DNA from: Frankia alni ACN14a
GTDB taxonomy: Bacteria; Actinomycetota; Actinomycetes; Frankiales; Frankiaceae
Assembly (NCBI RefSeq): GCF_000058485.1
Contig: NC_008278.1
Location: 4,396,962 to 4,460,961 of the forward strand
Length of the DNA: 64,000 nucleotides
Direction of reading: 5' to 3'
This document shows positions 1 to 64,000 of the stretch, in pieces. The notes below the pieces were generated by a model. That model was not told where the DNA came from, ran no database searches, and saw nothing but the letters and a program-made list of their open reading frames with translations. How positions within the stretch are numbered: position 1 is the first letter of the stretch; every line of letters begins with the position of its first letter. A program made the position numbers and the translations under genes.

Positions 1-3000
1 AGCAGGCCGGTGAACATCGAACCGGCCCCGTTCGGCAGCTCCACCGCCGCCGCCAGCAGCGGGTGAGGCGTGCCGTCCAGCCCCAGATCGGTGGGCCGCG
101 CCGGCTCGGGCGCGGGATTGAGCCAGTACCGCCTGGTCTGGAACGGGTAGGTGGGCAGCTCGACGTACCGGCCGCCGGCGAAGAACGGCACGAGGTCCAC
201 CGCCGTCCCGGCGACGTGCACTCGGCTGAGCGCCTCGCGCACGGACGCCGGCTCGGGGCGCCGCGGGTGCAGCAGGGGCACGGCGAGGACCTCGTCCACG
301 GTGTCCTGCACCATCGCGGACAGCGACCCGTCGGGGCCTAGTTCGACGAACCGGGTCGTCCCCGCGCCGTGTGCGGCGCGGACGGCGTCGGCGAACCTGA
401 CCGGGCGGCGAAGCTGCTCCAGCCAGTAGTCCGCCCCGGACATCTCCTCGGCGTCGGCGATCCGGCCGGTCAGGGTGGACACGATCGACGTCGCGGCGGG
501 GGCGAACGTGACCTCGGCGAGGACCGCGCGCCAGCGTGCGAGCACGTCGTCCATGTGCGGCGAGTGGAAGGCGTGGCTGACCGCGAGCCGGGTGGCCCGG
601 CGGCCGCCGTCCTTCCAGCGCGCGACGAGCTGGTCCACCGCGTCGGCGTCGCCGGACAGCACGACCGAGGCGGGCCCGTTGACGGCGGCGACGGCGACCC
701 GGCCGCCGGTCTCGGCGACCAGGTCCCCGGCCTCGTCCTCGGTGGCGGCGAACGCGGCCATCGCGCCGCCCTCGCGGGCGGACTGCATCAGCTCACCGCG
801 GGCGGCGACCAGGGCGCAGGCGTCGGACAGCCCCAGGATCCCGGCGACATGCGCGGCGGCCAGCTCGCCGACCGAATGGCCGAGCAGGAGGTCCGGTGTG
901 AGCCCGTGGCTTTCGACCATCCGGTACAGCGCGACCTGCAGGGCGAACAGCGCCGGCTGGGCATACCGGGTCTGGCGCAGCCGGTCGGCGTCACCGTCGA
1001 CGAGGTCGTGCAGGCGGACGCCGAGCAGCGGGTCGAGGTGCGCGGCGACCTCGTCGAAGGCCGCGGCGTAGGCCGTCGACGCCGCCAGCAGGCCCGCGCC
1101 CATGCCCCGCCGCTGGGAGCCCTGGCCGGTGAACAGCAACGCCAGCCGCTGATCGGGCTGGGCCCGCCCGCGCCTGAGCGCGGGGTGCGCGGTCCCGCCG
1201 GCCAGCGCCCGCAGCGCCGGCAGGACGGTGTCGGCGTCGACCAGCACCGCCGCGCGCTCGGTGAACTGGGTCCGGTGGCGCGCCAACGTGAACGCGACAT
1301 CGACCAGCGCGGGCGCGCCCGCGGAGGCGAGCAGGTCACCGAGGGCGCTCGCCTGCGCCTGCAGCGCCGACTCCGTCCGCGCGGACAGCAGCAGCGGCAC
1401 CGGGCCGGCGTCCACAGCCGACTCGGTCGTGTCGGGCCGGTCGCGCGTGTCGGTCGTGTCGGAGGTGTCGGAGGTGTCGGAGGTGTCGGTGGGTGCCTGT
1501 TCGAGGATGACGTGCGCGTTCGTCCCACTGATACCGAACGACGACACCCCCACCCGCCGCGGCCGACCCCCCTGCGGCCACCCCACCTCCTCCCGCAACA
1601 ACGCCACCCCCGACCCCACCCACTCCACCCGCGGCGACGGCTCCTCCACAAACAACGTCCGCGGCAACACCCCCGCCCGCAACGCCATCACCATCTTGAT
1701 AACCCCACCCACACCCGCCGCCGCCTGCGTATGCCCCACATTCGACTTCAACGACCCCAACCACAACGGCACCTCACGACCACCACCCCCATACACCGCC
1801 GCCAACGCCCCCACCTCAATCGGATCCCCCAACCGCGTCCCCGTCCCATGACCCTCCACCACATCCACCTCACCCGCCGACACCCCCGCATCCGCCAAAG
1901 CCCGCACAATCACCCGCTCCTGCGCCCGACCACTCGGCGCCGTCAACCCATTCGACGCACCATCCTGATTCACCGCCGAACCCGCCACCACCGCCAACAC
2001 CGGATGCCCCAACCGCCGCGCCCGCGACAACCGCTCCACCACCACCACACCCACACCCTCCGACCACCCCGTCCCATCCGCCCCCGCCCCGAACGACCGG
2101 CACCGCCCATCCACCGACAACCCCCGCTGCCGCGCAAACTCCACAAACATCCCCGGCGACGCCATCACCGCCACCCCACCCGCCAACGCCACCCCACACT
2201 CACCCGACCGCACCGCCCCCACCGCCAGATCCAACGCCACCAACGACGACGAGCACGCCGTATCCACCGTCAACGCCGGACCCTCCAAACCCAACGTGTA
2301 CGCAATACGACCCGACAGGACGCTGGACTGGTTCCCGACCAACAGCAGCCCTTCCAGTTCCTCGGGAACGGTGCGCAGCCGGGCGGCATAGTCGTCATAC
2401 ATCGCGCCGACGAAGACGCCGGTGTCGGTACCCCGCAACGACGTCGGATCAATCCCCGCCCGCTCCAACGCCTCCCACGACACCTGCAACATCAACCGCT
2501 GCTGCGGATCCGTCGCCAACGCCTCCCGCGGACTCATCCCAAAAAACCCCGCATCAAACTCCCCCGCCCCGTACAAAAAACCACCCCGACGCGTGTACGT
2601 CGTCCCCACCCGCTCCGGATCCGGATCAAACAAACCCTCCAGATCCCAACCCCGATCAGCCGGAAAATCACCCGTCACATCCAGACCATCCACCACCACC
2701 CGCCACAGATCATCCGGAGAAACCACCCCACCCGGATAACGGCACCCCATCCCCACAATCACCACCGGATCAGCCGAACCCGCCCGCACAGCAGCCGTCA
2801 CCACCGCCTTCTCCGCCCCGAACAGCTCGTCGAGGACGTGCTGACCGAGAACGTCGATGGTGGGGAACTCGAACACCACCGTGGCCGGCAGGCCGAGCCC
2901 GCTCAGCGCGTTGATCCGGTTGCGCAGCTCGACCGCGGTCAGCGAGTCGAAACCCAGGTCCCGAAACGCCCGGTCGGCCGCGAGGCCGGCATCGCCGTCA

Positions 3001-6000
3001 TGCCCGAGCACCGCGGCCACCTGGGCCCGCAGCAGCTCCACGACGGCTCGATGCCGGTCCCGGGGACGCTCGGCCCGCAGCCGGCCGGCCCAGCCCGCGC
3101 CAGCGTCCGCACCCGCCGCGCGACCGGCCACGGGCACCCGAACCAGGTCCGCGAACAGTGGCCGCAGCCGGCCGGCCACGGCTTCCGCCCGCAGCACCGC
3201 CTCGTCCAGAGTGGACACGACGAGGTGCGGCTCGGTGCGTCGGTCGAGGACGGCGAGCGCCCCTTCGTCGGCGACCTCTCCGACACCATGGCGGGCCAGT
3301 CGCGCGCGGTCGGCAGCGCCAAGGTGACCGGTCATCGCGCTGGCCTGCGTCCACAGCCCCCACGCGATCGCCGTGCCCGGCAGGCCCCGGGACCGCCGGT
3401 GGACCGCCAGCGCGTCGAGGAAGGTGTTGCCCGCGGCGTAGTTGGCCTGACCGGGAGCGCCGACCGTGGCGACCGCGGAGGAGAACAGCACGAAGTGGTC
3501 GAGCGCCAGATCGGCGGTCAGTTCGTGCAGGTGCCAGGCGGCGTCGACCTTGGGCCGCAGGGCATGCGCGAGCTGGGCCCCGGTCATCGCCTCGACGGTG
3601 GCGTCGTCGAGCACTCCGGCGGTGTGGACGACCCCGCGCAGCGGGCGATCGGCCGGAATGTCCGCGAGCAGGGCCGCGAGCTCGTCCCGGTCGGCGATGT
3701 CGCAGGCCGCGACCGTCACCTGGGCTCCCGCCGCGCGCAGCTCGGCGGCCAGCTCGGCCGCACCCGCTGCGGCCGGGCCGCTACGGCTGGCAAGCAGCAG
3801 GTGCGGCGGCTCGGGCTGCCCGGCCAGCCGCCGGGCGACCAGGCCGCCGAGGGCGCCGGTGCCACCGGTGATCAGGACCGTCCCGGTGAACGCCACGGCC
3901 TCGGCGTCCTCGAACGTGCCGCGGACCAGGCGGGGCACCAGCAGCTCGTCCGCGCGCACGGCCGCCTCCGGCTCGTCCACCGCGACCAGCACGGCCACCG
4001 GAGCCGGGGCGTCCACGTGGACCAGCGTGACGCGCCCTGGATGCTCGGCCGCGACGGTCCGCACCAGCCCGGTCACCGTGGCCGATGCCGGCTCGTCGGC
4101 GGCGAGCACGATCGTGAGCCGGGTGCCCGTGAGGGCCGGCTCGGCCAGCCAACGCTGAAGCAGCTCGAGCGCCGCCCGCGCACGGGCGTGCGCCTCGTCC
4201 ACCACAGGCGGGTCGTCCACCACAGGCGGGTCGTCCACCACAGGCGCCTCTGCCACCACGGCCGCGGAGCCGCCGATCGCCGCCAGCGCCACTTCTGGCG
4301 CGGCCCGCCCACCCGCGATCGCCGCGACCAGTGCGGCCACACCGTCCAGGACCTCGGGGTCGCCGGTCAGGTCGATCAGGTGGCGTGGATCGCCGGAGCC
4401 GGCGACCACCACCGCGTCCAGCTCCGTCCCGCCGGCCGGTGCGGTGGCAACGGCCGATCCGGTCACGGCGCCCGGCCGCGTCCACTCGACGTGGTACGCC
4501 GGCTCCACCGCGTGCGCCGAGACTGCCCGGGCCAGATCCCGGTGGGAGACCGGCCGGAACGCGAGCGAGTCGATCGCGCCCACCGGCGCCCCGACACCGT
4601 CCGCGAGCAGGTAGCGCACCCGGCTGTCGCCGAGCGGCTCGACGCGTATCCGCAACGCCGTCGCCGGCCCGGTCAGGCGCAGCCCCTCGAACGCGAACGG
4701 CAACAGCGGCCGGCCCGGCTCCTGCGCGCCGATGCCCGCGAGCCCCGCCACGACCGGATGCAGCGCCGCGTCGAGCAACGCCGGGTGGACCGCGAAGTCG
4801 CCGGCCAACTCGCCCGCCGCGATCTGCGCGTACACGGTGTCGCCGACGCGCCAGGCCGCGGTGAGCCCCTGAAACGCCGGACCGTAGTCGTATCCCAGGG
4901 CGAACAACCGGCCGTACACGTCGGTCAGATCGACCGGGTCGGCTCCGGCCGGCGGCCACACCGCCAGGTCACCCGACCCGTGACCGGGCCGCTCACCCTC
5001 CGCAACAGGAGCTGCGTCGGCGACGACGGCGCTCGCGTGTCGGTTCCATGCGCCGTCTGCACTCGAGCGCGCGTAGACGCCGAGTTCGCGCCGCCCGTCC
5101 GGGCCGGCCCCGCCGACGCGGACCTGCACCTGGACCGGACGCTCGGGGGTGAGCGCCAGCGGCGCGGTCAGGGTGATCCCGACGACGTCGGGGCTGCCGA
5201 CGGCGCCGCCGGCGTGGGCCGCCAGTTCGGCGAAGGCGGTGCCGGGCACCAGCACGGTGCCGAACACCCGGTGATCGGCCAACCACGACTGGGCGGTGAG
5301 ATCGATGGTCCCGGTCAGGACGGCACCGCCGTCGGCGAGCTCGACCTGCACGCCGGCCAGCGGGTGCCGACCGACGGTGAGACCCAGCCGTGACGCCTGC
5401 GCGGCGGGTACCACGGGCGTGAGCCAGTAGCGGGTGCGGTCGAAGGCGTACGTCGGCAGCTCGGGGCGCACCGCGATGGGGCGTGCCCAGGACACGGCCG
5501 CACCCGCCAGATCCGCGGCGGCCAGCGCCCGGCGGAAGGCCGCGGAGCCGTCGGTATCCCGCCGCAGGGTGGCGACGACCGCGCCGCCGACCGTGCGGTC
5601 CGCGAGGATGTCGTCGACCCCGAGGGTCAGCACCGGATGCGGGCTCACCTCGATGAACCGGTGGCAGCCGTCGTCCAGCGCCGCCCGGATCGCCGGGTCG
5701 AACCGGACCGGCTGGCGCAGGTTGCGGTACCAGTACGCGGGGTCCAGGGTCGCGGTGTCGACCCGGCCGCCGGTGACCGACGAGTAGAAGGCCACAGGCG
5801 TGGACCGCGGGCTCAGCCCGGCGAAGGTCTCACGGAGGTGATCCCGCAGCGGCTCCACATGGCTCGTGTGCGAGGCGTAGTCCACCGGGATTCGGCGGGC
5901 CCGGATGCCGGCCTGCTCGCATCGGCCGAGCAGATCCTCGAGCGCACCGGCGGCACCGGCCACGACGGTTGCCCGCGGCCCGTTGAGCGCGGCGATCTCG

Positions 6001-9000
6001 ACGTCCCCCGGGGACCGCGCCAACAGCTCGCGCACGTCGTCGGCGCCGAGCGCGATCGACATCATGCCGCCGCCACCCGCGATCCGGACGAGCGCCTTGC
6101 TACGCACAGTGATCAGGCGGGCCGCATCAGCCAGCGTCAGTGCGCCGGCGACGTACGCGGCCGCGATCTCCCCCTGCGAATGACCGACGACCGCGTCGGG
6201 CCGCACACCGCCCTCGCGCCACAGCGCCGCAAGGGAGACCATCACCGCGAACAGCACCGGCTGTACGACATCGACGCGGTCCAGTCCCGGTGCGCCCGCG
6301 TCGCCCTGCAGGACGCCGAGCAGCGACCAGTCGGTGTGCTCGGCGAACGCGCGCTCGCACGCCTCGATCTCCGCTCTGAACACCGGGGACGCCGCCAGCA
6401 GCGCCCGGCCCATCTCGGGCCACTGCGAGCCCTGCCCGGGAAACACGAACACCGTGCGCCCGGTGACCCGCTGCCCGGTGAGGACCGCGTCGGCGACGTC
6501 CCCGTCTGCCAGGCCGGCCAGCCGGTCCACGAGCGTCGTCTGGTCCTCGGCGAACACGGCGGCGCCGTGGTCGAACCGGGTCCGTGACAGCAGCGAACCG
6601 GCAACGTCCGTGCTCGTCAGCCCGGGATGCTCCCGAAGGTGGTCGGCCAGGGCCCGGGCCTGCCGGCGCAGGGCCTCGGGGTCGGGGCCGGACAGCAGCA
6701 CCGGAGGGCCGGCGACGGGGCGCGACGGCGACGGCGACTGCGGCTGCGGCTGCGGCTCGGGTGCCTGTTCGAGGATGACGTGCGCGTTCGTCCCACTGAT
6801 ACCGAACGACGACACCCCCACCCGCCGCGGCCGACCCCCCTGCGGCCACCCCACCTCCTCCCGCAACAACGCCACCCCCGACCCCACCCACTCCACCCGC
6901 GGCGACGGCTCCTCCACAAACAACGTCCGCGGCAACACCCCCGCCCGCAACGCCATCACCATCTTGATAACCCCACCCACACCCGCCGCCGCCTGCGTAT
7001 GCCCCACATTCGACTTCAACGACCCCAACCACAACGGCACCTCACGACCACCACCCCCATACACCGCCGCCAACGCCCCCACCTCAATCGGATCCCCCAA
7101 CCGCGTCCCCGTCCCATGACCCTCCACCACATCCACCTCACCCGCCGACACCCCCGCATCCGCCAAAGCCCGCACAATCACCCGCTCCTGCGCCCGACCA
7201 CTCGGCGCCGTCAACCCATTCGACGCACCATCCTGATTCACCGCCGAACCCGCCACCACCGCCAACACCGGATGCCCCAACCGCCGCGCCCGCGACAACC
7301 GCTCCACCACCACCACACCCACACCCTCCGACCACCCCGTCCCATCCGCCCCCGCCCCGAACGACCGGCACCGCCCATCCACCGACAACCCCCGCTGCCG
7401 CGCAAACTCCACAAACATCCCCGGCGACGCCATCACCGCCACCCCACCCGCCAACGCCACCCCACACTCACCCGACCGCACCGCCCCCACCGCCAGATCC
7501 AACGCCACCAACGACGACGAGCACGCCGTATCCACCGTCAACGCCGGACCCTCTAAACCCAACGTGTACGCAATACGACCCGACACCACGCTCGGCGTGG
7601 TACCGGTGAGCAGATAGCCGTCCGCGACGCCGCCGCCGCCCTCGGCAAGCCGGTATCCGTACTCGCTACCGGTCGCGCCGACGAAGACGCCGGTGTCGGT
7701 ACCCCGCAACGACGTCGGATCAATCCCCGCCCGCTCCAACGCCTCCCACGACACCTGCAACATCAACCGCTGCTGCGGATCCGTCGCCAACGCCTCCCGC
7801 GGACTCATCCCAAAAAACCCCGCATCAAACTCCCCCGCCCCGTACAAAAAACCACCCCGACGCGTGTACGTCGTCCCCACCCGCTCCGGATCCGGATCAA
7901 ACAAACCCTCCAGATCCCAACCCCGATCAGCCGGAAAATCACCCGTCACATCCAGACCATCCACCACCACCCGCCACAGATCATCCGGAGAAACCACCCC
8001 ACCCGGATAACGGCACCCCATCCCCACAATCACCACCGGATCAGCCGAACCCGCCCGCACAGCAGCCGTCACCACCGCCGCGGCCGCGGGCTCGCCGGCG
8101 GCTCCGCGCGCGTGGTCGCCGCGCAGATGGCCGACGAGCGCCTCCGCCGAGGGGTAGCTGAACAGCGTGGCCGTGGTCAGCTCGGTGTTCAGCGCGCCGG
8201 TGAGCCGGTCGCTGAGCTCGGTCATGCCGAGCGAGTCGAGTCCCAGGTCCCGGAAGGGAGCCGCCCGGTCCAGGGCCGCGGCGTCGCGGTGCCCCAGCAC
8301 CGCGGCGAGCTCCGCGAGGACCACCTGTTCGACGTCCGGCCCGGACGAGTTCGGCTCGCCCGCCACCGCCTCGACGACGGGCTCCGGCCCGAGGGCAGGC
8401 GGCGTCTCGACGGCCGGCTGCGCCTCGGCGGCGGGCTTCGGTCCGGGTGCGGGCGGGGTGCTCGCGGGGTCGGCCCCGGTCCCGAGTTCGAGCCAGTGGC
8501 GTTCGCGCTGGAACGGATAGGTCGCCAAGGCCACGCGCGGGCCACCGGGTCCGAACACCGCGTCCCAGTCCAGGCTCGCCCCGGCGACGAACAGCCGCCC
8601 GACCGCCAGGTCCAGATCGTCCTGATCACCCAGGACCGGCACGACGGCGGCGGCCCGTCCCAGGCTCGCCCGGCCCAGCCCGCTGAGCGTACGGCCGGGG
8701 CCGGCCTCCACCAGGATGGCGGCCCCGAGCTCGTGCAGCCGGTGCAGGCCCGCGTCGAACAGGACCGGGCGCCGGGCGTGCTCGACCCAGTAGTCCGCAT
8801 CGCCGGCGTCCGCCAGCTCCCCGGTCACCGTGGACACGAACGGGATCACTGGCGCACGGAACGTGATGCCGGCCAGCTCCGCGCGGAACTCCTCGAGCAT
8901 CGGTTCCATGAGCGGCGAGTGGAAGGCATGGCTGACCTCGAGCCACCGGGTGCGATAGCCCCGGTCTGCGGCCGCGGCGCGGACCGCGTCGAGCGCCGCA

Positions 9001-11075
9001 CGGGCGCCGGCGACCACGACCGAGGACGGTCCGTTGACGGCGGCGAGTCCCGCCACCTCCTCGTGTCCCGCGAGCAGAACGGAGATCTCGTGTTGCGGCG
9101 CGGCGACGGCCAGCATTGCTCCGCCGCCGGGAAGCCGCTGCATCAGCCGGCCGCGGGCGGTGATCATCCTGGCCGCTGACGGCAGGTCGAGGATGCCCGC
9201 GCAGTGTGCCGCGGCCACCTCGCCGATCGAATGCCCGGCGACGAGGGCCGGTTCGACTCCCCACGACGCGAGCAGCCGGAAGGTGGCCACCTCGACCGCG
9301 AACAGGGCCGGTTGGGTGTACCGAGTCTGCCCGAGTAGCTCCGCGTCCGCGCCGGACGCCCAGATCACCTCGCCGATCGGCCGGGGAAGGTACCCGTCGA
9401 GCGCGGCGGCGGCCTCGTCGAAGGCGTCTCGCCAGACGGCGAAGTCCCGGTAGGCCCGCCGTCCCATCCCAAGCCGCTGGCTGCCCTGCCCGGGAAACAG
9501 CACCGCGACCGCGCCGGCGACCGCGCCGGCGACCGCCTGCCCGGTGACGATCCCCGCATCGGCGCGCCCTTCGGCGAGCGCAGTGAGGCCTGCCAGCGCG
9601 TCCCCGGTGACCGCGGCCCGGACCCCGAACGCCGTCCTGGTCGCGGCGAGCGTGCGGGCCAGGCCCGCGGGCACCCCGCCGCGCTCGGTGACGAGGTCGC
9701 GCACCTGTCGCGCCCGGGCCCACAGCGCGGCTTCGGTGCGCGCGCTCACCAGCAGGGTGGCGACCGTTCCCGCGGTCGCCTCGCCACCCGACGGCGACGG
9801 CGACGGCGGCTCGGCCAGCACGAGGTGGCAGTTGGTGCCGCCCATCCCGAACGAGCTCACCCCGGCGACCAGCCGCTCCTCGGGCCGTGGCCAGTCACCG
9901 CCGAAGTCGCGCACCTGCAGGTGCGCGGCGGCGAGGTCGATCTGCGGACTCGGCTCGGCGTAGTTCAGGCTGGCCGGCAGCGACCGCCTGGCGATGCTGA
10001 GCACCGTCTTGAGCAGGCCGGTGATCCCGGCCCCGCCCTCGAGATGGCCGACGTTTGTCTTGACCGACCCGACCTGCAGCGGGGCCCCGCCACCGGCCAC
10101 GAGGCCGAGCGCGCGGGCCTCGATCGGGTCGCCCACCGGTGTGCCCGTGCCGTGCAGCTCGACGTACTGGACCTGCTCGGGTCGGACTCCGGCCTCGGCC
10201 CGGGCGCGGGCGATCACCTGCGCCTGCGCCTGCGCGCTCGGCACGGTGAGCCCGTCGGTGGTCCCGTCGTTGTTGATCGCCCCGCCGAGAACGACCGCGT
10301 GGACGTGGTCGCCGTCGGCGAGCGCCGCGGCGAGCGGCTTGAGCAGGACCAGCCCCGCGCCCTCCCCGCGGACGTAGCCGCTGGCCCGGCGGTCGAACGT
10401 GTAGCAGCGCCCGTCCGGGGACAGGGCACCGAAGCGGGTCACCGCGGCCGTGCCCCGGGGATCGACGATGAGGTTGACCCCGCCGGCGAGCGCCGTCGTC
10501 GACTCCCCGCGCCGCAGGCTCTCGCAGGCCAGGTGCACCGCCACCAGGGACGAGGACTGGGCGGTGTCCACCACGATGCTCGGCCCGCCCAGCCCGAGGG
10601 TGTAGGACACGCGATTGGCGATGATGCCCCGCGTCGTCCCGGTCAGGGTGTGCCGGGAGGTCGAATGCCGGGACAGCGCCGCGTACTCGTCCGCGAGGGA
10701 GCCGATGAACACCCCGGTCGCGGTGCCGCGCAGCGAGGCGGGCAGCACGCCGGCGTCCTCCAGGACCTCCCAGCTCAGCTCGAGGATCAGCCGCTGCTGA
10801 GGATCCATCGCCGCCGCCTCGCGCGGTGAGATCCCGAAGAACTCCGCGTCGAACTCGTCGATCGCGTCGAGATAGCCGCCGTAGCGCTGGCCAGGGGCCA
10901 CGAGGTCGTCGAGCGCCGCCGCGTCCCAGCGCCCCGCCGGCACCTCGCGCACGCTGCTACGCCCCTCGACGAGCAGCCGCCAGAACGCCTCGGGATCCGG
11001 CGCGCCCGGCAGACGGCACGCCAGCCCGATGACGGCGACGGGCTCCTTGGCCGAGGCGTTCGCGCTGCTGTCCAT
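1..11075 (-). CDS. Modular type I polyketide synthase, loading module plus modules 1 and 2 (3' end outside window)
   Basis: At least 3,691 residues lie inside the window and the frame is still open at base 1. Approximate domains: loading KS 11-420, AT 525-830, ACP (Ser948); module 1 KS 1010-1436 (Cys1185), AT 1540-1840, DH 1900-2170 (HxxxGxxxxP from His1935), KR 2390-2570, ACP (Ser2711); module 2 KS 2770-3195 (Cys2941), AT 3315-3620, then the start of a DH. The loading KS reads DTAQSSS with Gln173 instead of Cys, the KSQ type that decarboxylates its ACP-bound unit. AT1 and AT3 carry HAFH (malonyl type); AT2 carries YASH (methylmalonyl type). The KR has LDD (B type) and intact Ser/Tyr/Asn; there is no ER. 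ATG at 11075 follows GGAGAGG. The same frame was confirmed at the start codon, KSQ, both KS cysteines, AT2 and ACP2. Inferred early chain: acetyl starter plus one methylmalonate unit taken to an alpha-methyl enoyl. It is the likely AbyB1 counterpart. Confidence 0.96.
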   Translation of the reverse strand, partial: MDSSANASAKEPVAVIGLACRLPGAPDPEAFWRLLVEGRSSVREVPAGRWDAAALDDLVAPGQRYGGYLDAIDEFDAEFFGISPREAAAMDPQQRLILELSWEVLEDAGVLPASLRGTATGVFIGSLADEYAALSRHSTSRHTLTGTTRGIIANRVSYTLGLGGPSIVVDTAQSSSLVAVHLACESLRRGESTTALAGGVNLIVDPRGTAAVTRFGALSPDGRCYTFDRRASGYVRGEGAGLVLLKPLAAALADGDHVHAVVLGGAINNDGTTDGLTVPSAQAQAQVIARARAEAGVRPEQVQYVELHGTGTPVGDPIEARALGLVAGGGAPLQVGSVKTNVGHLEGGAGITGLLKTVLSIARRSLPASLNYAEPSPQIDLAAAHLQVRDFGGDWPRPEERLVAGVSSFGMGGTNCHLVLAEPPSPSPSGGEATAGTVATLLVSARTEAALWARARQVRDLVTERGGVPAGLARTLAATRTAFGVRAAVTGDALAGLTALAEGRADAGIVTGQAVAGAVAGAVAVLFPGQGSQRLGMGRRAYRDFAVWRDAFDEAAAALDGYLPRPIGEVIWASGADAELLGQTRYTQPALFAVEVATFRLLASWGVEPALVAGHSIGEVAAAHCAGILDLPSAARMITARGRLMQRLPGGGAMLAVAAPQHEISVLLAGHEEVAGLAAVNGPSSVVVAGARAALDAVRAAAADRGYRTRWLEVSHAFHSPLMEPMLEEFRAELAGITFRAPVIPFVSTVTGELADAGDADYWVEHARRPVLFDAGLHRLHELGAAILVEAGPGRTLSGLGRASLGRAAAVVPVLGDQDDLDLAVGRLFVAGASLDWDAVFGPGGPRVALATYPFQRERHWLELGTGADPASTPPAPGPKPAAEAQPAVETPPALGPEPVVEAVAGEPNSSGPDVEQVVLAELAAVLGHRDAAALDRAAPFRDLGLDSLGMTELSDRLTGALNTELTTATLFSYPSAEALVGHLRGDHARGAAGEPAAAAVVTAAVRAGSADPVVIVGMGCRYPGGVVSPDDLWRVVVDGLDVTGDFPADRGWDLEGLFDPDPERVGTTYTRRGGFLYGAGEFDAGFFGMSPREALATDPQQRLMLQVSWEALERAGIDPTSLRGTDTGVFVGATGSEYGYRLAEGGGGVADGYLLTGTTPSVVSGRIAYTLGLEGPALTVDTACSSSLVALDLAVGAVRSGECGVALAGGVAVMASPGMFVEFARQRGLSVDGRCRSFGAGADGTGWSEGVGVVVVERLSRARRLGHPVLAVVAGSAVNQDGASNGLTAPSGRAQERVIVRALADAGVSAGEVDVVEGHGTGTRLGDPIEVGALAAVYGGGGREVPLWLGSLKSNVGHTQAAAGVGGVIKMVMALRAGVLPRTLFVEEPSPRVEWVGSGVALLREEVGWPQGGRPRRVGVSSFGISGTNAHVILEQAPEPQPQPQSPSPSRPVAGPPVLLSGPDPEALRRQARALADHLREHPGLTSTDVAGSLLSRTRFDHGAAVFAEDQTTLVDRLAGLADGDVADAVLTGQRVTGRTVFVFPGQGSQWPEMGRALLAASPVFRAEIEACERAFAEHTDWSLLGVLQGDAGAPGLDRVDVVQPVLFAVMVSLAALWREGGVRPDAVVGHSQGEIAAAYVAGALTLADAARLITVRSKALVRIAGGGGMMSIALGADDVRELLARSPGDVEIAALNGPRATVVAGAAGALEDLLGRCEQAGIRARRIPVDYASHTSHVEPLRDHLRETFAGLSPRSTPVAFYSSVTGGRVDTATLDPAYWYRNLRQPVRFDPAIRAALDDGCHRFIEVSPHPVLTLGVDDILADRTVGGAVVATLRRDTDGSAAFRRALAAADLAGAAVSWARPIAVRPELPTYAFDRTRYWLTPVVPAAQASRLGLTVGRHPLAGVQVELADGGAVLTGTIDLTAQSWLADHRVFGTVLVPGTAFAELAAHAGGAVGSPDVVGITLTAPLALTPERPVQVQVRVGGAGPDGRRELGVYARSSADGAWNRHASAVVADAAPVAEGERPGHGSGDLAVWPPAGADPVDLTDVYGRLFALGYDYGPAFQGLTAAWRVGDTVYAQIAAGELAGDFAVHPALLDAALHPVVAGLAGIGAQEPGRPLLPFAFEGLRLTGPATALRIRVEPLGDSRVRYLLADGVGAPVGAIDSLAFRPVSHRDLARAVSAHAVEPAYHVEWTRPGAVTGSAVATAPAGGTELDAVVVAGSGDPRHLIDLTGDPEVLDGVAALVAAIAGGRAAPEVALAAIGGSAAVVAEAPVVDDPPVVDDPPVVDEAHARARAALELLQRWLAEPALTGTRLTIVLAADEPASATVTGLVRTVAAEHPGRVTLVHVDAPAPVAVLVAVDEPEAAVRADELLVPRLVRGTFEDAEAVAFTGTVLITGGTGALGGLVARRLAGQPEPPHLLLASRSGPAAAGAAELAAELRAAGAQVTVAACDIADRDELAALLADIPADRPLRGVVHTAGVLDDATVEAMTGAQLAHALRPKVDAAWHLHELTADLALDHFVLFSSAVATVGAPGQANYAAGNTFLDALAVHRRSRGLPGTAIAWGLWTQASAMTGHLGAADRARLARHGVGEVADEGALAVLDRRTEPHLVVSTLDEAVLRAEAVAGRLRPLFADLVRVPVAGRAAGADAGAGWAGRLRAERPRDRHRAVVELLRAQVAAVLGHDGDAGLAADRAFRDLGFDSLTAVELRNRINALSGLGLPATVVFEFPTIDVLGQHVLDELFGAEKAVVTAAVRAGSADPVVIVGMGCRYPGGVVSPDDLWRVVVDGLDVTGDFPADRGWDLEGLFDPDPERVGTTYTRRGGFLYGAGEFDAGFFGMSPREALATDPQQRLMLQVSWEALERAGIDPTSLRGTDTGVFVGAMYDDYAARLRTVPEELEGLLLVGNQSSVLSGRIAYTLGLEGPALTVDTACSSSLVALDLAVGAVRSGECGVALAGGVAVMASPGMFVEFARQRGLSVDGRCRSFGAGADGTGWSEGVGVVVVERLSRARRLGHPVLAVVAGSAVNQDGASNGLTAPSGRAQERVIVRALADAGVSAGEVDVVEGHGTGTRLGDPIEVGALAAVYGGGGREVPLWLGSLKSNVGHTQAAAGVGGVIKMVMALRAGVLPRTLFVEEPSPRVEWVGSGVALLREEVGWPQGGRPRRVGVSSFGISGTNAHVILEQAPTDTSDTSDTSDTTDTRDRPDTTESAVDAGPVPLLLSARTESALQAQASALGDLLASAGAPALVDVAFTLARHRTQFTERAAVLVDADTVLPALRALAGGTAHPALRRGRAQPDQRLALLFTGQGSQRRGMGAGLLAASTAYAAAFDEVAAHLDPLLGVRLHDLVDGDADRLRQTRYAQPALFALQVALYRMVESHGLTPDLLLGHSVGELAAAHVAGILGLSDACALVAARGELMQSAREGGAMAAFAATEDEAGDLVAETGGRVAVAAVNGPASVVLSGDADAVDQLVARWKDGGRRATRLAVSHAFHSPHMDDVLARWRAVLAEVTFAPAATSIVSTLTGRIADAEEMSGADYWLEQLRRPVRFADAVRAAHGAGTTRFVELGPDGSLSAMVQDTVDEVLAVPLLHPRRPEPASVREALSRVHVAGTAVDLVPFFAGGRYVELPTYPFQTRRYWLNPAPEPARPTDLGLDGTPHPLLAAAVELPNGAGSMFTGL
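1490..2808 (-). repeat. GRINS-like skewed repeat, copy A (KS of module 2)
   Basis: This segment covers most of the module 2 KS and is nearly base-for-base identical to 6758-8079, except for a replaced block at 2318-2401. On the coding strand it is extremely G/T-rich, using TTG, GTG, GGG and GCG codons, so the plus strand looks like long C/A runs; flanking AT and ACP DNA has ordinary C-ending codons. High-identity duplication plus intense strand skew matches GRINS (genetic repeats of intense nucleotide skews) described in assembly-line PKS genes. Both copies keep the frame and the DTACSSS active site. Confidence 0.85.
4197..4250 (-). repeat. 18-bp tandem repeat in the DH-KR linker of the PKS
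   Basis: Two exact 18-bp units (4197-4214, 4215-4232) and a partial third encode a VVDDPP hexapeptide repeat in the region between DH and the catalytic KR. It is in frame and lies outside all catalytic motifs. Confidence 0.85.
6758..8079 (-). repeat. GRINS-like skewed repeat, copy B (KS of module 1)
   Basis: Partner of the repeat at 1490-2808, offset 5,268 bp before and 5,271 bp after a variable block (7586-7672, 87 bp, against 84 bp in the other copy). By eye the shared parts differ at one base (7554 against 2286), which turns a TTG Leu codon into TTA here. The repeat begins and ends at the KS/linker borders, so it moves a whole KS body while leaving AT and ACP untouched. Confidence 0.85.
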
Positions 11076-11130
11076 GGTGTCCTCTCCAGTTGTGAGCCGC
11101 GCTTTGCTCGACGCGGCGGTCCGCTCGGGT

Positions 11131-11973
11131 TCAGCGGTCCCCGTGTGCCTGCCGGTGGAGGGCCGCCACCACCACGTCGGCCACCTCCCGCGCCCGCGGC
11201 ACCAGGTAGAAATGGCCGCCGGTGAACACCCGGGACTCGAAGCCGCCGGCGGTGTGGTTGCGCCATCGCCGCGCCTCGCCGACGCTGACCCTCGGGTCGG
11301 CCGTGCCCGTCAGCACGGTGATCGGGCAGTCGACCCGCGCGCCGGGGATCGGTACGTATCCGCGCAGTGCCTCGTAGTCGGCCCGGATCGCCGGAAAGAC
11401 CATCCTGCGGAGATCCGTGTTGTCGAGCACCGCGCGGGAGGTGCCGCCCAGGGCGAGCACCTCCTCCTCCAGCGACCGGTCGTCGACGAGGATCGCCGGG
11501 TCGATCCGGATCGCTGCCGGGGCGCGGGCCGCCGACGCGAACAGCCGGACGGGCGCTGTCGGGGCGAGCAGGGCCGCCTCGAAGGCGACCAGCGCCCCCA
11601 TGCTGTGGCCGAGATAGGCCGTGGGCGTCGCGTCGTCCAGCGCGGCGAGCTGGGCCGCGACCTGCCTGGCCAGTTCCCGCAGGTCGCTGACGGCGGGTTC
11701 GTCGAAGCGGTCCAGCCGGCCGGGATACTGCACCGCCAGCAGCTCGGCACGCCCGCCCAGGCTTCTCGCCAGCGGCCGGAAAAACGCGGCCGAGCCGCCT
11801 GCGTGCGGGAAGCACACGACCCGCCCCCCGGCGCCGACACCGGTGGCGACGCCGGTGCCGGCGGCAGTGGCGATGCCGGCGGCAGTGGTGGTGCCGGCGG
11901 CAGTGGTGGTGCCAATGGTGGTGGTGAACTGTCGCAGCCACACGCCGCGGTCCGGGGCGCCGGTGATGGTCAT
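11131..11973 (-). CDS. Type II thioesterase (AbyT-type editing enzyme)
   Basis: A 280-residue alpha/beta hydrolase of the type II thioesterase family, which removes stalled or wrong acyl groups from PKS carrier proteins. The core starts at VVCFPHAGG, with the nucleophile in GHSMG (Ser124) and a C-terminal GGHFYL supplying the catalytic His. The family is usually about 250 residues; the excess is a low-complexity N-terminal stretch of Thr, Ala and Gly (about residues 17-49) made by 18-bp tandem repeats, placed before the conserved core. ATG at 11973 shares a base with the TGA of the upstream hydrolase gene (TGATG), so the two are probably translationally coupled. The PKS starts 55 bp downstream, consistent with one operon. 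Confidence 0.92.
   Translation of the reverse strand: MTITGAPDRGVWLRQFTTTIGTTTAAGTTTAAGIATAAGTGVATGVGAGGRVVCFPHAGGSAAFFRPLARSLGGRAELLAVQYPGRLDRFDEPAVSDLRELARQVAAQLAALDDATPTAYLGHSMGALVAFEAALLAPTAPVRLFASAARAPAAIRIDPAILVDDRSLEEEVLALGGTSRAVLDNTDLRRMVFPAIRADYEALRGYVPIPGARVDCPITVLTGTADPRVSVGEARRWRNHTAGGFESRVFTGGHFYLVPRAREVADVVVAALHRQAHGDR
11855..11908 (-). repeat. 18-bp tandem repeat, three units, inside the thioesterase gene
   Basis: Three near-identical 18-bp units encode Thr/Ala/Gly-rich hexapeptides before the hydrolase core. A degenerate continuation is visible on both sides. Confidence 0.85.
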
Positions 11974-13052
11974 CAGCCCGACCCGGACCGCGCCCCCGCG
12001 ACAGCCGCGGCAAGCTGTGCCTTGACGCCGTCGTCGGCCCCCGGCCACATGTCGAGGATCGCGTGCAGGCTCCACAGACGGGTCTCGGCGAGGTGCGAGG
12101 GCGCACCGTGCACGTCGTCGTGTTCCACCAGCCGCAGATCGCGCACCGCGGCCTTGAGCCGGTCGACGTCCCCGGCCGGGATGATCTCGTCGCGGCGTGC
12201 GGCCACGACGGCCAGCGGGATGTCCAGCGCGCGCAGCCGCTCGTCGTCGAGCGCCCACGGCCCGATGCGCGCGAAGACCTCCTCGGCGCTGACACCGACG
12301 AGGTGCGCGAGGGTGTCCCTGGTCACCTTCGGGACGCGCCGCCACCAGGCGGCGTCGGTGAAGAAGTCGCTCACCGGCGTGCCGTTGCCGACGATGCCGC
12401 GCACCCGTGGGTCGTGCAGCGCCGCCGTGACCGCGAGGTGCCCGCTGAAGCTGAGCGCGAGCAGGTAGGTCTGCTCGACCCGAGCCTGCCCGCTCAGGGT
12501 GTCCAGGATCGCCGGGAACAGCCGCCAGCTGTCACCGCGGTAGGGCAGCGGGTTCTCGCCCACCCGCGGCAGCTCGGCGACCACCCCGGCAAAGCCGAAC
12601 TGGACCAGCTGCGGCAGCACCGCACCCCACTGCTCCTTCGGGCTGACGATGCCACCTGTCATGATCACCAGCGGTCTGGGGTTCTCGGCCGACAGCCCCA
12701 TCGTCAGGACCCGGACCGGCAGCCCGTCGATCTGGATCTCCGCCGTGTCGAGGCCGGGCTGCGTCACCCGCCACCGGTCGAACGCGTCGACGCAGCGACC
12801 CAGCGCACGCGCCCGGCCTGGACCGTCGACGAACGGGAACCGGCCCATGTTGTAGTACTGGCAGGCGGCCAGGGTCTGGCCGGCGGCATCGAGCTCCTCG
12901 CCGGCGCGGATCCACTCGTGGGCCCACGAGCCGGGCCCGTCGCCCGCGTCGGTCGTGATCGCGTCGAGCAGGCTCGCGTAGTGGTCGGCCGCGAGATTCT
13001 GCGAGATCGCGTGCGCCAGCACGAACCGCTTCAGCTCGGCGAGGTCGTTCAT
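11973..13052 (-). CDS. FrsA-like alpha/beta hydrolase (AbyA5/Agg5-type tetronate eliminase)
   Basis: A 359-residue protein with an N-terminal helical cap (about 1-110) and a C-terminal alpha/beta hydrolase domain similar to the FrsA/DUF1100 and 2,6-dihydroxypseudooxynicotine hydrolase group. The expected nucleophile elbow reads ALSFSG, so Ser sits in a modified GxSxGG; likely Asp and His partners lie in AARRDE and HDDVHG. In tetronate pathways (Agg5, AbyA5) such a protein eliminates acetate from the O-acetylated tetronate to give the exocyclic methylene. The function here is inferred from its position directly after the matching acyltransferase, with a 4-bp overlap at its start and a 1-bp overlap with the thioesterase at its end. 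Confidence 0.85.
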   Translation of the reverse strand: MNDLAELKRFVLAHAISQNLAADHYASLLDAITTDAGDGPGSWAHEWIRAGEELDAAGQTLAACQYYNMGRFPFVDGPGRARALGRCVDAFDRWRVTQPGLDTAEIQIDGLPVRVLTMGLSAENPRPLVIMTGGIVSPKEQWGAVLPQLVQFGFAGVVAELPRVGENPLPYRGDSWRLFPAILDTLSGQARVEQTYLLALSFSGHLAVTAALHDPRVRGIVGNGTPVSDFFTDAAWWRRVPKVTRDTLAHLVGVSAEEVFARIGPWALDDERLRALDIPLAVVAARRDEIIPAGDVDRLKAAVRDLRLVEHDDVHGAPSHLAETRLWSLHAILDMWPGADDGVKAQLAAAVAGARSGSG

Positions 13053-13804
13053 TGCTCGACCGCCTCCAGCGCCGCAGTGATCTCGGTCAGGATGTCGGCG
13101 GCCTCCGCGCCGTCGATCACCCGGTGGTCGAAGGTCAGCGACAGCCGCAGCACCGGCGCGACCGTGACCTGCCCGGACCGGACGACGGGTCTGTCGACGA
13201 TCCGACCGACCCCGAGAGTGATCGTGGTGCCGCCGACCGAGTGGAACGAGTCGACGACACTGTGCCCCAACGAGGTGACGCTGAAGGTGCCCACGATGGC
13301 CGGGCGCAGTTCCAGCCGTGCCGCCGCGGCGCGAAATCTCTCGTGGGCCTGCGCCGGCGGCAACTCCCGCAGCGCCCGGATGGCGGCGAAGTCCTCGGCG
13401 GTGTCCGGGTCACCCGCGGCGACCTGGTCGAGCCGGGCCTGGATGTCGGCGAGGCTCGCGCTCTGCAGGTCGGGAAGCACGGTGGCCAGCACCACCCGCC
13501 GCCCGTCGAGGATCCGATCGAGCGTGACCTTCGCGCTCACCGTGTCGAAGGTTGCCAGGCGCGGCTCGATCCGTCCGTCGATCGCCGCATTGGCCTCGGG
13601 GTGCCGGCGCAGCACGCCGGCCGCGGCGTGCACGACATAGCTCACCACGGACCGACGCCCGCCCGTCGCCGCGGCCTTCGCGCGGCCGGCGACGATCGCG
13701 GTCGCGTCCACCTCGGTGTCCAGAAAGACGGGGGAGAAATCCCTGATCTGATCGAGGAAGAACAGGGTGTGCTGCCGTTGGCTGGGAAACTCATGCTCGC
13801 TCAT
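13049..13804 (-). CDS. Stand-alone 2-oxoacid dehydrogenase-type acyltransferase (AbyA4/Agg4-type)
   Basis: A 251-residue protein consisting only of the E2 catalytic domain of 2-oxoacid dehydrogenase complexes; lipoyl and E1/E3-binding domains are absent. The catalytic HxxxDG motif is present near the C-terminus as HRVIDG, preceded by the typical LSLTFD strand. In agglomerin and abyssomicin pathways this type acetylates the tetronate hydroxymethyl group, after which the FrsA-like enzyme eliminates acetate. ATG at 13804 overlaps the stop of the ACP gene (ATGA), and its own stop overlaps the hydrolase start by 4 bp, so the three genes are tightly coupled. Confidence 0.88.
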   Translation of the reverse strand: MSEHEFPSQRQHTLFFLDQIRDFSPVFLDTEVDATAIVAGRAKAAATGGRRSVVSYVVHAAAGVLRRHPEANAAIDGRIEPRLATFDTVSAKVTLDRILDGRRVVLATVLPDLQSASLADIQARLDQVAAGDPDTAEDFAAIRALRELPPAQAHERFRAAAARLELRPAIVGTFSVTSLGHSVVDSFHSVGGTTITLGVGRIVDRPVVRSGQVTVAPVLRLSLTFDHRVIDGAEAADILTEITAALEAVEQ

Positions 13805-14031
13805 GCATGCACCAGCTGGTAGATCGACTCCAGGCTCCCGGCCTCCAGCAGCGCCGGCAGGGAGATCTGGGCATCGGCATTTCTCTCCAGGATCACAAGC
13901 ACGGCCAGCAGTTGCACCGAATCCCAGCCGGGCAGCTCGTCGAGACCGAGTCCCAGATCCTCCACGTTCACGTCGAGCCCTATCTCGTCCCGCAGGAGAC
14001 CGACGAACGTGGTTCTCGTCATGGCGGCCAT
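13801..14031 (-). CDS. Discrete acyl carrier protein (AbyA3-type)
   Basis: A 76-residue free ACP with the phosphopantetheine Ser in GWDSVQLL. In tetronate clusters the separate ACP carries the glyceryl three-carbon unit that is joined to the polyketide. ATG at 14031 is chosen because GGAGGTGA sits at good spacing; a GTG at 14037 is the alternative. The gene lies 45 bp after the KAS III gene and overlaps the acyltransferase by 4 bp. In known clusters an FkbH-like gene usually adjoins it; there is none here. Confidence 0.9.
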   Translation of the reverse strand: MAAMTRTTFVGLLRDEIGLDVNVEDLGLGLDELPGWDSVQLLAVLVILERNADAQISLPALLEAGSLESIYQLVHA

Positions 14032-14076
14032 CCACACTCACCTCCAGCCGTTCACTTCAGTTTTCCGGTGGGCCGG

Positions 14077-15108
14077 TCACGCTCTTTCCAGCGCCAGACC
14101 CGACTTGATCCACTTGCTCGACTCGATCGCCACGGCAAGCACCTTCGCCGGCCCCGACACGATCTCCAGCAGCTGATCCAGCTGGAAGAAGAGCAACGCG
14201 TTGCCGTTGTTTCCGGTCGATTCGACGCAGGAGATCTCCCGCGCTGACGGCAGGTTCAGTCTGCTGGTGATCTTTGTGGTCATCGCCACGGACAGCTGAG
14301 GCGGAAGCAGGTAGTCGACCTCGGCGCGCTGCCAGTCGAGGTCGTCGAGGAGCTCGTCGACCACCTCTTCGCTCATCTGCGGCACCGACTCCTCGATCGC
14401 CTTGTAGTCCTCCTGGGCCGCGACGACAGGCCCGTCCCGGTCGACCAGGCCGAACCACCGCAGCACCTGACCCGGCTCACGATCGAGGCCGGTCAGGCGA
14501 GTCAGTACCGCGCGGACGACGGGGGCGTCGGGACGGTCCTCGGTGGACAGCACCGCCGCCCCGGCCCCGTCGCCGAACAGGACGAAGTTGACCAGTTCCC
14601 GCGGCGGCACCGCGGCGAGCTTGACGTTGACGTCGTAGTGCTTGGCAATCACGTCCCCGCCGATGACCAGGGCCGTGCGGTAGCGCCCGGTCGCCAGCAG
14701 GGAGGTCGCGACGTCGAAAGTCTGTACCGCGCCGGAGCAGCCGGACTGGAGCTGGAAGGTCGGCACCCCGTCGATCCGCAGTCGATCGGCGATCACATTG
14801 ACCGTGGCCGGCATGAGGTCGTCCGGGGTCGCGGTGCCGAGGACGACGACGTCGACATCCTCCGCGCTGATCCGGGCCCGTTCGAGGGCCTTCGCCGCCG
14901 CGATGTACCCGAGGTCGGCGAGGGACTGGCCCGGCTCGCCGGTCGCCAGGTCCACCGCCAGGTGCCGGGTCTTCGTACCGATGAAGGTGTCGACCCACTG
15001 CTGCCACAGGTGGTCCATTCCGAACCGGCCGGCCAACGCGGCGGTGTCAATGGGCGGCCCCGGCAGAGCGGTTCCGGCGGAGAGCAACCGCACTGGACCT
15101 CGCGGCAT
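14077..15108 (-). CDS. KAS III (FabH)-like tetronate-forming enzyme (AbyA1-type)
   Basis: A 343-residue thiolase-fold protein of the FabH/KAS III class. The nucleophile is Cys124 in QSGCSGA, and GDGAGA and a C-terminal STGNNGN segment are present. The segment that carries the catalytic His in primary-metabolism FabH reads LLPPQLS, with no His visible. In tetronate pathways this branch is assigned to joining the glyceryl unit to the polyketide and closing the tetronate ring. GAGGTGA stands 5 bases before ATG at 15108. It is the first gene of the leftward operon KAS III, ACP, acyltransferase, hydrolase, thioesterase, PKS. Confidence 0.9.
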   Translation of the reverse strand: MPRGPVRLLSAGTALPGPPIDTAALAGRFGMDHLWQQWVDTFIGTKTRHLAVDLATGEPGQSLADLGYIAAAKALERARISAEDVDVVVLGTATPDDLMPATVNVIADRLRIDGVPTFQLQSGCSGAVQTFDVATSLLATGRYRTALVIGGDVIAKHYDVNVKLAAVPPRELVNFVLFGDGAGAAVLSTEDRPDAPVVRAVLTRLTGLDREPGQVLRWFGLVDRDGPVVAAQEDYKAIEESVPQMSEEVVDELLDDLDWQRAEVDYLLPPQLSVAMTTKITSRLNLPSAREISCVESTGNNGNALLFFQLDQLLEIVSGPAKVLAVAIESSKWIKSGLALERA

Positions 15109-15223
15109 ATCTTCACCTCTACTGTAGATGTCGCCTTCCGTTGTGCCGAAAAACTACTACGCCACGCTAAAGAGACTCTTGTATCGCTGCTCGACGGCCG
15201 CGGACGACCACCGGTCCGGTCCG
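15109..15223 (-). promoter_or_regulatory. Probable promoter of the tetronate/PKS operon
   Basis: This 115-bp gap between the SARP stop and the KAS III start is clearly more A/T-rich than its surroundings, including runs around 15,148-15,180. No exact -35/-10 pair stands out. It is the natural place for the promoter of the 14-kb operon, and a SARP target would be expected here. Confidence 0.45.
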
Positions 15224-15991
15224 CTAACCCGCCACCACGAGGTCACGCCGGTCGTTCAGGATTGCGTTCTGCAACTGACGCATCGTCTCGCTCGGCTCGA
15301 GCCCGAGTTCCTCCCGCATGAGGCGCCGCGCGCACTGGAACTCGCGCAAAGCCTCGGCCCGCCGACCCGACAGATGCAGGGCCAGCATCAGCAGTTCCCG
15401 GAACGCCTCGTGGAACGGGTGCTCGTCGATCCAGTTCGTGAGATCACACACCAGCTCCCGGTGACGTCCGGTCCGCAAGGAGCAGCGGGCGATCGACTCC
15501 AGACACTCCAGCCGCATTTCCTCGGCCCACCGTATGAAGGTGCTCACGATGTCGCCGTCCCGGATCCCGGCAAGTACCGGCCCGCGGAAGAGCGCGGCCG
15601 CGGCGGTGAAGCTGACGAACGCCCGCTCCGGCTGGTCGGCCTGATCAGCCCGCCCGCGCGCATGCAGCTGCTGCAGGTCGTGGACGTCGGTCAGCGAGTC
15701 GTCCACCCGCAGGACGTAGCCGTGCGCGTGCGTGGTGATGACCGCTCCGTGACCTTCCGGGCCGATGCAGATCTTGCGCAGCTGGGAGATGTAGACATGC
15801 AGACCGGCCCGGACCCGGCTGGGGCGGTCGTCCCCCCATATCTCGCTGATGAGCTCTTCGGCAGAGACCGGACGATTCGCTCTGATCAGAAGCGCGGCGA
15901 GCAGGATCTCGACTTTCGGCGCGCTGATCCTGACAGGCTTTTCATTCCTGATCTGGAGAGGCCCGAGCAACTCGTATCGCGTGGCTTCCAC
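15224..15991 (-). CDS. SARP-family transcriptional activator
   Basis: A 255-residue regulator of the Streptomyces antibiotic regulatory protein family (AfsR/DnrI/RedD). An OmpR-like winged helix occupies about residues 1-95 (ELISEIWGDD, then AGLHVYISQLRK), followed by the bacterial transcriptional activation domain to the C-terminus. SARPs bind direct heptamer repeats with about 11-bp spacing and recruit RNA polymerase. GTG at 15991 is chosen because GGAGGA lies at correct distance and the next residues match the family start (YELLGPLQI); an earlier in-frame start at 16144 would add a non-conserved tail. It reads towards the KAS III/PKS operon and is the likely pathway activator (AbyI-like). 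Confidence 0.9.
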   Translation of the reverse strand: MEATRYELLGPLQIRNEKPVRISAPKVEILLAALLIRANRPVSAEELISEIWGDDRPSRVRAGLHVYISQLRKICIGPEGHGAVITTHAHGYVLRVDDSLTDVHDLQQLHARGRADQADQPERAFVSFTAAAALFRGPVLAGIRDGDIVSTFIRWAEEMRLECLESIARCSLRTGRHRELVCDLTNWIDEHPFHEAFRELLMLALHLSGRRAEALREFQCARRLMREELGLEPSETMRQLQNAILNDRRDLVVAG

Positions 15992-17086
15992 AGTCTGTCC
16001 TCCACGGACGGGGAGACGGACCGGTGTCCGCTTCACCTGGCGTCGGCCATTCTCACCAGACGGACGAAGCAGGCACATCAGCGGAAGTGCGTATCTTCGG
16101 CCCAGCCCGTACGTACTCGCCGAGTGCGGCCGGGTCGTGGGCATAGGGGCGACTCGACGTTCGGGCGCCGCCGGATCCCGATCTCGGCGGCCTCAGCCCT
16201 GCACCGCGCCGGAACTTCGGCCCGCCCGCCCGGCTCGATGCCCGCGGCACGGACGGATCCGCTCGCCGCCCACGCCGATTCGGCGCGTGGGACCAACCGG
16301 CCGAACAGCCCGGCGAGCCGGCCCGGTGCGGTGCTCCACGCACCGGCGCATCACTTTCGATCGTTTCCCGCGGACGGGATCGGCCCCGACCGCGATCGTA
16401 TCGAAGGCGCGCGTTTCCCCCGCCGACCCCCGACTCCGATTACACACCGCAACCATTGGCGGGTACCGGCGGCGGCCATTGGAAGCGGCAGCCGACCAGG
16501 CAGCGGGCCACATATCCGCGGCCGGGCGGGCGACGACCGGAACGGGCAGGACGGACCGTAACGGTGGACAGTACGAAGAGGCTCCTCGTAGGATGCGAAG
16601 GTGCTCCGCAGCCCATCTCGTCGCGCCCACATAGACTTCGCCCGGGTGTCCAGCGCTTTGTGTCCGTAGGCACGACTGTTCCGATCTCTGGCATCGGGGC
16701 ACTGCTGTTTTCCGCCCTCGCGGGCGGCCTTTCCGGCGGCCGGGCCGTGCGCAGATCCGCATGGGGATGTCGCAGCCACATCGTACCGTGCCGCCGCTCT
16801 GACTCGTGCCGCCGCTCTGACTATGGTGCGAAGCACTCATCCGCGCACCTTCACCCACGGCCACGGCCGGTGGTGGACACAACGGTGTGATATACGCCGC
16901 GCGGGCGCGATCGCATCCAACCGCCCGCCATGGCCGGCACGGCCGGCCCACGCCACGCACGGCCGCCCAGGCGGCCGAACCTCGTGTCGAGGCTGCAAAA
17001 ATACAACACAATGAACGCGTCACCGCGCGCGACGGTCGCGGATCCCGCGCCCGGCCCGACGCTTCCGGGGACAAGGGGAATGCCAG
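15992..17086. promoter_or_regulatory. Long divergent regulatory region between SARP and LuxR-type genes
   Basis: About 1.1 kb without a convincing gene; open frames here lack family features and have weak codon bias. It separates two divergently transcribed regulators and should contain both promoters. It includes an 18-bp direct repeat at 16787-16822 and a G-rich leader with AAGGGGA shortly before the ATG at 17087. Confidence 0.6.
16787..16822 (+). repeat. Tandem 18-bp direct repeat in the SARP/LuxR intergenic region
   Basis: Two identical 18-bp units stand head to tail (CGTGCCGCCGCTCTGACT) and are followed at once by ATGGTG, so a -10-like element could overlap the end of the second unit. 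It may be a regulator site or just another example of the 18-bp repeats that recur in this window. Confidence 0.6.
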
Positions 17087-19939
17087 ATGGAGTCGTCGCT
17101 CCACGCCATGACGCCCTACGCACCCGCGCACATCAACCCACCCGAGTCCACCGTCGTGCGGACGGCCGAGCTGGAAACGCTGCAGACCCTGGTATGCGAG
17201 CCCGCCCGCGCAGGCAGTTTGATCGCGGTCGTCGGCGACCCGGGGTCGGGCAAGACGCATCTGCTGGCCGCCCTGGTGCGCCACCGGTACTCCAGCGAGC
17301 GCCCGGCCATTGTCTACCGCCACTCCCCGGGCCAGGACGCGGACTCGTACAGCCCACTGCAGTCCGCGCTGTCGCACATCCCGCCGCCCCGCTCACCGGA
17401 TCTGCCGGCCGAGAACGTCGCGCGGCTGCGGCGGTGGTCGGCCAGTCGGGGCCTGCTCGTCCTGGAGGACGCCCATCTGGCGAGCGCCGCCACGATAGGG
17501 GAGCTGACCGCGATCGCAGCGGGGAAGATCCGTCCCCGGTGGGACGTGGTCGTCTCGCTGCGGCCCCGCCAGACCCCCATGGAGCTGGCCGAGGCGATCT
17601 CGCTCGGCGTCACCTTCGGCCACGCCAGTCGGATCGAGCTGGCGCCGCTGACCAACGAGCAGGTCGTCGCCCTGCTGTCGCGACCACTGACGCGGGAGAT
17701 CCGTCCTGACGACCGCAATCCCTTCAACCTGCGCGCGCTGCTGGCCCTCGAACAGAGCAGGCGGCAGTGCCAGAACTCGATCGTCGCGCCCTTCGAGTTC
17801 GCCGCGCTGGTCGAGACCCAGGGCCTGAGCGCGACGGAGCACCGCGTCCTGCAGGCAGCCGTGGTGCTGCGGGACCACTTCGACGTCGAGCTGCTCTCGG
17901 CGGTTGCCGAGCTGGACCATCCGCAGGTCTCCGCGGCGGTGCGGGTGCTGGTACAGCGCGACCTGTTGCGGCCGGACGGGATCGGGCAGGGCTTCTCCAT
18001 CCGCCACGACGTCCTCGGCACGCTCCTGCACCGGTCGATGGATCCGATCTGGGCGAAGAACGCCCACCGGCGCGCCATCGGCAGCCTCGCCAGCCGGGGC
18101 CTGACCAGCCGAGAGCTCGGCTTCCATCTGGTTCACTCGCTCTTCCGCGCGCGGCCTGAGGAACTCGCGCAGATCGTCGCGGCGGCGTGGGACGTCATGG
18201 AGCTCGATGTCTCGGAGGCCATCTCGTGGCTCACCACGGTGACCGAATGGACCTCCCCCACCAGCGCGATCGGACGCAAGGCCCGACTCGCCCTGGTCGC
18301 CGCGCTCGGCAACTCCGGGCGCATGACGGAAAGCCGTGCCCTACTCTTCGACATCCGCCGCCACCAGGAGGATCTCCACGAGGCCGACTGGGCAGATCAG
18401 GTCGCCTTCGTCAGCGTGATCGAGGGCATCGCCAGCCACGACGTCCAGACCCTCGGCCTGCTCGGTGAGCAACTGGATCTGCCCGCGGCCCGTTCCTCGA
18501 TCGCCTGGCCCCGGATGGTCTTCGCCCACGGCCTGCGGATGGCGATGATGATCGGAACACACGACCGCCAGCTCATCGACGCCGCGGTAGAGGTCGCCCG
18601 ACGCAACGGGACGGACGCGGACATCTGCGGACTGCTTGCCATCCGAGCGCTCGCCTCGATGCAGGCGGGGGACTTCGACGCCGCCTGCACGGACGCGTCC
18701 GCCGCCGGGGATGCCCTTTCCCGGTGCCCGGAGCGGCTGGTCAGCCAACGACTGGAATACATCTTCGCGGTCGGTCTCGCCGACCTCTATCTCGGCCGGT
18801 GGTCGGATGCCCGCCATCACCTCGGCCGCGGGGTGGCAACGGCCTACCGGTCGCAGCGGACCTTCATCCTGCCGAGCCTGCTGGTGCTGCTCAGCGAGGC
18901 CGAGCGCAACCTCGGGCTGCTCCGCCAGGCGCGCAAGTCGGCGCAGGCGGCTCACCATGAGGCCGGCACCACCTCCACCCTGCGCTGGTCCCAGGCTCTC
19001 GCCCTGCAGTCGCTCAGCGAGGTATGGCTGCAGCCGCCGGGCAGCGGGCGGGCGCGCGCACTGGCGAAGCAGGCGCTGTCCGGGCACCCCCAGGAGCCGC
19101 AGATGCCACTGCGCGGCGACGTCAACGGCAGTGCGTCGATGGCGATCCTTTCTCTGGCCATCTCGGCCTGGCTTGACGGCGATCCGCAGCACTGCGTGAC
19201 GTTGCTGCTCAACGAGGGCAGGGGAGCGCAGCTGACGGGGCTGCCACTGATGCAGCGCGGCCGAGGTTGGGAGCTGCTCTGCGCGGCCGGGCTCGACGCC
19301 GGACTGCCCATCGCCGAGTGGGCCGCGCGCAACGAGCACCACGCCCGCGCGGTATCGCTGCCCTCTCACCAGGCCTTCGCCCTCCTCTCGCGTGGCCACG
19401 TGCTGCGTGGGACCGGGCGGACCGCCGACGCCGCCGCGTGCTACCTGGAGGCGGCCACGCTGTTCGCCTCGGTAGGCATGACGATCGATCAGTGCTACTC
19501 CCTCGGTCTCGCCGCGGCGGCGCTGCGATCGCTGGGCCGCGCCTCGCAGGCCGCGGACCTCGCCGACCTGGCGGCGGAGATCGCCGGGCGCCGCGACGCC
19601 CGCACCCTGCTGGACTGGCTGGGCCGGCAGGCCGGCCAACCCAGCCGAACCAGCCGACCCGACCAGCCCCGACCGCCGGACCCCGTCGACTCCGAGATAC
19701 TCGGCGCGCTCACCCGGCGCGAGCGCGAGATCGCCTTCCTCATCTCGTCGGGCATGAAACGGCGGGAGATCGCCGAGCGACTGACGATAAGCATCAGAAC
19801 AGTCGACGTCCACCTGACCCGAATCTATCGGAAGACCGGATTGAACTCAATGGTGGAGCTGGCTCTCGCGGTGACCCGGAGCACCGGTACGGGCCAGGCC
19901 GAGGACCAGCGCCCGACGCTTCTCTTTAGAACCATTTGA
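17087..19939 (+). CDS. Large ATP-binding LuxR-type regulator (LAL/MalT family)
   Basis: A 950-residue LAL regulator. An N-terminal STAND-type ATPase has Walker A GDPGSGKT (about 50-57) and Walker B LLVLEDAH; a long helical TPR-like middle follows; the C-terminus holds a LuxR helix-turn-helix (about 872-915) opening with TRREREIAFL and including REIAERL and TVDVHLTRIYRK. Such proteins act as pathway activators in many macrolide and tetronate clusters; AbyH of the abyssomicin cluster is of this type. It is transcribed away from the SARP and ends 97 bp before the AbyU-like gene. Confidence 0.93.
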   Translation: MESSLHAMTPYAPAHINPPESTVVRTAELETLQTLVCEPARAGSLIAVVGDPGSGKTHLLAALVRHRYSSERPAIVYRHSPGQDADSYSPLQSALSHIPPPRSPDLPAENVARLRRWSASRGLLVLEDAHLASAATIGELTAIAAGKIRPRWDVVVSLRPRQTPMELAEAISLGVTFGHASRIELAPLTNEQVVALLSRPLTREIRPDDRNPFNLRALLALEQSRRQCQNSIVAPFEFAALVETQGLSATEHRVLQAAVVLRDHFDVELLSAVAELDHPQVSAAVRVLVQRDLLRPDGIGQGFSIRHDVLGTLLHRSMDPIWAKNAHRRAIGSLASRGLTSRELGFHLVHSLFRARPEELAQIVAAAWDVMELDVSEAISWLTTVTEWTSPTSAIGRKARLALVAALGNSGRMTESRALLFDIRRHQEDLHEADWADQVAFVSVIEGIASHDVQTLGLLGEQLDLPAARSSIAWPRMVFAHGLRMAMMIGTHDRQLIDAAVEVARRNGTDADICGLLAIRALASMQAGDFDAACTDASAAGDALSRCPERLVSQRLEYIFAVGLADLYLGRWSDARHHLGRGVATAYRSQRTFILPSLLVLLSEAERNLGLLRQARKSAQAAHHEAGTTSTLRWSQALALQSLSEVWLQPPGSGRARALAKQALSGHPQEPQMPLRGDVNGSASMAILSLAISAWLDGDPQHCVTLLLNEGRGAQLTGLPLMQRGRGWELLCAAGLDAGLPIAEWAARNEHHARAVSLPSHQAFALLSRGHVLRGTGRTADAAACYLEAATLFASVGMTIDQCYSLGLAAAALRSLGRASQAADLADLAAEIAGRRDARTLLDWLGRQAGQPSRTSRPDQPRPPDPVDSEILGALTRREREIAFLISSGMKRREIAERLTISIRTVDVHLTRIYRKTGLNSMVELALAVTRSTGTGQAEDQRPTLLFRTI

Positions 19940-20036
19940 GCCCCCCGACATAGCATTTGGACAATATTGACCGAGGGCTCGACCGGCCGGTGGACCGACG
20001 GCGCGACGGGCCGCGCAGCCAGGAGGGACCGACACC

Positions 20037-20582
20037 ATGACAGGTACGTCGACGACCGGCCGCACCGCACCGGAGGATCTCGCTCGAACGGGCGCGGTCT
20101 TCACGTTCACCGCTCCCCCAGAGACCAGTTCGGCCGAGGTCGACGGCCTCCGCCAGCCGGCGAGGTCGCTGATTCTGCGCGACCTTACCGAGAAGGTGAC
20201 CGCGTACCAGTCGACCAACGACGACCTGACCGGAGCGACACCGACCGAGAACGATGTCGCCACCGTGGAGCTTGACATATTCGCTCCGGACGGGACGCTG
20301 CTGGGGAGAACGGTGGGTGGCGGCCGAATGCTCTACCAGCAGGCCGACGACGGCCATTACATCGCGTACTTCGGCGAGGAGATATCGCTGTTGGACGGAA
20401 ACGTCGTGCGGTCGGGCGGGCTCGTCGACGACGCCCGCCTGACCGCCGGGGAGCCGGCGACCTTTCCCGCCGTCGTCGTCGACGGCCCCCTGCGCGGGGC
20501 CATCGGTTACCGCCAGTTCCGGCCCCTGGTCAAGGAGACCCACGACACCTACATCTCCTCGATTGTGCTGTACGGACGGTGA
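20037..20582 (+). CDS. AbyU-like spirotetronate [4+2] cyclase (Diels-Alderase), beta-barrel
   Basis: A 181-residue protein whose last 140 residues follow the pattern of AbyU, the lipocalin/allene-oxide-cyclase-like beta barrel that forms the spirotetronate ring by an intramolecular Diels-Alder reaction. Matching landmarks are an acidic strand with DGTLLG, then GEEISLLDGNVVRSGG (AbyU has a QEDITLSDGVIHAEG-like stretch) and GYRQFRPL near the C-terminus (AbyU GFRQWRM). The first 40 residues are an extra, Thr-rich, probably flexible extension. AGGAGGGA precedes the ATG at 20037. The stop overlaps the GTG of the aldo-keto reductase. The assignment rests on remembered sequence pattern, not on an alignment. 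Confidence 0.82.
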   Translation: MTGTSTTGRTAPEDLARTGAVFTFTAPPETSSAEVDGLRQPARSLILRDLTEKVTAYQSTNDDLTGATPTENDVATVELDIFAPDGTLLGRTVGGGRMLYQQADDGHYIAYFGEEISLLDGNVVRSGGLVDDARLTAGEPATFPAVVVDGPLRGAIGYRQFRPLVKETHDTYISSIVLYGR

Positions 20583-21601
20583 TCTCCCGGACCTCCTCCG
20601 AGGATTCCATCACCCGCCTGCCCACCCGGCGGATCGGCACTCTCACCGTCGGCGCCCAGGGGCTGGGGTGTCTGGGCATGACCGAGTTCTACGGTCCGAC
20701 CGATGACGCGGAGGCGATCGCCACCATTCATCGTGGGCTCGAACGCGGGATCACCCTGCTCGACACCGCCGACGTCTACGGGCACGGCCGCAACGAGGAG
20801 CTGATCGGGCGCGCGCTGCGGGGCCGGCGCGACCAGGCCGTCATCGCCACCAAGTTCGGCGTGGTCCGCCCCGGACCGGGTGTGGGCTCGGGTATCCGCG
20901 CCGACGCCGACCACGTCCGCCGCAGCTGCGAGGACTCCCTGCGTCGGCTGGGTGTCGATCATCTCGACATCCTCTGTCTGACCAGGGTGGACCCCTCGGT
21001 ACCGATCGAGGAGACGGCCGGGGCGCTGGCCGCGCTCGTCACCGCCGGCAAGGTCCGCGAGATCGGGCTGTCCGAAGCCGGGGCCGCGACGATCCGCCGC
21101 GCCCACGCGGTCCATCCCCTGGGAGTACTCCAGACGGAGTGGTCGCTGTGGTCCCGTGACATCGAGGCCGAGATCGCGCCGCTGTGCCGCGAGCTGGGCA
21201 TCACGGTCGTCGCCTATGCGCCGCTCGGCCGCGGCTTCCTCAGCGGCACCATCCGCTCGGTCGACCAGCTCGGTACCGACGACTTCCGCCGGATCGCCCA
21301 GCCCCGCTTCGCCGCCGAGAACCTGCCCCGCAACCTCACCGTCGTGGACCGGCTGGTCCGGCTGGCGGACGAGCGGGGCGTGAGCGCGGCGCAGCTGGCC
21401 CTGGCCTGGCTGCACCATCGCGACCTCGACGTCGTGCCCATTCCGGGCACCCGACGGCGTTCGCACCTGGACGAGAACGCGGCGGCCGCCTTCCTGGACC
21501 TCGATGCCGAGGACCTGGCCGCGATCGAGGCGAGCGTCGCGCCCGGGCACATCGCGGGTGCGCGCTGGAACGAGCAGAGCATGCAGTTCATCGAGCGCTG
21601 A
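20579..21601 (+). CDS. Aldo-keto reductase family protein with altered catalytic tetrad
   Basis: A 340-residue (beta/alpha)8 aldo-keto reductase. Asp and Tyr of the tetrad are visible in LLDTADVYGHG and Lys in IATKFG. The position of the tetrad His, usually LHRVDP in this subfamily, reads LTRVDP, so Thr replaces His. Late motifs (PIPGTRRRSHLDEN) for NADP(H) binding are intact. The start is GTG at 20579, overlapping the AbyU-like stop by 4 bp (GTGA), so the two are co-translated. It probably acts as a tailoring ketone or enone reductase, but the His loss could change its chemistry. Confidence 0.88.
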   Translation: MISRTSSEDSITRLPTRRIGTLTVGAQGLGCLGMTEFYGPTDDAEAIATIHRGLERGITLLDTADVYGHGRNEELIGRALRGRRDQAVIATKFGVVRPGPGVGSGIRADADHVRRSCEDSLRRLGVDHLDILCLTRVDPSVPIEETAGALAALVTAGKVREIGLSEAGAATIRRAHAVHPLGVLQTEWSLWSRDIEAEIAPLCRELGITVVAYAPLGRGFLSGTIRSVDQLGTDDFRRIAQPRFAAENLPRNLTVVDRLVRLADERGVSAAQLALAWLHHRDLDVVPIPGTRRRSHLDENAAAAFLDLDAEDLAAIEASVAPGHIAGARWNEQSMQFIER

Positions 21602-21605
21602 CGGA

Positions 21606-21645
21606 CGCCCCGCCGGTCGACCTGTCCCGGTCGGCCGGCGGGGCG
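21606..21645 (+). terminator. Hairpin terminator after the aldo-keto reductase
   Basis: Two 15-base arms (21606-21620 and 21631-21645) pair with one mismatch around a 10-base loop, directly after the reductase stop and before the convergent ferredoxin/P450 pair. There is no T-tract, as is common in actinomycetes. Confidence 0.7.
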
Positions 21646-21753
21646 CTCCACGACGGTCCTCAGCATCCTCGGCAGCATCCTCGACGTCCACGACGATGCA
21701 TGACGGCCCACGATCTTCACGACGATTCGCGACGGGGGCGGCCGGGCACAAGA

Positions 21754-21972
21754 TCACCCGGTCGCAGACCCACCGAGCAGCGTGATCGCGGCGGCCGGGC
21801 ACAGATACTGGGCCTTGCGCAGCAGGGGCTCGTCGCCGGCCGGCCGATCCGGCTCGACGACGACCACCAGACCCTCCTCGTCCTGGTCGAAGACGTCCGG
21901 CGCCGTCGCCAGGCAGCGCCCGGCACTGATACACAGGTCGCGGTCGGCCTCGACCCGCAGCGCCGCTACCAC
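21754..21972 (-). CDS. Single-cluster [3Fe-4S] ferredoxin (AbyW-type)
   Basis: A 72-residue ferredoxin with the cluster motif C-x5-C (DLCISAGRC) and a later CPAAAI, typical of the small ferredoxins that serve actinomycete P450s. GTG at 21972 is chosen: the gene overlaps the last bases of the P450 frame, including its TAG, by 7 bp, and the length then fits the family. The partner is clearly the P450 immediately upstream. Confidence 0.9.
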   Translation of the reverse strand: MVAALRVEADRDLCISAGRCLATAPDVFDQDEEGLVVVVEPDRPAGDEPLLRKAQYLCPAAAITLLGGSATG

Positions 21973-23153
21973 TCGACGGGAAGCTCGAGGACACGCTGCA
22001 CGGTGCCCGCACTGAGGATCGGCAGCTCCTCCATCGGCACGGCCAGGCGCAGTCCCGGCAGACGGGTGATCAGCTCGCGCAGCGCCAGCTCGATCTCCAG
22101 CCGGGCGAGGTTCTGCCCCAGGCACTGGTGGATGCCGAATCCGAACGTCAGGTGGAACGTGTCGTCGCGCTGGATGTCGAACTCGTCCGCCCGCTGGTGC
22201 ACCTGCGGATCGCGGTTGGCCAGGGTGCCGGAGACCAGGACGGGCTCGCCCTCCCGGATGTGGTGCCCCGCTATCTCGATGTCGCCCTTGGCGATCCGGA
22301 CGGCGACCAGGTCCGTGGTCGCGACGTAACGCAGCAGCTCTTCGATCGCCCCGGGCAGCAAGGAGATGTCGGCCCGCAGCTTGGCCAGTTCCTCGGGGTG
22401 CCCGAGCAGGTTGATGATGCCGATCGCGAGCGTCGACGCCGTCGTCTCGTGGGCCGCGATCAGCAGGACGAGCGCGATCGACACCAGTTCGTCGTGGCCG
22501 ATGTCGCCATCGCTGACCCGCTCCCGCACCAGTTGGCCGATCAGGCCGTCGGTTGGGTTGCGCTGCTGCTCCGTCACCAGATTGTCGAGATACTCGACGA
22601 GGTCCTGGGCCGCCTTGCCGGCCTCCTCCTCGCCGGCCAGCATCACCTTGCCGCTGCAGTCCTGGAAGAAGTCGTGGTCGGCGTAGGGAACACCGAGATG
22701 GTGACAGATGATCAGCGAGGGCATCGGCACGGCGAGCATTTCGATGAGATCCGCCGGCGGACCATGATCGATGATCCGATCGACGTAACCGGCAATGATG
22801 CGCTCAAGCTCCGGTCTCATCGCCCGCACGGAACGGAGGCTGAAATGCGGGTTGAGATAGCGACGGTACACGTCATGGATGGGCGGATCCATCGCGAGGA
22901 GGGCCAGGCTGCGCGCCACCGGCGAACGGAACCGCGGCGCCACGATGGGAAAGTTTGGATGGGTACGCAACGACGAGAGGTTCGGATGCGTGAGTATCTC
23001 TCGGGACTCCCGGTATCCGGTGACCATCCAGGACTCGCGGCCGTCGAACAGGCTGACCTTGACGACCGGCCCTTCCTGGCCGATCTCTTTATATGCCGGC
23101 GGCGGCTCGTAGGGGCAGGTCCGCGTTTGCGGATACTGTGGGGCCTGCGTCAT
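21966..23153 (-). CDS. Cytochrome P450 (tailoring oxidase, AbyX/AbyV-like)
   Basis: A 395-residue soluble bacterial P450. The I-helix reads AAHETT, the K-helix has EELLRY, and the haem loop FGFGIHQCLG puts the thiolate at about Cys344. It is followed by its own ferredoxin in an overlapping arrangement. Its N-terminus (CPYEPPPAYKEIG, then FDGRESWMVTG) closely parallels the second P450 at 32674, so the two are paralogues. In abyssomicin clusters two P450s perform an epoxidation and an ether-bridge step; which role this one has cannot be told. ATG at 23153 follows AAGGAT. Confidence 0.92.
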   Translation of the reverse strand: MTQAPQYPQTRTCPYEPPPAYKEIGQEGPVVKVSLFDGRESWMVTGYRESREILTHPNLSSLRTHPNFPIVAPRFRSPVARSLALLAMDPPIHDVYRRYLNPHFSLRSVRAMRPELERIIAGYVDRIIDHGPPADLIEMLAVPMPSLIICHHLGVPYADHDFFQDCSGKVMLAGEEEAGKAAQDLVEYLDNLVTEQQRNPTDGLIGQLVRERVSDGDIGHDELVSIALVLLIAAHETTASTLAIGIINLLGHPEELAKLRADISLLPGAIEELLRYVATTDLVAVRIAKGDIEIAGHHIREGEPVLVSGTLANRDPQVHQRADEFDIQRDDTFHLTFGFGIHQCLGQNLARLEIELALRELITRLPGLRLAVPMEELPILSAGTVQRVLELPVEW

Positions 23154-23287
23154 TCGCGGGATCCTTCCGCATGAAATCTTGCAAGTCGTCGACAGTACCG
23201 AATTTATGACCCGGGCCGACGAGTGAGGGCCACCATAGGAATGTAGTGGTAGAGGCGTACGACCGGCAAGAGCGGTTAAGAATGCCT

Positions 23288-25081
23288 TCAGCGTCGCGGC
23301 GGGCCGACAACGACATCGTCGGCCGACTCGGCGGTGGCCGCCTCGGCGGTGTCCTTCTGCGCGACGGCCAGGCGGGGGACCGCGGCGAGCAGCGCCTGGG
23401 TGTAGGGATGCCGGGGAGCGCCGAACACCTGCTCCGCCGGTCCCTGTTCGACGACCTGCCCCCGGTGCATGACCACCACCCGATGGCTGAGGTAGTGCAC
23501 GACGCCCAGGTGGTGGGAGATGAAGACGTACGCGACGCCCAGGCGGGCCTGCACATCCCGGAACACCTCGAGCACCTGTGCCTGGATCGAGACGTCCAGG
23601 GCCGACACCGGCTCGTCGCAGACGATCACCTCCGGGTCGGACGCGAGCGCGCGAGCGATCGCCAGCCGCTGGCGCTGGCCCCCGGACAGTGCCCTGGCCC
23701 GGGTGGGCAGGACCTCCGGTCCGAGCCCGACATGCTCCAGCAGCTGCCCCACCCGCTTCGCCCGGTCGGCGGCCGACGTCGACGACACGCGCAGCGGCTC
23801 CTCGAGGATCTGGCGGGCCGTGTAACGGGGGTCGAACGAGCCCAGCGGGTCCTGGTAGATCATCTGGACTCGCCGGCGGGCCGCGCGCCGGGCGGCGCGG
23901 TCCAGCGCGGTCCACCCGACACCGTCCACCGTGACCTCGCCGGAGTCCGGTGCGACGAGCCCCATCAGCATCCGGCCGACCGTGGTCTTGCCCGACCCGG
24001 ACTCCCCGACGAGCCCGACGGTCTCCCCCGCCCGCACGACGAAGGAGACGTCGTCGACCGCTGTCAGCCGCTGCCGGCCGGGGAGTTCGTAGGTCTTGAC
24101 GAGCCCGCGGGCCGCCAGCACCACCGCAGCCGGATCGGCGGGCACCCTCGGCGCCGGCCCGGGCGGGGGGCTCACCCGCACCGGTGCGGCGGCGACGGGC
24201 GTCGAGGGTGCCGGCGCCCCGCCGCCGTGTGTACCCAGGGCCGAGGCCGCCGCGAGCAGCTGGCGGGTGTAGGCGTGGGCGGGCGCGTCGAGCACGGTCC
24301 GGGTGGGCCCCTGTTCGACGAAGACCCCATCCCGCATCACGTAGACGTGGTCGGCCAGTTCGGCCACGACCGCGAGATCGTGGCTGATCAGCAGCATCGC
24401 CGTGCCGTCCGCCGTGCGCTCCCGCAGCAGTGCGAGCACCTGCTTCTGCACCGTCACGTCCAGCGCCGTGGTGGGCTCGTCCGCGATGACCAGATCGGGC
24501 CGTGCGGCGAGGGCGGACGCGATCAGCGCACGCTGGCGCAGCCCACCGGACAACTGGTGGGGATGCTGGCGCAGCCGGGTCCGCGGGTTCGGGATGCCCA
24601 CCTCCGCCAGCAGGCGGACGACCTCCTCCTCGACGCGGCCGCGTTCGACGGTGCGGTGCTCTCGCAACGGCTCGCCGACCTCGGCGGCGATGGAACGCAG
24701 GGGGTCCAGCGAGCCCATCGCGTCCTGCAGGACGAAGCCGATCCTGCCGCCGCGCACCGAGCGCCACTGCCGGGATCCCAGCGTGCGCAGATCGAGGCCG
24801 TCGAACGACAACGCCCGCGCGCGCACCGCCGCGTTGTCGCCGGCCAGGCCCACCAGGCTGCGGGCGGTCACGCTCTTACCGGATCCGGACTCGCCGACGA
24901 TCGCCACGATCTGGCCTCGTCGGATCTCGAAGGAGACTCCCCGCACCGCCTCCGCGACCTGCTGCTCCGGGGACGACCGGCGCTCCCGGGACGACTGATG
25001 CTCCCGAGCGAAGGAGACGCGCAGATCGCGCACCGCGAGCAACGGCTCGTCCCGCGCCGGCGGCCTGTTCGGCGCGCTCAT
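23288..25081 (-). CDS. Fused tandem ABC ATPase of an oligopeptide-type transporter (OppD-OppF fusion)
   Basis: A 597-residue protein with two nucleotide-binding domains. NBD1 (about 12-265) has GESGSGKS, LSGGLRQR and VIADEPT; NBD2 (about 320-570) has GESGSGKTT, LSGGQRQR and VIVCDEPV. Each ends with the HPYT-like oligopeptide-transporter tail (HAYTRQLL, HPYTQALL). ATG at 25081 overlaps the permease stop by 4 bp. It is the only ATPase in the window for two oligopeptide-type permease sets. The abyssomicin cluster carries an equivalent system (AbyF), but the substrate is unknown. Confidence 0.94.
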   Translation of the reverse strand: MSAPNRPPARDEPLLAVRDLRVSFAREHQSSRERRSSPEQQVAEAVRGVSFEIRRGQIVAIVGESGSGKSVTARSLVGLAGDNAAVRARALSFDGLDLRTLGSRQWRSVRGGRIGFVLQDAMGSLDPLRSIAAEVGEPLREHRTVERGRVEEEVVRLLAEVGIPNPRTRLRQHPHQLSGGLRQRALIASALAARPDLVIADEPTTALDVTVQKQVLALLRERTADGTAMLLISHDLAVVAELADHVYVMRDGVFVEQGPTRTVLDAPAHAYTRQLLAAASALGTHGGGAPAPSTPVAAAPVRVSPPPGPAPRVPADPAAVVLAARGLVKTYELPGRQRLTAVDDVSFVVRAGETVGLVGESGSGKTTVGRMLMGLVAPDSGEVTVDGVGWTALDRAARRAARRRVQMIYQDPLGSFDPRYTARQILEEPLRVSSTSAADRAKRVGQLLEHVGLGPEVLPTRARALSGGQRQRLAIARALASDPEVIVCDEPVSALDVSIQAQVLEVFRDVQARLGVAYVFISHHLGVVHYLSHRVVVMHRGQVVEQGPAEQVFGAPRHPYTQALLAAVPRLAVAQKDTAEAATAESADDVVVGPPRR

Positions 25082-25980
25082 CGGGTCAGCCCCTGGATCC
25101 GCTCCCCCACCACGGTGACGGCGAGCACGGCGATGGTGAGCGCCAGGCCGGGGAAGACCGCCGGCCACCAGGCCACCTCGAGGTAGTTGCGGCTGCCAGC
25201 CAGCATCGCCCCCCACTCGGCGGTCGGCGGCCGGGGGCCCAGCCCGACGAAGCTCAACGACGAGCTCGCCACGATCATGCTGCCGAGACCGACGGTGGCG
25301 AGCGCGACGATCGGTCCGACGGTGTTCGGGACGATGTGGCGCACCACCACCTGCAGTTTGCTCCATCCCAGCCCATGCGCGGCCTCGACGTAGTGACCGG
25401 ACCGGACGCGGATGACCTCTGCCCGGGTCACCCGGGCGAAGCCGGGAATGCCAACGACCGCCAGGCCCACCGCGGCGTTCCTGCTGCCGGTGCCCAGGAC
25501 GGCAACGACGAGAAAGACCAGGAGCAGGCCGGGCACCGACATGACGACGTCGAGCAGTCGGCTGATCACCTGGTCGACCACGCGGTTCGACTGGGCGGCG
25601 AGCACCCCCACCACGACGCCGCCGACCAGCGACAGCAGGGACGCCCCGACCCCGATCAGCAGCGAGGGACGGGCGCCGTACACGATGCGCGCGTAGAGGT
25701 CACGGCCGTTCTGGTCGGTGCCGAACCAGTGGTCCCCGCTCGGCCCCCGCAGCGTGTGGCGCAGGTCGGCGGCGTTCGGGTCCACCCCGGTGAACAGCCC
25801 GGGAGCGGCCGCGACGCAGGCCAGCAGGAGCAGTACCGCGATCCCGAGCCCGAACCCGACCACGGATCGCCGACGGGGACGGCCCGCGCCGACGCGCCCG
25901 GGGATCAGCCCGATCCCCGTCTCGGCAAGCTCGGCGTCGAGCGGCTGCGACGCCCCGGTTGATCTCTGTGTGACTGCCAT
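25078..25980 (-). CDS. ABC transporter permease, DppC/OppC-like
   Basis: A 300-residue inner-membrane permease with an N-terminal membrane segment (about 40-62), the typical FGTDQNGRDLYARIVYGAR motif, and about five further helices with the EAA loop YVEAAHGLGWSKLQVVVRHI. GGAGGGGAG precedes the ATG at 25980. It follows the DppB-like gene by 16 bp and overlaps the ATPase gene. Confidence 0.93.
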   Translation of the reverse strand: MAVTQRSTGASQPLDAELAETGIGLIPGRVGAGRPRRRSVVGFGLGIAVLLLLACVAAAPGLFTGVDPNAADLRHTLRGPSGDHWFGTDQNGRDLYARIVYGARPSLLIGVGASLLSLVGGVVVGVLAAQSNRVVDQVISRLLDVVMSVPGLLLVFLVVAVLGTGSRNAAVGLAVVGIPGFARVTRAEVIRVRSGHYVEAAHGLGWSKLQVVVRHIVPNTVGPIVALATVGLGSMIVASSSLSFVGLGPRPPTAEWGAMLAGSRNYLEVAWWPAVFPGLALTIAVLAVTVVGERIQGLTR

Positions 25981-25996
25981 CGGTCTCCCCTCCTCG

Positions 25997-27007
25997 TCAG
26001 GTCCGCGTCCGCGGGTCGATGAACCAGGTGAGGATGTCGACCAGGACGTTGATGAGCACGAATGTCGTCGCCGCGACGAGGACGATCCCGATCACGACGG
26101 GCATGTCCCGGTTCTGGACGGCGGACAGCACCAGCCGGCCCATCCCGCGGCGCGAGAACACCGTCTCGATGATGATCGCCCCACCGATCAGGGAGCCGGA
26201 GATCCAGCCCAGCAGCGCCGTGGCCGGCAACAGGGCGTGCCGCAGCGTGTGCCGCAGGCGCACCGCGCCCTCGCTGATCCCCCGGGTGCGGGCCGTCACC
26301 ACGAAGGGCTCGTCCAGCGCACGCAACATCCCCTCGCGCAGTACCCGGGTGGTCACCGCCACCGGCCCCGCGGCCAGCGCGACGGTGGGCAGCACGAGCC
26401 CGGCGGGAGACGACGACCCGATGGCGGGAAACCAGTGCAGGGAGAAGGAGAACACCGTCAGCAGGACAAGCCCCAGCCAGAACGGCGGAATGGCGACGAC
26501 CAGCGATTCCACGGCGGCGACCACCGAGCGCAGCCACCGGCGGCGGGTGGCGCTGAGCGCCGCGAACAGCACCGAGGCGACCACCGTGGCCACGACCGTC
26601 GTCGCCACCAGGACGAGGGTGTCCGGGAGCTGCTCGATGATCGCTCGCCACACCGGCTTGCGCAGCATGTAGGACTCACCGAAGTCGCCCCGGACCACCC
26701 GGCCGAGGTAGGCGAAGTACCGCACCGGCAGCGGGTCGTCCAGCCGGTACCGCGAGATGAGCTCTGCCCGCACCTCCGGGCCGGCCTGGGACTGGGCGAG
26801 CATCACGTCGACCGTGTTGCCGTGCATCAGCTCGAGCAGGAGGAAGGTCGCCGTCACCGCTCCCCACAGCACCGCCACGGAGGCCAGCACCCGGGTCAGA
26901 ACCAGCCGGGCCAACGGGGCGCCGAGGCGGCGGCGGCGCGCGCCGCCGTCCGGCGTCTCGTCGTGGGCCTCGGCCCCCGGTGCCGTCGAGGTCAGGAGCT
27001 CAGCCAT
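25997..27007 (-). CDS. ABC transporter permease, DppB/OppB-like
   Basis: A 336-residue permease with six predicted membrane helices, an N-terminal TM after a basic stretch, and the family motifs FGESYMLRKPVW and the EAA loop around VVTARTRGISEGAVRLRHTLRHA. ATG at 27007 is the first conserved start and lies inside the end of the substrate-binding-protein gene (16-bp overlap); longer in-frame extensions run antisense to conserved residues of that gene. Confidence 0.93.
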   Translation of the reverse strand: MAELLTSTAPGAEAHDETPDGGARRRRLGAPLARLVLTRVLASVAVLWGAVTATFLLLELMHGNTVDVMLAQSQAGPEVRAELISRYRLDDPLPVRYFAYLGRVVRGDFGESYMLRKPVWRAIIEQLPDTLVLVATTVVATVVASVLFAALSATRRRWLRSVVAAVESLVVAIPPFWLGLVLLTVFSFSLHWFPAIGSSSPAGLVLPTVALAAGPVAVTTRVLREGMLRALDEPFVVTARTRGISEGAVRLRHTLRHALLPATALLGWISGSLIGGAIIIETVFSRRGMGRLVLSAVQNRDMPVVIGIVLVAATTFVLINVLVDILTWFIDPRTRT

Positions 27008-28647
27008 GTGTCGTAGAAGATCGGGCTGCCGTCGATGGCGAAGGTGACATCCCGGACCGCGGAGCGGGCCGCGACCGTGGACAGGGGCGAGTAGATCGGG
27101 AACGATGCGGCGTCCGCGGTGAGCTGGCGCTGGGCCTGGCCGTAGACTCGCAGCCGTTCTGTCACGTTGTCGCTGGCCGCGGCCTGCAGGAAGAGCTTGT
27201 CCAGCTCGCTGTTGGCGGTTCGGGAGATGTTGTTGGCCAGCCCTCGGGTGGGCGAGGGAACGTTGGCCGAGCCGTAGAGGACCTTGAGAACCTCCGGGCC
27301 GGGGGAGGCGAAGTTCGTGTCGGCGAGCTCGTAGTCGGCGGACAGGATCCGGTCGACGTACGTGCCCTCGTCGATGTTCTCCTCGACGATCTCGATCCCG
27401 AGCTCCTTGGCGGCGGCCTGAATCTGCACGGCCAGATCCTCGATGGACGGGTCGGACCACAGGTGGCGCAGCGTCAGGCGCGCGCCGTTCTTCGTCCGGT
27501 ACCCCTTGGCGTCACGCGCCGTCCAACCCGCCTGGTCGAGCAGCCGGGCGGCCTCGGTGGGGTTGTAGGCGTACGCCGACTCCTGGGACTTGTCGTAGCC
27601 GAACGTCGTCGACGTCAGGACCCCGCGAGCGACGGGGTAGGCGCCGAAGTAGACGTTCTTGACGATCTGGGCCCAGTCGATCCCCGCCCGAAAGGCCTTG
27701 CGGACGGCAACGTCGGCCAGCACTCCCTTCTCGGTGTTCGGGAAGTACGTGTAGGGGATGCCGGGGAACGGCACCGAGAACAGGTGGAAGCCGTCGGTGG
27801 TACGCAGCTCACGCAGGTTCACCGGGGACAGGTTGGTGATCGCGTCGACCTGCCCGCTGGTCAGCGCTCCGTAGCGGGCGGAGTTGTCGGGTGCGACCCG
27901 GATCCGGATCGCGTCCAGACGGGCGGGGCCGGTGTGTCCCGCGCCGGGCGGTGCCCAGGCGTAGTCGCGGTTGCGGACGTACTCGATCCCCTGCTGCTGA
28001 CGGTAGCCGCCCGGGCTGGCGAACGGCCCGGTGCCGACGATGGTGGCACACAGCGCGTTGTTGCCCCGGGTGAGGGTCGCCGGCGACTCGATCCCGAGAT
28101 TCGGGGTGGCCAGCGCGTCCAGCAGGGCCGAGGAGGGCTCCTTGAGCCGTATCTCCACGGTGTGCGCGTCGATCGCCCGCGAGGACTCGTAGCCGGTGAG
28201 GAGACTGGCCGCAAGCAACGACTTGGTCTTCGGGTTGACGATGTGTTCCAGGTTCGCCACCACCGCCGCGGCGTCGAAGCGTGCACCGTCGGTGAACCGC
28301 ACGTCGTCCCGGAGGGTGAAGGTGTAGGCCTTGTGGTCCGCGGCGATGGTCCAACGACTGGCCAGCCAGGGTTTGATCGCCCCCTTGGGGTCCTGGTACA
28401 CCAGCGAGTCCACGATCGGCCGGGAAACCACGCGGGCGGCGGCGCTCGGACTCTGATGCGGGTCCAGGCAGTCGGGCTCCCTGCCGATGGCGAGGTTCAG
28501 CGTTCCACCGTCTCGGGGGGCTTCCCCGTCCGCGGAACTACCCGATCCGCCGGCGCAGGACGATGCCAGCGCCAGGACGGCGCCGAGCGCGACCGCCGGC
28601 ACCACCCGTCTTCTCGGGGCCGCACGAAACCGAACTCCGGAATTCAT
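26992..28647 (-). CDS. Oligopeptide-type extracellular solute-binding lipoprotein (SBP family 5)
   Basis: A 551-residue secreted lipoprotein. A basic N-region and hydrophobic core end in the lipobox LASSC, then a Gly/Ser linker and the family 5 fold (GGTLNLAIGREPDCLDPH; YTFTLRDDVRFTDGARF; GIDWAQIVKNVYFG). It delivers the substrate to the permeases encoded next. It is the first gene of a four-gene operon. ATG at 28647 fits the signal peptide. Confidence 0.93.
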   Translation of the reverse strand: MNSGVRFRAAPRRRVVPAVALGAVLALASSCAGGSGSSADGEAPRDGGTLNLAIGREPDCLDPHQSPSAAARVVSRPIVDSLVYQDPKGAIKPWLASRWTIAADHKAYTFTLRDDVRFTDGARFDAAAVVANLEHIVNPKTKSLLAASLLTGYESSRAIDAHTVEIRLKEPSSALLDALATPNLGIESPATLTRGNNALCATIVGTGPFASPGGYRQQQGIEYVRNRDYAWAPPGAGHTGPARLDAIRIRVAPDNSARYGALTSGQVDAITNLSPVNLRELRTTDGFHLFSVPFPGIPYTYFPNTEKGVLADVAVRKAFRAGIDWAQIVKNVYFGAYPVARGVLTSTTFGYDKSQESAYAYNPTEAARLLDQAGWTARDAKGYRTKNGARLTLRHLWSDPSIEDLAVQIQAAAKELGIEIVEENIDEGTYVDRILSADYELADTNFASPGPEVLKVLYGSANVPSPTRGLANNISRTANSELDKLFLQAAASDNVTERLRVYGQAQRQLTADAASFPIYSPLSTVAARSAVRDVTFAIDGSPIFYDTWLSS

Positions 28648-28885
28648 CCAACATCCATAATTGTCTCATCGAACTGACTGGTTAGCCTCGGCGATGCGCC
28701 TCGGCGCGGAGCTGGGCGCAGGGCGGCCGCGGGCGCCGGCGGCACACCGGATTCCCAATACACCGCAACGGCGCGTCACAGTGCCGGGCAATTCCTGAAA
28801 AGCCACCGGCGGCCTCGTGCAGGGCATTCCGAGTAAGCCGGTGGCCTGCGGAGGCTCCGCCGGCCATGACGTTACGGTCGCCGTC

Positions 28886-28903
28886 TAAAGCCGTTCTGAA
28901 GTC
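28886..28903 (+). promoter_or_regulatory. SARP-style direct repeat (TAAAGCC-N4-TGAAGTC)
   Basis: Two heptamers TAAAGCC and TGAAGTC are separated by GTTC, an 11-bp period. The 16-base core is identical to the site at 32550 except for one base. It lies 239 bp upstream of the substrate-binding-protein start. Direct heptamers with 11-bp spacing are the known layout for SARP binding. Confidence 0.5.
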
Positions 28904-29202
28904 GAGCCGTACGCCGGCCAGGGCGCAGCGCGACCGCCGGCCCGCCCTGCAACAATGGCTCGGCCGACGGGACCGACACCGGGGGAGTACCGAGGGAGTA
29001 CCGTGCTGGATCCCATGGGTCCGCGTGAGCCGTCCGTATTTGATCTGACTGCTCTGACCTAATATCTCGACCGGAACTCCGGCCGCCCACCAGTCTCCTC
29101 GGCCGGGGGTGCGGGACATCCTCGACGGGCCACCCCGGGTGACCCGTCGGGCCCAGCGCGATTCCCTGTGCGACTACCGTGCGCAGCAGATCGGCTGCGT
29201 GG

Positions 29203-29450
29203 TGGTGTCTCCCGTGCGCTGTCCCCGACCTACCTGTCCCACGGGCAGTGGGAGGTCGGCCGCGACGAGATCATCGAGTACGCCCGCCGGCTCGCCGCGC
29301 CCGGCGTGCCGACCGAGCTGCACCCGTATCCCGGGGCGTTCCACGTCTTCGAGGTGAAGGCGCCGGCGGCGCAGGTGGGCCAGGCCTCGCCCGAGGCGCA
29401 GGTGCCTGCGCTGCGGCGGGCCCTGACCAGCCGAGTCAGGCCTGGTCACG
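29203..29450 (+). pseudogene. Remnant of an alpha/beta hydrolase (acetyl-esterase type), C-terminal part
   Basis: The rightward frame gives LSPTYLSHGQWEVGRDEIIEYARRL, continuing to GVPTELHPYPGAFHVFE, the conserved C-terminal block of HSL/GDxG esterases including the catalytic His of AFH. The oxyanion and nucleophile blocks (HGGG, GDSAGG) are missing upstream and the tail runs into unrelated DNA. It is a decayed 5'-truncated gene. Confidence 0.7.
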
Positions 29451-29498
29451 CCGTGCACGGCGCACCGCCCGCGGGCCGTCCACCCAAACCCTTGACTA

Positions 29499-29515
29499 CC
29501 CGAGGCAGCCTCAGG
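29499..29515. promoter_or_regulatory. TetR-type operator 1, upstream of the MFS gene
   Basis: The sequence is CCCGAG-GCAGC-CTCAGG, one mismatch from the palindrome CCTGAG-N5-CTCAGG. A TTGACT -35-like element lies at 29492 and TTAACT at the -10 position, so binding would cover the promoter. Confidence 0.6.
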
Positions 29516-29534
29516 TTAACTGATCGTCAATTAA

Positions 29535-29551
29535 CCTGAGACTGGCTCAGG
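29535..29551. promoter_or_regulatory. TetR-type operator 2, upstream of the MFS gene
   Basis: Perfect palindrome CCTGAG-ACTGG-CTCAGG, 35 bp before the MFS start codon. With operator 1 it forms a larger inverted repeat whose inner arms CTCAGGTTAA (29510-29519) and TTAACCTGAG (29531-29540) are exact complements. Confidence 0.65.
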
Positions 29552-29586
29552 ATATTGGGACGTGTGCAGCCGCGGAGGTTCCCGCC

Positions 29587-31077
29587 ATGACCACAGCCAC
29601 CAGTCCGCAGGGCGCCGCAACGGCGGCGCCACCGGGCGGATCGGGCCTGGCCCTGACCGCGATTGTGGGAGCGGAGTTCATGCTCCAGGTCGACGGGATG
29701 ATCGTGAACGTCGCTCTGCCCGACACGCAGAGCGATCTCGGTCTCTCGACGACCTCGGCCTCCTGGGTGCTCAACGGCTTCTTCCTCGCCTTTGGCGGGC
29801 TCCTGCTCCTCAGCGGGCGGCTCGGCGACGTGTTCGGCCACCGCCGGCTGTTCCTTCTCGGCATCGGCCTGGTCGCCGGCGCCTCGCTGCTCGCAGGCCT
29901 CGCGCCCAACTTCGGCGTGCTGCTGACCGGGCGGGTACTGCAGGGCGCGGGCGCCGCCCTCGCCGGCCCCACCGGTCTGGCCCTGCTCTCCATGGTGTTC
30001 CAGGGCGAGCGCCAGCAACGCGCCTTCGGCCTCTACTCGACGATCACCGGTCTCGGCGCCGCCACCGGCCTCATCCTCGGCGGCATCCTCACCGGCGGGC
30101 TGGGCAGCTGGCGCTGGTGCCTGCTGGTCAACGTTCCCTTCGGGCTCATCATCCTGGTGATCGCCCTGCGATCACTCGGAACGGCCGCCGACGGCGCCCG
30201 CAGCCGGTCCCTGAGCCTGCCCAGCGCCGCGCTCGTCACCGCAGGCCTCACCGCGCTCGTCTACGGTCTCGTGCAGGCGGCCGACCGTGGCTGGGGCGAC
30301 CTGTGGACGGTCGTGCCGCTCGCGATCACCGTCGTGGTCGCGGCCGCGCTGCTCGTCGTGGACCGCCGGGCCCCCGAGCCGCTGCTGCCCGGGCGGATCT
30401 TCACCAACCGGACCCGCGTCGGCGGGTTCATCAACCTGCTGCTGCTGTCGTCCGTGCTCGGCGGGTTCGTCTTCTACCTGTCCCAGTACCTGCAGACCAC
30501 GCTGGACTACGGCGCCCTGCGCACCGGCCTGGCGATTCTCCCCTTCGGCCTCGCGCTGCTGGTCACCACGCAGCTCCTCACGAAGTGGCTCAGCGGTCTC
30601 GGCCTCACGACCCGGGGCACCATCGGGCTCGCCCTGCTCGCCCTCGGCGTGGCCTGGTTCATCCGCCTCGATGCGGACAGTGCCTACGCGGAGGGGGTGC
30701 TGCCCGGCCTCGTCGTCATGGGCCTCGGGGTCGGACTCGCGATCATCCCGCTCAACATGATCATTCTGTCGACCAGCCGTCCAGAGGACGTCGGCATCAC
30801 CGCGGGCATCCTGCAGGCCGCGCTGACCGTCGGTGGCAGCATCGGCCTGGCGGTGCTGCTCATCCCGTTCAACGCCGGTGGCCGCCCGGTCGCGGAGAAC
30901 ATCAGCACCGTCTTCACCTGGGCCACCGTCGACTGCGTCGCCGGGTTCGTCGTAGCCGTGCTGTTCTGGTTCGGTCCCGGCCTGCGTCCATCCGCCACCC
31001 GCACGTCCTCCCCCGAGGCGACGGCCCCCGAGCCGCCCGCCCCCCGGGAGCCCGCGGCGGTCGAGTCCCGGTCCTGA
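29587..31077 (+). CDS. MFS drug exporter, DHA2/EmrB-QacA type (14 TM; AbyD-type)
   Basis: A 496-residue membrane transporter with 14 predicted helices. The first carries the DHA2 signature region (FMLQVDGMIVNVALP), followed by GGLLLLSGRLGDVFGHRR (motif A) and GRVLQGAGAALAGPTGLALL (motif C-like). This family exports drugs by proton antiport and is the usual self-resistance pump of antibiotic clusters. CGGAGG precedes ATG at 29587. Two copies of a palindromic operator overlap its promoter, and the same element precedes the TetR gene, so TetR repression lifted by product or intermediate is likely. Confidence 0.95.
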   Translation: MTTATSPQGAATAAPPGGSGLALTAIVGAEFMLQVDGMIVNVALPDTQSDLGLSTTSASWVLNGFFLAFGGLLLLSGRLGDVFGHRRLFLLGIGLVAGASLLAGLAPNFGVLLTGRVLQGAGAALAGPTGLALLSMVFQGERQQRAFGLYSTITGLGAATGLILGGILTGGLGSWRWCLLVNVPFGLIILVIALRSLGTAADGARSRSLSLPSAALVTAGLTALVYGLVQAADRGWGDLWTVVPLAITVVVAAALLVVDRRAPEPLLPGRIFTNRTRVGGFINLLLLSSVLGGFVFYLSQYLQTTLDYGALRTGLAILPFGLALLVTTQLLTKWLSGLGLTTRGTIGLALLALGVAWFIRLDADSAYAEGVLPGLVVMGLGVGLAIIPLNMIILSTSRPEDVGITAGILQAALTVGGSIGLAVLLIPFNAGGRPVAENISTVFTWATVDCVAGFVVAVLFWFGPGLRPSATRTSSPEATAPEPPAPREPAAVESRS

Positions 31078-31089
31078 CCCCACCGGCGC

Positions 31090-31125
31090 GACGCGCCCCG
31101 CACCTGTCCAGGTGCGGGGCGCGTC
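31090..31125 (+). terminator. Strong hairpin terminator after the MFS gene
   Basis: A perfect 17-bp inverted repeat (arms 31090-31106 and 31109-31125) sits 13 bp after the MFS stop, with a minimal loop and no T-tract. Confidence 0.85.
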
Positions 31126-31411
31126 TGACCCGCGGGCTGAAACAGCCGAGCGCGCAGAAATGGCTCGTGTAAACCAGAAACGCCGCTGAAAACCAGAAAC
31201 GCCGCGACGAACCGTATCCCCGTCGGTGACGGCAACCTCGCCGCCCGCTTCTGCGATGCGGAGACCGCCGGACTTCCCACCATCGACTGGCTTCTTGGCC
31301 GTCACCCGCCGGCCACGGCCGACGATGGCGGTGAGCGCGGCAGGAGACCACCGCGCCGGACGCCGCCAGTGCCCGACAATGGTGCCAACGGAGTCCTTGG
31401 TAACAGCTGAA

Positions 31412-32404
31412 TCAAAGGGCGGCAGCGGCCTTGGCGAGCAGCTCGTAGGAGCGAATCCGCTGCTCCAGCCCGGGGATCTGCGAAAGGGCGAAGAACTCGT
31501 CCGCACCGGATTCACGCACCAGCGCCTCGAACCTCGGCGCCACGGTGGCCAACGAACCCACGAGCTGCGGGTCGATCCGCTCCCGGCGGAAGCTTTCCTC
31601 CGCGCTGCTGAAGTGGTGCCGCCGCGTCTCCTCCTCGGTCGGCAGCAGGGTGTCGGGGTCGGTCGTGCGCAGAATGATCTGGCCGAGGACGAACGCGTCG
31701 GCCAGCGAGTGCGCACGGTCGTCCGAGTCGGCGAGCACCACGATGGCGGACACCGCGCCGCGTGGATGTTCCAGGTGCACCGACGGCCGGAAGGCCTTGC
31801 GGTAGGCGTCGAGCGCGACGGGCGCGAGCCCCGGCACGATCGTGTGCGCAAAGACGTACGGCAGACCGCGCGCCCCCGCGAACGCGGCGCTGCTCGGGCT
31901 GGAGCCGACCAGCCAGAACTCGGGCGGGACCGCCGGCTCGGGAACCGCGCGTGCCTGCACGGGCCCGCCTGCGCGGTGGAAATACCCGACGAGCTCGTCG
32001 AGTTGGGCCGGGAAGCCACGCGGACGCGGGTCCCCCAACCGAGCGCCCACGGCGGCCGAGCCCCCCACAGCCCGGCCGATCCCGAGGTCGACCCGCCCGG
32101 GGTGCAGGGACCCGAGCACGCCGAACTGTTCAGCCACGTCGTACGGCGCATGGTTGGGCAGCAGCACGGCGCCCGAGCCGACCCGGATCGTGCCGGTGGC
32201 CGCGAGGATCTGCCCGGCAAGCACGGCGGGAGCCGAGGTGGCGAGCGCGGGCGTGCTGTGATGTTCGGCGACCCAGTACCGGCGGTAGCCCAGCGCCTCG
32301 ACCGCGCGGGCGAGATCCACGGTGTCCCGCAGCGCGTCGGCGGCTGTGCCGGACCGCCACACCGGCACCGTGTCGTGCACCGAGACGAAGGATGGTTCGA
32401 CCAT
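31412..32404 (-). CDS. Luciferase-like flavin-dependent monooxygenase (LLM class; AbyE-type)
   Basis: A 330-residue TIM-barrel oxidoreductase of the bacterial luciferase-like, MsnO8-type family. Landmarks are YWVAEHHSTP after strand 2, IRVGSGAVLLPNHAP, the LHPGRVDLGIGRA block, and FWLVGSSPSSAAFA. It uses reduced flavin supplied by another enzyme; the abyssomicin cluster encodes a similar enzyme (AbyE) of uncertain role. CAGGAGAGG precedes ATG at 32404. An operator-like palindrome lies 34 bp upstream, so it probably shares control with the MFS and TetR genes. Confidence 0.9.
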   Translation of the reverse strand: MVEPSFVSVHDTVPVWRSGTAADALRDTVDLARAVEALGYRRYWVAEHHSTPALATSAPAVLAGQILAATGTIRVGSGAVLLPNHAPYDVAEQFGVLGSLHPGRVDLGIGRAVGGSAAVGARLGDPRPRGFPAQLDELVGYFHRAGGPVQARAVPEPAVPPEFWLVGSSPSSAAFAGARGLPYVFAHTIVPGLAPVALDAYRKAFRPSVHLEHPRGAVSAIVVLADSDDRAHSLADAFVLGQIILRTTDPDTLLPTEEETRRHHFSSAEESFRRERIDPQLVGSLATVAPRFEALVRESGADEFFALSQIPGLEQRIRSYELLAKAAAAL

Positions 32405-32437
32405 CGGGTTCCTCTCCTGGCTGCCTCCCCAACGTAA

Positions 32438-32454
32438 TCTGAGGCAGGCTCGAT
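32438..32454. promoter_or_regulatory. TetR-type operator 3, upstream of the luciferase-like gene
   Basis: CTGAG-GCAGG-CTCGA is a diverged copy of CCTGAG-N5-CTCAGG flanked by GTAAT, the same flank (reverse complement ATTAC) as the GGTTAC beside operator 4. It is 34 bp upstream of the start codon at 32404. Confidence 0.5.
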
Positions 32455-32549
32455 TTCGACTCGATCAGTCAAGCTGAGCTGGCCTCACGTTGTCAACATG
32501 CCCTCGTCACCGGCCCGGTTGCGGATCCGCCGGCCGTCCCGCCGCGCGA

Positions 32550-32567
32550 TAAAGCCGTTCTAAAGCC
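32550..32567 (+). promoter_or_regulatory. SARP-style direct repeat (TAAAGCC-N4-TAAAGCC)
   Basis: Two identical heptamers TAAAGCC are separated by GTTC (11-bp period), 107 bp before the P450 start at 32674. This is the best of three matching sites in the window. Confidence 0.55.
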
Positions 32568-32673
32568 GGCCGAGACGTCCATTGTCATCGCCAGGTGCCA
32601 CATCTAGCGTGACCGCGTCGAACCCGGCGATCCTGACCCCGCGCCGGCACGGACAGCGAGGAGGGCTGCCTTC

Positions 32674-33900
32674 ATGACCAACCCCACGCCGACGCTCCCG
32701 GACGCTCCGCCGTATCCCCGGCCTCGTGCGTGTCCCTACCAGCCGAGCCGCGAGTACCAGGAACTCGGCGAGCGGGGGCCGATGAACCGCGTCACCCTGT
32801 TCGACGGCGCAACGGCGTGGTTGGTCACCGGCCACTCGCACTCCCGCCGCCTGCTCGCCGACCCGCGGGTCTCCGCGGACCGGTCCCGCCCCGACTTCCC
32901 CGTCGTGCTCCCCCGCTTTGAGGCCGACGTGTTCAAGCCCCTGGCCATCATCGGGTTCGACCCGCCGCAGCACGGTTTGCAGCGCGGCCTGCTGACGGCG
33001 GACTTCAGCATGCGCTCGGTGCGCGCCAAGCGGGAATCCATCGAGCGGCTGGTCGAGTCGCTCGCCGACCGGATGCTGGCCGCCGGGCCGCCCGCCGACC
33101 TCGTCCTGGACTACTCCCTGCCGATCCCGTCGATGGTGGTCGCGGACCTGCTGGGCGTCCCCTACGCCGACCACCAGTTCTTCGAGGACGCCACCGTCCG
33201 GCTGCTGCAGGCGACCACCCCTCAGGGCGCGGAGGCCGCCGGTGAGGAGCTGCTGAACTACCTGGACGAGCAGATCCGGCTCCGGGAGCGCGATCCCGAC
33301 GACACCCTGTTGTCCCGGCTGGGCGAGCACGTCCACGACGAGGGGCTGGGGCGCGACATCATCAACAAGATCGCGCTGGCGTTGCTCGTCGGCGGGCACG
33401 ACACGACCAGCCAGATGATCGCCCTCGGCGTGGTGACGCTGCTGGACCACCCCGACCAGCTCGCCATCCTGCGGTCGGACCCCTCGGCGCTACCCGGTGT
33501 CGTCGAGGAACTGCTGCGCATGGTGTCGGTCACCGATCTGGCGGGCGTCCGGGTCGCCACCGAGGACGTGGAGATCGACGGACAGGTGATCGCGCGGGGC
33601 GAGGGCCTCATCTTCTGCAACTCGATGGCGAACCGGGATCCTGCGGTCTACGACGCGCCCTACGAGTTCGACGTGCGCCGCTCGGCGGACGACCCGCCGG
33701 CCACCCGGCGGCACCTGACCTTCGGCCACGGCCCCCACCAGTGCATCGGGCGCAATCTCGCCCGGATGGAGCTGGAGATCGCCTACCGCGTCCTGTTCGA
33801 GAAGATCCCGAACCTGCGGCTCGCCGTGCCGCGCGACGAGCTGCCCATGCGCCACGGCAGCACCATGCAGGGAGTCCACCGGCTCCCCGTCACCTGGTAG
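32674..33900 (+). CDS. Cytochrome P450, second cluster P450
   Basis: A 408-residue P450: I-helix VGGHDTTS, K-helix EELLRM, haem loop FGHGPHQCIG with the thiolate near Cys357. The N-terminal block (CPYQPSREYQELG, FDGATAWLVTG) and overall pattern show it is a paralogue of the P450 at 21966. GAGGAGGGC precedes ATG at 32674. No ferredoxin gene is adjacent, so it may share the one at 21754. The stop codon region is duplicated in a 19-bp tandem repeat (33894-33931), with no effect on the product. A SARP-style repeat lies upstream. Confidence 0.93.
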   Translation: MTNPTPTLPDAPPYPRPRACPYQPSREYQELGERGPMNRVTLFDGATAWLVTGHSHSRRLLADPRVSADRSRPDFPVVLPRFEADVFKPLAIIGFDPPQHGLQRGLLTADFSMRSVRAKRESIERLVESLADRMLAAGPPADLVLDYSLPIPSMVVADLLGVPYADHQFFEDATVRLLQATTPQGAEAAGEELLNYLDEQIRLRERDPDDTLLSRLGEHVHDEGLGRDIINKIALALLVGGHDTTSQMIALGVVTLLDHPDQLAILRSDPSALPGVVEELLRMVSVTDLAGVRVATEDVEIDGQVIARGEGLIFCNSMANRDPAVYDAPYEFDVRRSADDPPATRRHLTFGHGPHQCIGRNLARMELEIAYRVLFEKIPNLRLAVPRDELPMRHGSTMQGVHRLPVTW

Positions 33901-33958
33901 GGCGCTCGGCGGCTGGTAGGGCGCTCGGCGGCGGAGCACGACCCCTCCACCGAGGTAG

Positions 33959-33975
33959 CATGAGACTGCCTCAGG
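33959..33975. promoter_or_regulatory. TetR-type operator 4, upstream of the TetR gene (autoregulation)
   Basis: CATGAG-ACTGC-CTCAGG followed by TTACC, 28 bp before the GTG start of the TetR gene. Half-site and spacer resemble operator 2, indicating autoregulation. Confidence 0.6.
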
Positions 33976-34002
33976 TTACCGGTGCCGCCCAGGAGGGGTC
34001 AC

Positions 34003-34611
34003 GTGGAGGACGCCGCGCCGTACATCGCCCACCGCCCCAGGCGGGCCGACGGCATCCGCAACTACGACGCGATGCTGGCCGCCGCGCGCAAGGCCTTCGA
34101 GACCGCGGGCGCCGACGCCTCCCTGGAGGACATCGCGGCGCAGGCGGGGGTCGCGATCGGCACCCTCTACCGGCACTTCCCGACCCGCGCGGCGCTCGTC
34201 GAGGCCACCACCCGTGACGGGCTCGCCTCGTTGATCTCCTATGCCGACGAGGTCCGCGCCTCGCTCCCCCCGTTCGAGGCACTGCGCTCCTGGATGGGCC
34301 AGGCCATCCAGCACTTCAGCACCTTCCGGGGCCTCGTGAGCATCCTCACCCGCAGCATGTACGACGACGGCACTCCCTCCCACGCCGCCTGCGCAGCCAT
34401 GCACGGCAGCGGTGCACGGCTGCTGCGGGCCGCCCAGGACGCCGGCCAGGTCCGTGCGGACCTCACCCCCGACGAGCTGTTCGACCTGCTCACCGGCGCG
34501 GCCTGGGTCCGGGAGAACTCCCCCGCGGGGCCGGACGGCAGCGTGCGCTTCCTCGAACTCATCCTGGCCGGGGTCAGCACCCGCGGCGCGGGTACCGCGG
34601 AATCTGCATGA
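34003..34611 (+). CDS. TetR-family transcriptional repressor (AbyC-type)
   Basis: A 202-residue TetR regulator. The N-terminal helix-turn-helix is clear (AARKAFETAGADASLEDIAAQAGVAIGTLYRHFPTRAALVEA in two parts), with a ligand-binding C-terminal domain rich in Ala/Leu helices. GTG at 34003 is preferred because AGGAGGGG stands at good distance; GTG at 33982 would overlap the likely operator. The shared palindrome upstream of this gene, the MFS exporter and the luciferase-like gene makes it the probable local repressor. Confidence 0.9.
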   Translation: MEDAAPYIAHRPRRADGIRNYDAMLAAARKAFETAGADASLEDIAAQAGVAIGTLYRHFPTRAALVEATTRDGLASLISYADEVRASLPPFEALRSWMGQAIQHFSTFRGLVSILTRSMYDDGTPSHAACAAMHGSGARLLRAAQDAGQVRADLTPDELFDLLTGAAWVRENSPAGPDGSVRFLELILAGVSTRGAGTAESA

Positions 34612-34885
34612 CCGTGTCAAGCCGTCGTCCTGGAGGACTGTGGCGCGAGTGCCGCCGGGACGTCGGCGAGACGAGGACGCGGTCCTCCTGGGAACGGCAC
34701 TCCCTGCCTTCTCTACTGGGATAAATCAGACACCGAACCCCGTGGAGGAGGCAGGGAACCGCTCTCCCACGCACCCACCCTGCTCGCAGCAGCCGAGACA
34801 AGGCGCCGCGCCGGAATCCGGACACCCGGCGCGGCCCCTGGGGAACACCACGATCACCGGGCCGGGCCGAGGTCCGGCCGGGTGG
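34612..34885. terminator. Convergent gap with bidirectional hairpins
   Basis: Between the rightward TetR gene and the leftward SnoaL-like genes. One hairpin has perfect 9-bp arms (34806-34814 and 34826-34834) and a second has 11-bp arms with one mismatch (34855-34865 and 34874-34884) right at the SnoaL-like stop. No gene is evident. Confidence 0.6.
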
Positions 34886-35353
34886 TCAGTCGGCGGCCGG
34901 CGCCGCGGCGCGGGCGATGGAACGATTGCGGACGGCGAGCCGCCACGTACCGTCGGCGGCGCGGACCAGCCGGTCGTCGTAGCGGCCGAAGCCGGTCACC
35001 GCGTAGGTCCCGGCCTCGGTGACCTTGATGTTGACGACGTCGGTCAGTGCGTGCGCGCTGGAACCGGTGACCGTGATGGCCGATTCCCCGATCAGGTGCA
35101 CGCCGCTCCACCCGGTGTCGGGGACCTTGTTGATCTCTGCTCGGATCGCCTCCCGGCCGTAGAGGGTGCCGCCCGGCGAGGTCAGGACCGTGTCGTCGGC
35201 CAGGTACGCCGCAATCCACTCGTCGTGGCGATGGCGGTCGTAGAGCTGAACGAGCCGAGCAATCAGAAGACGGATCTGCTCGATGTCGTGCTCCACGTCC
35301 CGCCCGCCATCACCGTCCGGCCCGCCATCACCGTCGCGCCCGATGTCACTCAT
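34886..35353 (-). CDS. SnoaL-like/NTF2-fold protein 1
   Basis: A 155-residue protein of the SnoaL_4 (NTF2-like alpha+beta barrel) type: N-terminal helices IEQIRLLIARLVQLYDRHRHDEW, then LYGREAIRAEI and a C-terminal sheet with GRYDDRLVRAADGTWRLAVR. Family members include polyketide cyclases, hydratases and isomerases, but many are uncharacterised. The short Asp/Gly-rich start (residues 4-19) is low complexity. ATG at 35353 overlaps the previous gene by 8 bp. Last of three tandem paralogues. Confidence 0.85.
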   Translation of the reverse strand: MSDIGRDGDGGPDGDGGRDVEHDIEQIRLLIARLVQLYDRHRHDEWIAAYLADDTVLTSPGGTLYGREAIRAEINKVPDTGWSGVHLIGESAITVTGSSAHALTDVVNIKVTEAGTYAVTGFGRYDDRLVRAADGTWRLAVRNRSIARAAAPAAD

Positions 35354-35777
35354 GGCCGTCGCCCTCGCTTCCTTCGGCCGCCGGCCGGCCAGCCGGGGGC
35401 AGCAGGGGGGTGGGAAGCCGCCGTGCAAACGTCCAGCGGCCGGCACCGTCCCGGACCAGCTCGTCCTCCAGCCGGACCACCGACGTGATCGAGAAGCCGC
35501 CCGCCGGGTCAAGATGGACGGTGAAGCTGTCGGTCGAGGCGTGGGCGACGGGCCCGTCGATCTCGATGACCGGGATGCTCAGGAAGTTCACCGTGTGGGA
35601 CTCTGCGGGTGGCGCGAGCCCCAGCAGGGCGCGTACCGCCTGCGGCCCCTCGGCCAGGGCACCCCAGACGGTCGTCTCGCTCGTGTACTGGGCGATCCAC
35701 TCCTCGTCGCGATGGTCGTCGTGCGCCTGGGCAACCCGGGCCAGCACGGTCGCGACGTCCTGGACGTCGTCACTCAT
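35346..35777 (-). CDS. SnoaL-like/NTF2-fold protein 2
   Basis: A 143-residue paralogue of its neighbours: VQDVATVLARVAQAHDDHRDEEW, VNFLSIPVIEIDGPVAHAS and the closing VVRLEDELVRDGAGRWTFARR motif. It lacks the arginine-rich middle seen in the third copy. ATG at 35777 overlaps the upstream gene by 8 bp and its stop overlaps the downstream start by 8 bp, so equal dosage of all three proteins is likely, perhaps as a hetero-oligomer. Confidence 0.85.
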   Translation of the reverse strand: MSDDVQDVATVLARVAQAHDDHRDEEWIAQYTSETTVWGALAEGPQAVRALLGLAPPAESHTVNFLSIPVIEIDGPVAHASTDSFTVHLDPAGGFSITSVVRLEDELVRDGAGRWTFARRLPTPLLPPAGRPAAEGSEGDGHE

Positions 35778-36297
35778 GTCCGCCTCCGGCCACGAGCGAG
35801 TGCTCCGCGCCGGCCGGCTGGCGCGCGGCGAGCGGCATGTGGGTGACCAGCCGGGCGGTGAACCGCCACCGCCCGTCGGCGCCGCGGACGAAGTCGTCCT
35901 CGTACCGGCCGGCGGCGGCGACCTCGTACCGGTGCTCGACGGCATCGGCGGGCGCTGGCCCGGTTCCGGCACCCGCACCCGCGGCCGCAGGCAGCCGGTC
36001 GGCGAGCCGCACGAGGGCGAAGTCGGTGGCGGCGTGGGCCCGCCCGCCGGCGACATCGATCACCGGCTCACTCAGGAAGTGCGTGGCGCGCCAGCGCCCG
36101 GACGCCCCAGCGCGAAAGTGCGCCAGGACCTCGCCACGGCCCTGGTACAGCCCATCGCCCTCCGGCAGCGGATCGTCCTCCGTCCGATAGGTGAAGTCGT
36201 CGACGACGAGGTGTTCGGCCCACTGGTCGTGGCGCTCGCGGTCGCCCAGGTGCGCGAACCGCGCGATGAGCGTACGGATGTCCCCGATATCGGTCAC
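35770..36297 (-). CDS. SnoaL-like/NTF2-fold protein 3 (first gene of operon)
   Basis: A 175-residue SnoaL_4 protein: DIRTLIARFAHLGDRERHDQWAEHLV, a YQGRGEVLAHFRAG block, HFLSEPVIDV, and YEDDFVRGADGRWRFTARL. A low-complexity Ala/Gly/Pro insert (about 105-120) lengthens one loop. GTG at 36297 follows AAGGAGA at 5 bases. Upstream lie three 15-bp direct repeats (36357-36401). Confidence 0.85.
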   Translation of the reverse strand: MTDIGDIRTLIARFAHLGDRERHDQWAEHLVVDDFTYRTEDDPLPEGDGLYQGRGEVLAHFRAGASGRWRATHFLSEPVIDVAGGRAHAATDFALVRLADRLPAAAGAGAGTGPAPADAVEHRYEVAAAGRYEDDFVRGADGRWRFTARLVTHMPLAARQPAGAEHSLVAGGGHE

Positions 36298-36356
36298 GGG
36301 TCTCCTTGTAGGTCCGGTCGAGGGATTCCTGATGAAGCGAAGACCGGCCGAGTCAT

Positions 36357-36401
36357 GGCCGGTCGGGCGCAGGCCGGTCGGGCGCAGGCCGGTCGAGTGC
36401 A
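36357..36401. repeat. Three 15-bp direct repeats upstream of the SnoaL-like operon
   Basis: Units GGCCGGTCGGGCGCA, the same again, and GGCCGGTCGAGTGCA stand head to tail about 60 bp upstream of the SnoaL-like start. They may be a regulator array or simple tandem duplication. The rest of the 36298-36494 gap shows nothing. Confidence 0.65.
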
Positions 36402-36494
36402 GGGCCGTCCGTCCGGCGGCGACCGAGCGGCCGTGGGGGTCGCGGCACCGCGGGCGCGGGCCGTGGAGCACGGCGGACGGGGGTGTCCGGTCAT

Positions 36495-37412
36495 CTAGCG
36501 CGGGCCGGCCGGGGTGTCGAAGGCCTGGGAGATCCGGTTGAGGGCCAGGACGGTGACCACGACGACGAGGCCGGGCGCGGCCGTCATCCACCAGCCGGTG
36601 TCGAGGTAGCCCCGACCGTCCGCGACGAGTGCCCCCCATTCCGGGGTCGGCGGCTGGGCGCCGAAGCCGAGGAACCCCAACGCGGCGACCGCCAGGATCG
36701 CCCCGCCGAACTCCAGCGCGGTCAGCGCGAGCACGGGCCCCCGGGTGTGGGGCAGGATGTGCCGGCGCAGCACCGACAGTGGCCGCGCGCCCGCGACGAA
36801 GGCGGCCTCGACGTACGCCTGATCCCGCACCCGCATCGCCTCCGCCCGCATGAGCCGGGCGAAGCTCGCGATCGAGCTCGTGCCGACCGCGAGGGCCGTC
36901 TGAACGGGGCCGAAACCGAACGCGGTGACCAGCATCGTCGCCAGCAGCAGCGACGGCACGGAAAGGACCACGTCGACGAGCCGCATGACCGCGGCATCGA
37001 CCATCCCCCCGACGAAGCCCGCGGCCAGGCCCACGAGCGACCCCGCGACCAGTCCGACCAGCACGGCGATGGCCGCGCAGGACAGGGACAGGCCCGCCCC
37101 GTGCACGACCCGCGCGAACAGGTCGCGGCCGAGCTGGTCGGTGCCGAACAGGTGCGCGCCGCCGGGCGGGTGCAGCTTCGCGGCGGGCCGCACCCGCAGG
37201 GGATCCGTGCCGGTGAACGCGGCGGGGGCCAGCGCCGCCGCGACAGCCAGCACGACGACGACGACGGAGGCCGCGAGGATCGGCTGGCGCAGCACACCAC
37301 GACCGATCTCCCGGCCCCGCCGGGACCGGCCGCCGCGATCCCGCTCGGCCGGCGGCCCACCGATGCCACCGTCGTGCGGGGCAGGGCCGCGGGCCGTCGC
37401 GAGCCCACTCAT
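36495..37412 (-). CDS. ABC transporter permease, DppC/OppC-like (second set)
   Basis: A 305-residue permease: a basic disordered N-terminus, TM1 near 45-67, FGTDQLGRDLFARVVHGAG, and the EAA loop YVEAAFVAGARPLSVLRRHI. ATG at 37412 overlaps the DppB-like stop (ATGA). It is clearly distinct from the homologue at 25078, so the set is not a recent duplication. No ATPase gene follows. Confidence 0.92.
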   Translation of the reverse strand: MSGLATARGPAPHDGGIGGPPAERDRGGRSRRGREIGRGVLRQPILAASVVVVVLAVAAALAPAAFTGTDPLRVRPAAKLHPPGGAHLFGTDQLGRDLFARVVHGAGLSLSCAAIAVLVGLVAGSLVGLAAGFVGGMVDAAVMRLVDVVLSVPSLLLATMLVTAFGFGPVQTALAVGTSSIASFARLMRAEAMRVRDQAYVEAAFVAGARPLSVLRRHILPHTRGPVLALTALEFGGAILAVAALGFLGFGAQPPTPEWGALVADGRGYLDTGWWMTAAPGLVVVVTVLALNRISQAFDTPAGPR

Positions 37413-38416
37413 CGGCGCCTGGTTCCGGTCAGCGTGACCTGCGGGTCGAGGAGGGGATGCGCCAGATCGACCAGGAGGTTGACGGTGACGAACACGACCG
37501 CGAAGAACACGACCAGGGCCTGCACGACAGGGATGTCCTTCGAGGTCACGGCGGCCTCGACCACCCGACCCAGCCCGGGGCGGGAGAACACGGTCTCCAC
37601 CACGACGGACCCTGCCAGCAGGTTGCCGACCAGGACGCCGGCGACGGCCAGCACCGGCGGCAGCGCGTTGCGCAGGGCATGGCGCTGGTGGATGCGCCAC
37701 CGGCCGAGCCCCTTCGCCCGCGCGGTCGTCACGTGCGGGTCGGCCAGGACCCGCCACAGGCTCGCGGCCAGCATCCGCGCGAGGAAGGCCGCGGTCGGCA
37801 CCGCCAACGTGACGGCGGGCAGGATCAGCCCCCGCGGCCCGGTGTCACCGAAGGCGGGCAGCAGGTGCCAGTGAAACGAGAGCACCTGGAGGAGGACCAG
37901 CCCGATCCAGAACGACGGGACGGCCACCCCGAGTGCCGGCAGGGCCAGCAGGAACCGCTGCGTCGAGCGGGCGCGGGTGGCCGTGGCCCCCAGTGCCAGC
38001 GCCCATCCGACGAGCGCGGCGACGACGAGCGCCGCGCCGGCGAGTTCGATGGTCGACGGCAACGCGCCGCCGATGATGTCCAGCGCCGACTGGCCACGCT
38101 GCAGCGACCGGCCGAAGTCCAGGTGCAGGGCATCCCAGAGGTTCGTCAGGTACTGGGCGGGGGGCGAGCGGTCGACGCCGTACTCGGCCCGCAGCTGGGC
38201 TATCTGCTGCGAGGTCACCGAGATGACGCCGCTGCTGCTCACCATCATCTCGACCGGATCCCCGGGCACGAGGTAGAGGATGACGAACGACAGCGTGTAG
38301 GCCGCCCACACGACGAATACCGAATGCGCCAGCCGGACGGCCAGGTAACGCCCGAGCGCCTGTCCCCGTCCCCGTCCCCGTGCGGCGGCGGGGGCGGGGG
38401 CGGCCAGCTCAGCCAT
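37409..38416 (-). CDS. ABC transporter permease, DppB/OppB-like (second set)
   Basis: A 335-residue permease with six predicted helices: TM1 VWAAYTLSFVILYLVPGDP, the family DFGRSLQRGQSALDII motif and the EAA loop around TTARAKGLGRWRIHQRHALRNA. ATG at 38416 overlaps the end of the binding-protein gene by 8 bp. An Arg/Gly-rich stretch (residues 12-20) precedes TM1. Confidence 0.92.
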   Translation of the reverse strand: MAELAAPAPAAARGRGRGQALGRYLAVRLAHSVFVVWAAYTLSFVILYLVPGDPVEMMVSSSGVISVTSQQIAQLRAEYGVDRSPPAQYLTNLWDALHLDFGRSLQRGQSALDIIGGALPSTIELAGAALVVAALVGWALALGATATRARSTQRFLLALPALGVAVPSFWIGLVLLQVLSFHWHLLPAFGDTGPRGLILPAVTLAVPTAAFLARMLAASLWRVLADPHVTTARAKGLGRWRIHQRHALRNALPPVLAVAGVLVGNLLAGSVVVETVFSRPGLGRVVEAAVTSKDIPVVQALVVFFAVVFVTVNLLVDLAHPLLDPQVTLTGTRRR

Positions 38417-40061
38417 TGCCGAGCCAGGTGTCGTAGAGGAACAGGTTCGCGGAGGCGGTGAAGGAGAATCCGCGCACGTTCTTCGCCAGTCCCACCACGG
38501 CCGGGATCTCGTACACCGGTACCGTGATGCCGTCGTCGACGGCGAGCTGCTGTGCCTCGCCGACCACCTTCCTGCGCTGCGCGTCGTCCACGGTGGCCGC
38601 CTGGCGGGCCAGGGCGGCGTTGAGGCGATCCGCGGGTGAGCCGGGGGCCGGCGGGATGACGGGCCCGGGCAGCACGATCTTGGCCCGCAGGATGTCCGGG
38701 TCCGTCCGGAAGGCCCCCGCTCCCCAGGCGTAGTCACCGATTCCGCGCTGCATGGCCGGAAATGCCTGCCCGGTCACGAACTGGCGCAGCGTCAGTTCGA
38801 CGCCCACGTCGCGCAGTTGCTGCTGGATCAGTTCCAGCACCTGCTGGTCGGCGCCGCCGTTGGTCGTCCAGGCGACCGCGAGGGTCAGCCGCTGTCCCCC
38901 GCGCCGTCGGATCCCGTCCGGCCCCGCCGCCCAGCCCGCGGCGTCGAGCAGTTTCCTGGCACCGGCCGGGTCGTAGGCGAGGGAGTCACCGAGATTGACG
39001 TATCCCGGGGTCGAGGCCGCCAGGATGCTCGTCGCGACCTTGTAGTCGTCGCTGAGCACCGTGCTGACAACCTCCGCGCGGTTGACCGCCTTGACCACGG
39101 CACGGCGGACACTCGAGTCGTCGATGGCGGGCCGGGAGACGAACGGGTTCAGTGACAGGCACGCGACGACCCCGGGGATGACCTTCGTCGCGACGGTGAG
39201 GCCTGCCTGCCGGACCTGGCCGGTGTCCTGCACCGGCAGTGCGGTCACGCCGCCGACCTGCCCGGACCTGAGCGCGCCGGCCCGCACCCCGCCGTCGGTG
39301 ATGATCGAATAGGTGATCTTGTCCAGGTAGGCGTCGCCGGTGTGCCGCGCGGTGGCCGGCGCCCAGCGGTACCCGACCCGCCGGTGCACGGTCACGGACT
39401 GCCGGGGCACGTAGGAGTCCAGCACGAACGGCCCGGAACCGACGATCCCGGCGAGGCAGCGGTCGGCCGGCGGCCGGGCGACGGTGGCCGAGGACAGCAG
39501 TCCCAGGCTCACCGTCGACGTGGCCTGCAGGAACTGCGCGTTGGGCTGGCCGAAGCGCACCCTGGCCGTCAGCGAGTCGACGACGTCGGTCCCCCGGTAG
39601 CCGGCGAGATAGCTCGACGCCAGCGGGGCCCGCCCGCCCGCCCGGACGACCGCGTCGAAGTTCTCCTGCACCGTGGTCGCACTCAGCGCCGAACCATCGC
39701 TGAAGGTGATTCCCGGCCGCAGGTGGAACGTGAACGCGGTGGCGTCCGGACTGACCTGCCACGACGAGGCGAGCCACGGCACGATGGCGTTCGTCTTCGG
39801 ATCCTGCGCAGTCAGCGAGTCGACGATCGACCGCTCGATGTTGACGGCGTCGGCGATACCCGACTGCGCAGGATCGAGGCAGACCGGATCGACACCGAGG
39901 CCCAGGCGCAGGTTCCCACCCGTCCGCGGCGGCCCGTCGCCCCCCGCGCCCCCGGCGCCCGCCGGGCCACCGCTGCCGCCGCACCCGGCGAGACCAAATC
40001 CGAGAATGGCCACCAGCCCGATGGGCAGTATACGAACGAACCGGAAACCGCGCATTGCCAC
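38409..40061 (-). CDS. Oligopeptide-type solute-binding lipoprotein (second set)
   Basis: A 550-residue SBP family 5 lipoprotein with lipobox LAGC and a Gly-rich linker, then GGNLRLGLGVDPVCLDPAQ and FTFHLRPGITFSDGSAL. The family resemblance to the binding protein at 26992 is clear but divergent. It is first in a three-gene operon with two permeases and no ATPase; the fused ATPase at 23288 could energise both sets. A SARP-style repeat stands about 130 bp upstream. Confidence 0.93.
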   Translation of the reverse strand: MAMRGFRFVRILPIGLVAILGFGLAGCGGSGGPAGAGGAGGDGPPRTGGNLRLGLGVDPVCLDPAQSGIADAVNIERSIVDSLTAQDPKTNAIVPWLASSWQVSPDATAFTFHLRPGITFSDGSALSATTVQENFDAVVRAGGRAPLASSYLAGYRGTDVVDSLTARVRFGQPNAQFLQATSTVSLGLLSSATVARPPADRCLAGIVGSGPFVLDSYVPRQSVTVHRRVGYRWAPATARHTGDAYLDKITYSIITDGGVRAGALRSGQVGGVTALPVQDTGQVRQAGLTVATKVIPGVVACLSLNPFVSRPAIDDSSVRRAVVKAVNRAEVVSTVLSDDYKVATSILAASTPGYVNLGDSLAYDPAGARKLLDAAGWAAGPDGIRRRGGQRLTLAVAWTTNGGADQQVLELIQQQLRDVGVELTLRQFVTGQAFPAMQRGIGDYAWGAGAFRTDPDILRAKIVLPGPVIPPAPGSPADRLNAALARQAATVDDAQRRKVVGEAQQLAVDDGITVPVYEIPAVVGLAKNVRGFSFTASANLFLYDTWLGNG

Positions 40062-40192
40062 GAAAAAACTCCCCCAAATGATCCGACGAGTGCCGACCGC
40101 GACGAGAATGCGGGTTTCCAGCTGCTCTTCGGATTCGGCAGCCGCGGAATGGCAGTCGTCCGTACGACTCCAAGAATTCTCTCGAACGTCCC

Positions 40193-40210
40193 TGAAGCGC
40201 GGCTAAAGCG
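40193..40210 (+). promoter_or_regulatory. SARP-style direct repeat (TGAAGCG-N4-TAAAGCG)
   Basis: Two heptamers TGAAGCG and TAAAGCG are separated by CGGC, again an 11-bp period, 132 bp upstream of the second binding-protein gene. It is a variant of the sites at 28886 and 32550. Confidence 0.45.
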
Positions 40211-40251
40211 GAAACGGAGCACACACCCCGACTGCCGACAGCCCGACCGCC

Positions 40252-40330
40252 GACGACACCGCCCGGGAACGCCTGTACTCCGACGGCATCCAGGCCATGC
40301 TCGACGGCCTGGGAATCGAGGCCGCGGCGC
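40252..40330 (+). pseudogene. Possible C-terminal remnant of a TetR-type regulator
   Basis: The frame DDTARERLYSDGIQAMLDGL looks like the last helix of TetR-family C-terminal domains. No helix-turn-helix or intact frame precedes it. Very short; it could be chance. Confidence 0.25.
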
Positions 40331-40366
40331 CCTCCCCACCACGCACCACCGGTAGAGCGGGCCGGC

Positions 40367-41704
40367 CTACGGCGTCGACGGTGACAGGGTGGCGGGGATG
40401 CGCGCGCCCGAGACGAGGCTGCGGTCGAGGTCCGCCACGGTCGCGGCGCCGAGCAGGGCCATCGCGCGGTCGAACTCGGCGCGCAGCAGCTCGATCACCC
40501 GCAGGACGCCGGCCTCACCGCCCGCGGCCAGGCCGTACAGGTAGGGCCGCCCCACGAAGACACCCGCGGCGCCGAGGGCGAGCGCCTTGGCCACGTCGTT
40601 GCCACGCCGGACACCTCCGTCGAGGAACACCGCGAGCCGGCCCGCCGCCGCGTCGACCACCTCCGGCAGGATGTCGATGGTCGCGGGGACGCCGTCGAGC
40701 TGCCGTCCGCCGTGGTTCGAGACGACAACCCCGTCGACGCCCAGCTCGACGAGCCGGTCGCACTCGTCGGAGCGCATCAGGCCCTTGAGGAGCAACGGGC
40801 CCGCCCACAACGACCGGATCCGCTCGACATCCGCCCAGGTGACGCAGTCCGACGACGACGCGATCGTCGCGCGGGTCTGGTCGAGGCTCAGCGGCGACGG
40901 ACGGCCGGGACCACCGGCACCACCGGCACCACCGGCATCGCCGGCACCACCGGGACCGCCGGCACCACCGGGACCGCCGGCACCACCGGGACCGCCGGCA
41001 CCACCGGGACCGCCGGCACCACCGGGACCGCCGGCACCACCGGGACCGCCGGGACCGCCGGGACCGCCGACGCCGAGCTGGCCGCGCAGGTAGTCGACCT
41101 TGCCGCGGACGAAGTCGGCCGCCCACGCCGGCTTGCCGGCCCCCTGTAGCAGCGTTCTGGGATGCGGCGGTCGACTCATGAGTCGGTTGCGTGTGTCGCG
41201 CTCCCGGTTACCGAGGACCGGCGTGTCGATGGTGATGGCCAGCGCCCGGTAACCGGCCGCCGCGATCCGCCGGACGAGGTCGTCGACCTCGGCGCGGTCG
41301 GGGGGCAGGTAGAGCTGGTACCACAGGGGGCCGGTCGAGTGCGCGGCGACGTCCTCGAGCGGGAAGGCGGCCACGGTGCTCTGCATGTACACGACGTCCG
41401 CCCGCGCCGCGGCCCTCGCCACGGCGATCTCCGCGCTCGATCGGGCGAGGCGGCCCGCGCCCGTGGGCGCCAGCATGATCGGCATCGACAGACGTTCGCC
41501 GAACACGGTCGTCGAGAGGTCTCGCGTGGCGACGTCGGCGAGCGGCCGCGGCCGGAACTCGATGCGGTCGAACGCCGTGCGGTTGCGCCGCAGCGACACC
41601 TCGTCGCCGGCGCCGCCCGCCAGGGCGTCGAAGACCACCCGGGGAAGCCGTCGGCGCGCCAGCCTCCGGACGTCCTCGACGTTGACTGCGTCCTGCACCC
41701 TCAC
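40367..41704 (-). CDS. FMN-dependent alpha-hydroxy-acid oxidase/dehydrogenase with collagen-like insert
   Basis: A 445-residue member of the FMN-dependent 2-hydroxyacid oxidase family (lactate, mandelate and glycolate oxidases), which turns an alpha-hydroxy acid into an alpha-keto acid. Visible features are [13 protein letters not shown] and the substrate Tyr region WYQLYLPPD, Lys in [11 protein letters not shown], the catalytic His and Arg in [10 protein letters not shown], and the phosphate-binding [14 protein letters not shown] and [10 protein letters not shown]. Normal length is near 380; the surplus is a Gly-Gly-Ala/Pro repeat (about residues 213-263) in the loop-4 region that usually covers the active site. 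The start is GTG at 41704. Its neighbour is an A-PCP-TE enzyme that could use the keto acid. Confidence 0.92.
40952..41041 (-). repeat. 18-bp tandem repeat, five exact units, in the FMN oxidase gene
   Basis: Five perfect 18-bp units encode GGAGGP hexapeptides; 9-bp derivatives extend the array to about 40915-41066. It is in frame, within a surface loop of the enzyme. Confidence 0.92.
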
Positions 41705-41824
41705 GAACGGACCTTTCGCTGTCGGCGGGTCACGGGAGCGTGATCCTCCCCGCCGCCGGGATTGTCAGTCGGTCCACCAGCCGCCCGGCCGGCCTCACGC
41801 CAGGAGCACCCACGCGCCGGCCGG

Positions 41825-44659
41825 TCAGGCCCTGCGGGGACTGGTGCGGCCGGCGAGGACCGCCCGGATGTCGGCCGTGATCTCGCTGACGACGGGTTCA
41901 CGCAGCACGGTGTCGTGGTCGCCGCCCACGGTGCGGTAGGTCGCCTCGCCGGTCAGCAGCGCGCGCCAGACGTCCCGGCGGTGCGCCGGCGACGCGGTCG
42001 CCGTGTAGACCAGCGCCCGCCCGTTCCAGGGCCTGGGCCGGTACAGCCTGGTGAGCACCCGGGACTGGTCGTAGAAGACGTCGTACTGGTTCATGCCCCT
42101 GAACTGGACGACGCCGGCCAACGGAAGTTGGGCCGCGCGCCAGGCCCGGCTGAGCAGGCCCCGTGCGGCCGCCCGTGCGGCGACTCCCGCGGCGCGCGCC
42201 GGTCCCGTGGCCGGTCCCCCGGCCTGGTCCGATCGCCCGGCCTGGTCCGATCGCCCAGCCTGGTCCGCAGCCGCGGCCGGGTGCGAGGTCCTGGTCGGGT
42301 GCGACGTCGTGGTCGGGTGCGACGTCGTGGTCGGGCTCCCTGGCAGCGCGGAGGGCAGCACCCCGCCCGCGAAGACGCCGCCGGCCGGGTCGGGCGGGAA
42401 GCTGTCGATGAGGATCAGCAGCTCGACGTGCCCGCCGGCCTCGGTGAGCAGCCGGGCGGTCTCGAAGGCGACGAGGCCGCCGAAGGAGTGGCCGGCCAGA
42501 TGGTAGGGGCCGGCGGGTTGGAGCAGGCGCAGGGTGCGGGCGTGGCGGCGGGCGGCGGCGTGGATGGACCAGTCGGGCAGGCCGCGGTATTCCAGGCCGT
42601 GGGCCTGGATGCCGTAGACGGGGCGCTCGCCGTCGAAGTGGCGGGCGAAGCCGAGCATGCCGATGGCCAGTCCGCCGGCGCCGCAGAAGCAGAACAGGGG
42701 CGGCCCGTCGCCGGTGGTGCGCAGCGGCACGACGGTCGGGTGGCGCAGCACGTCGGTACCGACGTTGCGCAGGCGGACGGTGAACTCGGCGACAGTGGGG
42801 GCGTCGGCGACGGTGGAGGTGGGCAGGTCGACGCCGAGCTCGTCGGCGATCCTGGTGAGCAGCTCCTCGGCGATGAGGGAGTCGCCGCCGAGTTCGACGA
42901 AGTCGTCGTGGATGCCGACGTCGTCGAGGTGCAGGGCGGCGGCCCACACGCCGGCGACGGCCTCCTCCCACTGGTCGCGGGGCGGGTCCTGCTCCGGTTT
43001 CGGGCCGGTGGGGGCGGGGGGCAGGTTCAGACGGTCGACCTTGCTGCGGTCGGTCCGCGGCAGCGCGGGGACCAGCATGACGACGGCCGGCACCATGTAG
43101 GACGGCAGCTTGGCCCGCAGCAGGCGCCTGATCGAGGCCGGGGAGACCCGGGCGCCGGTCGCGGGCACGACGTAGGCGACCAGCCGGGTGCGCTGCGTGC
43201 TCCGATCGGCCACGACGACGGCCTCGCGCACGTCCGCGCTCGCGAGCAGGGCGGACTCGATCTCGATCGGCTCGACCAGGTACCCGCGGATCTTCACGGC
43301 GGCGTCGTTGCGGCCGACGACGCGGAGCTGGCCGTCGGCGTCGAGGCGCCCGAGGTCGCCGGTGCGGTAGGTGGGCGTGCCGTCCGGATCGACGCCGAAC
43401 CGCGCGGCGCTCACCGCCGGCGCCCGCCAGTAGCCGCCCGTGATGAAGTGGCCCGCCACGACGATCTCACCCGTCTGTCCGGGGGGCAGCTCGACGCCGT
43501 CCGGCGAGATCACCCGGACCGCGACGTCGACGACCGGCCGCCCGGCCGGCATCACGCCGTCGGGCAGGTCCTCGTCCGACCAGATCGGCGCGCAGGTCGC
43601 GGTGCCGAGTTCCGAGGCCCCGTAGGAGACCAGGAACGCCGCGGTTGCCGGCAGGTGACTGCGGGCCAGGGCGACGTCGCGGGCGTAGATCGCCTCGCCG
43701 ACCGACAGGACGAACCGCAGGTCGCCGAGCACCTCGTCCGGCTCGAGGCAGCCGAACACGGTACGGATCAGCGCCGGCGTGGCCACGATGCCGGCCGGCC
43801 GGGTGGCGCGCAGCCAGTCGGCCAGGTCGCGCACGCCGCGGACCCGGGGGTCGTACATCTCGAGGGTGGTACCGAAGACCAGGCCGCCGATCATCCGGTT
43901 CATCCCCGAGATGAAGGAGTACGGCAGGAACAGCGGCAGTCGGTCGCCCGGCACCGGCCGCATCACGTCCCGGACCTGGATGGCGTAGTGGATGCCCAGC
44001 AGGGCGCGGTGGTGCCACACGACGCCCTTGGGCACTCCGGTCGAGCCGGAGGTGAAGATGAGCACCGCCGGATCGGTGTCGACCCGGCGCGGCGCGGTCG
44101 ACGCCACCCTGGCGGCCAGCGCCGGGGACCAGCCGGCGGCGCGCTCGTCGCCGACGTCGACCGTCGTCGCGATCCCCGGCAGCGCGGCGGCGGTCCGCTG
44201 GTCGGCGGAGCCGACCGGCCCGGTGACGCACACCGGGGCCCCGGCCAGTCCGACGATCTGCGCGAGGCGGTCGGGGGGAGTCAGCCGGTCGAGGGGCACG
44301 CAGGGCCGGCCGCTCGCGATGACACCCAGGACGGCGGCGATCCCGCTCGCGTCGTGGGGCAGCAGCACCGCGACGGGCGTGTCCGGGTCGGCCGCGGCCG
44401 GCTCCCGCAGGATCCGCTCGGCGACGACGTCCACCCAGGCGACGAGCTCGGCGAAGGTGACGGCCCGGTGCTCGTCGCGGACCGCCACGACGTCGCGGCA
44501 GACCGCGGCGACGACCCTGATCCGGTCGACGACGTTGCCGAACCGGTCGTCGGGCCGCAGCGGCGGCGGCGCCGGCGGCGCGACCGACGCCGACGCCGGC
44601 ACCGGCGTTGGCGCCGACCTCGACACCGACGTCGGCGGGGAGAGCGGGCCTTTCCTCAT
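41825..44659 (-). CDS. NRPS-like A-PCP-TE tridomain enzyme (furanone/quinone-synthetase architecture)
   Basis: A 944-residue single-module protein with no condensation domain. The adenylation domain (about 35-540) has the ATP loop FTSGSTGVPKG, YRTGDLGRLD and a late DRSKVDRLNL (the motif A10 Lys). The PCP has LGGDSL (Ser about 592); the thioesterase (about 650-935) has GHSFGG (Ser about 723) and a late GGDHDTVL His. The A4 core normally reads FDxS; here it reads SFISG, so the Asp that holds an amino group is missing, suggesting a non-amino-acid substrate such as a keto or aryl acid. Two 18-bp repeat arrays lengthen the TE lid. A-PCP-TE enzymes such as RalA dimerise arylpyruvates. The FMN oxidase next door could supply the keto acid. 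No clear ribosome site precedes ATG at 44659. Confidence 0.9.
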   Translation of the reverse strand: MRKGPLSPPTSVSRSAPTPVPASASVAPPAPPPLRPDDRFGNVVDRIRVVAAVCRDVVAVRDEHRAVTFAELVAWVDVVAERILREPAAADPDTPVAVLLPHDASGIAAVLGVIASGRPCVPLDRLTPPDRLAQIVGLAGAPVCVTGPVGSADQRTAAALPGIATTVDVGDERAAGWSPALAARVASTAPRRVDTDPAVLIFTSGSTGVPKGVVWHHRALLGIHYAIQVRDVMRPVPGDRLPLFLPYSFISGMNRMIGGLVFGTTLEMYDPRVRGVRDLADWLRATRPAGIVATPALIRTVFGCLEPDEVLGDLRFVLSVGEAIYARDVALARSHLPATAAFLVSYGASELGTATCAPIWSDEDLPDGVMPAGRPVVDVAVRVISPDGVELPPGQTGEIVVAGHFITGGYWRAPAVSAARFGVDPDGTPTYRTGDLGRLDADGQLRVVGRNDAAVKIRGYLVEPIEIESALLASADVREAVVVADRSTQRTRLVAYVVPATGARVSPASIRRLLRAKLPSYMVPAVVMLVPALPRTDRSKVDRLNLPPAPTGPKPEQDPPRDQWEEAVAGVWAAALHLDDVGIHDDFVELGGDSLIAEELLTRIADELGVDLPTSTVADAPTVAEFTVRLRNVGTDVLRHPTVVPLRTTGDGPPLFCFCGAGGLAIGMLGFARHFDGERPVYGIQAHGLEYRGLPDWSIHAAARRHARTLRLLQPAGPYHLAGHSFGGLVAFETARLLTEAGGHVELLILIDSFPPDPAGGVFAGGVLPSALPGSPTTTSHPTTTSHPTRTSHPAAAADQAGRSDQAGRSDQAGGPATGPARAAGVAARAAARGLLSRAWRAAQLPLAGVVQFRGMNQYDVFYDQSRVLTRLYRPRPWNGRALVYTATASPAHRRDVWRALLTGEATYRTVGGDHDTVLREPVVSEITADIRAVLAGRTSPRRA
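42221..42334 (-). repeat. Two 18-bp tandem-repeat arrays in the thioesterase domain
   Basis: Array 1 (42221-42256 plus a partial third unit) encodes DQAGRS repeats; array 2 (42281-42334, three units) encodes TTTSHP-type repeats. Both lie in the variable lid region of the thioesterase. Confidence 0.88.
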
Positions 44660-45308
44660 GTCAGCCGGGTCGGTCGCCCAGGGACGGACGGTATTGTCAT
44701 GGCGCCTCCCGGGCGGGCATTGGTAGGGGAGCCGTGACCGCGCGCTCCGATCGGCTCAGATTCAACACGAACGACTTTGCGACCCGCCACCCACCTCCGT
44801 AGTAATCATTGACGTAAATGCGTGGTTGCCCGGAACCCCTGCCCTCCCGACCCGGGCCGCCACGAAGCGCCACCGCATCTCGGCACCACCAGCTCTTCGG
44901 TGCCCGGTGGCAGATTTCACACGAATCCGATGGCACTTACGACTGACCCCGCCCATCGAGAACTGGGCACCGCCACCGAGGGGGAACTCCCATCGAGCCC
45001 GGTATCGACAACGCTCACGTCACTGTCATCGGACCGTCCCCCGGTGCCTGGCGGACGCGATACCGGCAGGTCCGTCGACCGGCATTCCCGAGGTACGTTT
45101 TCCTCGGCGGGCCGGCGATCGTCCGGCCTGCGCCCGACGCCGGGACGAGCCGGCCGGGCGGGCACCTCGACCCGTTACCTGATCGTGCCTGGCCGCCGCG
45201 CGGAGCCCCTGCCCCCGCGCGCGGGCGAGCCGTCGCCCGGTGACCGTGGCGGCGGGTTCCCGGCGAGGTCCTTCCCTGAACACCCGATCGGTTGGAGACT
45301 TTCGTTCC
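44660..45308. other. Divergent intergenic region, no gene seen
   Basis: About 650 bp between the leftward A-PCP-TE gene and the rightward M13 peptidase. It contains an A/T-richer patch with TTGACG at about 44809, possibly a promoter. Small open frames here have no family features. It may mark the right border of the biosynthetic cluster. Confidence 0.5.
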
Positions 45309-47264
45309 GTGAGCATCCTCGACGACGCCCGCGAGGGCATGGACCTCGACGTCCGACCGCAGGACGACCTCTTCGGCCACGTGAACGGCCGGTGGCTCGC
45401 CGAGACGGAGATTCCGTCCGACCGTTCCAGCTGGGGCCCGTTCGTGCAGCTCGCCGATGCCGCCGAGCAGCAGGTCCGAGACATCATCACCGACCTCGCC
45501 GCGCAGGACCCGGCCACCCAGGGCGAGGACGCCCGGAAGATCTCCGACCTCTACAACTCCTTCCTGGACACCGACGCGATCACGGCGCTCGGCCTGGACC
45601 CGGTGCGGGCGCGGCTGGACGCCGCGCGTGCCCTGGGCAACGTCCGCGAGCTCGCCGCGTTCCTCGGCGAGCTCGAGCGTGAGGGTGGCCCCGGGCTGTT
45701 CGGCTCCTACGTCGACACCGACGACCGCAACTCCGACCGCTACCTGTTCCACCTCAGCCAGGGCGGCCTCGGCCTGCCGGACGAGTCGTACTACCGCGAC
45801 GACCGGTTCGCCGAGACGCGCGAGAAGTACGTCGCCCACCTGACCCGCCTGCTCGGGCTGGGCGAACATCCCGACCCCGCCGGCGCCGCTCAGCAGATCC
45901 TCGACCTGGAGACCCTGCTCGCGAAGGGCCACTGGGAGCGGGCCGAGACCCGCGACGTCCAGAAGACCTACAACCTGACCACGGCCGAGGAGCTGGCGGC
46001 GCTCTGCCCGGCGTTCGCCTGGGACGCCTACGTCACCGGTCTCGGCGGCCAACTCACCGGCCCGCACGCGACGGTGGCGGAGGCGTGCGTACGCCAGCCG
46101 TCGTTCTTCGCGCACCTGTCGACCGTGCTGACCGAGACGCCGATCGAGGTGTGGCGCGACTGGGTGGTCAGCCGCGTGCTGCGGTCGGCCGCGGCCTACC
46201 TGCCCGACGAGTTCGTCGAGACGCATTTCGACTTCTACGGCCGCACGCTCAGCGGCACGCCCGAACTGCGGGCCCGGTGGAAGCGCGCGGTGGGGTTCGT
46301 CCAGGGCGCGATCGGTGAGGCCGTCGGCCGGGAGTACGTCGCCCGCCATTTCCCGCCGCGCGCCAAGGCGCAGATGGACGATCTCGTCGCGAACCTGCTC
46401 GCGGCCTACCGCGCGTCGATCTCCCGGCTGGACTGGATGACCGAGGAGACCAAGCTCCGGGCGTACGAGAAGCTCGAGACGTTCCGGCCGAAGATCGGCT
46501 ACCCCGACCGGTTCCGGGACTACTCGCAGCTGCGGGTCCGCCGTGACGACCTGATGGGCAACGCCCGCGCCGCCGCCGCGTTCGAGACCGACCGGCAACT
46601 GGCCAAGATAGGTTCACCGGTCGACCGCGACGAGTGGTTCATGCTCCCGCAGACCGTCAACGCCTACTACAACCCCGGCACCAACGAGATCTGCTTCCCG
46701 GCCGGCATTCTGCAAAGGCCGTTCTTCAGCCCCGACGCCCACCCGGCCGAGAACTACGGGGGCATCGGCGCGGTCATCGGCCACGAGGTCGGGCACGGCT
46801 TCGACGACCAGGGCGCGCAGTACGACGGCGCCGGCAACCTCAACGACTGGTGGACGCCCGCCGACAAGGCCGCCTTCGAGGTGAAGTCGAAGACGCTGGT
46901 GGAGCAGTACAACGCGTTCGAGTCGCGCAACCTGCCGGGCGAGAAGGTCAACGGCGCGCTCACGGTCGGCGAGAACATCGGCGATCTCGGCGGCCTGACC
47001 ATCGCGCACCAGGCCTACGTCATCTCCCAGGGGGGCGAGGCGTCGCGCGACGACCGGCGCCGGCTGTTCATGAACTGGGCCTACGTGTGGCGCACCAAGC
47101 GGCGGCTCGAGCTCGAGCGGCAGTTCCTCACCACCGACCCGCACAGCCCGCCGGAGCTGCGGGCCAACATCGTGCGCAACCTCGACGAGTTCCACGAGGT
47201 CTTCGACACCGCCCCCGGCGACGGTCTCTGGCTGGATCCGACCGACCGGGTCCGCATCTGGTAG
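45309..47264 (+). CDS. M13-family zinc metallopeptidase (neprilysin/PepO-like)
   Basis: A 651-residue peptidase. Zinc motif HEVGH lies near residue 492, the third ligand in ENIGDLGG, and the substrate-binding NAYYNPGTNEICFPAGIL is intact. There is no signal peptide, so it is probably cytosolic, as for other actinobacterial PepO-like enzymes. GTG at 45309 (VSILDDARE) is chosen because GGAGA precedes it; an in-frame start at 45240 would add 23 unconserved residues. A housekeeping-type gene, not expected to belong to the cluster. Confidence 0.94.
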   Translation: MSILDDAREGMDLDVRPQDDLFGHVNGRWLAETEIPSDRSSWGPFVQLADAAEQQVRDIITDLAAQDPATQGEDARKISDLYNSFLDTDAITALGLDPVRARLDAARALGNVRELAAFLGELEREGGPGLFGSYVDTDDRNSDRYLFHLSQGGLGLPDESYYRDDRFAETREKYVAHLTRLLGLGEHPDPAGAAQQILDLETLLAKGHWERAETRDVQKTYNLTTAEELAALCPAFAWDAYVTGLGGQLTGPHATVAEACVRQPSFFAHLSTVLTETPIEVWRDWVVSRVLRSAAAYLPDEFVETHFDFYGRTLSGTPELRARWKRAVGFVQGAIGEAVGREYVARHFPPRAKAQMDDLVANLLAAYRASISRLDWMTEETKLRAYEKLETFRPKIGYPDRFRDYSQLRVRRDDLMGNARAAAAFETDRQLAKIGSPVDRDEWFMLPQTVNAYYNPGTNEICFPAGILQRPFFSPDAHPAENYGGIGAVIGHEVGHGFDDQGAQYDGAGNLNDWWTPADKAAFEVKSKTLVEQYNAFESRNLPGEKVNGALTVGENIGDLGGLTIAHQAYVISQGGEASRDDRRRLFMNWAYVWRTKRRLELERQFLTTDPHSPPELRANIVRNLDEFHEVFDTAPGDGLWLDPTDRVRIW

Positions 47265-47403
47265 AGAATGGCGCCTTCCACAGGTTCACAAGAGGCGCCT
47301 AACATTTCAATTCCGATTTCGGTTTGGCGCTGTCCGGACCGGCCGGGGTACCGTCCACCCGCACCTTCACCGCGTTCGGGGAATGACCAGAAGGGATCAC
47401 ACG

Positions 47404-47667
47404 GTGACCCAGCAGGAGCAGCAGGAGCAGCGCCAGCAGGTGGAGCAGCAGTTGCGCCGGAACTGGCAGCAGCTTCGCTACCGCATTCTCGACCAGTTCA
47501 ATCAGGTCAGCTCGGCGGATCTCGATGCCGCGACCGGCATCGACGACCTCGTCGCGCGGATTGCGGACAGGACGCACCACAGTGAGCAGTACGTCGAGAA
47601 CCGGCTGCGGCAGCTGACGGGCGTGGGCGGCGGCCAGCAGGGCCAGTCGTTCGGTGCCCGGCAGTAG
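47404..47667 (+). CDS. CsbD-like small stress-response protein
   Basis: An 87-residue Gln-rich protein. After a Q/E-rich head, RRNWQQLRYRILDQFNQVSSADLDAATG resembles CsbD-family proteins (WxxLKxxIxxxxxxLTDxDL pattern). GTG at 47404 is preferred because AGAAGGGA precedes it; ATG at 47383 is possible. The function of CsbD proteins is poorly known. Confidence 0.65.
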   Translation: MTQQEQQEQRQQVEQQLRRNWQQLRYRILDQFNQVSSADLDAATGIDDLVARIADRTHHSEQYVENRLRQLTGVGGGQQGQSFGARQ

Positions 47668-47831
47668 CCCAGGCCCGGCAGTAACCAGGCGCCGGCCACC
47701 GTTCGCTACTCGGCGCGCGTTCCCGGAACGTCGCGTCGAGCAGCGAACGGATCGGTGGCCGGGCGGCCTCCGCCGTGCCCGGCCCGCGGGTGCACCGCGC
47801 GTGTCGGCGGCGCTGGTGTAGCACTGAGGTC

Positions 47832-48701
47832 GTGCAGCCTCTTCGGGTCGTCATCGTTCACCGCGACCAGCCGACGCGGCTCGTCGACACGATCGACGCG
47901 TTCCGCGCCCAGGACGTCCCCGTCACGATCACGATCGTCGACAACGGCTCGGTGGTCCCGCCGCCGGTCGAGGCCGCCGACGTCGCGGTCGTGCTGGCCG
48001 GCGGCAACCTGGGGTTCGGCCCGGCGGCCAACATCGGCTACCGGGCGTTCCTCGCCGACCAGGACGCCGGCGAGTGGGTGGTGCTCGCGCCCCACGACGC
48101 GCTGCCCGCGCCCACCTGCCTCAGTCGCATGCTGAGCGTCCTGGCGGAGCAGCCGCGGGCGGGGCTGGCTTGTGCCGACGTCGGCGACGGGGCGACGCCG
48201 GTTCTCGACCCGTACTTCGGCGGGATCCTCGCGCCCGCGCGCGTCGCCGAGGGCTGGGAGCCGGCCGGCCACCCGCACGGCACGTTGATGTTCGCCCGGC
48301 GCGCCTGCCTCGACGAGGTCGGGATCTTCGACGAGCGCTACTTCGCGTACTGCGAGGAGGCGGACCTCGCGCTGCGGGCGCGGTCCGCCGGTTGGGAGTC
48401 CGGACTCGTGCGCGGCGCGATGGTCACCAACCCGCACATCAGCTCGACCTCCGCGGCCATCGACTACCTGCAGCTTCGCAACACCCTGCTGCTCGTGCGG
48501 GAGCACTCCGGCCGCTACCACGCGTTCATCCGACTCTGCATCGCGCTGTGGCACCTCGCCTCGGGTGTCGTCGTACCGGCCCGGCGCGGCCCCTACTGGG
48601 ACCTCGAAGGACGCCTGCGGGCGCTGCTCGACTTCCTCCACGGCCGGTTCGGCCCGCCGCCCGCGCACCTGCTCGTCAGGCGCCCCCCACGCCGGGGATG
48701 A
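47832..48701 (+). CDS. Family 2 glycosyltransferase
   Basis: A 289-residue GT-A enzyme: RVVIVHRD start, NGSVVPPP, NLGFGPAANIGYR (the common GT2 asparagine block), a substrate-site PHGTLMFARRACLDEVGIFDERYFAYCEEADLALR stretch in parts, then a C-terminal helical tail. The acidic pairs in the last motif are the likely metal/base residues. No membrane helix is evident. GTG at 47832 follows GAGG and fits the family start; an upstream start at 47775 is less likely. Acceptor unknown. Confidence 0.85.
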   Translation: MQPLRVVIVHRDQPTRLVDTIDAFRAQDVPVTITIVDNGSVVPPPVEAADVAVVLAGGNLGFGPAANIGYRAFLADQDAGEWVVLAPHDALPAPTCLSRMLSVLAEQPRAGLACADVGDGATPVLDPYFGGILAPARVAEGWEPAGHPHGTLMFARRACLDEVGIFDERYFAYCEEADLALRARSAGWESGLVRGAMVTNPHISSTSAAIDYLQLRNTLLLVREHSGRYHAFIRLCIALWHLASGVVVPARRGPYWDLEGRLRALLDFLHGRFGPPPAHLLVRRPPRRG

Positions 48702-48747
48702 CGCACCTGCTCGCGCCCGGGCCCCCGCGCCGACCGTGGCCCGCTGC

Positions 48748-49638
48748 CTACCGATCGCCGGCCGGTGCACCCGCGAGGGCCAGCTTCTTCGCGGTCTCGA
48801 CGACGTTGCGGACGGCGGGGCTGTCCTCGCCCGTCCGCCAGATCAGGAGCTGATCCAGGCGGCCCCACGCGGCGGGGTCCGCGAGCGGGACCGCGACGAC
48901 GGCCCGGTGCCGGTAGCGCGGCACCGCCCGCGAGGCGGTCAGCGCGAGGCCCTCACCGGTCTCGATGCGGGTGGCGAGTTCGTCGCGGCCGTGGATCGGC
49001 GGGCAGCGGACGGTGATGGTGATGCCGGCGGCCTGCCAGAGGGCGGCGGGATCCGGGCCGGTCAGCAGGAAGGTCTCGCCGTCGAGGTCGTCGAGGTCGA
49101 TCGCGGATCGGCGCGCGAGGCGATGGCCGGAGCAGACGAAGACCGTGTCGAGCAGGAGGACGTCGAAGCGGTAGGAGTCGAGCCCCACGGGCAGCTCCCC
49201 CCAGCACATGCCCAGGGCCGCCCGCCCGCCGAGAACGGACGCCGCGATCTTCTGGTTCGGCTTCTCCCGGTACTCGAGCCTGAGGTCGGGGTGGCGGGAC
49301 CGCAGCGACCGTACGAGCGACGAGACGACGTCGAAGTGGTTGTTGGCGTGGAGAAGACCGACGGTGCCGGCGGTGCCGTTCGCCGTGTCGGCGGCGACGG
49401 CCCGGAAGTTCTCGATGCTGGCGAGGACGAGGCGCGCCTGGTCGAGCAGGGGCCCCGCCTCCGGGGTGAGGGCGACGCGGCGGCTGGTGCGCGCGAACAA
49501 CCGGATGCCGACGCCGGCCTCGAAGTCCTGCAGGCGCTTGCTGACACCGGAGGTGCTCAGGCCCAGCCGGGCGGCGGTCCGGCCGAAGTGCAGCTCGTCG
49601 GCGAGGGTGGCAAACACCTCTAAGTGCTCGATGTCCAC
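48748..49638 (-). CDS. LysR-family transcriptional regulator
   Basis: A 296-residue LysR protein: N-terminal helix-turn-helix (LEVFATLADELHFGRTAARL, then STSGVSKRLQDFE and LFARTSRRVALTPEAGPLL), and a C-terminal periplasmic-binding-like effector domain (LRLEYREK, ELPVGLDSYRFDVLLLD). It is divergent from the gene at 49799 with a 160-bp gap that probably holds both promoters and its own operator, so control of the adjacent oxidation cassette is plausible. Confidence 0.92.
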   Translation of the reverse strand: MDIEHLEVFATLADELHFGRTAARLGLSTSGVSKRLQDFEAGVGIRLFARTSRRVALTPEAGPLLDQARLVLASIENFRAVAADTANGTAGTVGLLHANNHFDVVSSLVRSLRSRHPDLRLEYREKPNQKIAASVLGGRAALGMCWGELPVGLDSYRFDVLLLDTVFVCSGHRLARRSAIDLDDLDGETFLLTGPDPAALWQAAGITITVRCPPIHGRDELATRIETGEGLALTASRAVPRYRHRAVVAVPLADPAAWGRLDQLLIWRTGEDSPAVRNVVETAKKLALAGAPAGDR

Positions 49639-49798
49639 GCGGAGGATCGTCCTCGGACGGGAAACGGTGCGTCAACCGGACGGCTCTTGATCCGCGGCCG
49701 GGCCCGGCGGAAGCTCACGGGACGGCCGACGCACGTGATTCCGGCGACATCGGTCGATCAGCTGCCTAGAAGACGGCCCCGCAACGAGGGGAGCTGCT

Positions 49799-50758
49799 AT
49801 GGACGATGACCCTGACCGCTTCACCCCCGCCGACGACGGCCTGCACACCGCGTCGGAGGACTACTACGAGACCGAGACGTTCTGGTTCTCGTTCTTCGTG
49901 CCGGACCGGGCGCTCGGAGCCTGGCTCTACGCGTCGGTCAAGCACAACGCCGGCGGAACGGCGGGCGGCTGCTGGATCTGGGACGCCACCGGCAGCGCGC
50001 CGTGGGACATTCCCTTCTACGAGCAGTTCGCGCACCTCAAGGCGCCAAGCCAGCCGTCGCCGGGCCGCCTGACGTTTCCGACCGGGATGACGGTCCAGGT
50101 GCGCGAGCCCGCCACGTCCTACCGCCTCGGCTACGACGACCGCCGCCGCTGCCGGGTCGACCTGCGCTTCGACGCGCTGGAACCGCCGGTGCCGCTGCGC
50201 CGGGGGGCGCCGCCGTATCCGAAGGCCTCGCACTACGACCAGACCGGGCACGTCACCGGCCATCTGCTGCTCGACGGTGAGCGGGTCGAGATCGACTGTC
50301 ACGCCATGCGGGACCGCTCCTGGGGGCCCCGGGCCGAGCGCGGCTACCGGCGGGTCGGCTACACCTGGGCAGCCTCCCCCGGGCTGAGCCTGCTCACCTA
50401 CACCTCGCCGCAGGCGCATCAGGGCGGCACGGTCCCGGAGCGCGTGCACTCCGGCTACGTCCGCCGCGACGGCACGCTCGCCCGGATCGTCGAGGGGCGG
50501 CGCGCCGTGCACCGCGATCCGGCGCACGGCTGGATCACCGGCGTCGACCTCGAGGTCGTCGACGAGCACGGCCGCGCCACCGTCGGCCGGGCCGAGGGCA
50601 CGAGCCGGATGATCCTTCCCGGCGGGACCTCGGTCTGCATCAACACCGCGCTGCGGTGGACGGTCGACGGCCGCACCCTGCACGGCGAGGACCAGGACGT
50701 CTGGCCGATCGACGAGTGGCGGCTGCACCGCCGCGGGAGCGTCGCATGGGCGGCCTGA
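49799..50758 (+). CDS. CrtC/AttH-like (DUF7064/7065-type) protein of unknown function
   Basis: A 319-residue protein with the pattern of the lipocalin-like hydroxyneurosporene-dehydratase (CrtC/AttH) fold: YETETFWFSFFVPD, GCWIWDATGSAPWDIPFYEQF, YRLGYDD, HYDQTGHVTGHLLLDGERVEIDCHAMRDRSWGPR in segments. The DRSWG motif is a hallmark of this group. No catalytic role is established. GGGAG precedes ATG at 49799 and the stop overlaps the phosphotransferase gene by 13 bp. In actinobacteria such proteins often stand beside APH-type and P450 genes in lipid or terpenoid catabolic loci. Confidence 0.7.
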   Translation: MDDDPDRFTPADDGLHTASEDYYETETFWFSFFVPDRALGAWLYASVKHNAGGTAGGCWIWDATGSAPWDIPFYEQFAHLKAPSQPSPGRLTFPTGMTVQVREPATSYRLGYDDRRRCRVDLRFDALEPPVPLRRGAPPYPKASHYDQTGHVTGHLLLDGERVEIDCHAMRDRSWGPRAERGYRRVGYTWAASPGLSLLTYTSPQAHQGGTVPERVHSGYVRRDGTLARIVEGRRAVHRDPAHGWITGVDLEVVDEHGRATVGRAEGTSRMILPGGTSVCINTALRWTVDGRTLHGEDQDVWPIDEWRLHRRGSVAWAA

Positions 50759-52212
50759 CCCTGCCGGCCGCCATCCTGGAGTGGATCGAGAAGGCGGTCG
50801 GGCATCCCGTTCTGCGCGCGACGCGGATACCGGGCGGCGGCACCCGCCAGGGCTGGTTCATCGACCTCGACACCGGCAGGATCGGCGACACCGGCAGGAT
50901 CGGTGACACCGGCAGGATCGGCGACACCGGCGACACCGGCGGGAAGCTGTTCCTGCGGTACAGCCCGCAGCCGCTGCCCGCCCGCAGCGCCTTCCACCGG
51001 CTGGCCACCGAGGCCGAGGTGCTGCGGGCCCTGGGCAGCGCCGGCATCGCGGTTCCCGCCGTGTACGCGGTCCATCCGGTGGACGAGGCGGTCCTGCTCG
51101 AACGGGTGCCGGGCGATACCTGGTTCGCCCGCATCCGTGATCCCGACGAGCAGGTCCGGGTGGCACAGGACTTCATCAGAAGCCTGGCCAGGATCCATCG
51201 CCTCGACCCCGCCCGCCTGGACGTGCCCGCGCTCGGGCCGGTGCGGTCGGCCCGGGAGCATGCCCTGGAGCGCATCGCGCAGATCCGCCGGCGCGCCACC
51301 GCTCCGGACGGGTCGATCGACCCCCTGGTCCGCCTGTCGGCGGACTGGCTGGAAGCCCACGTGCCCGCCTACGACGGCCCCGTCGTGCTGGTCCAGGGTG
51401 ACACCGGGCCGGGGAACTTCCTGTACCGGGACGGCCGGGTCACGGCCGTCCTGGACTGGGAACTGTGCCATGTCGGGGATCCGATGGACGACATCGCCTG
51501 GCTGTCCCTGCGGACCGTGCAGGACACCTTCACCCACCTGCCCGACCGCCTCGCCGAATACGAGAAGCTCTCCGGCCACGCGATCGACGTCGACCGCATC
51601 CTGTATTACCGGGTTTTCGCGGAGACCACGATGGCGACACTCGCTCCCGACGACGGCCCCCATACCCCGGCGAGGGACGGCACCCCGGCAGCGGACGACG
51701 ACCAGTCGGCTGCCGAGAAGGACGCCGGAAACCTCATGCTCTATCTCCAGCTCCACCGCCGGCTGTGGCTGGAGGCGTTGAACGCCGTCATGGGTCTCGG
51801 ACTCACCAGTCCGGTCATGCCGGAGCCGACGGAACCACGCGACTGGCAGCCCCTGTACGCCGACGTGCTGGCGATGCTGCGGACGATCACACCACGGGTC
51901 GACGACCCGCTGGCCTCCCAGTGGCTGAAGGGAACAGCACGGATCGTCCGGCACCTGCGGGAGCTGGACGCCTGCGGCCGGGAACGCGACGAGCTGGAGC
52001 GCTCCGACCTCGCCCGGCTTCTCGGACATCCGCCGGCGTCGCTGCCGGCGGGGCGGGACGCGCTCGCCGCGGCGCACGCCGCCCGGCGGGTCAGCGACGA
52101 GGATGTCACGCGCTACCTGTGGAACCGGGTGATGCGGGACGACCACGTGATGCGCCACGCGTCCGGTGCCCTGCACCGTCGCACCTGGCCGCCGCTGACC
52201 GACGCGTCCTGA
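50746..52212 (+). CDS. Aminoglycoside-phosphotransferase-fold (APH) kinase-like protein
   Basis: A 488-residue APH-family protein. The catalytic loop reads VQGDTGPGNFLY (usual HGDxxxxN with Gln for His) and the DFG-equivalent is VLDWELCHVGDPMDDIAW. A DTGRIG hexapeptide array sits between strands of the N-lobe, and the C-terminal 130 residues are an extra helical region. Such proteins beside P450s commonly act on small hydroxylated metabolites rather than antibiotics. ATG at 50746 follows GGGAG. Confidence 0.85.
   Translation: MGGLTLPAAILEWIEKAVGHPVLRATRIPGGGTRQGWFIDLDTGRIGDTGRIGDTGRIGDTGDTGGKLFLRYSPQPLPARSAFHRLATEAEVLRALGSAGIAVPAVYAVHPVDEAVLLERVPGDTWFARIRDPDEQVRVAQDFIRSLARIHRLDPARLDVPALGPVRSAREHALERIAQIRRRATAPDGSIDPLVRLSADWLEAHVPAYDGPVVLVQGDTGPGNFLYRDGRVTAVLDWELCHVGDPMDDIAWLSLRTVQDTFTHLPDRLAEYEKLSGHAIDVDRILYYRVFAETTMATLAPDDGPHTPARDGTPAADDDQSAAEKDAGNLMLYLQLHRRLWLEALNAVMGLGLTSPVMPEPTEPRDWQPLYADVLAMLRTITPRVDDPLASQWLKGTARIVRHLRELDACGRERDELERSDLARLLGHPPASLPAGRDALAAAHAARRVSDEDVTRYLWNRVMRDDHVMRHASGALHRRTWPPLTDAS
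50869..50922 (+). repeat. 18-bp tandem repeat, three units, in the APH-like gene
   Basis: Three 18-bp units encode DTGRIG, followed by two 9-bp DTG units. They lie in an N-lobe loop just before the strand that carries KLFLRY. Confidence 0.9.
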
Positions 52213-52241
52213 GCACGCCCCTCGACCACCACGGAGTGATC

Positions 52242-53510
52242 ATGACCGACGCCGACGCCGACACCAGTACCGGTACCGAGACCAGTACCGAGACCAGTAC
52301 CGCGACCGAGGGCGGACCCGACGCCCACGCCTGCCCGGTCGTGGACTACGTCACCGGACCGCCACCCGCCCCGGCGTTGTCCCTGTTCCAGCGCATGGAC
52401 GACCACCAGGCCGCCGGCCGCCCGGCCGTCCGGACCGGCGAGGCGGGCGGGTACTGGATCTTCACGGACCATGACGTGATCCTCGAAGGGCTCCAGCAGC
52501 CCGACCTCTGGTCGAGCTCGGTGATCGTCCCCACGGAGTCGGATCCGCCCTACCGATGGATCCCGATCATGCTCGACCCGCCGGAACACACGAAATGGCG
52601 CCACCTGCTCGGCTCGTACTTCTCGCCCGGCCGGACAAAGGCGATGAAGGCCGGCCAGCACCGGCTCGCCGTCGAGCTCATCGAGGGCCTGCGCGACCAG
52701 GGCGAGTGCGACTTCGTGCGCGACTTCGCGCAGGTGTTCCCCAGCACGATCTTTCTGGAGATCATGGGAATGCCGAGGGAACAGCTCGGCGAGTTCCTGC
52801 GGTGGGAGCACATGATCCTGCACCAGAACAACGACAGCGATCCCGACGGCTCGGTGCGGCTCGCGGGCATGCAGGCCGTCCAGACCTATTTCGCCGGCCT
52901 CGTCGCGCAGCGGCGGGCGAACCCCGATCCCCACGCCCAGGACGTCGTCAGCGCCGCGATCTCCTGGGAGATCGACGGGGAGCCGGTCAGCGACGCGGAC
53001 GTGCTCAACTGCCTGCTGCTGCTGTTCATGGCCGGCCTCGACACCGTCGCCGGCCAGTCGTCCTACGCCCTGCTGCACCTGGCCACGCACCCGGCCGACC
53101 GGGCTCGGATCGTCGCCGAGCCCGCGCTGATCCCCCACGCCGTGGAGGAGCTGCTGCGGGCCTATCCGATCGTGCAGACGGCCCGCAAGGCCACCCGGGA
53201 CGCGCAGTTCCACGGCTGCCCGATCAGGAAGGGCGACATGGCGGCGTTCCCGCTCTCCGCGGCCGGCCGGGACGAGCAGGCCTATCCCGACGCCCGGCGG
53301 GTCGATCTCGATCGCCCGACGACCCGTCATCTCTCCTTCGGTGGCGGCCCCCACCGCTGCCTCGGTTCCCACCTTGCCCGCCAGGAACTCGCCGTGCTTT
53401 TACAGGAATGGCACCGGCTCATTCCCGACTACGAGCTGGCCGAGCTTCCCCTCGAACACGGCGGCGGGGTGTGGGGCCTGGAGTCCCTGCCCCTGCGGTG
53501 GGCCGTCTGA
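52242..53510 (+). CDS. Cytochrome P450 of the accessory oxidation cassette
   Basis: A 422-residue P450: I-helix FMAGLDTVAGQ, K-helix EELLRA, haem loop FGGGPHRCLG with the thiolate near Cys373. An N-terminal Asp/Thr/Glu-rich tandem stretch (residues 2-24) precedes the conserved start at CPVVDYV. It belongs to a different subgroup from the two cluster P450s, closer in pattern to enzymes acting on terpenoid or steroid substrates. It lies 29 bp after the APH-like gene and 41 bp before the aldehyde dehydrogenase. Confidence 0.92.
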   Translation: MTDADADTSTGTETSTETSTATEGGPDAHACPVVDYVTGPPPAPALSLFQRMDDHQAAGRPAVRTGEAGGYWIFTDHDVILEGLQQPDLWSSSVIVPTESDPPYRWIPIMLDPPEHTKWRHLLGSYFSPGRTKAMKAGQHRLAVELIEGLRDQGECDFVRDFAQVFPSTIFLEIMGMPREQLGEFLRWEHMILHQNNDSDPDGSVRLAGMQAVQTYFAGLVAQRRANPDPHAQDVVSAAISWEIDGEPVSDADVLNCLLLLFMAGLDTVAGQSSYALLHLATHPADRARIVAEPALIPHAVEELLRAYPIVQTARKATRDAQFHGCPIRKGDMAAFPLSAAGRDEQAYPDARRVDLDRPTTRHLSFGGGPHRCLGSHLARQELAVLLQEWHRLIPDYELAELPLEHGGGVWGLESLPLRWAV

Positions 53511-53551
53511 CGCCGCCCGCAGGCGGCACCGATCTTTCGAAAGGGGCAGTG

Positions 53552-55021
53552 ATGGCCACCGATCTCTCCTACCGGCTCTACATCGACGGGACGTGGTCCG
53601 ACGGTGCGAGTGCGACGCAGCTGGAGGTGCTGAACCCGGCGACCGAGGAGGTCATCGGGCGGGTGCCACAGGCGACCCGCGCCGACGTGGCCCGGGCCGT
53701 CGAGGCGGCCCGGCGGGCCTTCGACGACGGGCCCTGGCCGCGGCTGACACCGGCGGAACGCGCCCGGGTCCTGCTGCGCATGGCGTCGGTCATGGAACGC
53801 CGGCTGGCCGAGATCGTCGAGCTGAACATCGTCGAGGCGGGGTCGGTCCGCTGGCTCGCCGAATCCGTCCAGGTGGGCATCCCGATCGCGCACCTGCGCG
53901 ACATGGCCGAGCGGGTGATGCCGTCGTTCGCCTGGGAGAAGCCGCTGCTGCCGTTCGTCGGCGCCGGCATCGGCCAGGGCGTGCTGCGCCGCGAGCCCTT
54001 CGGCGTCGTCGGGCTCATCTCCGCCTACAACTTCCCCTTCTTCCTCAGCATGATGAAGCTCGCGCCCGCCCTCGCCGCCGGGTGCACCGTCGTGCTGAAG
54101 CCCGCGCCCACGACGCCGCTGGAGTCCTTCCTCATCGCCGAGATTGCCGAGGAGGCCGGGCTTCCTCCCGGCGTGCTCAACGTCGTCACCGGCGACGTCG
54201 AGGCTGGTCAGGAGCTGACCACCAACCCGATGGTCGACCTCGTCAGCTTCACCGGCTCGGACGGCGTCGGCCGGCTGGTCTACAGCCAGGCCGCGCCGAC
54301 CCTGAAGAAGGTGGTGCTGGAGCTCGGCGGCAAGTCGGCGAACGTCATCTGCGACGACGCCGACCTCGACCTCGCGCTCGCCGACGTGCTGGCCGGCATC
54401 ACCCTGCACGCCGGGCAGGGCTGCTCCCTGCTCACCCGCACCCTCGTGCACCGGTCCCGGCACGACGAACTCGTCGAGAAGGTCAGCGCCGCGCTGGCCC
54501 AGGTCAGGGTCGGCAACCCCGCCGACGCCGACACCGCCATGGGCCCGCTCATCAGCGAGGCGCAGCGGGCCAAGGTGGAGGAACTGATCCGCACCGGGGA
54601 GAAGGAGGGCGCCCGGATCGCCTTCGGCGGTGGTCGCCCGGCCGGGCTCGACCGGGGGTACTTCGTCGAGCCGACGCTGTTCACCGGGGTCGACAACGCC
54701 ATGACCATCGCGCGCACGGAGTTCTTCGGCCCCGTCGGGGTGATCATCCCGTTCGACGACGACGCCCACGCCGTCCGGATCGCCAACGACAGCCCCTACG
54801 GGCTCGCCGCCGCCTGGGCGAAGGATCCGATCCGCGCCTACGACCTCGCCAAGCAGCTCCGCGCCGGGTACGTCACGATCAACGGTGGCGGCGGTGGCCT
54901 CAGCCCGCACGCCGCCTTCGGCGGCTACAAGCAGAGCGGACTGGGCCGCGAATGGGGCGAACACGGGCTCGACGAGTTCCTCCAGACGAAGTCGGTCGTC
55001 TGGGGCGTGGGGCGCGGCTGA
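53552..55021 (+). CDS. NAD(P)-dependent aldehyde dehydrogenase
   Basis: A 489-residue ALDH superfamily enzyme: PWNF-equivalent segment AYNFPFFLS, FTGSDGVGRLV for cofactor binding, catalytic Glu in LELGGKSANV (about 257), nucleophile Cys291 in GQGCSLLT, and EFFGPVGVIIPF. It probably oxidises an aldehyde made by the P450 to the acid. GAAAGGGG precedes ATG at 53552, and the AveC-like gene starts 13 bp after its stop. Confidence 0.94.
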   Translation: MATDLSYRLYIDGTWSDGASATQLEVLNPATEEVIGRVPQATRADVARAVEAARRAFDDGPWPRLTPAERARVLLRMASVMERRLAEIVELNIVEAGSVRWLAESVQVGIPIAHLRDMAERVMPSFAWEKPLLPFVGAGIGQGVLRREPFGVVGLISAYNFPFFLSMMKLAPALAAGCTVVLKPAPTTPLESFLIAEIAEEAGLPPGVLNVVTGDVEAGQELTTNPMVDLVSFTGSDGVGRLVYSQAAPTLKKVVLELGGKSANVICDDADLDLALADVLAGITLHAGQGCSLLTRTLVHRSRHDELVEKVSAALAQVRVGNPADADTAMGPLISEAQRAKVEELIRTGEKEGARIAFGGGRPAGLDRGYFVEPTLFTGVDNAMTIARTEFFGPVGVIIPFDDDAHAVRIANDSPYGLAAAWAKDPIRAYDLAKQLRAGYVTINGGGGGLSPHAAFGGYKQSGLGREWGEHGLDEFLQTKSVVWGVGRG

Positions 55022-55034
55022 GAGGAAGAGCATC

Positions 55035-55991
55035 ATGGCTGCCGCCGGACCGCCGGTACCGCCGGCGTTGGTCGACCCCAGCGGAGCGTGGTTCTTCAAC
55101 TGGGTCATTCCGCTCCTCGGCGGACTGATCATCGCCCTGGCCGTCGCCGACACCATCCGGCGGCGACGGCTGACGTGGGGTTTCCTGTTCCTGACGAACA
55201 GCATGCTGGTCTACTGGATGGAGACCGTCGGCGACTGGGGTCAGCAGCTCGTCTACAGCCCCGCCTTCGCCCAGCATCATCTGCTCGACTGGCTGCCGGT
55301 CAAGACGCCACACGATCCGTTGTTCATGCCCTTCGCCTACGCCTGCTACTGGACGGTGCATGCCTTCGTCGTGCTGCGCATCGGCCAGTTCCTCGTGCGG
55401 CGTTTCGGGTGGAGCCTGCTGCGGGCCATCGCCGTACTCGCGATACCGGTGAACTACACGTGGGACTTCCTCGTCGAAAGCCTCGCCGCCGCGATGGGAT
55501 GGTGGGTCTACGACCCGGGGTTCGGTCCCCACATCGAGTTCGGCAACGGCGGAAGGTTCACCGTGCTGTGGACGATCGGGCTGATGTCGTTCTGGCCGAA
55601 CCTGATCGCGTACTGGGCCGGCAAACCGCCCGTCCACACGCTCAACTACTTCGAACGCTTCTTCGGGCTGGAACGCTTCACCACCCCACGACGTGGCGAA
55701 CCCGAAACGCCGCCCGCCGACCTCGGCACACCGTGGACGGCGGGCGGCCCGGGGGACGCTGCCGTGCTTGTCCGGCCACCCCGGCAGCTCGCCGATCGGC
55801 GGCGGCTCGACCGCCGGCAGGAACACGACGCCCGGCTCGACTTCGACGTCACCCTACCGAGGTGGAAGTTCGAACTCGCCCGCTTCGGCGCCTGGTTCGT
55901 GGTCTTCCAGGTCACCTTCTTCGTCATGCTCGTCCTGCCGCTGGTCGCGATGCGCGCGCTCACCGGCCACGACAGCGTCTACGTTCCCTAG
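55035..55991 (+). CDS. Multi-pass membrane protein, AveC-family-like
   Basis: A 318-residue integral membrane protein with about seven hydrophobic segments (about 20-40, 48-68, 98-118, 133-153, 172-192 and 285-308 are clearest) and conserved polar/aromatic blocks YWMETVGDWGQQ, YACYWTVHA and NYTWDFLVES. The layout resembles the spirocyclase AveC family of actinobacteria; the avermectin founder forms a spiroketal, but most relatives are uncharacterised. GAGGAAGAG precedes ATG at 55035. It is the last large gene of the cassette. Assignment is by pattern only. Confidence 0.6.
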   Translation: MAAAGPPVPPALVDPSGAWFFNWVIPLLGGLIIALAVADTIRRRRLTWGFLFLTNSMLVYWMETVGDWGQQLVYSPAFAQHHLLDWLPVKTPHDPLFMPFAYACYWTVHAFVVLRIGQFLVRRFGWSLLRAIAVLAIPVNYTWDFLVESLAAAMGWWVYDPGFGPHIEFGNGGRFTVLWTIGLMSFWPNLIAYWAGKPPVHTLNYFERFFGLERFTTPRRGEPETPPADLGTPWTAGGPGDAAVLVRPPRQLADRRRLDRRQEHDARLDFDVTLPRWKFELARFGAWFVVFQVTFFVMLVLPLVAMRALTGHDSVYVP

Positions 55992-56041
55992 CCGTCAACG
56001 TTCCCCAGCCGTCAACGTCCCCCAGCCTTCAACGTCCCCCA
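55991..56041. repeat. Three 17-bp direct repeats between the AveC-like gene and the small gene
   Basis: Units GCCGTCAACGTTCCCCA, GCCGTCAACGTCCCCCA and GCCTTCAACGTCCCCCA stand head to tail, beginning on the last base of the stop codon at 55991. The unit probably arose by duplication of the gene end. Confidence 0.85.
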
Positions 56042-56056
56042 GCCGCGGAGGAATGC

Positions 56057-56215
56057 ATGAACACGGGCACGCCCGACGACGATCCGCGCGGGCTCCGGGC
56101 GAGAATGCTGCCACCCGCGGACGGCGCGGCCCTGCGACGAGAGTCCGTGCTGGTCTTCGCCTGGTGCATGGGCCTGACGGCGGCGCTGTTCGTCCTGGTC
56201 TACCTGCTGACCTGA
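56057..56215 (+). CDS. Small single-pass membrane protein (52 aa)
   Basis: ATG at 56057 with GGAGG at 8 bases gives 52 residues: a polar head and one C-terminal transmembrane helix (about 31-51). It continues the cassette strand 65 bp after the AveC-like gene. Its last 16 bp overlap the 3' end of the opposite-strand membrane gene. No family is recognised; it could be a small partner of the P450 or AveC-like protein. Confidence 0.6.
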   Translation: MNTGTPDDDPRGLRARMLPPADGAALRRESVLVFAWCMGLTAALFVLVYLLT

Positions 56216-56721
56216 GCGGGGCCGGAACGTCGACTCACCGCGGCCACGGCGGCCGGGGCGGCCACGGCGGCGAGGACCACCAGCACCCCGATCTCGACGG
56301 CCACGCTGATCGCGGCGTCCGGGGAGGGCGTGAAGCCGCGTTCCTCGAACCCGGCGACGCCGGTCGTCCGGGACAGCACGAAGCCGACCAGCGCGCCCCC
56401 GGACAGGCCCGCGGCCAGGATCGACAGCAGGACCGACCCGGGCAGCGCCACGCTGACCACGAGCAGGAACGCGACGGCGAACGAACCCGCGGCCTGGACG
56501 AGGAACGCCGGGCCGATGGTGTGGATGTGGCGGTACCCGTGGTCGGCGTACAGGTCGTAGTGGATGTAGCCGCTCCAGGCCAGCAGCGTGGCCACGACGA
56601 CCTTCGCCGCCGCCCGGGCGATCCGCGCCTGCCCGGCCGAGGCCCAGCCCGGCGCGCCGGGCCCGCGCGGCGCCGCGAGCGTCTCCGTCTCCGGCTGCGT
56701 CTGCGCCCCCGTCTCGCTCAT
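56200..56721 (-). CDS. Hypothetical integral membrane protein
   Basis: A 173-residue protein with about four membrane segments (about 37-52, 71-91, 98-120, 142-163) after a Thr/Gln-rich head. No catalytic motif is recognised; YIHYDLYADHGYRHIHTIGP contains several His that could bind metal. ATG at 56721 overlaps the phosphoesterase stop (ATGA). Third gene of the cupredoxin operon. Confidence 0.8.
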   Translation of the reverse strand: MSETGAQTQPETETLAAPRGPGAPGWASAGQARIARAAAKVVVATLLAWSGYIHYDLYADHGYRHIHTIGPAFLVQAAGSFAVAFLLVVSVALPGSVLLSILAAGLSGGALVGFVLSRTTGVAGFEERGFTPSPDAAISVAVEIGVLVVLAAVAAPAAVAAVSRRSGPAQVSR

Positions 56722-57743
56722 GCGAGAACACTGTCCTTGATCGCCAGGGCGGTCCGGCCCTGGACGTGGCTGACCTCGCGGATGCCGAGCGCGGCCTGGA
56801 GCCGGCCGGCGGGCAGGGTCTGCGGCGTCGGTGCCGGACCGACCCCGGGCCGGGGCAGGGGGTAGGCGGTCGTCGTGGCGCTGTGGAAGGTCACCGTGCC
56901 CTCGGTCTTCGTGAACAGCTGGTGGACGTGGCCGTTGAGGCAGGTCACCGAGGAGAACCGCCGCAGGTGGCTCAGGGCCTGCGCGGCGTCGTCCGTGCCC
57001 CAGCCCCACGCCGGATACATGGCGAACAGCGGGATGTGGGAGAAGACGATGATCGGCGTGTCGCTGGACAGGCCGGCGACGTCGGTGCGCACGAAGTCGA
57101 GCTGGGCCGGGCCGAGGTGGCCGAGCCGCTCCAGGCTCAGGGTGTTGACCAGCGCGATGACGTGGACGCCCTTGAGGTCGAAGCTGTACCAGCCGTCCCC
57201 GGCGGAGCCGGCGCCGAAGGTCGCGAGGTAGCCCCGGCCGTGGTCGCCGACCGCGTCGTGCTCCCCGGGCACGGTGTGCACACTGCCGGCGCGCACGCCC
57301 CCGAGCATCTGCTTGACCTGGTCGAACTGGGCGGCGGTGGACAGGTGGGTGAGATCGCCGGTGTGCATGACGAAGTCCGGCCGGTACGGCAGCGCGTTGA
57401 CCTGGTCGATCGCCCGGGAGAACGACCCGGTGACGTCGGGGTTCGCCGTTCCGGTGAAGCCCAGATGACTGTCGCTGAGCTGGACGAACCGCAGCGTGGC
57501 GGTGTCGTCGGCCGCCGCGGCGCTCGGCGTCGTCCCACCGACGACCGAGCTGATCACCTCGCCGCCGACGACGCTGAGCGCCACCGCCGCCCCGAACCAC
57601 GCGCCGTGGCGGGCCAGCTGCCGTCGGCTCATGCCACCCGGTCGGTCCGCCTCGCCGGGCCGGGCATCGCCGGGCCGCGCATCGCCGGGCCGGGCATCGC
57701 CGGGCCGGGCATCGCCGGGGCCACGCTCGTCGCCGGCGCTCAC
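56718..57743 (-). CDS. Tat-exported metallophosphoesterase (calcineurin-like)
   Basis: A 341-residue protein. A twin-arginine signal (SRRQLARHG plus hydrophobic core) begins near residue 39, behind an RPGDA repeat. The two-metal site is visible as SDSHLG, HTGDLTH, GEHD (usual GNHD), FSHIPL and GHVH. It acts outside the membrane on an unknown phosphoester. GTG at 57743 overlaps the cupredoxin stop by 4 bp; a start at the later Met before SRRQ would give a normal Tat leader and is possible. Confidence 0.88.
   Translation of the reverse strand: MSAGDERGPGDARPGDARPGDARPGDARPGEADRPGGMSRRQLARHGAWFGAAVALSVVGGEVISSVVGGTTPSAAAADDTATLRFVQLSDSHLGFTGTANPDVTGSFSRAIDQVNALPYRPDFVMHTGDLTHLSTAAQFDQVKQMLGGVRAGSVHTVPGEHDAVGDHGRGYLATFGAGSAGDGWYSFDLKGVHVIALVNTLSLERLGHLGPAQLDFVRTDVAGLSSDTPIIVFSHIPLFAMYPAWGWGTDDAAQALSHLRRFSSVTCLNGHVHQLFTKTEGTVTFHSATTTAYPLPRPGVGPAPTPQTLPAGRLQAALGIREVSHVQGRTALAIKDSVLA
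57655..57716 (-). repeat. 15-bp tandem repeats at the phosphoesterase N-terminus
   Basis: Four near-identical 15-bp units encode RPGDA pentapeptides just before the Tat signal. Confidence 0.8.
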
Positions 57744-58291
57744 GGGGTCACCACCACGGTGCCGACCATGAAGGGGTGGATGGTGCACAGGTAGGCGTAC
57801 TGGCCCGCCTTGGTGAACGTGTACTGGTAGGTCGCCCCCTGGTCGAGGGTCGGTGAGTCCGGGCCCGGCCCGCTTTTCGCGGTCACCGTGTGCGGCTCGG
57901 AATCCTGGTTCGTCCAGGTGACCGTCGTGCCGACCTTCACCGTGACGGTCGCCGGCGAGAAGGCGAAGTTCTGAATGGCCACCCTGGCCGTCGACACCGG
58001 CTTTCCGTCCGCCGCCGCACCACCGCCACCCGCCGCGCCCGCCGAAGCCGACGCCATCCCCGGCATCCCCGCCATGCCCGGCATCGGGGTCGGCGTCGTG
58101 CCACCGTTCGCCCCGGCCCCGGAGGCCCCGGCCCCTGAGGTCGCCGTTGCGCTCGGAGCGTATGCAGGCGCCGCGGCCTGCGAGGTCCCGTCCGACCCGC
58201 CGCCGCAGGCCGCAAGACCGGGAATGGCCACCGCCAGAACGGCGACCGCGAACAGCCGCCGAGGTCGGCGTATCGCGAAAGAAGACCACAT
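57740..58291 (-). CDS. Cupredoxin-domain lipoprotein (plastocyanin/amicyanin-like)
   Basis: A 183-residue secreted lipoprotein: lipobox LAAC, a long Ala/Gly/Thr/Pro/Met linker (about 30-90), then a type I copper domain with ligands in EPHTV and YLCTIHPFM (His, Cys, His, Met). It is probably an extracytoplasmic electron carrier or copper binder. First of a three-gene operon with the Tat phosphoesterase and the membrane protein. ATG at 58291 is preceded by GAAAGG. Confidence 0.9.
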   Translation of the reverse strand: MWSSFAIRRPRRLFAVAVLAVAIPGLAACGGGSDGTSQAAAPAYAPSATATSGAGASGAGANGGTTPTPMPGMAGMPGMASASAGAAGGGGAAADGKPVSTARVAIQNFAFSPATVTVKVGTTVTWTNQDSEPHTVTAKSGPGPDSPTLDQGATYQYTFTKAGQYAYLCTIHPFMVGTVVVTP

Positions 58292-58472
58292 CGGATAACT
58301 GCCTTTCCGGCCCGTCATCCGGGCCAGTGCCAGGGGCCCACCCTGTTCGGCTCGTGGACCGCAACCGTCGTCGCGGTTGTCAATAGCCGGGGTGGTCACA
58401 CGGCCCGGGCGATCACCCGGTGGCAGTCGGTCGTCGGGGGGCGTGGCGCGCGGCTGACCCCGCCGCAACGGT

Positions 58473-59045
58473 TCAGGAGGCGGTGCGCCAGCGCGGATCC
58501 CGGCCGAGCAGCGCGGCGAGATTGTCGACCGGGTCGAGAGCCGGATCCTCGGGCAGTGGCGGCCGATACACACCACCTGGACCGTTGAGTCCGCTGCCCG
58601 GCCCGGTGATCCTGCGGGCGATGGGCAGCGCGACACGAGTGAGCTCGTCCGGCGCGGCATACGGGCGGCCCAGCGCCCGGGCGAGGTCCCAGCGGTGTAC
58701 CAGCATGTCGACGAAGTGCACCGCGGTGACCTCGTGCGTGGGAACCTCGCGGCCGACCTTCGGGACGGCGATCTGCGGGCCGGCCTGCTCGAGTGTCGCG
58801 ACCCAGCGGGCCGCGATCAGCGCGAAATCGTCGCGCGGGTCCTGATCCCCGGCCGCGTCGGCCGACAGCGCGCCGCGCGCCAACGCTGAGACCCGTTCGT
58901 GCTCGGAGTTCATGTGCCGCACCAGGTCCAGCACCGTCCAGCCGGCGCACGGCGTCGGGTTGGCCAGCGCGGCGTCCGGAATCGTCACGACCTCCCGGCC
59001 GACGAGAACGAGGGCGGCGGCGTCGAGCCGCAGCAGGTCAGGCAC
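58473..59045 (-). CDS. Mycothiol-dependent/maleylpyruvate-isomerase-type (TIGR03086-like) protein
   Basis: A 190-residue member of the DinB-like MDMPI group: N-terminal four-helix bundle with PTPCAGWTVLDLVRHM and HFVDMLVHRWDLARALG; His residues at these sites usually bind a metal. GTG at 59045 follows GGAGG at good spacing. Many paralogues exist in actinomycetes with unknown substrates. Confidence 0.85.
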   Translation of the reverse strand: MPDLLRLDAAALVLVGREVVTIPDAALANPTPCAGWTVLDLVRHMNSEHERVSALARGALSADAAGDQDPRDDFALIAARWVATLEQAGPQIAVPKVGREVPTHEVTAVHFVDMLVHRWDLARALGRPYAAPDELTRVALPIARRITGPGSGLNGPGGVYRPPLPEDPALDPVDNLAALLGRDPRWRTAS

Positions 59046-59168
59046 CGTGTACCTCCGAGTCGAGAATCCCTGCGCCGACCAGCGCTGTGACTTTTCGTGA
59101 TCGACCGGATTCCCACGGAAGCCTAACGGTGGATCCAATGCCCATAGTTGTGACGAAAGCGGCGTGGC

Positions 59169-59225
59169 CGCTCCCCCCGGTTCCCAGCCGAGGGCTCGGA
59201 CGCCCGGCTGGGACGGGACGGGGAG
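59169..59225 (-). terminator. Hairpin downstream of the DUF1360 gene
   Basis: An imperfect long hairpin: outer 7-bp arms (59169-59175 and 59219-59225), an internal loop, and an inner 8-bp stem (59182-59189 and 59204-59211), about 30 bp past the DUF1360 stop. Confidence 0.5.
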
Positions 59226-59254
59226 CGCCGGGCCCCGTCCCGGCCGGCTGCCGA

Positions 59255-59800
59255 CTATTCGGCCGCCTGCTCCAGGCGGGCATAGGCGAGCTGGAGGGCG
59301 TCGGAACCGGCCACGGCGGTGAACACCGAGGCGGCCAGCCGGGTGAACCGGGGGGCGACCACCAGCCCGAACACGAAGCCGGTGGCCACCCACTGCGCGG
59401 TGCAGAACGGGCAGGTGAGCAGCTCGCCAACGCTGTGCCGGACCTCGCTTGACGGGCGCGCGTCCTCGGCCAGCTCGGCCGGACCCGACTGGCCCCGGAA
59501 CCGGGTGAACGGCGCCCGCAGGGGGCTCGTCACCGGATCCTTGGTCAGCACCCGGCTGAGCTTGTGCGTCGCGACGGTGACCAACGCGAGGTCGGCCGCG
59601 CTCACCCGCTGCGGCGGCGTCGCCCCGACGAGCCGGGCGACCCCGACCATCGAGGCACACAGGCCGCCGTAGGTTCCCAGTGTGGCCAGGTAGCCGCCCA
59701 GCGGGCGCGGCTCGCCGCCGGAGTACTCCGCTTCCTCCCGCCGCGCGACCCCGGCGACCCGATCGGCGACCTGGCGGGCGGTCGTTTCCCATGCTGTCAT
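59255..59800 (-). CDS. DUF1360 family membrane-associated protein
   Basis: A 181-residue protein with the DUF1360 hallmarks: THKLSRVLTKDPVTSPLRAPFT near the middle, a SVGELLTCPFCTAQWVATG segment with CxxC, and two hydrophobic helices. Function unknown. ATG at 59800 is divergent from the flavin-fold gene at 59924 with a 123-bp gap. Confidence 0.85.
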   Translation of the reverse strand: MTAWETTARQVADRVAGVARREEAEYSGGEPRPLGGYLATLGTYGGLCASMVGVARLVGATPPQRVSAADLALVTVATHKLSRVLTKDPVTSPLRAPFTRFRGQSGPAELAEDARPSSEVRHSVGELLTCPFCTAQWVATGFVFGLVVAPRFTRLAASVFTAVAGSDALQLAYARLEQAAE

Positions 59801-59923
59801 CACTATTCCGGCCGTACCCCGACCGAGGGCCCCAAACCGAGCGACGCCGTGAAGGGCGCGAGCCTGTGCCCCGGACGCGCTCCTGTGCCCCCGGGGTGGG
59901 ATGGCCGATCGGCCTTGGCCGGT

Positions 59924-60406
59924 ATGCTGCGCCGCGTGCCAGCATGGAAGGCGATCGAGCAGGCGGAACCGGAGTTCGCCGAGCGGGTGCGCCGGCTGTT
60001 CGACGCCGGTCGCCACAAGACCATCGCCACTCTGCGCGCCGATCGCTCGCCGCGCATCTCGGGCATCGAGTGCGCGTTCGCCGACGGCGAGCTCCGCTTC
60101 GGTTCGATGGCCGGCGCCCGCAAGGGCGCGGACCTGCGCCGGGATCCCCGCTTCGCGCTGCACGGCCCGACCTTCCATCCCGAGGAGGGCAGGGAGGGCG
60201 ACTGGCCGGGTGAGGCGAAGATCGCCGGGCGGGCCGTTCCCGCCGGTCCGGTGACGACGGCCGAGACGAGTGAGCCTCCCGACGGGGAGATGTTCGTCGC
60301 CGACATCACCGAGGTCGTCCTCACCCACCTCAACGCCGAGGCGACCAGGCTCGTCATCGAGTCCTGGACGCCGGAGCAAGGACTGCGCAGGGTCGAGCGG
60401 GAGTAG
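59924..60406 (+). CDS. Pyridoxamine-5'-phosphate-oxidase-fold (FMN-binding split barrel) protein
   Basis: A 160-residue protein: RHKTIATLRADRSPRISGIECAFADGEL, RFGSMAGARKGADLRRDPRFALH, matching the PPOX/F420-dependent family of actinobacteria. The cofactor could be FMN or F420 and the substrate is unknown. ATG at 59924 is used; GTG at 59936 is an alternative. Confidence 0.82.
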   Translation: MLRRVPAWKAIEQAEPEFAERVRRLFDAGRHKTIATLRADRSPRISGIECAFADGELRFGSMAGARKGADLRRDPRFALHGPTFHPEEGREGDWPGEAKIAGRAVPAGPVTTAETSEPPDGEMFVADITEVVLTHLNAEATRLVIESWTPEQGLRRVERE

Positions 60407-60701
60407 CCGCGTCCCCGCTCGCCATCAGCGGACGGCGTGTGCGAGCACCTCGTTGGCCGGCGCCGCTCTCGGTTCCACGAAGATGCTTCAGCCCGCCTGG
60501 CCCTTATGCACCCTATGCAGCTCTAGATGATCTTGGTGTTCCGCGGAACCGCGGCGCGCGCCCGGTGGAACACGTTTCTCTCCGCCGCCCCGGACCGTGA
60601 GCGATCATCGACGAGCAGCGGTCCTGCTGTCGCGTCCACTTCGCCGTCGAGTCGCAGCCCTCGGGCCTTCGCCGGCGACGGCCGGGTGCGGGGCGGGTCG
60701 G

Positions 60702-61769
60702 CTACTGGCTGGAGGTCGGGACGAGGGTGCGCTCGGAAGCCATGCCGCGGCGCCGTCCACGGACGGAGGGCCGGCGCGCGGGCCGGGTGGGCGGGCCGGT
60801 GTTGACGTCGGCGTACGGGGTGTTCCTCCGGACCTGGTAGACCCAGCTCCTGCTGACCGTGATGCCCTGCGCAGCGAGTACCGCGACCGTCTCGGTGACA
60901 GACCCGCCGGTCTGGTCGAGGGTGCGCGCGATCGCCTCACGTTTCGCGGCCGGGTCCGCCGCACCGTCTCCCCCGGCGGCCGCGTCCACCCCCGCGTCCA
61001 GCACAGCGGGCGGGTCGACCACCGCGTCCACCACCACCGCCACGTCCAGCACAGCGGGCGGGTCGGCCCCGGCGTCCAGCCCCGCGGCCATGTGCGCCGT
61101 CCCCGCGGCAGGCTCCCCCGCACGGGCCATCCCGGTGACCCGGTCCGCCACGCCCTCCGGCCCGGCGGGCGGGGGCGCCCCAGCCGGACGGTCGGTGCCC
61201 GCCCCGTCGACGGCGGTGGCAACGGCGATCGTGGGCGCGGCGATGGTGGCGGTGGCGATGGTGGTGGCGGTGGTGACGGAGGCCGTCGGGCCTCGTTGCG
61301 GGGGGATGGAGAGGGTCGTCGTGACCGGATCGCCGGCGGCCCGGCGTCCGGCCGGATGGATCTGACGCATGAGCAGCTCGTAGGACCCGAGCAGGGCCAG
61401 CGGCGGCCACCCGGCGATGATCCGGGCGGTGAACGTCGGTTCGGCGTGCAGGACGTTCGCGACCAGCGAGGCGCAGGCCCCGAGCGCCAGCAGGAGGTAC
61501 GCCAGCCAGGACCGGTCCCGCCCGGCGCGCCGGTCCGCCAGCATCGCCATCGACGCGGCCACGATCAGCCCGTCCACGCTGAACGGCAGCACCGCCGCCG
61601 TCATCGCGTCCTCCCCGTGCGCGATCGCGACCCCGCGCATGTGCCGGTAGGAGACGAAGGCCGCCACCACCGCCACCGTCGCCACCGCCACCACCGTGGT
61701 GATCCGAATCGCCCGCTCCGCCCGGACACCGGAGGATCGACCCTCGCTCACCGGCTGATCACCGTCCAC
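60702..61769 (-). CDS. DUF2637 (SpdB-like) membrane protein with C-terminal helix-turn-helix
   Basis: A 355-residue protein. N-terminal DUF2637 region with about four membrane helices (ITTVVAVATVAVVAAFVSYRH; PFSVDGLIVAASMAML; WLAYLLLALGACASLVANV), a low-complexity Thr/Ala/Asp/Pro linker with 18-21 bp repeats, and a C-terminal AQGITVSRSWVYQVRR helix-turn-helix. This family is common on actinomycete plasmids and integrative elements, near spread and transfer genes. GTG at 61769 follows GAGGAG; ATG at 61874 would extend it by 35 residues. Confidence 0.8.
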   Translation of the reverse strand: MDGDQPVSEGRSSGVRAERAIRITTVVAVATVAVVAAFVSYRHMRGVAIAHGEDAMTAAVLPFSVDGLIVAASMAMLADRRAGRDRSWLAYLLLALGACASLVANVLHAEPTFTARIIAGWPPLALLGSYELLMRQIHPAGRRAAGDPVTTTLSIPPQRGPTASVTTATTIATATIAAPTIAVATAVDGAGTDRPAGAPPPAGPEGVADRVTGMARAGEPAAGTAHMAAGLDAGADPPAVLDVAVVVDAVVDPPAVLDAGVDAAAGGDGAADPAAKREAIARTLDQTGGSVTETVAVLAAQGITVSRSWVYQVRRNTPYADVNTGPPTRPARRPSVRGRRRGMASERTLVPTSSQ

Positions 61770-61874
61770 ACCGATCTCCTCGCCTGCTCCGGAATGCCCC
61801 GTCAGAGGACATTTTGCGCCGAAGCCGAGAGCGTGGTCCGAACACCCCGAACGATACGGAATGTCGGTATTCAC

Positions 61875-62606
61875 CCCGGTGCCATCCGTGATAGCCGGGT
61901 CCGCCTGCGCATTTCCCAGGTCACCACGGGCGACCGTGTGCCCTGACCGTTCGAATCGGATCTGTTGCAGGCGGTCGATCCCTCAACCGGACCGACCTCG
62001 GGGGAGCTCCGCCGGTCCGGCCGCCTACCGCGCTTCCCGGGGGGCGTCGTCGCCCGTCTTCTTGTAGTACCTGCCCAGGTGGTTCCTGGCCCGGGTGATG
62101 TCGGCCGCGGCGCAGATATGCCTCGACGGCCGGGTTAGCGGCCCGATGCCGGGTATGGCGTCGCCGACCGGAGGCCCACGCAGCGACAGAACGGCCCACG
62201 AGACAGTACGACCCGCGGAAAGAGGCGGAAAGAGAACGACCCACCGAAAAGAGAACGACCCACGGAGCGGTTCCGACCTGCACATGTACGAGGGGCGCAC
62301 GAACACCGCCACCCCGACCGGTTGCGGCTGGCCGAGAAGATCGGCGCGATCGCGGTCGACGACGCGTTGGGCGACCCGGTCGAGCAGGTCCTCGACCTGA
62401 CCGGCGGTGAAGGCGCGGACAAGGGGTGCGAATGCGTCGGCTGGCAGGCCCATGACCCCCACGGCCACGCCTACCGCCACTTCGACGACCGCGAGGACGG
62501 CTGGACCAAGGTCGTTCTCCATCCGACGCATGGCTGACCCGCCGCGATCGCGGTCGCGGTCGCGCGCGGGGCACGGCGCACATCGACCTGAGGAGGCTGA
62601 GCGTCG
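61875..62606. other. Non-coding region with gene debris
   Basis: About 730 bp with no intact gene. It contains an alcohol-dehydrogenase remnant (62310-62470) and a leftward short coding-like tail ending at 62025 (ITRARNHLGRYYKKTGD) that may be the end of a lost gene. A purine-rich direct repeat with core AGAGAACGACCCAC occurs twice at about 62231-62263. Confidence 0.6.
62310..62470 (+). pseudogene. Fragment of a zinc alcohol/formaldehyde dehydrogenase
   Basis: The rightward frame reads HPDRLRLAEKIGAIAVDD, then DPVEQVLDLTGGEGADKG and CECVGWQAHDPHGH, the mid-to-late nucleotide-binding part of glutathione-independent formaldehyde dehydrogenase-type MDR enzymes. The zinc-site N-terminus and the C-terminus are missing. 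A truncated relic. Confidence 0.75.
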
Positions 62607-63335
62607 ATCGCGATCCACATCGGTACCTCGGGATGGAGTTACGGCCACTGGGACGGCGTGCTCTACCCGCCGGGGACGCCGCCCGGTCGCCGCCTTGCGC
62701 TCTACGTGGCCGAGTACGACACGGTCGAGTTGAACGCCAGTTTCTACCGCTGGCCGGCCGACGCGACGTTCGCCGGTTGGCGCCGCCGGCTGCCGCCGGG
62801 CTTCGTGATGTCGGTGAAGGCGTCCCGCGGCCTGACCCACGCCAAGCGGCTCTACGCACCGGAGGCGTGGACGAGTCGGATCGCGGGCGCCTGGCAGGAG
62901 CTGGCCGACCGGCGAGCGGCCGTGCTGGTGCAGCTCGACGGACGCCAGAGCCGCGACGACGCCCGGTTGGAGTACTTCCTGGCCGGGGTGCCGCCGTGGA
63001 TGCGGGTGGCGGTCGAGTTCCGCCATCCGAGCTGGCACGACGAGGCGGTCTACCGGATCCTCGAACGGTACGGCGCGGCCTACTGCGTCATGAGCGGCGC
63101 CGGCCTGCCGTGTGTCCTGCGGGCCACCGCGCCGTTCGTGTACGTGCGCCTGCACGGCCCCGACCCCACGACCCTCTACGCCGGTTCCTACGACGACGAC
63201 GCGCTGCGCTGGTGGGCCGCCCGCATCGACGAATGGGCGCGCGCCGGCCTGGACGTCTACGCCTACTTCAACAACGACGGCCACGGCTACGCCGTCGAGG
63301 ACTCCCGCCGCCTGCGCCGCCTGTGCGGCGTGTGA
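62607..63335 (+). CDS. DUF72 family protein lacking a canonical start codon
   Basis: A 242-residue TIM-barrel-like DUF72 protein (UPF0759 group): IHIGTSGWSYGHWDGVLYP, YDTVELNASFYRWP, VMSVKASRGLTHAKRL, AVEFRHPSW, YVRLHGPD, and a C-terminal YAYFNNDGHGYAVEDSRRLR. The conserved N-terminus is encoded from 62607, yet after the in-frame TGA at 62598 no ATG, GTG, TTG or CTG appears before it. The first candidate is ATC at 62607, 10 bases after AGGAGG. The first standard start, GTG at 62658, would remove the conserved IGTSGWSY strand. The biochemical role of the family is unknown. Confidence 0.85.
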   Translation: MAIHIGTSGWSYGHWDGVLYPPGTPPGRRLALYVAEYDTVELNASFYRWPADATFAGWRRRLPPGFVMSVKASRGLTHAKRLYAPEAWTSRIAGAWQELADRRAAVLVQLDGRQSRDDARLEYFLAGVPPWMRVAVEFRHPSWHDEAVYRILERYGAAYCVMSGAGLPCVLRATAPFVYVRLHGPDPTTLYAGSYDDDALRWWAARIDEWARAGLDVYAYFNNDGHGYAVEDSRRLRRLCGV

Positions 63336-63392
63336 GCGGTGCTCGACCAGGCACGGTCTGCGGGGAGATGCCCGGACGAGAAGACTGGGCGG

Positions 63393-64000
63393 ATGATGAC
63401 CACCGAGCCGTCGCGGCATCCGGCGCAGGGCCCCTGGACCACCCTGGACGTGCGCGTCGGTGCGCCGGTCGCCTGGGTCCGGTTCCACCGCCCGGACGCG
63501 CACAACACCGTCACCACGACCATGATGATCGAGATGCACGCCGTGCTCACGGAGCTCGCCCGGGACGACACGCTGTCCGTCGTCGTCCTCACCGGCGCCG
63601 GCCGGGTGTTCTGCCCGGGGGCGGATCTGACGGCGGTGCTCGCCGACCGCGACCGCGGCCCCGACCTCCCGCCGGTGGCGGCCTACCAGTCGGCGACCCT
63701 GCTGCACGAGATGCCGCAGCTCACCATCGCCGCGGTCAACGGCGGGTGCGCCGGTGCCGGGTTCGCCTGGGCGGCGGCGTGCGATCTGCGGGTCGCCGCC
63801 GCCCGCGCCCGTTTCTCCGTCGCGTTTCCCCAGCTCGGCCTCACCAGCGAGCTCGGCCTGCCGTGGACGTTGTCCCGCGCGCTCGGTGGGGCCGCGGCCC
63901 GTGACCTCTGCTTCCTACCGGCAAAACTGACCGCGGACGATGCCCGGCGGATCGGGCTGGTGGCCCGGGTGTTTCCCGACGACCGGTTCGAGGCGGAGGT
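63393..64000 (+). CDS. Enoyl-CoA hydratase/isomerase family protein (3' end outside window)
   Basis: The first 202 codons of a crotonase-fold enzyme; the frame is open to the window edge. Landmarks: VAWVRFHRPDAHNTV, VVVLTGAGRVFCPGADL (oxyanion-hole strand), AAVNGGCAGAGFAWAAACDLRVAA and FSVAFPQLGLTSELG. The usual Glu positions of hydratases cannot be judged with certainty. ATG at 63393 or the next codon at 63396 is the start. Confidence 0.9.
   Translation, partial: MMTTEPSRHPAQGPWTTLDVRVGAPVAWVRFHRPDAHNTVTTTMMIEMHAVLTELARDDTLSVVVLTGAGRVFCPGADLTAVLADRDRGPDLPPVAAYQSATLLHEMPQLTIAAVNGGCAGAGFAWAAACDLRVAAARARFSVAFPQLGLTSELGLPWTLSRALGGAAARDLCFLPAKLTADDARRIGLVARVFPDDRFEAE

Follow-up and report, generated by a model that had tools for sequence, protein, structure and literature searches.

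Abyssomicin C is an inhibitor of bacterial folate synthesis, and to our knowledge the abyssomicins isolated to date are from marine and soil strains. Two described systems are used here for comparison: the aby cluster (abyssomicin C, Micromonospora maris AB-18-032) and the abm cluster (neoabyssomicin/abyssomicin 2, Streptomyces koyangensis SCSIO 5802). Propionate is reported to be incorporated at modules 2 and 5 by the abm polyketide synthase (PKS; PMC5819245) and at modules 5 and 6 by the aby PKS, as described in the accessible part of Gottardi et al. 2011 (PMC3625739). The ketoreductase (KR) of module 5 is present in both systems, yet it is reported to be inactive (abm, PMC5819245; aby, same part of PMC3625739). 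That part of the paper also reports a cluster, FRAAL4069-4097, in Frankia alni ACN14a, and contains no acyltransferase (AT) or module analysis of it. In the accessible text of Iglesias et al. 2020 (PMC7176366) the type 2b cluster layout, in which the A1-A5 operon lacks A2 and everything except A2 is upstream of the PKS, is restricted to Frankia.

The window, i.e. the whole stretch of 64,000 nucleotides that was analysed, corresponds to C1:4,396,962-4,460,961 (NC_008278.1) of the single-contig F. alni ACN14a genome (7,497,934 bp). Genes were called over 144 kb, and the called proteins were scanned with Pfam to obtain the gene inventory. By these analyses the cluster spans from the AbyA2 gene to a TetR gene, from about -23,833 to 34,611 in window coordinates (C1:4,373,128-4,431,572, 58.4 kb). 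Its left edge lies beyond the start of the window because the PKS genes and AbyA2 continue leftward. Thus, of the extent 1-34611 proposed in an earlier note, the right part holds, whereas on the left a part of the PKS and AbyA2 fall outside the window. The genes are the following (negative positions are to the left of the window).
-23833 to -21947 (from C1:4373128), minus strand: AbyA2/FkbH glyceryl-ACP synthase, 628 aa (genome search; FkbH TIGR01686, 1.4e-90, 305 bits)
-21871 to -18746, minus strand: PKS B3, 1041 aa, module 7 (gene calling, Pfam)
-18699 to -8242, minus strand: PKS B2, 3485 aa, modules 5 and 6 (gene calling, Pfam)
1 to 11075 in the window, true end at -8223, minus strand: PKS B1, 6432 aa, four modules (loading, 2 to 4; gene calling, Pfam)
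11131 to 11973, minus strand: AbyT-like type II thioesterase (Pfam; GHSMG)
11973 to 13052, minus strand: AbyA5-like eliminating hydrolase, FrsA-like (Pfam; solved AbyA5 structures 4ywf/5no5 at 2.6e-108)
13049 to 13804, minus strand: AbyA4-like acetyltransferase with 2-oxoacid dehydrogenase E2 fold (Pfam; HRVIDG)
13801 to 14031, minus strand: AbyA3-like discrete ACP, 76 aa (Pfam; GWDSV)
14077 to 15093 (ORF to 15108), minus strand: AbyA1-like KAS III, predicted to join chain and glyceryl-ACP (Pfam; Cys in SGCSGAVQ)
15224 to 15991 (start uncertain; ORF opens at 16144), minus strand: AbyI-like SARP regulator (Pfam)
17087 to 19939, plus strand: AbyH-like LAL/LuxR regulator (Pfam; 48-49% to the Actinokineospora clusters)
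20037 to 20582, plus strand: AbyU/AbmU-type spirotetronate [4+2] cyclase, AOC_like (PF18678, 6.7e-42)
20579 to 21601, plus strand: aldo/keto reductase of AbmJ/AbsJ type (Pfam; 63% to S. abyssomicinicus CHI39, 67-73% to Actinokineospora)
21754 to 21972, minus strand: ferredoxin (Pfam)
21966 to 23153, minus strand: AbyV-type P450, predicted epoxidase (AbyV structure 7QAN, 4.2e-91; 71-73% to Actinokineospora)
23288 to 28605, minus strand: AbyF1-F4-like oligopeptide-type ABC importer with fused ATPase, two permeases and binding protein (Pfam, Actinokineospora comparison)
29587 to 31077, plus strand: AbyD-like MFS exporter (Pfam, Actinokineospora comparison)
31412 to 32404, minus strand: AbyE-like luciferase-family monooxygenase (Pfam; 64-69% to Actinokineospora)
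32674 to 33900, plus strand: second P450 (Pfam; counterpart in the A. auranticolor cluster, 58%)
34003 to 34611, plus strand: AbyC-like TetR regulator (Pfam; 66-68% to Actinokineospora)

Gene calling and Pfam bore out every gene listed in the earlier note at its place and added one, the aldo/keto reductase. Together with the genome search they recovered AbyA1-A5, an AbyB1-B3-like PKS, U, V, D, E, F1-F4, H, I, C and T. The E-values of the family matches range from about 1e-4 for the 76-aa ACP down to below 1e-100; these values and the gene-for-gene conservation of the block in other genera show that chance is not an issue. The layout is exactly that of type 2b, with A1, A3, A4 and A5 contiguous, no A2 among them, and A2 as the only gene on the downstream side of the PKS. 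The inventory also matches that of FRAAL4069-4097 (most aby homologues, F1-F4 beside an MFS gene, TetR, monooxygenase, P450), and in the accessible part of Gottardi et al. (PMC3625739) no difference from the locus was found, so that the two appear to be the same. We are highly confident that this is the complete, type 2b abyssomicin-family spirotetronate cluster of ACN14a that is already in the literature. The earlier note had considered a new member of the class likely: membership of the class stands, but the cluster has been on record for ACN14a since 2011 and its layout was classified in 2020. What is new here is the product prediction, i.e. the methyl pattern and structure, as the locus itself is already known. 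No tRNA or Rfam features were found within the window.

Between A1 and A3 there is no A2 gene, and its absence was suspected until the genome search located the FkbH gene beyond the PKS. With it the tetronate set is whole: KAS III, FkbH, discrete ACP, E2-type acyltransferase and eliminating hydrolase, all within the window except A2. The motif check found the expected motifs in A1-A4 and the thioesterase. The KAS III protein shows mostly 50-77% identity to KAS III proteins of actinobacterial tetronate clusters. A second FkbH-domain gene at C1:6796383-6797360 (open frame 734 aa) possibly belongs to another pathway using glyceryl- or alkoxymalonyl units.

Similarity of the 20037-20582 protein to AbyU, proposed in the earlier note as a check, was seen at the levels of Pfam, sequence and predicted fold. 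Among solved structures it matches by sequence AbmU (4e-11) and AbyU (2.3e-8). The predicted structure is an eight-stranded barrel, its first 40 residues being of low confidence, and a fold search with this model returned AbyU (TMt 0.88, E 2e-11), Cyc15 and AbmU among the best folds. AbmU contains a salt bridge between Glu47 and Arg150 (PMC11318650); the aligned residues, Glu52 and Arg159, are invariant in an alignment of 15 sequences. This cyclase and the tetronate genes, which match abyssomicin enzymes best (the AbyA5 structure at 2.6e-108), uphold the spirotetronate (abyssomicin-type) class named in the earlier note.

No named cyclase relatives were confirmed by scanning the collection, and the KAS III protein was used as the query instead, which yielded 73 named loci. 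The nearest ones (74-77%) are in Microbispora triticiradicis and two Actinokineospora strains, followed at about 60-65% by Streptomyces monomycini, Frankia sp. AiPa1, S. abyssomicinicus CHI39, which produces abyssomicin I, and others. In Actinokineospora auranticolor YU 961-1 and Actinokineospora sp. NBRC 105648 nearly all cluster genes are orthologous to those of ACN14a (48-77% identity; U 63-70%, A1 74-77%), although these clusters have the type 2a layout, in which the tailoring genes are downstream of the PKS and not upstream as in ACN14a. In the cyclase tree the ACN14a protein forms a firm group with the Microbispora and Actinokineospora cyclases (100/99), which is joined by CHI39 at 87/82 with long branches. 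The Frankia sp. AiPa1 locus (8799-9873) has two adjacent AOC-like cyclase genes beside its AbyA1 gene, a paired-cyclase arrangement.

The PKS has the plan of the abyssomicin type, with three genes that encode seven modules: a KSQ-type loading module, three modules with DH-KR, an unreduced module 5, a DH-ER-KR module 6 and a minimal module 7. The loading module is KSQ-AT(malonyl)-ACP with DTAQS in its KS, and all other KS domains have Cys-His-His. Module 2 is KS-AT(methylmalonyl)-DH-KR-ACP, modules 3 and 4 are KS-AT(malonyl)-DH-KR-ACP, module 6 is KS-AT(methylmalonyl)-DH-ER-KR-ACP, and module 7 is KS-AT(malonyl)-ACP. Module 5, KS-AT(methylmalonyl)-degenerate DH-ACP, lacks a KR, and its DH motif is eroded to HRLGERTLLS. 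Modules 3, 4 and 7 share with the loading module the malonyl AT motif HAFH; modules 2, 5 and 6 carry the methylmalonyl motif YASH. Both Actinokineospora clusters share YASH at modules 2, 5 and 6 and the lack of KR in module 5; in PKS B2 of ACN14a and in its two Actinokineospora counterparts the KR query matches module 6 alone. The KR loss is therefore shared by a clade, and the predicted chemistry is unchanged. What can be read directly from the sequence is the gene content, the order of the modules, the AT signatures, the loss of the KR and the cyclase family.

The ACN14a cluster resembles abm in the seven-module plan, the aldo/keto reductase, the ferredoxin and the methylmalonyl ATs of modules 2 and 5, but its module 6 AT is also methylmalonyl-type, and the module 5 KR, dead in abm, is gone. 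With aby it shares the core genes, the module plan and the methylmalonyl ATs of modules 5 and 6; in contrast to aby it has a methylmalonyl module 2 (predicted extra C12 methyl) and the aldo/keto reductase, and the gene order differs. Counterparts of abmK, L, M, N and Z, and of AbyR and AbyZ, were not seen in the ACN14a cluster; that no AbyZ-type flavin reductase could be recognised among the predicted genes counts against the abyssomicin-type reading, as does the lack of a reported product in the literature searched.

AbyA1-A5 are common to abyssomicin clusters and to those of larger spirotetronates of the chlorothricin/kijanimicin/wychimicin type, which have a decalin and a longer chain, and in the wychimicin strain Actinocrispum wychmicini the order is also A1-A3-A4-A5 with no A2 between. 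Such a product is nevertheless most improbable, as the PKS has just seven modules with the reductive pattern of aby and abm, the nearest cyclases belong to clusters with the same small PKS, and a second, decalin-forming cyclase was not seen among the cluster genes. The cyclase could alternatively perform another pericyclic reaction, like Tsn15, in the biosynthesis of a polyether-type or simple tetronate (tetronasin/RK-682 type). Tsn15 and PloI4 do match the cyclase model in the fold search, but by sequence they are weaker (0.18 and 0.02), and the Glu-Arg salt bridge, which according to a cyclase-library paper is missing in Tsn15/Tmn8, is kept here (E52, R159). Taking into account that a polyether-type epoxide hydrolase was not seen either, we consider this very unlikely.

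The loss of the module 5 KR, which leaves the PKS one domain short of aby and abm, could also mean that the cluster is a relic whose product is no longer made. There is scarcely any likelihood of this: the KR in question is reported to be inactive in aby and abm anyway, two intact Actinokineospora clusters show the same loss, no internal stops interrupt the genes, and every KS, AT, ACP and A1-A4 motif that was looked for is intact.

For an abyssomicin-type product, which would contain a spirotetronate and an 11-membered carbocycle, YASH at modules 2, 5 and 6, which unites the aby and abm patterns, predicts methyls at C12, C6 and C4. Type IIA abyssomicins (M-X, ent-homoabyssomicins) carry methyls at C4 and C12 (PMC6100094) and at C6 (PMC11318650). 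The predicted C4/C6/C12 pattern would be that of type IIA and would fit neither aby nor abm; this comparison draws on the review PMC6100094 and, on the cluster side, on the AT motifs. The signals for stereochemistry differ: the tree places the cyclase with CHI39, whereas the fold search slightly favours AbyU. The grouping with CHI39 leans, short of proof, towards type II stereochemistry, and a type II (15S, 'enantiomeric') spiro centre may be weakly suggested by the sequences.

From homology and by analogy with the genetics of aby and abm, we infer the following route. From an acetate starter, with methylmalonate added at modules 2, 5 and 6, the seven-module PKS would build CH3-CH=C(CH3)-CH=CH-CH=CH-CO-CH(CH3)-CH2-CH(CH3)-CO-CH2-CO-S-ACP, in which C7 would stay a ketone because module 5 is without ketoreductase. 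AbyA2 would put a glyceryl unit onto the AbyA3 carrier, and AbyA1 would condense this unit with the chain to a hydroxymethyl tetronate, which would be acetylated by AbyA4 and converted by AbyA5, through elimination, to the exocyclic methylene. The spiro ring would then arise when the 20037 cyclase joins the diene tail to the exomethylene in an intramolecular [4+2] reaction. The C11-C12 alkene would be epoxidised by the AbyV-like P450, with ring closure through oxygen, and further tailoring may be carried out by the aldo/keto reductase, the second P450 and the flavin monooxygenase. The most far-reaching reading, held tentatively and with somewhat less than even confidence, is that F. alni, a nitrogen-fixing root symbiont, produces a type IIA-like abyssomicin that has methyls at C4, C6 and C12 and new exact tailoring, via a PKS that discarded the dead module 5 KR kept by marine and Streptomyces relatives, and that the compound might act in or around the alder nodule. 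The final structure and its putative type II stereochemistry are predictions as well.

As a locus discovery this adds little, because the cluster has a published record, and in the literature that could be searched no product of it is reported. With the module prediction, a search for the product can target a specific mass and methyl pattern. The host of the complete cluster is a root-nodule symbiont with a known genome sequence and a published transformation system, which makes a role of such compounds in symbiosis testable. Heterologous expression in S. albus Del14 is a practical route, because salicylic acid and fradiomycin, which are also cryptic products of ACN14a, were obtained in that host (PMC6950998).

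Some features in and around the cluster were also recorded. The roughly 0.9 kb at 16145-17086 contains no convincing gene, is flanked by the divergent SARP and LAL genes, and is likely the control region of the cluster. Paralogues of the oligopeptide-type binding protein (F1) are encoded at C1:367113-368684 (42%) and C1:4832115-4833713 (48%); the former agrees with a second, aby-like transporter locus that the accessible part of Gottardi et al. 2011 (PMC3625739) places elsewhere in the genome. Directly after the cluster, the minus strand of window 34886-44602 encodes a tandem trio of SnoaL-like proteins and a pair of ABC permeases together with a binding protein (36% to F1 of the cluster). It also encodes an NRPS-like protein of 925 aa with adenylation, carrier and thioesterase domains, as well as an FMN-dependent alpha-hydroxyacid dehydrogenase. 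Taken together, this resembles a small biosynthetic cluster of its own. Further right, 49799-55991 is a catabolic-looking run with a DUF7064/7065 protein, an APH-like kinase, a P450 and an aldehyde dehydrogenase.

Follow-up and report, generated by a model that had tools for sequence, protein, structure and literature searches.

The window, that is, the whole 64,000-nucleotide stretch of the Frankia alni ACN14a genome analysed here (contig NC_008278.1, positions 4,396,962 to 4,460,961), contains the 5' portion of a gene of 6433 codons for a modular PKS. The gene lies on the minus strand, starts at 11075 and runs past the window to genome position 4388741. Pfam and domain searches give the domain order KSQ-AT-ACP-KS-AT-DH-KR-ACP-KS-AT. 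The loading-module KSQ (9804..11042), identified in translation by its DTAQSSS motif, is unskewed (0.02 for GC, 0.04 for TA). It is followed on the same strand by the KS of module 1 together with some of the ACP-KS linker (copy A, 6759..8079), the module 1 AT (5496..6452; PF00698), DH (4638..5366; PF21089 and PF14765), KR (3348..3884; PF08659) and ACP (2835..3035; PF00550), and the KS of extension module 2 (copy B, 1491..2808). The two KS copies are delimited by a run of DNA identity and by skew, and the module 1 AT lies outside this repeat. Read from the domain order, copy A takes its substrate from the KSQ-AT-ACP loading module and copy B from module 1 (KS-AT-DH-KR-ACP), whose DH is the presumed source of an alpha,beta-unsaturated intermediate delivered to copy B. 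Adjoining the PKS start, genes at 11131-15108 on the minus strand encode thioesterase, FrsA-like hydrolase, 2-oxoacid dehydrogenase acyltransferase-like and KAS III-like proteins, which possibly serve starter-unit supply or tailoring. An antisense open reading frame of 1674 amino acids (369-5393, plus strand) lies opposite the PKS modules, probably as a side effect of G+C-rich codon choice.

The original prediction described two almost identical KS bodies interrupted by a differing block of 84 or 87 bp, and its positions are correct to the base. Outside the block, copies A and B have the same base at 1233 of 1234 positions: 1491-2317 in copy B and 6759-7585 in copy A differ by a single mismatch (2286 against 7554), and 2402-2808 and 7673-8079 do not differ at all. 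Identity stops abruptly at both outer edges of the copies. The G/T-rich character that the prediction set against the flanking domains is borne out by sliding windows of 300 bp, in which plus-strand GC skew falls to about -0.6 and AT skew rises to about +0.5 inside the copies, while both are near 0 outside. On the coding strand, both copies have a GC skew of 0.48 and a TA skew of 0.40 (gene background, 0.02 and 0.09). When the protein was held fixed and re-encoded with the PKS gene's own codon choice, the excess over this synonymous null reached a z of about 20 for GC and 10.6 for TA, which rules out amino-acid composition as the cause. The prediction was to be abandoned if the skew proved ordinary or the identity lower than that of the flanks; instead, the copies have the top two GC skews in a set of 215 KSs drawn from this genome and its relatives, and their identity is nearly total. 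A search of the Frankia alni ACN14a genome found no further GRINS-like copies; the remaining PKS KSs have no skew or a mild one in the opposite direction, with GC values from -0.22 to +0.12. Another PKS cluster of this genome (L133) holds a homogenised KS pair with reverse skew (GC -0.22 and -0.17) at 3320-4600 and 14524-15804 of L133 (C1, about 383319-384599 and 394523-395803).

Outside the block, the copies differ only in the third base of one codon, TTA in copy A (7554-7556, minus strand; base 7554) and TTG in copy B (base 2286). This TTA, about ten codons away from the block, is the only one among the 6433 codons of the gene. TTA codons need the bldA tRNA in actinomycetes, so the synthase could be under developmental control.

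The differing block occupies 7586..7672 (87 bp) in copy A and 2318..2401 (84 bp) in copy B, between GVFVG and SGRIAY and shortly before the active-site DTACSSS. Copy A encodes ATGSEYGYRLAEGGGGVADGYLLTGTTPSVV there and copy B AMYDDYAARLRTVPEELEGLLLVGNQSSVL, with a first residue, A, that they have in common; the two blocks share about 54% of nucleotides and about 40% of amino acids. Both are written in native codons. The fraction of degenerate codons with G or T in the third position (GT3) is 0.39 in the copy A block and 0.97 in its flanks. The unskewed island is slightly wider than the differing block, at about 39 codons, and includes ten native codons immediately 5' of the block that are the same in both copies (7674..7703 in A, 2403..2432 in B, by alignment and sequence). 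These ten codons lie between the recoding edge and the conversion edge, and suggest that the latest conversion slightly overran the recoded core.

By alignment, the block lies at the position of the VMYH/TNGQ motif in the dimer-interface gating loop of the KS, and it probably decides which substrate each KS takes. Mutagenesis of PikKS3 shows that this motif helps to select dehydrated intermediates (PMC11321453). The Frankia blocks begin at the same loop position, with ATGS in copy A, which follows the KSQ loading module, and the VMYH-like AMYD in copy B, which comes after a module that has both KR and DH, as VMYH-type KSs do. KSs of that type, recognised by VMYH at loop positions 1-4 and a DH one module upstream, accept alpha,beta-unsaturated intermediates. 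AMYD matches the M and the Y of VMYH at positions 2-3, and dehydration by module 1 is a prediction from its DH. In the first set of KSs collected, M-Y motifs are dominant after KR+DH modules and TNGQ is commonest after KR-only modules. Unlike the motifs described in PMC11321453, ATGS and AMYD are non-canonical, and gating by either is a putative role.

Colinear synthases are found in Microbispora sp. H11081 (L021) and Actinokineospora auranticolor (L032), with KSQ domains 71-74% and KR domains 66-74% identical in amino acids. Within each of the three genomes, KS1 and KS2 are homogenised to a differing extent: their nucleotide identity in the N and C flanks is 1.00/1.00 in Frankia, 0.87/1.00 in L021 and 0.90/0.77 in L032, and it dips at the block (0.54, 0.62 and 0.64, respectively). 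Between genera, pairwise alignment gives a nucleotide identity of 0.76-0.80 for block B (the KS2 blocks) and 0.67-0.75 for block A, and 0.51-0.64 for A against B; the corresponding amino acid values for same-position orthologues are 79-85% for B and 63-66% for A, with about 40-50% between A and B. Trees of the block, built with FastTree and by neighbour joining with bootstrap, separate three A blocks from three B blocks (FastTree 1.0, NJ bootstrap 100%). The C flanks of the same genes cluster by genome with 100% bootstrap; the N flanks do so in Frankia and L032 and less clearly in L021 (46%). Because the block tree and the flank trees disagree, the pattern is that of an island passed on vertically amid sequence that evolves in concert: as judged from these trees, the block descends with its module position and the surrounding KS sequence is overwritten.

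As given in PMC10394414 and PMC9899208, GRINS are repeats of roughly 1 kb, with a minimum of 500 bp, that have a DNA identity above 80-90% within one PKS, GC and TA skew both above 0.15-0.25, a location in assembly-line PKSs that are typically cis-AT and actinobacterial, and a signature of gene conversion. Copies A and B are GRINS in this sense. The repeat is 1.32 kb long with 1233 of 1234 flanking positions identical, its skew is 0.48/0.40 on the coding strand, the host gene is an assembly-line PKS whose nearest relatives are in actinomycetes, and conversion is indicated by the pattern of flanks grouping by genome and blocks by module position. In the account of Nivina et al. 2021 given by those papers, GRINS likewise are repeats of about 1.3 kb with more than 90% DNA identity in one actinobacterial cis-AT PKS, have GC and TA skew above 25%, lie in module-coding DNA and carry evidence of conversion; the Frankia copies differ from that account in being broken by an unskewed, unconverted gate block. 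The original prediction had also described these elements as proposed drivers of gene conversion and module diversification. The assignment to GRINS and the conversion hold up, the flanks grouping by genome, but diversification of KS function does not: it is the KS chassis that is homogenised and the specificity that is kept. A review of GRINS (PMC11907408) stresses diversification of the AT, in contrast to what is seen in the Frankia pair.

The same arrangement recurs in other clusters. Among 414 KSs from Frankia alni ACN14a, its family and other actinobacteria, pairs were taken from the same cluster when both adjacent 34-codon flanks were at least 90% identical, and a block identity below 75% was scored as a dip. 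Dips occur in 23 of the 42 qualifying pairs, spread over 20 clusters, or 18 groups once related clusters are merged. When a block was scanned along the KS, starts at codons 110-120 fell below 0.75 in 53-56% of pairs; a start at codon 130, which partly overlaps the block, did so in 24%, and all other positions in 0-21%. The median positions of the spared block's borders are codons 119 and 151. The block also ranks among the most variable parts of the KS generally. Homogenised pairs that have no G/T skew dip likewise (L032, and the G864 pair at 44616-50777; G863 dips less), which rules out skew as a precondition of sparing. Sparing is thus a general property of KS conversion, of which GRINS are the most visible case. 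In one further genome (G1007, contig C1), the block of the strongly skewed second KS (about 1497928-1499169) falls about 14 residues short of its counterpart in a partner that is otherwise near-identical.

Among skewed KSs, recoding and conversion go together. Spared blocks (identity at most 0.68) have a GT3 of 0.12-0.54 and shared blocks (at least 0.82) a GT3 of 0.58-1.00; the ranges are disjoint, and each block is thus of one of two kinds, native and specific to its module or converted and recoded. Recoding and conversion end at nearly one spot, which makes the skew of GRINS look unlike the effect of a mutational process acting in place. Block sharing also tends to follow upstream chemistry, as a partial rule with exceptions both ways. 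The block is shared (at least 0.75) in 10 of 14 pairs with the same upstream class and in 1 of 11 with different classes (Fisher p 0.0037), in a test spanning 33 clusters and 26 groups, some of them related, and with classes assigned crudely, by reading gene order from simple domain searches and with ER called by motif. The corresponding rank test is weak (p 0.03). The G1007, G964, G856 and G1021 pairs have the same class yet differ in the block, and the G348 pair shares the block across different classes.

These observations are best accommodated by a recent intragenic conversion that homogenised the KSs of modules 1 and 2 and left a gate block of about 30 codons to each module, an account we consider quite likely. 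KS1 and KS2 would have been homogenised by gene conversion with G/T-recoded sequence, the copying process being read from sequence patterns, and conversion would have halted on either side of the dimer-interface gating loop. Each module would thereby have kept a gate that fits the intermediate delivered from upstream, a starter for KS1 and an enoyl intermediate for KS2, and conversions overwriting the gate would be purged by selection where upstream chemistry differs. Of this account, the data show the identity and skew of the copies, the block's descent by vertical inheritance, its recurrence between borders that recur as well, and the coupling of recoding to conversion. We infer that sparing reflects purifying selection on substrate gating and not purely a barrier of heterology.

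Such a barrier remains a serious partial rival, if an improbable one as the whole explanation. Under it, a divergent block (about 54% identity, with indels) would end conversion tracts, the flanks would be converted separately, and the block would escape passively, with no selection involved. The borders do fall where identity resumes on both sides, and many blocks carry indels. However, the block has been converted and recoded in G348, G1032, G124 and G051/G856/G964, its sharing tracks upstream chemistry, and the long-kept divergence of paralogous blocks suggests selection. The remaining explanations carry far less weight. The mosaic look of the copies had been taken in the original prediction to mean that the block was replaced, and that look would result if a KS had been duplicated or converted and one copy had then received a block from elsewhere; both blocks, however, are orthologous to same-position blocks in two other genera and it is the flanks that are genome-specific. 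The discordance of the trees contradicts replacement, which we rate as very improbable, and reverses the claim: the block was spared and the flanks were overwritten. It is just as hard to credit that a local mutational or transcriptional pressure skewed both KSs alike in place. Some local process is called for by the unskewed state of the gene's other domains, but a pressure of this kind would not be expected to spare an old island of about 30 codons or to yield identity at 1233 of 1234 positions, and slow mutational skew in place is hard to reconcile with an island that is unskewed and vertically inherited. Least probable of all is a collapsed or mis-copied repeat in the assembly. Near-perfect repeats do endanger assemblies in general, yet this genome is on a single contig and 99.87% complete, each copy has a distinct block and unique flanks, and the like arrangement is present in independently sequenced genera.

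The conversion-and-sparing account extends what is known of KS evolution. Medema et al. 2014 (PMC4256081) described homogenisation of KSs within clusters through gene conversion (concerted evolution), speculated that conversion is less neutral for KSs, and located the variation left among rapamycin-family KSs close to the substrate site and the dimer interface. Their analysis is at the level of domains, with a structural map of one family; beyond it, the present data define a single contiguous block whose borders recur, which is inherited vertically and keeps native codons, and whose dip in identity is seen in 18 independent groups. A literature search, which did not extend to the original GRINS paper, found no account of a recurring spared KS block or of its native codons. 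Within known GRINS and concerted KS evolution, the sparing of a recurring gate block with native codons, as it appears in these sequences, is apparently new, with priority not established.

A wider reading, which we hold tentatively and at somewhat less than even confidence, is that actinobacterial KSs evolve on two tracks. Recoding-coupled conversion would renew the chassis, and a cassette of about 30 codons, bordered directly after GVFxG and directly before SGR, would be excluded and inherited with module position, with skew tied to conversion and not generated in place. Such a link of recoding to conversion bears on the origin of GRINS skew. If the reading is true, re-gating of a KS could use this cassette as a natural unit. 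KS gatekeeping is a major hurdle in PKS engineering, and a naturally protected gate now has named, recurring borders. Sparing of the gate may also account for how assembly lines survive constant copying between modules with the order of their chemistry intact.
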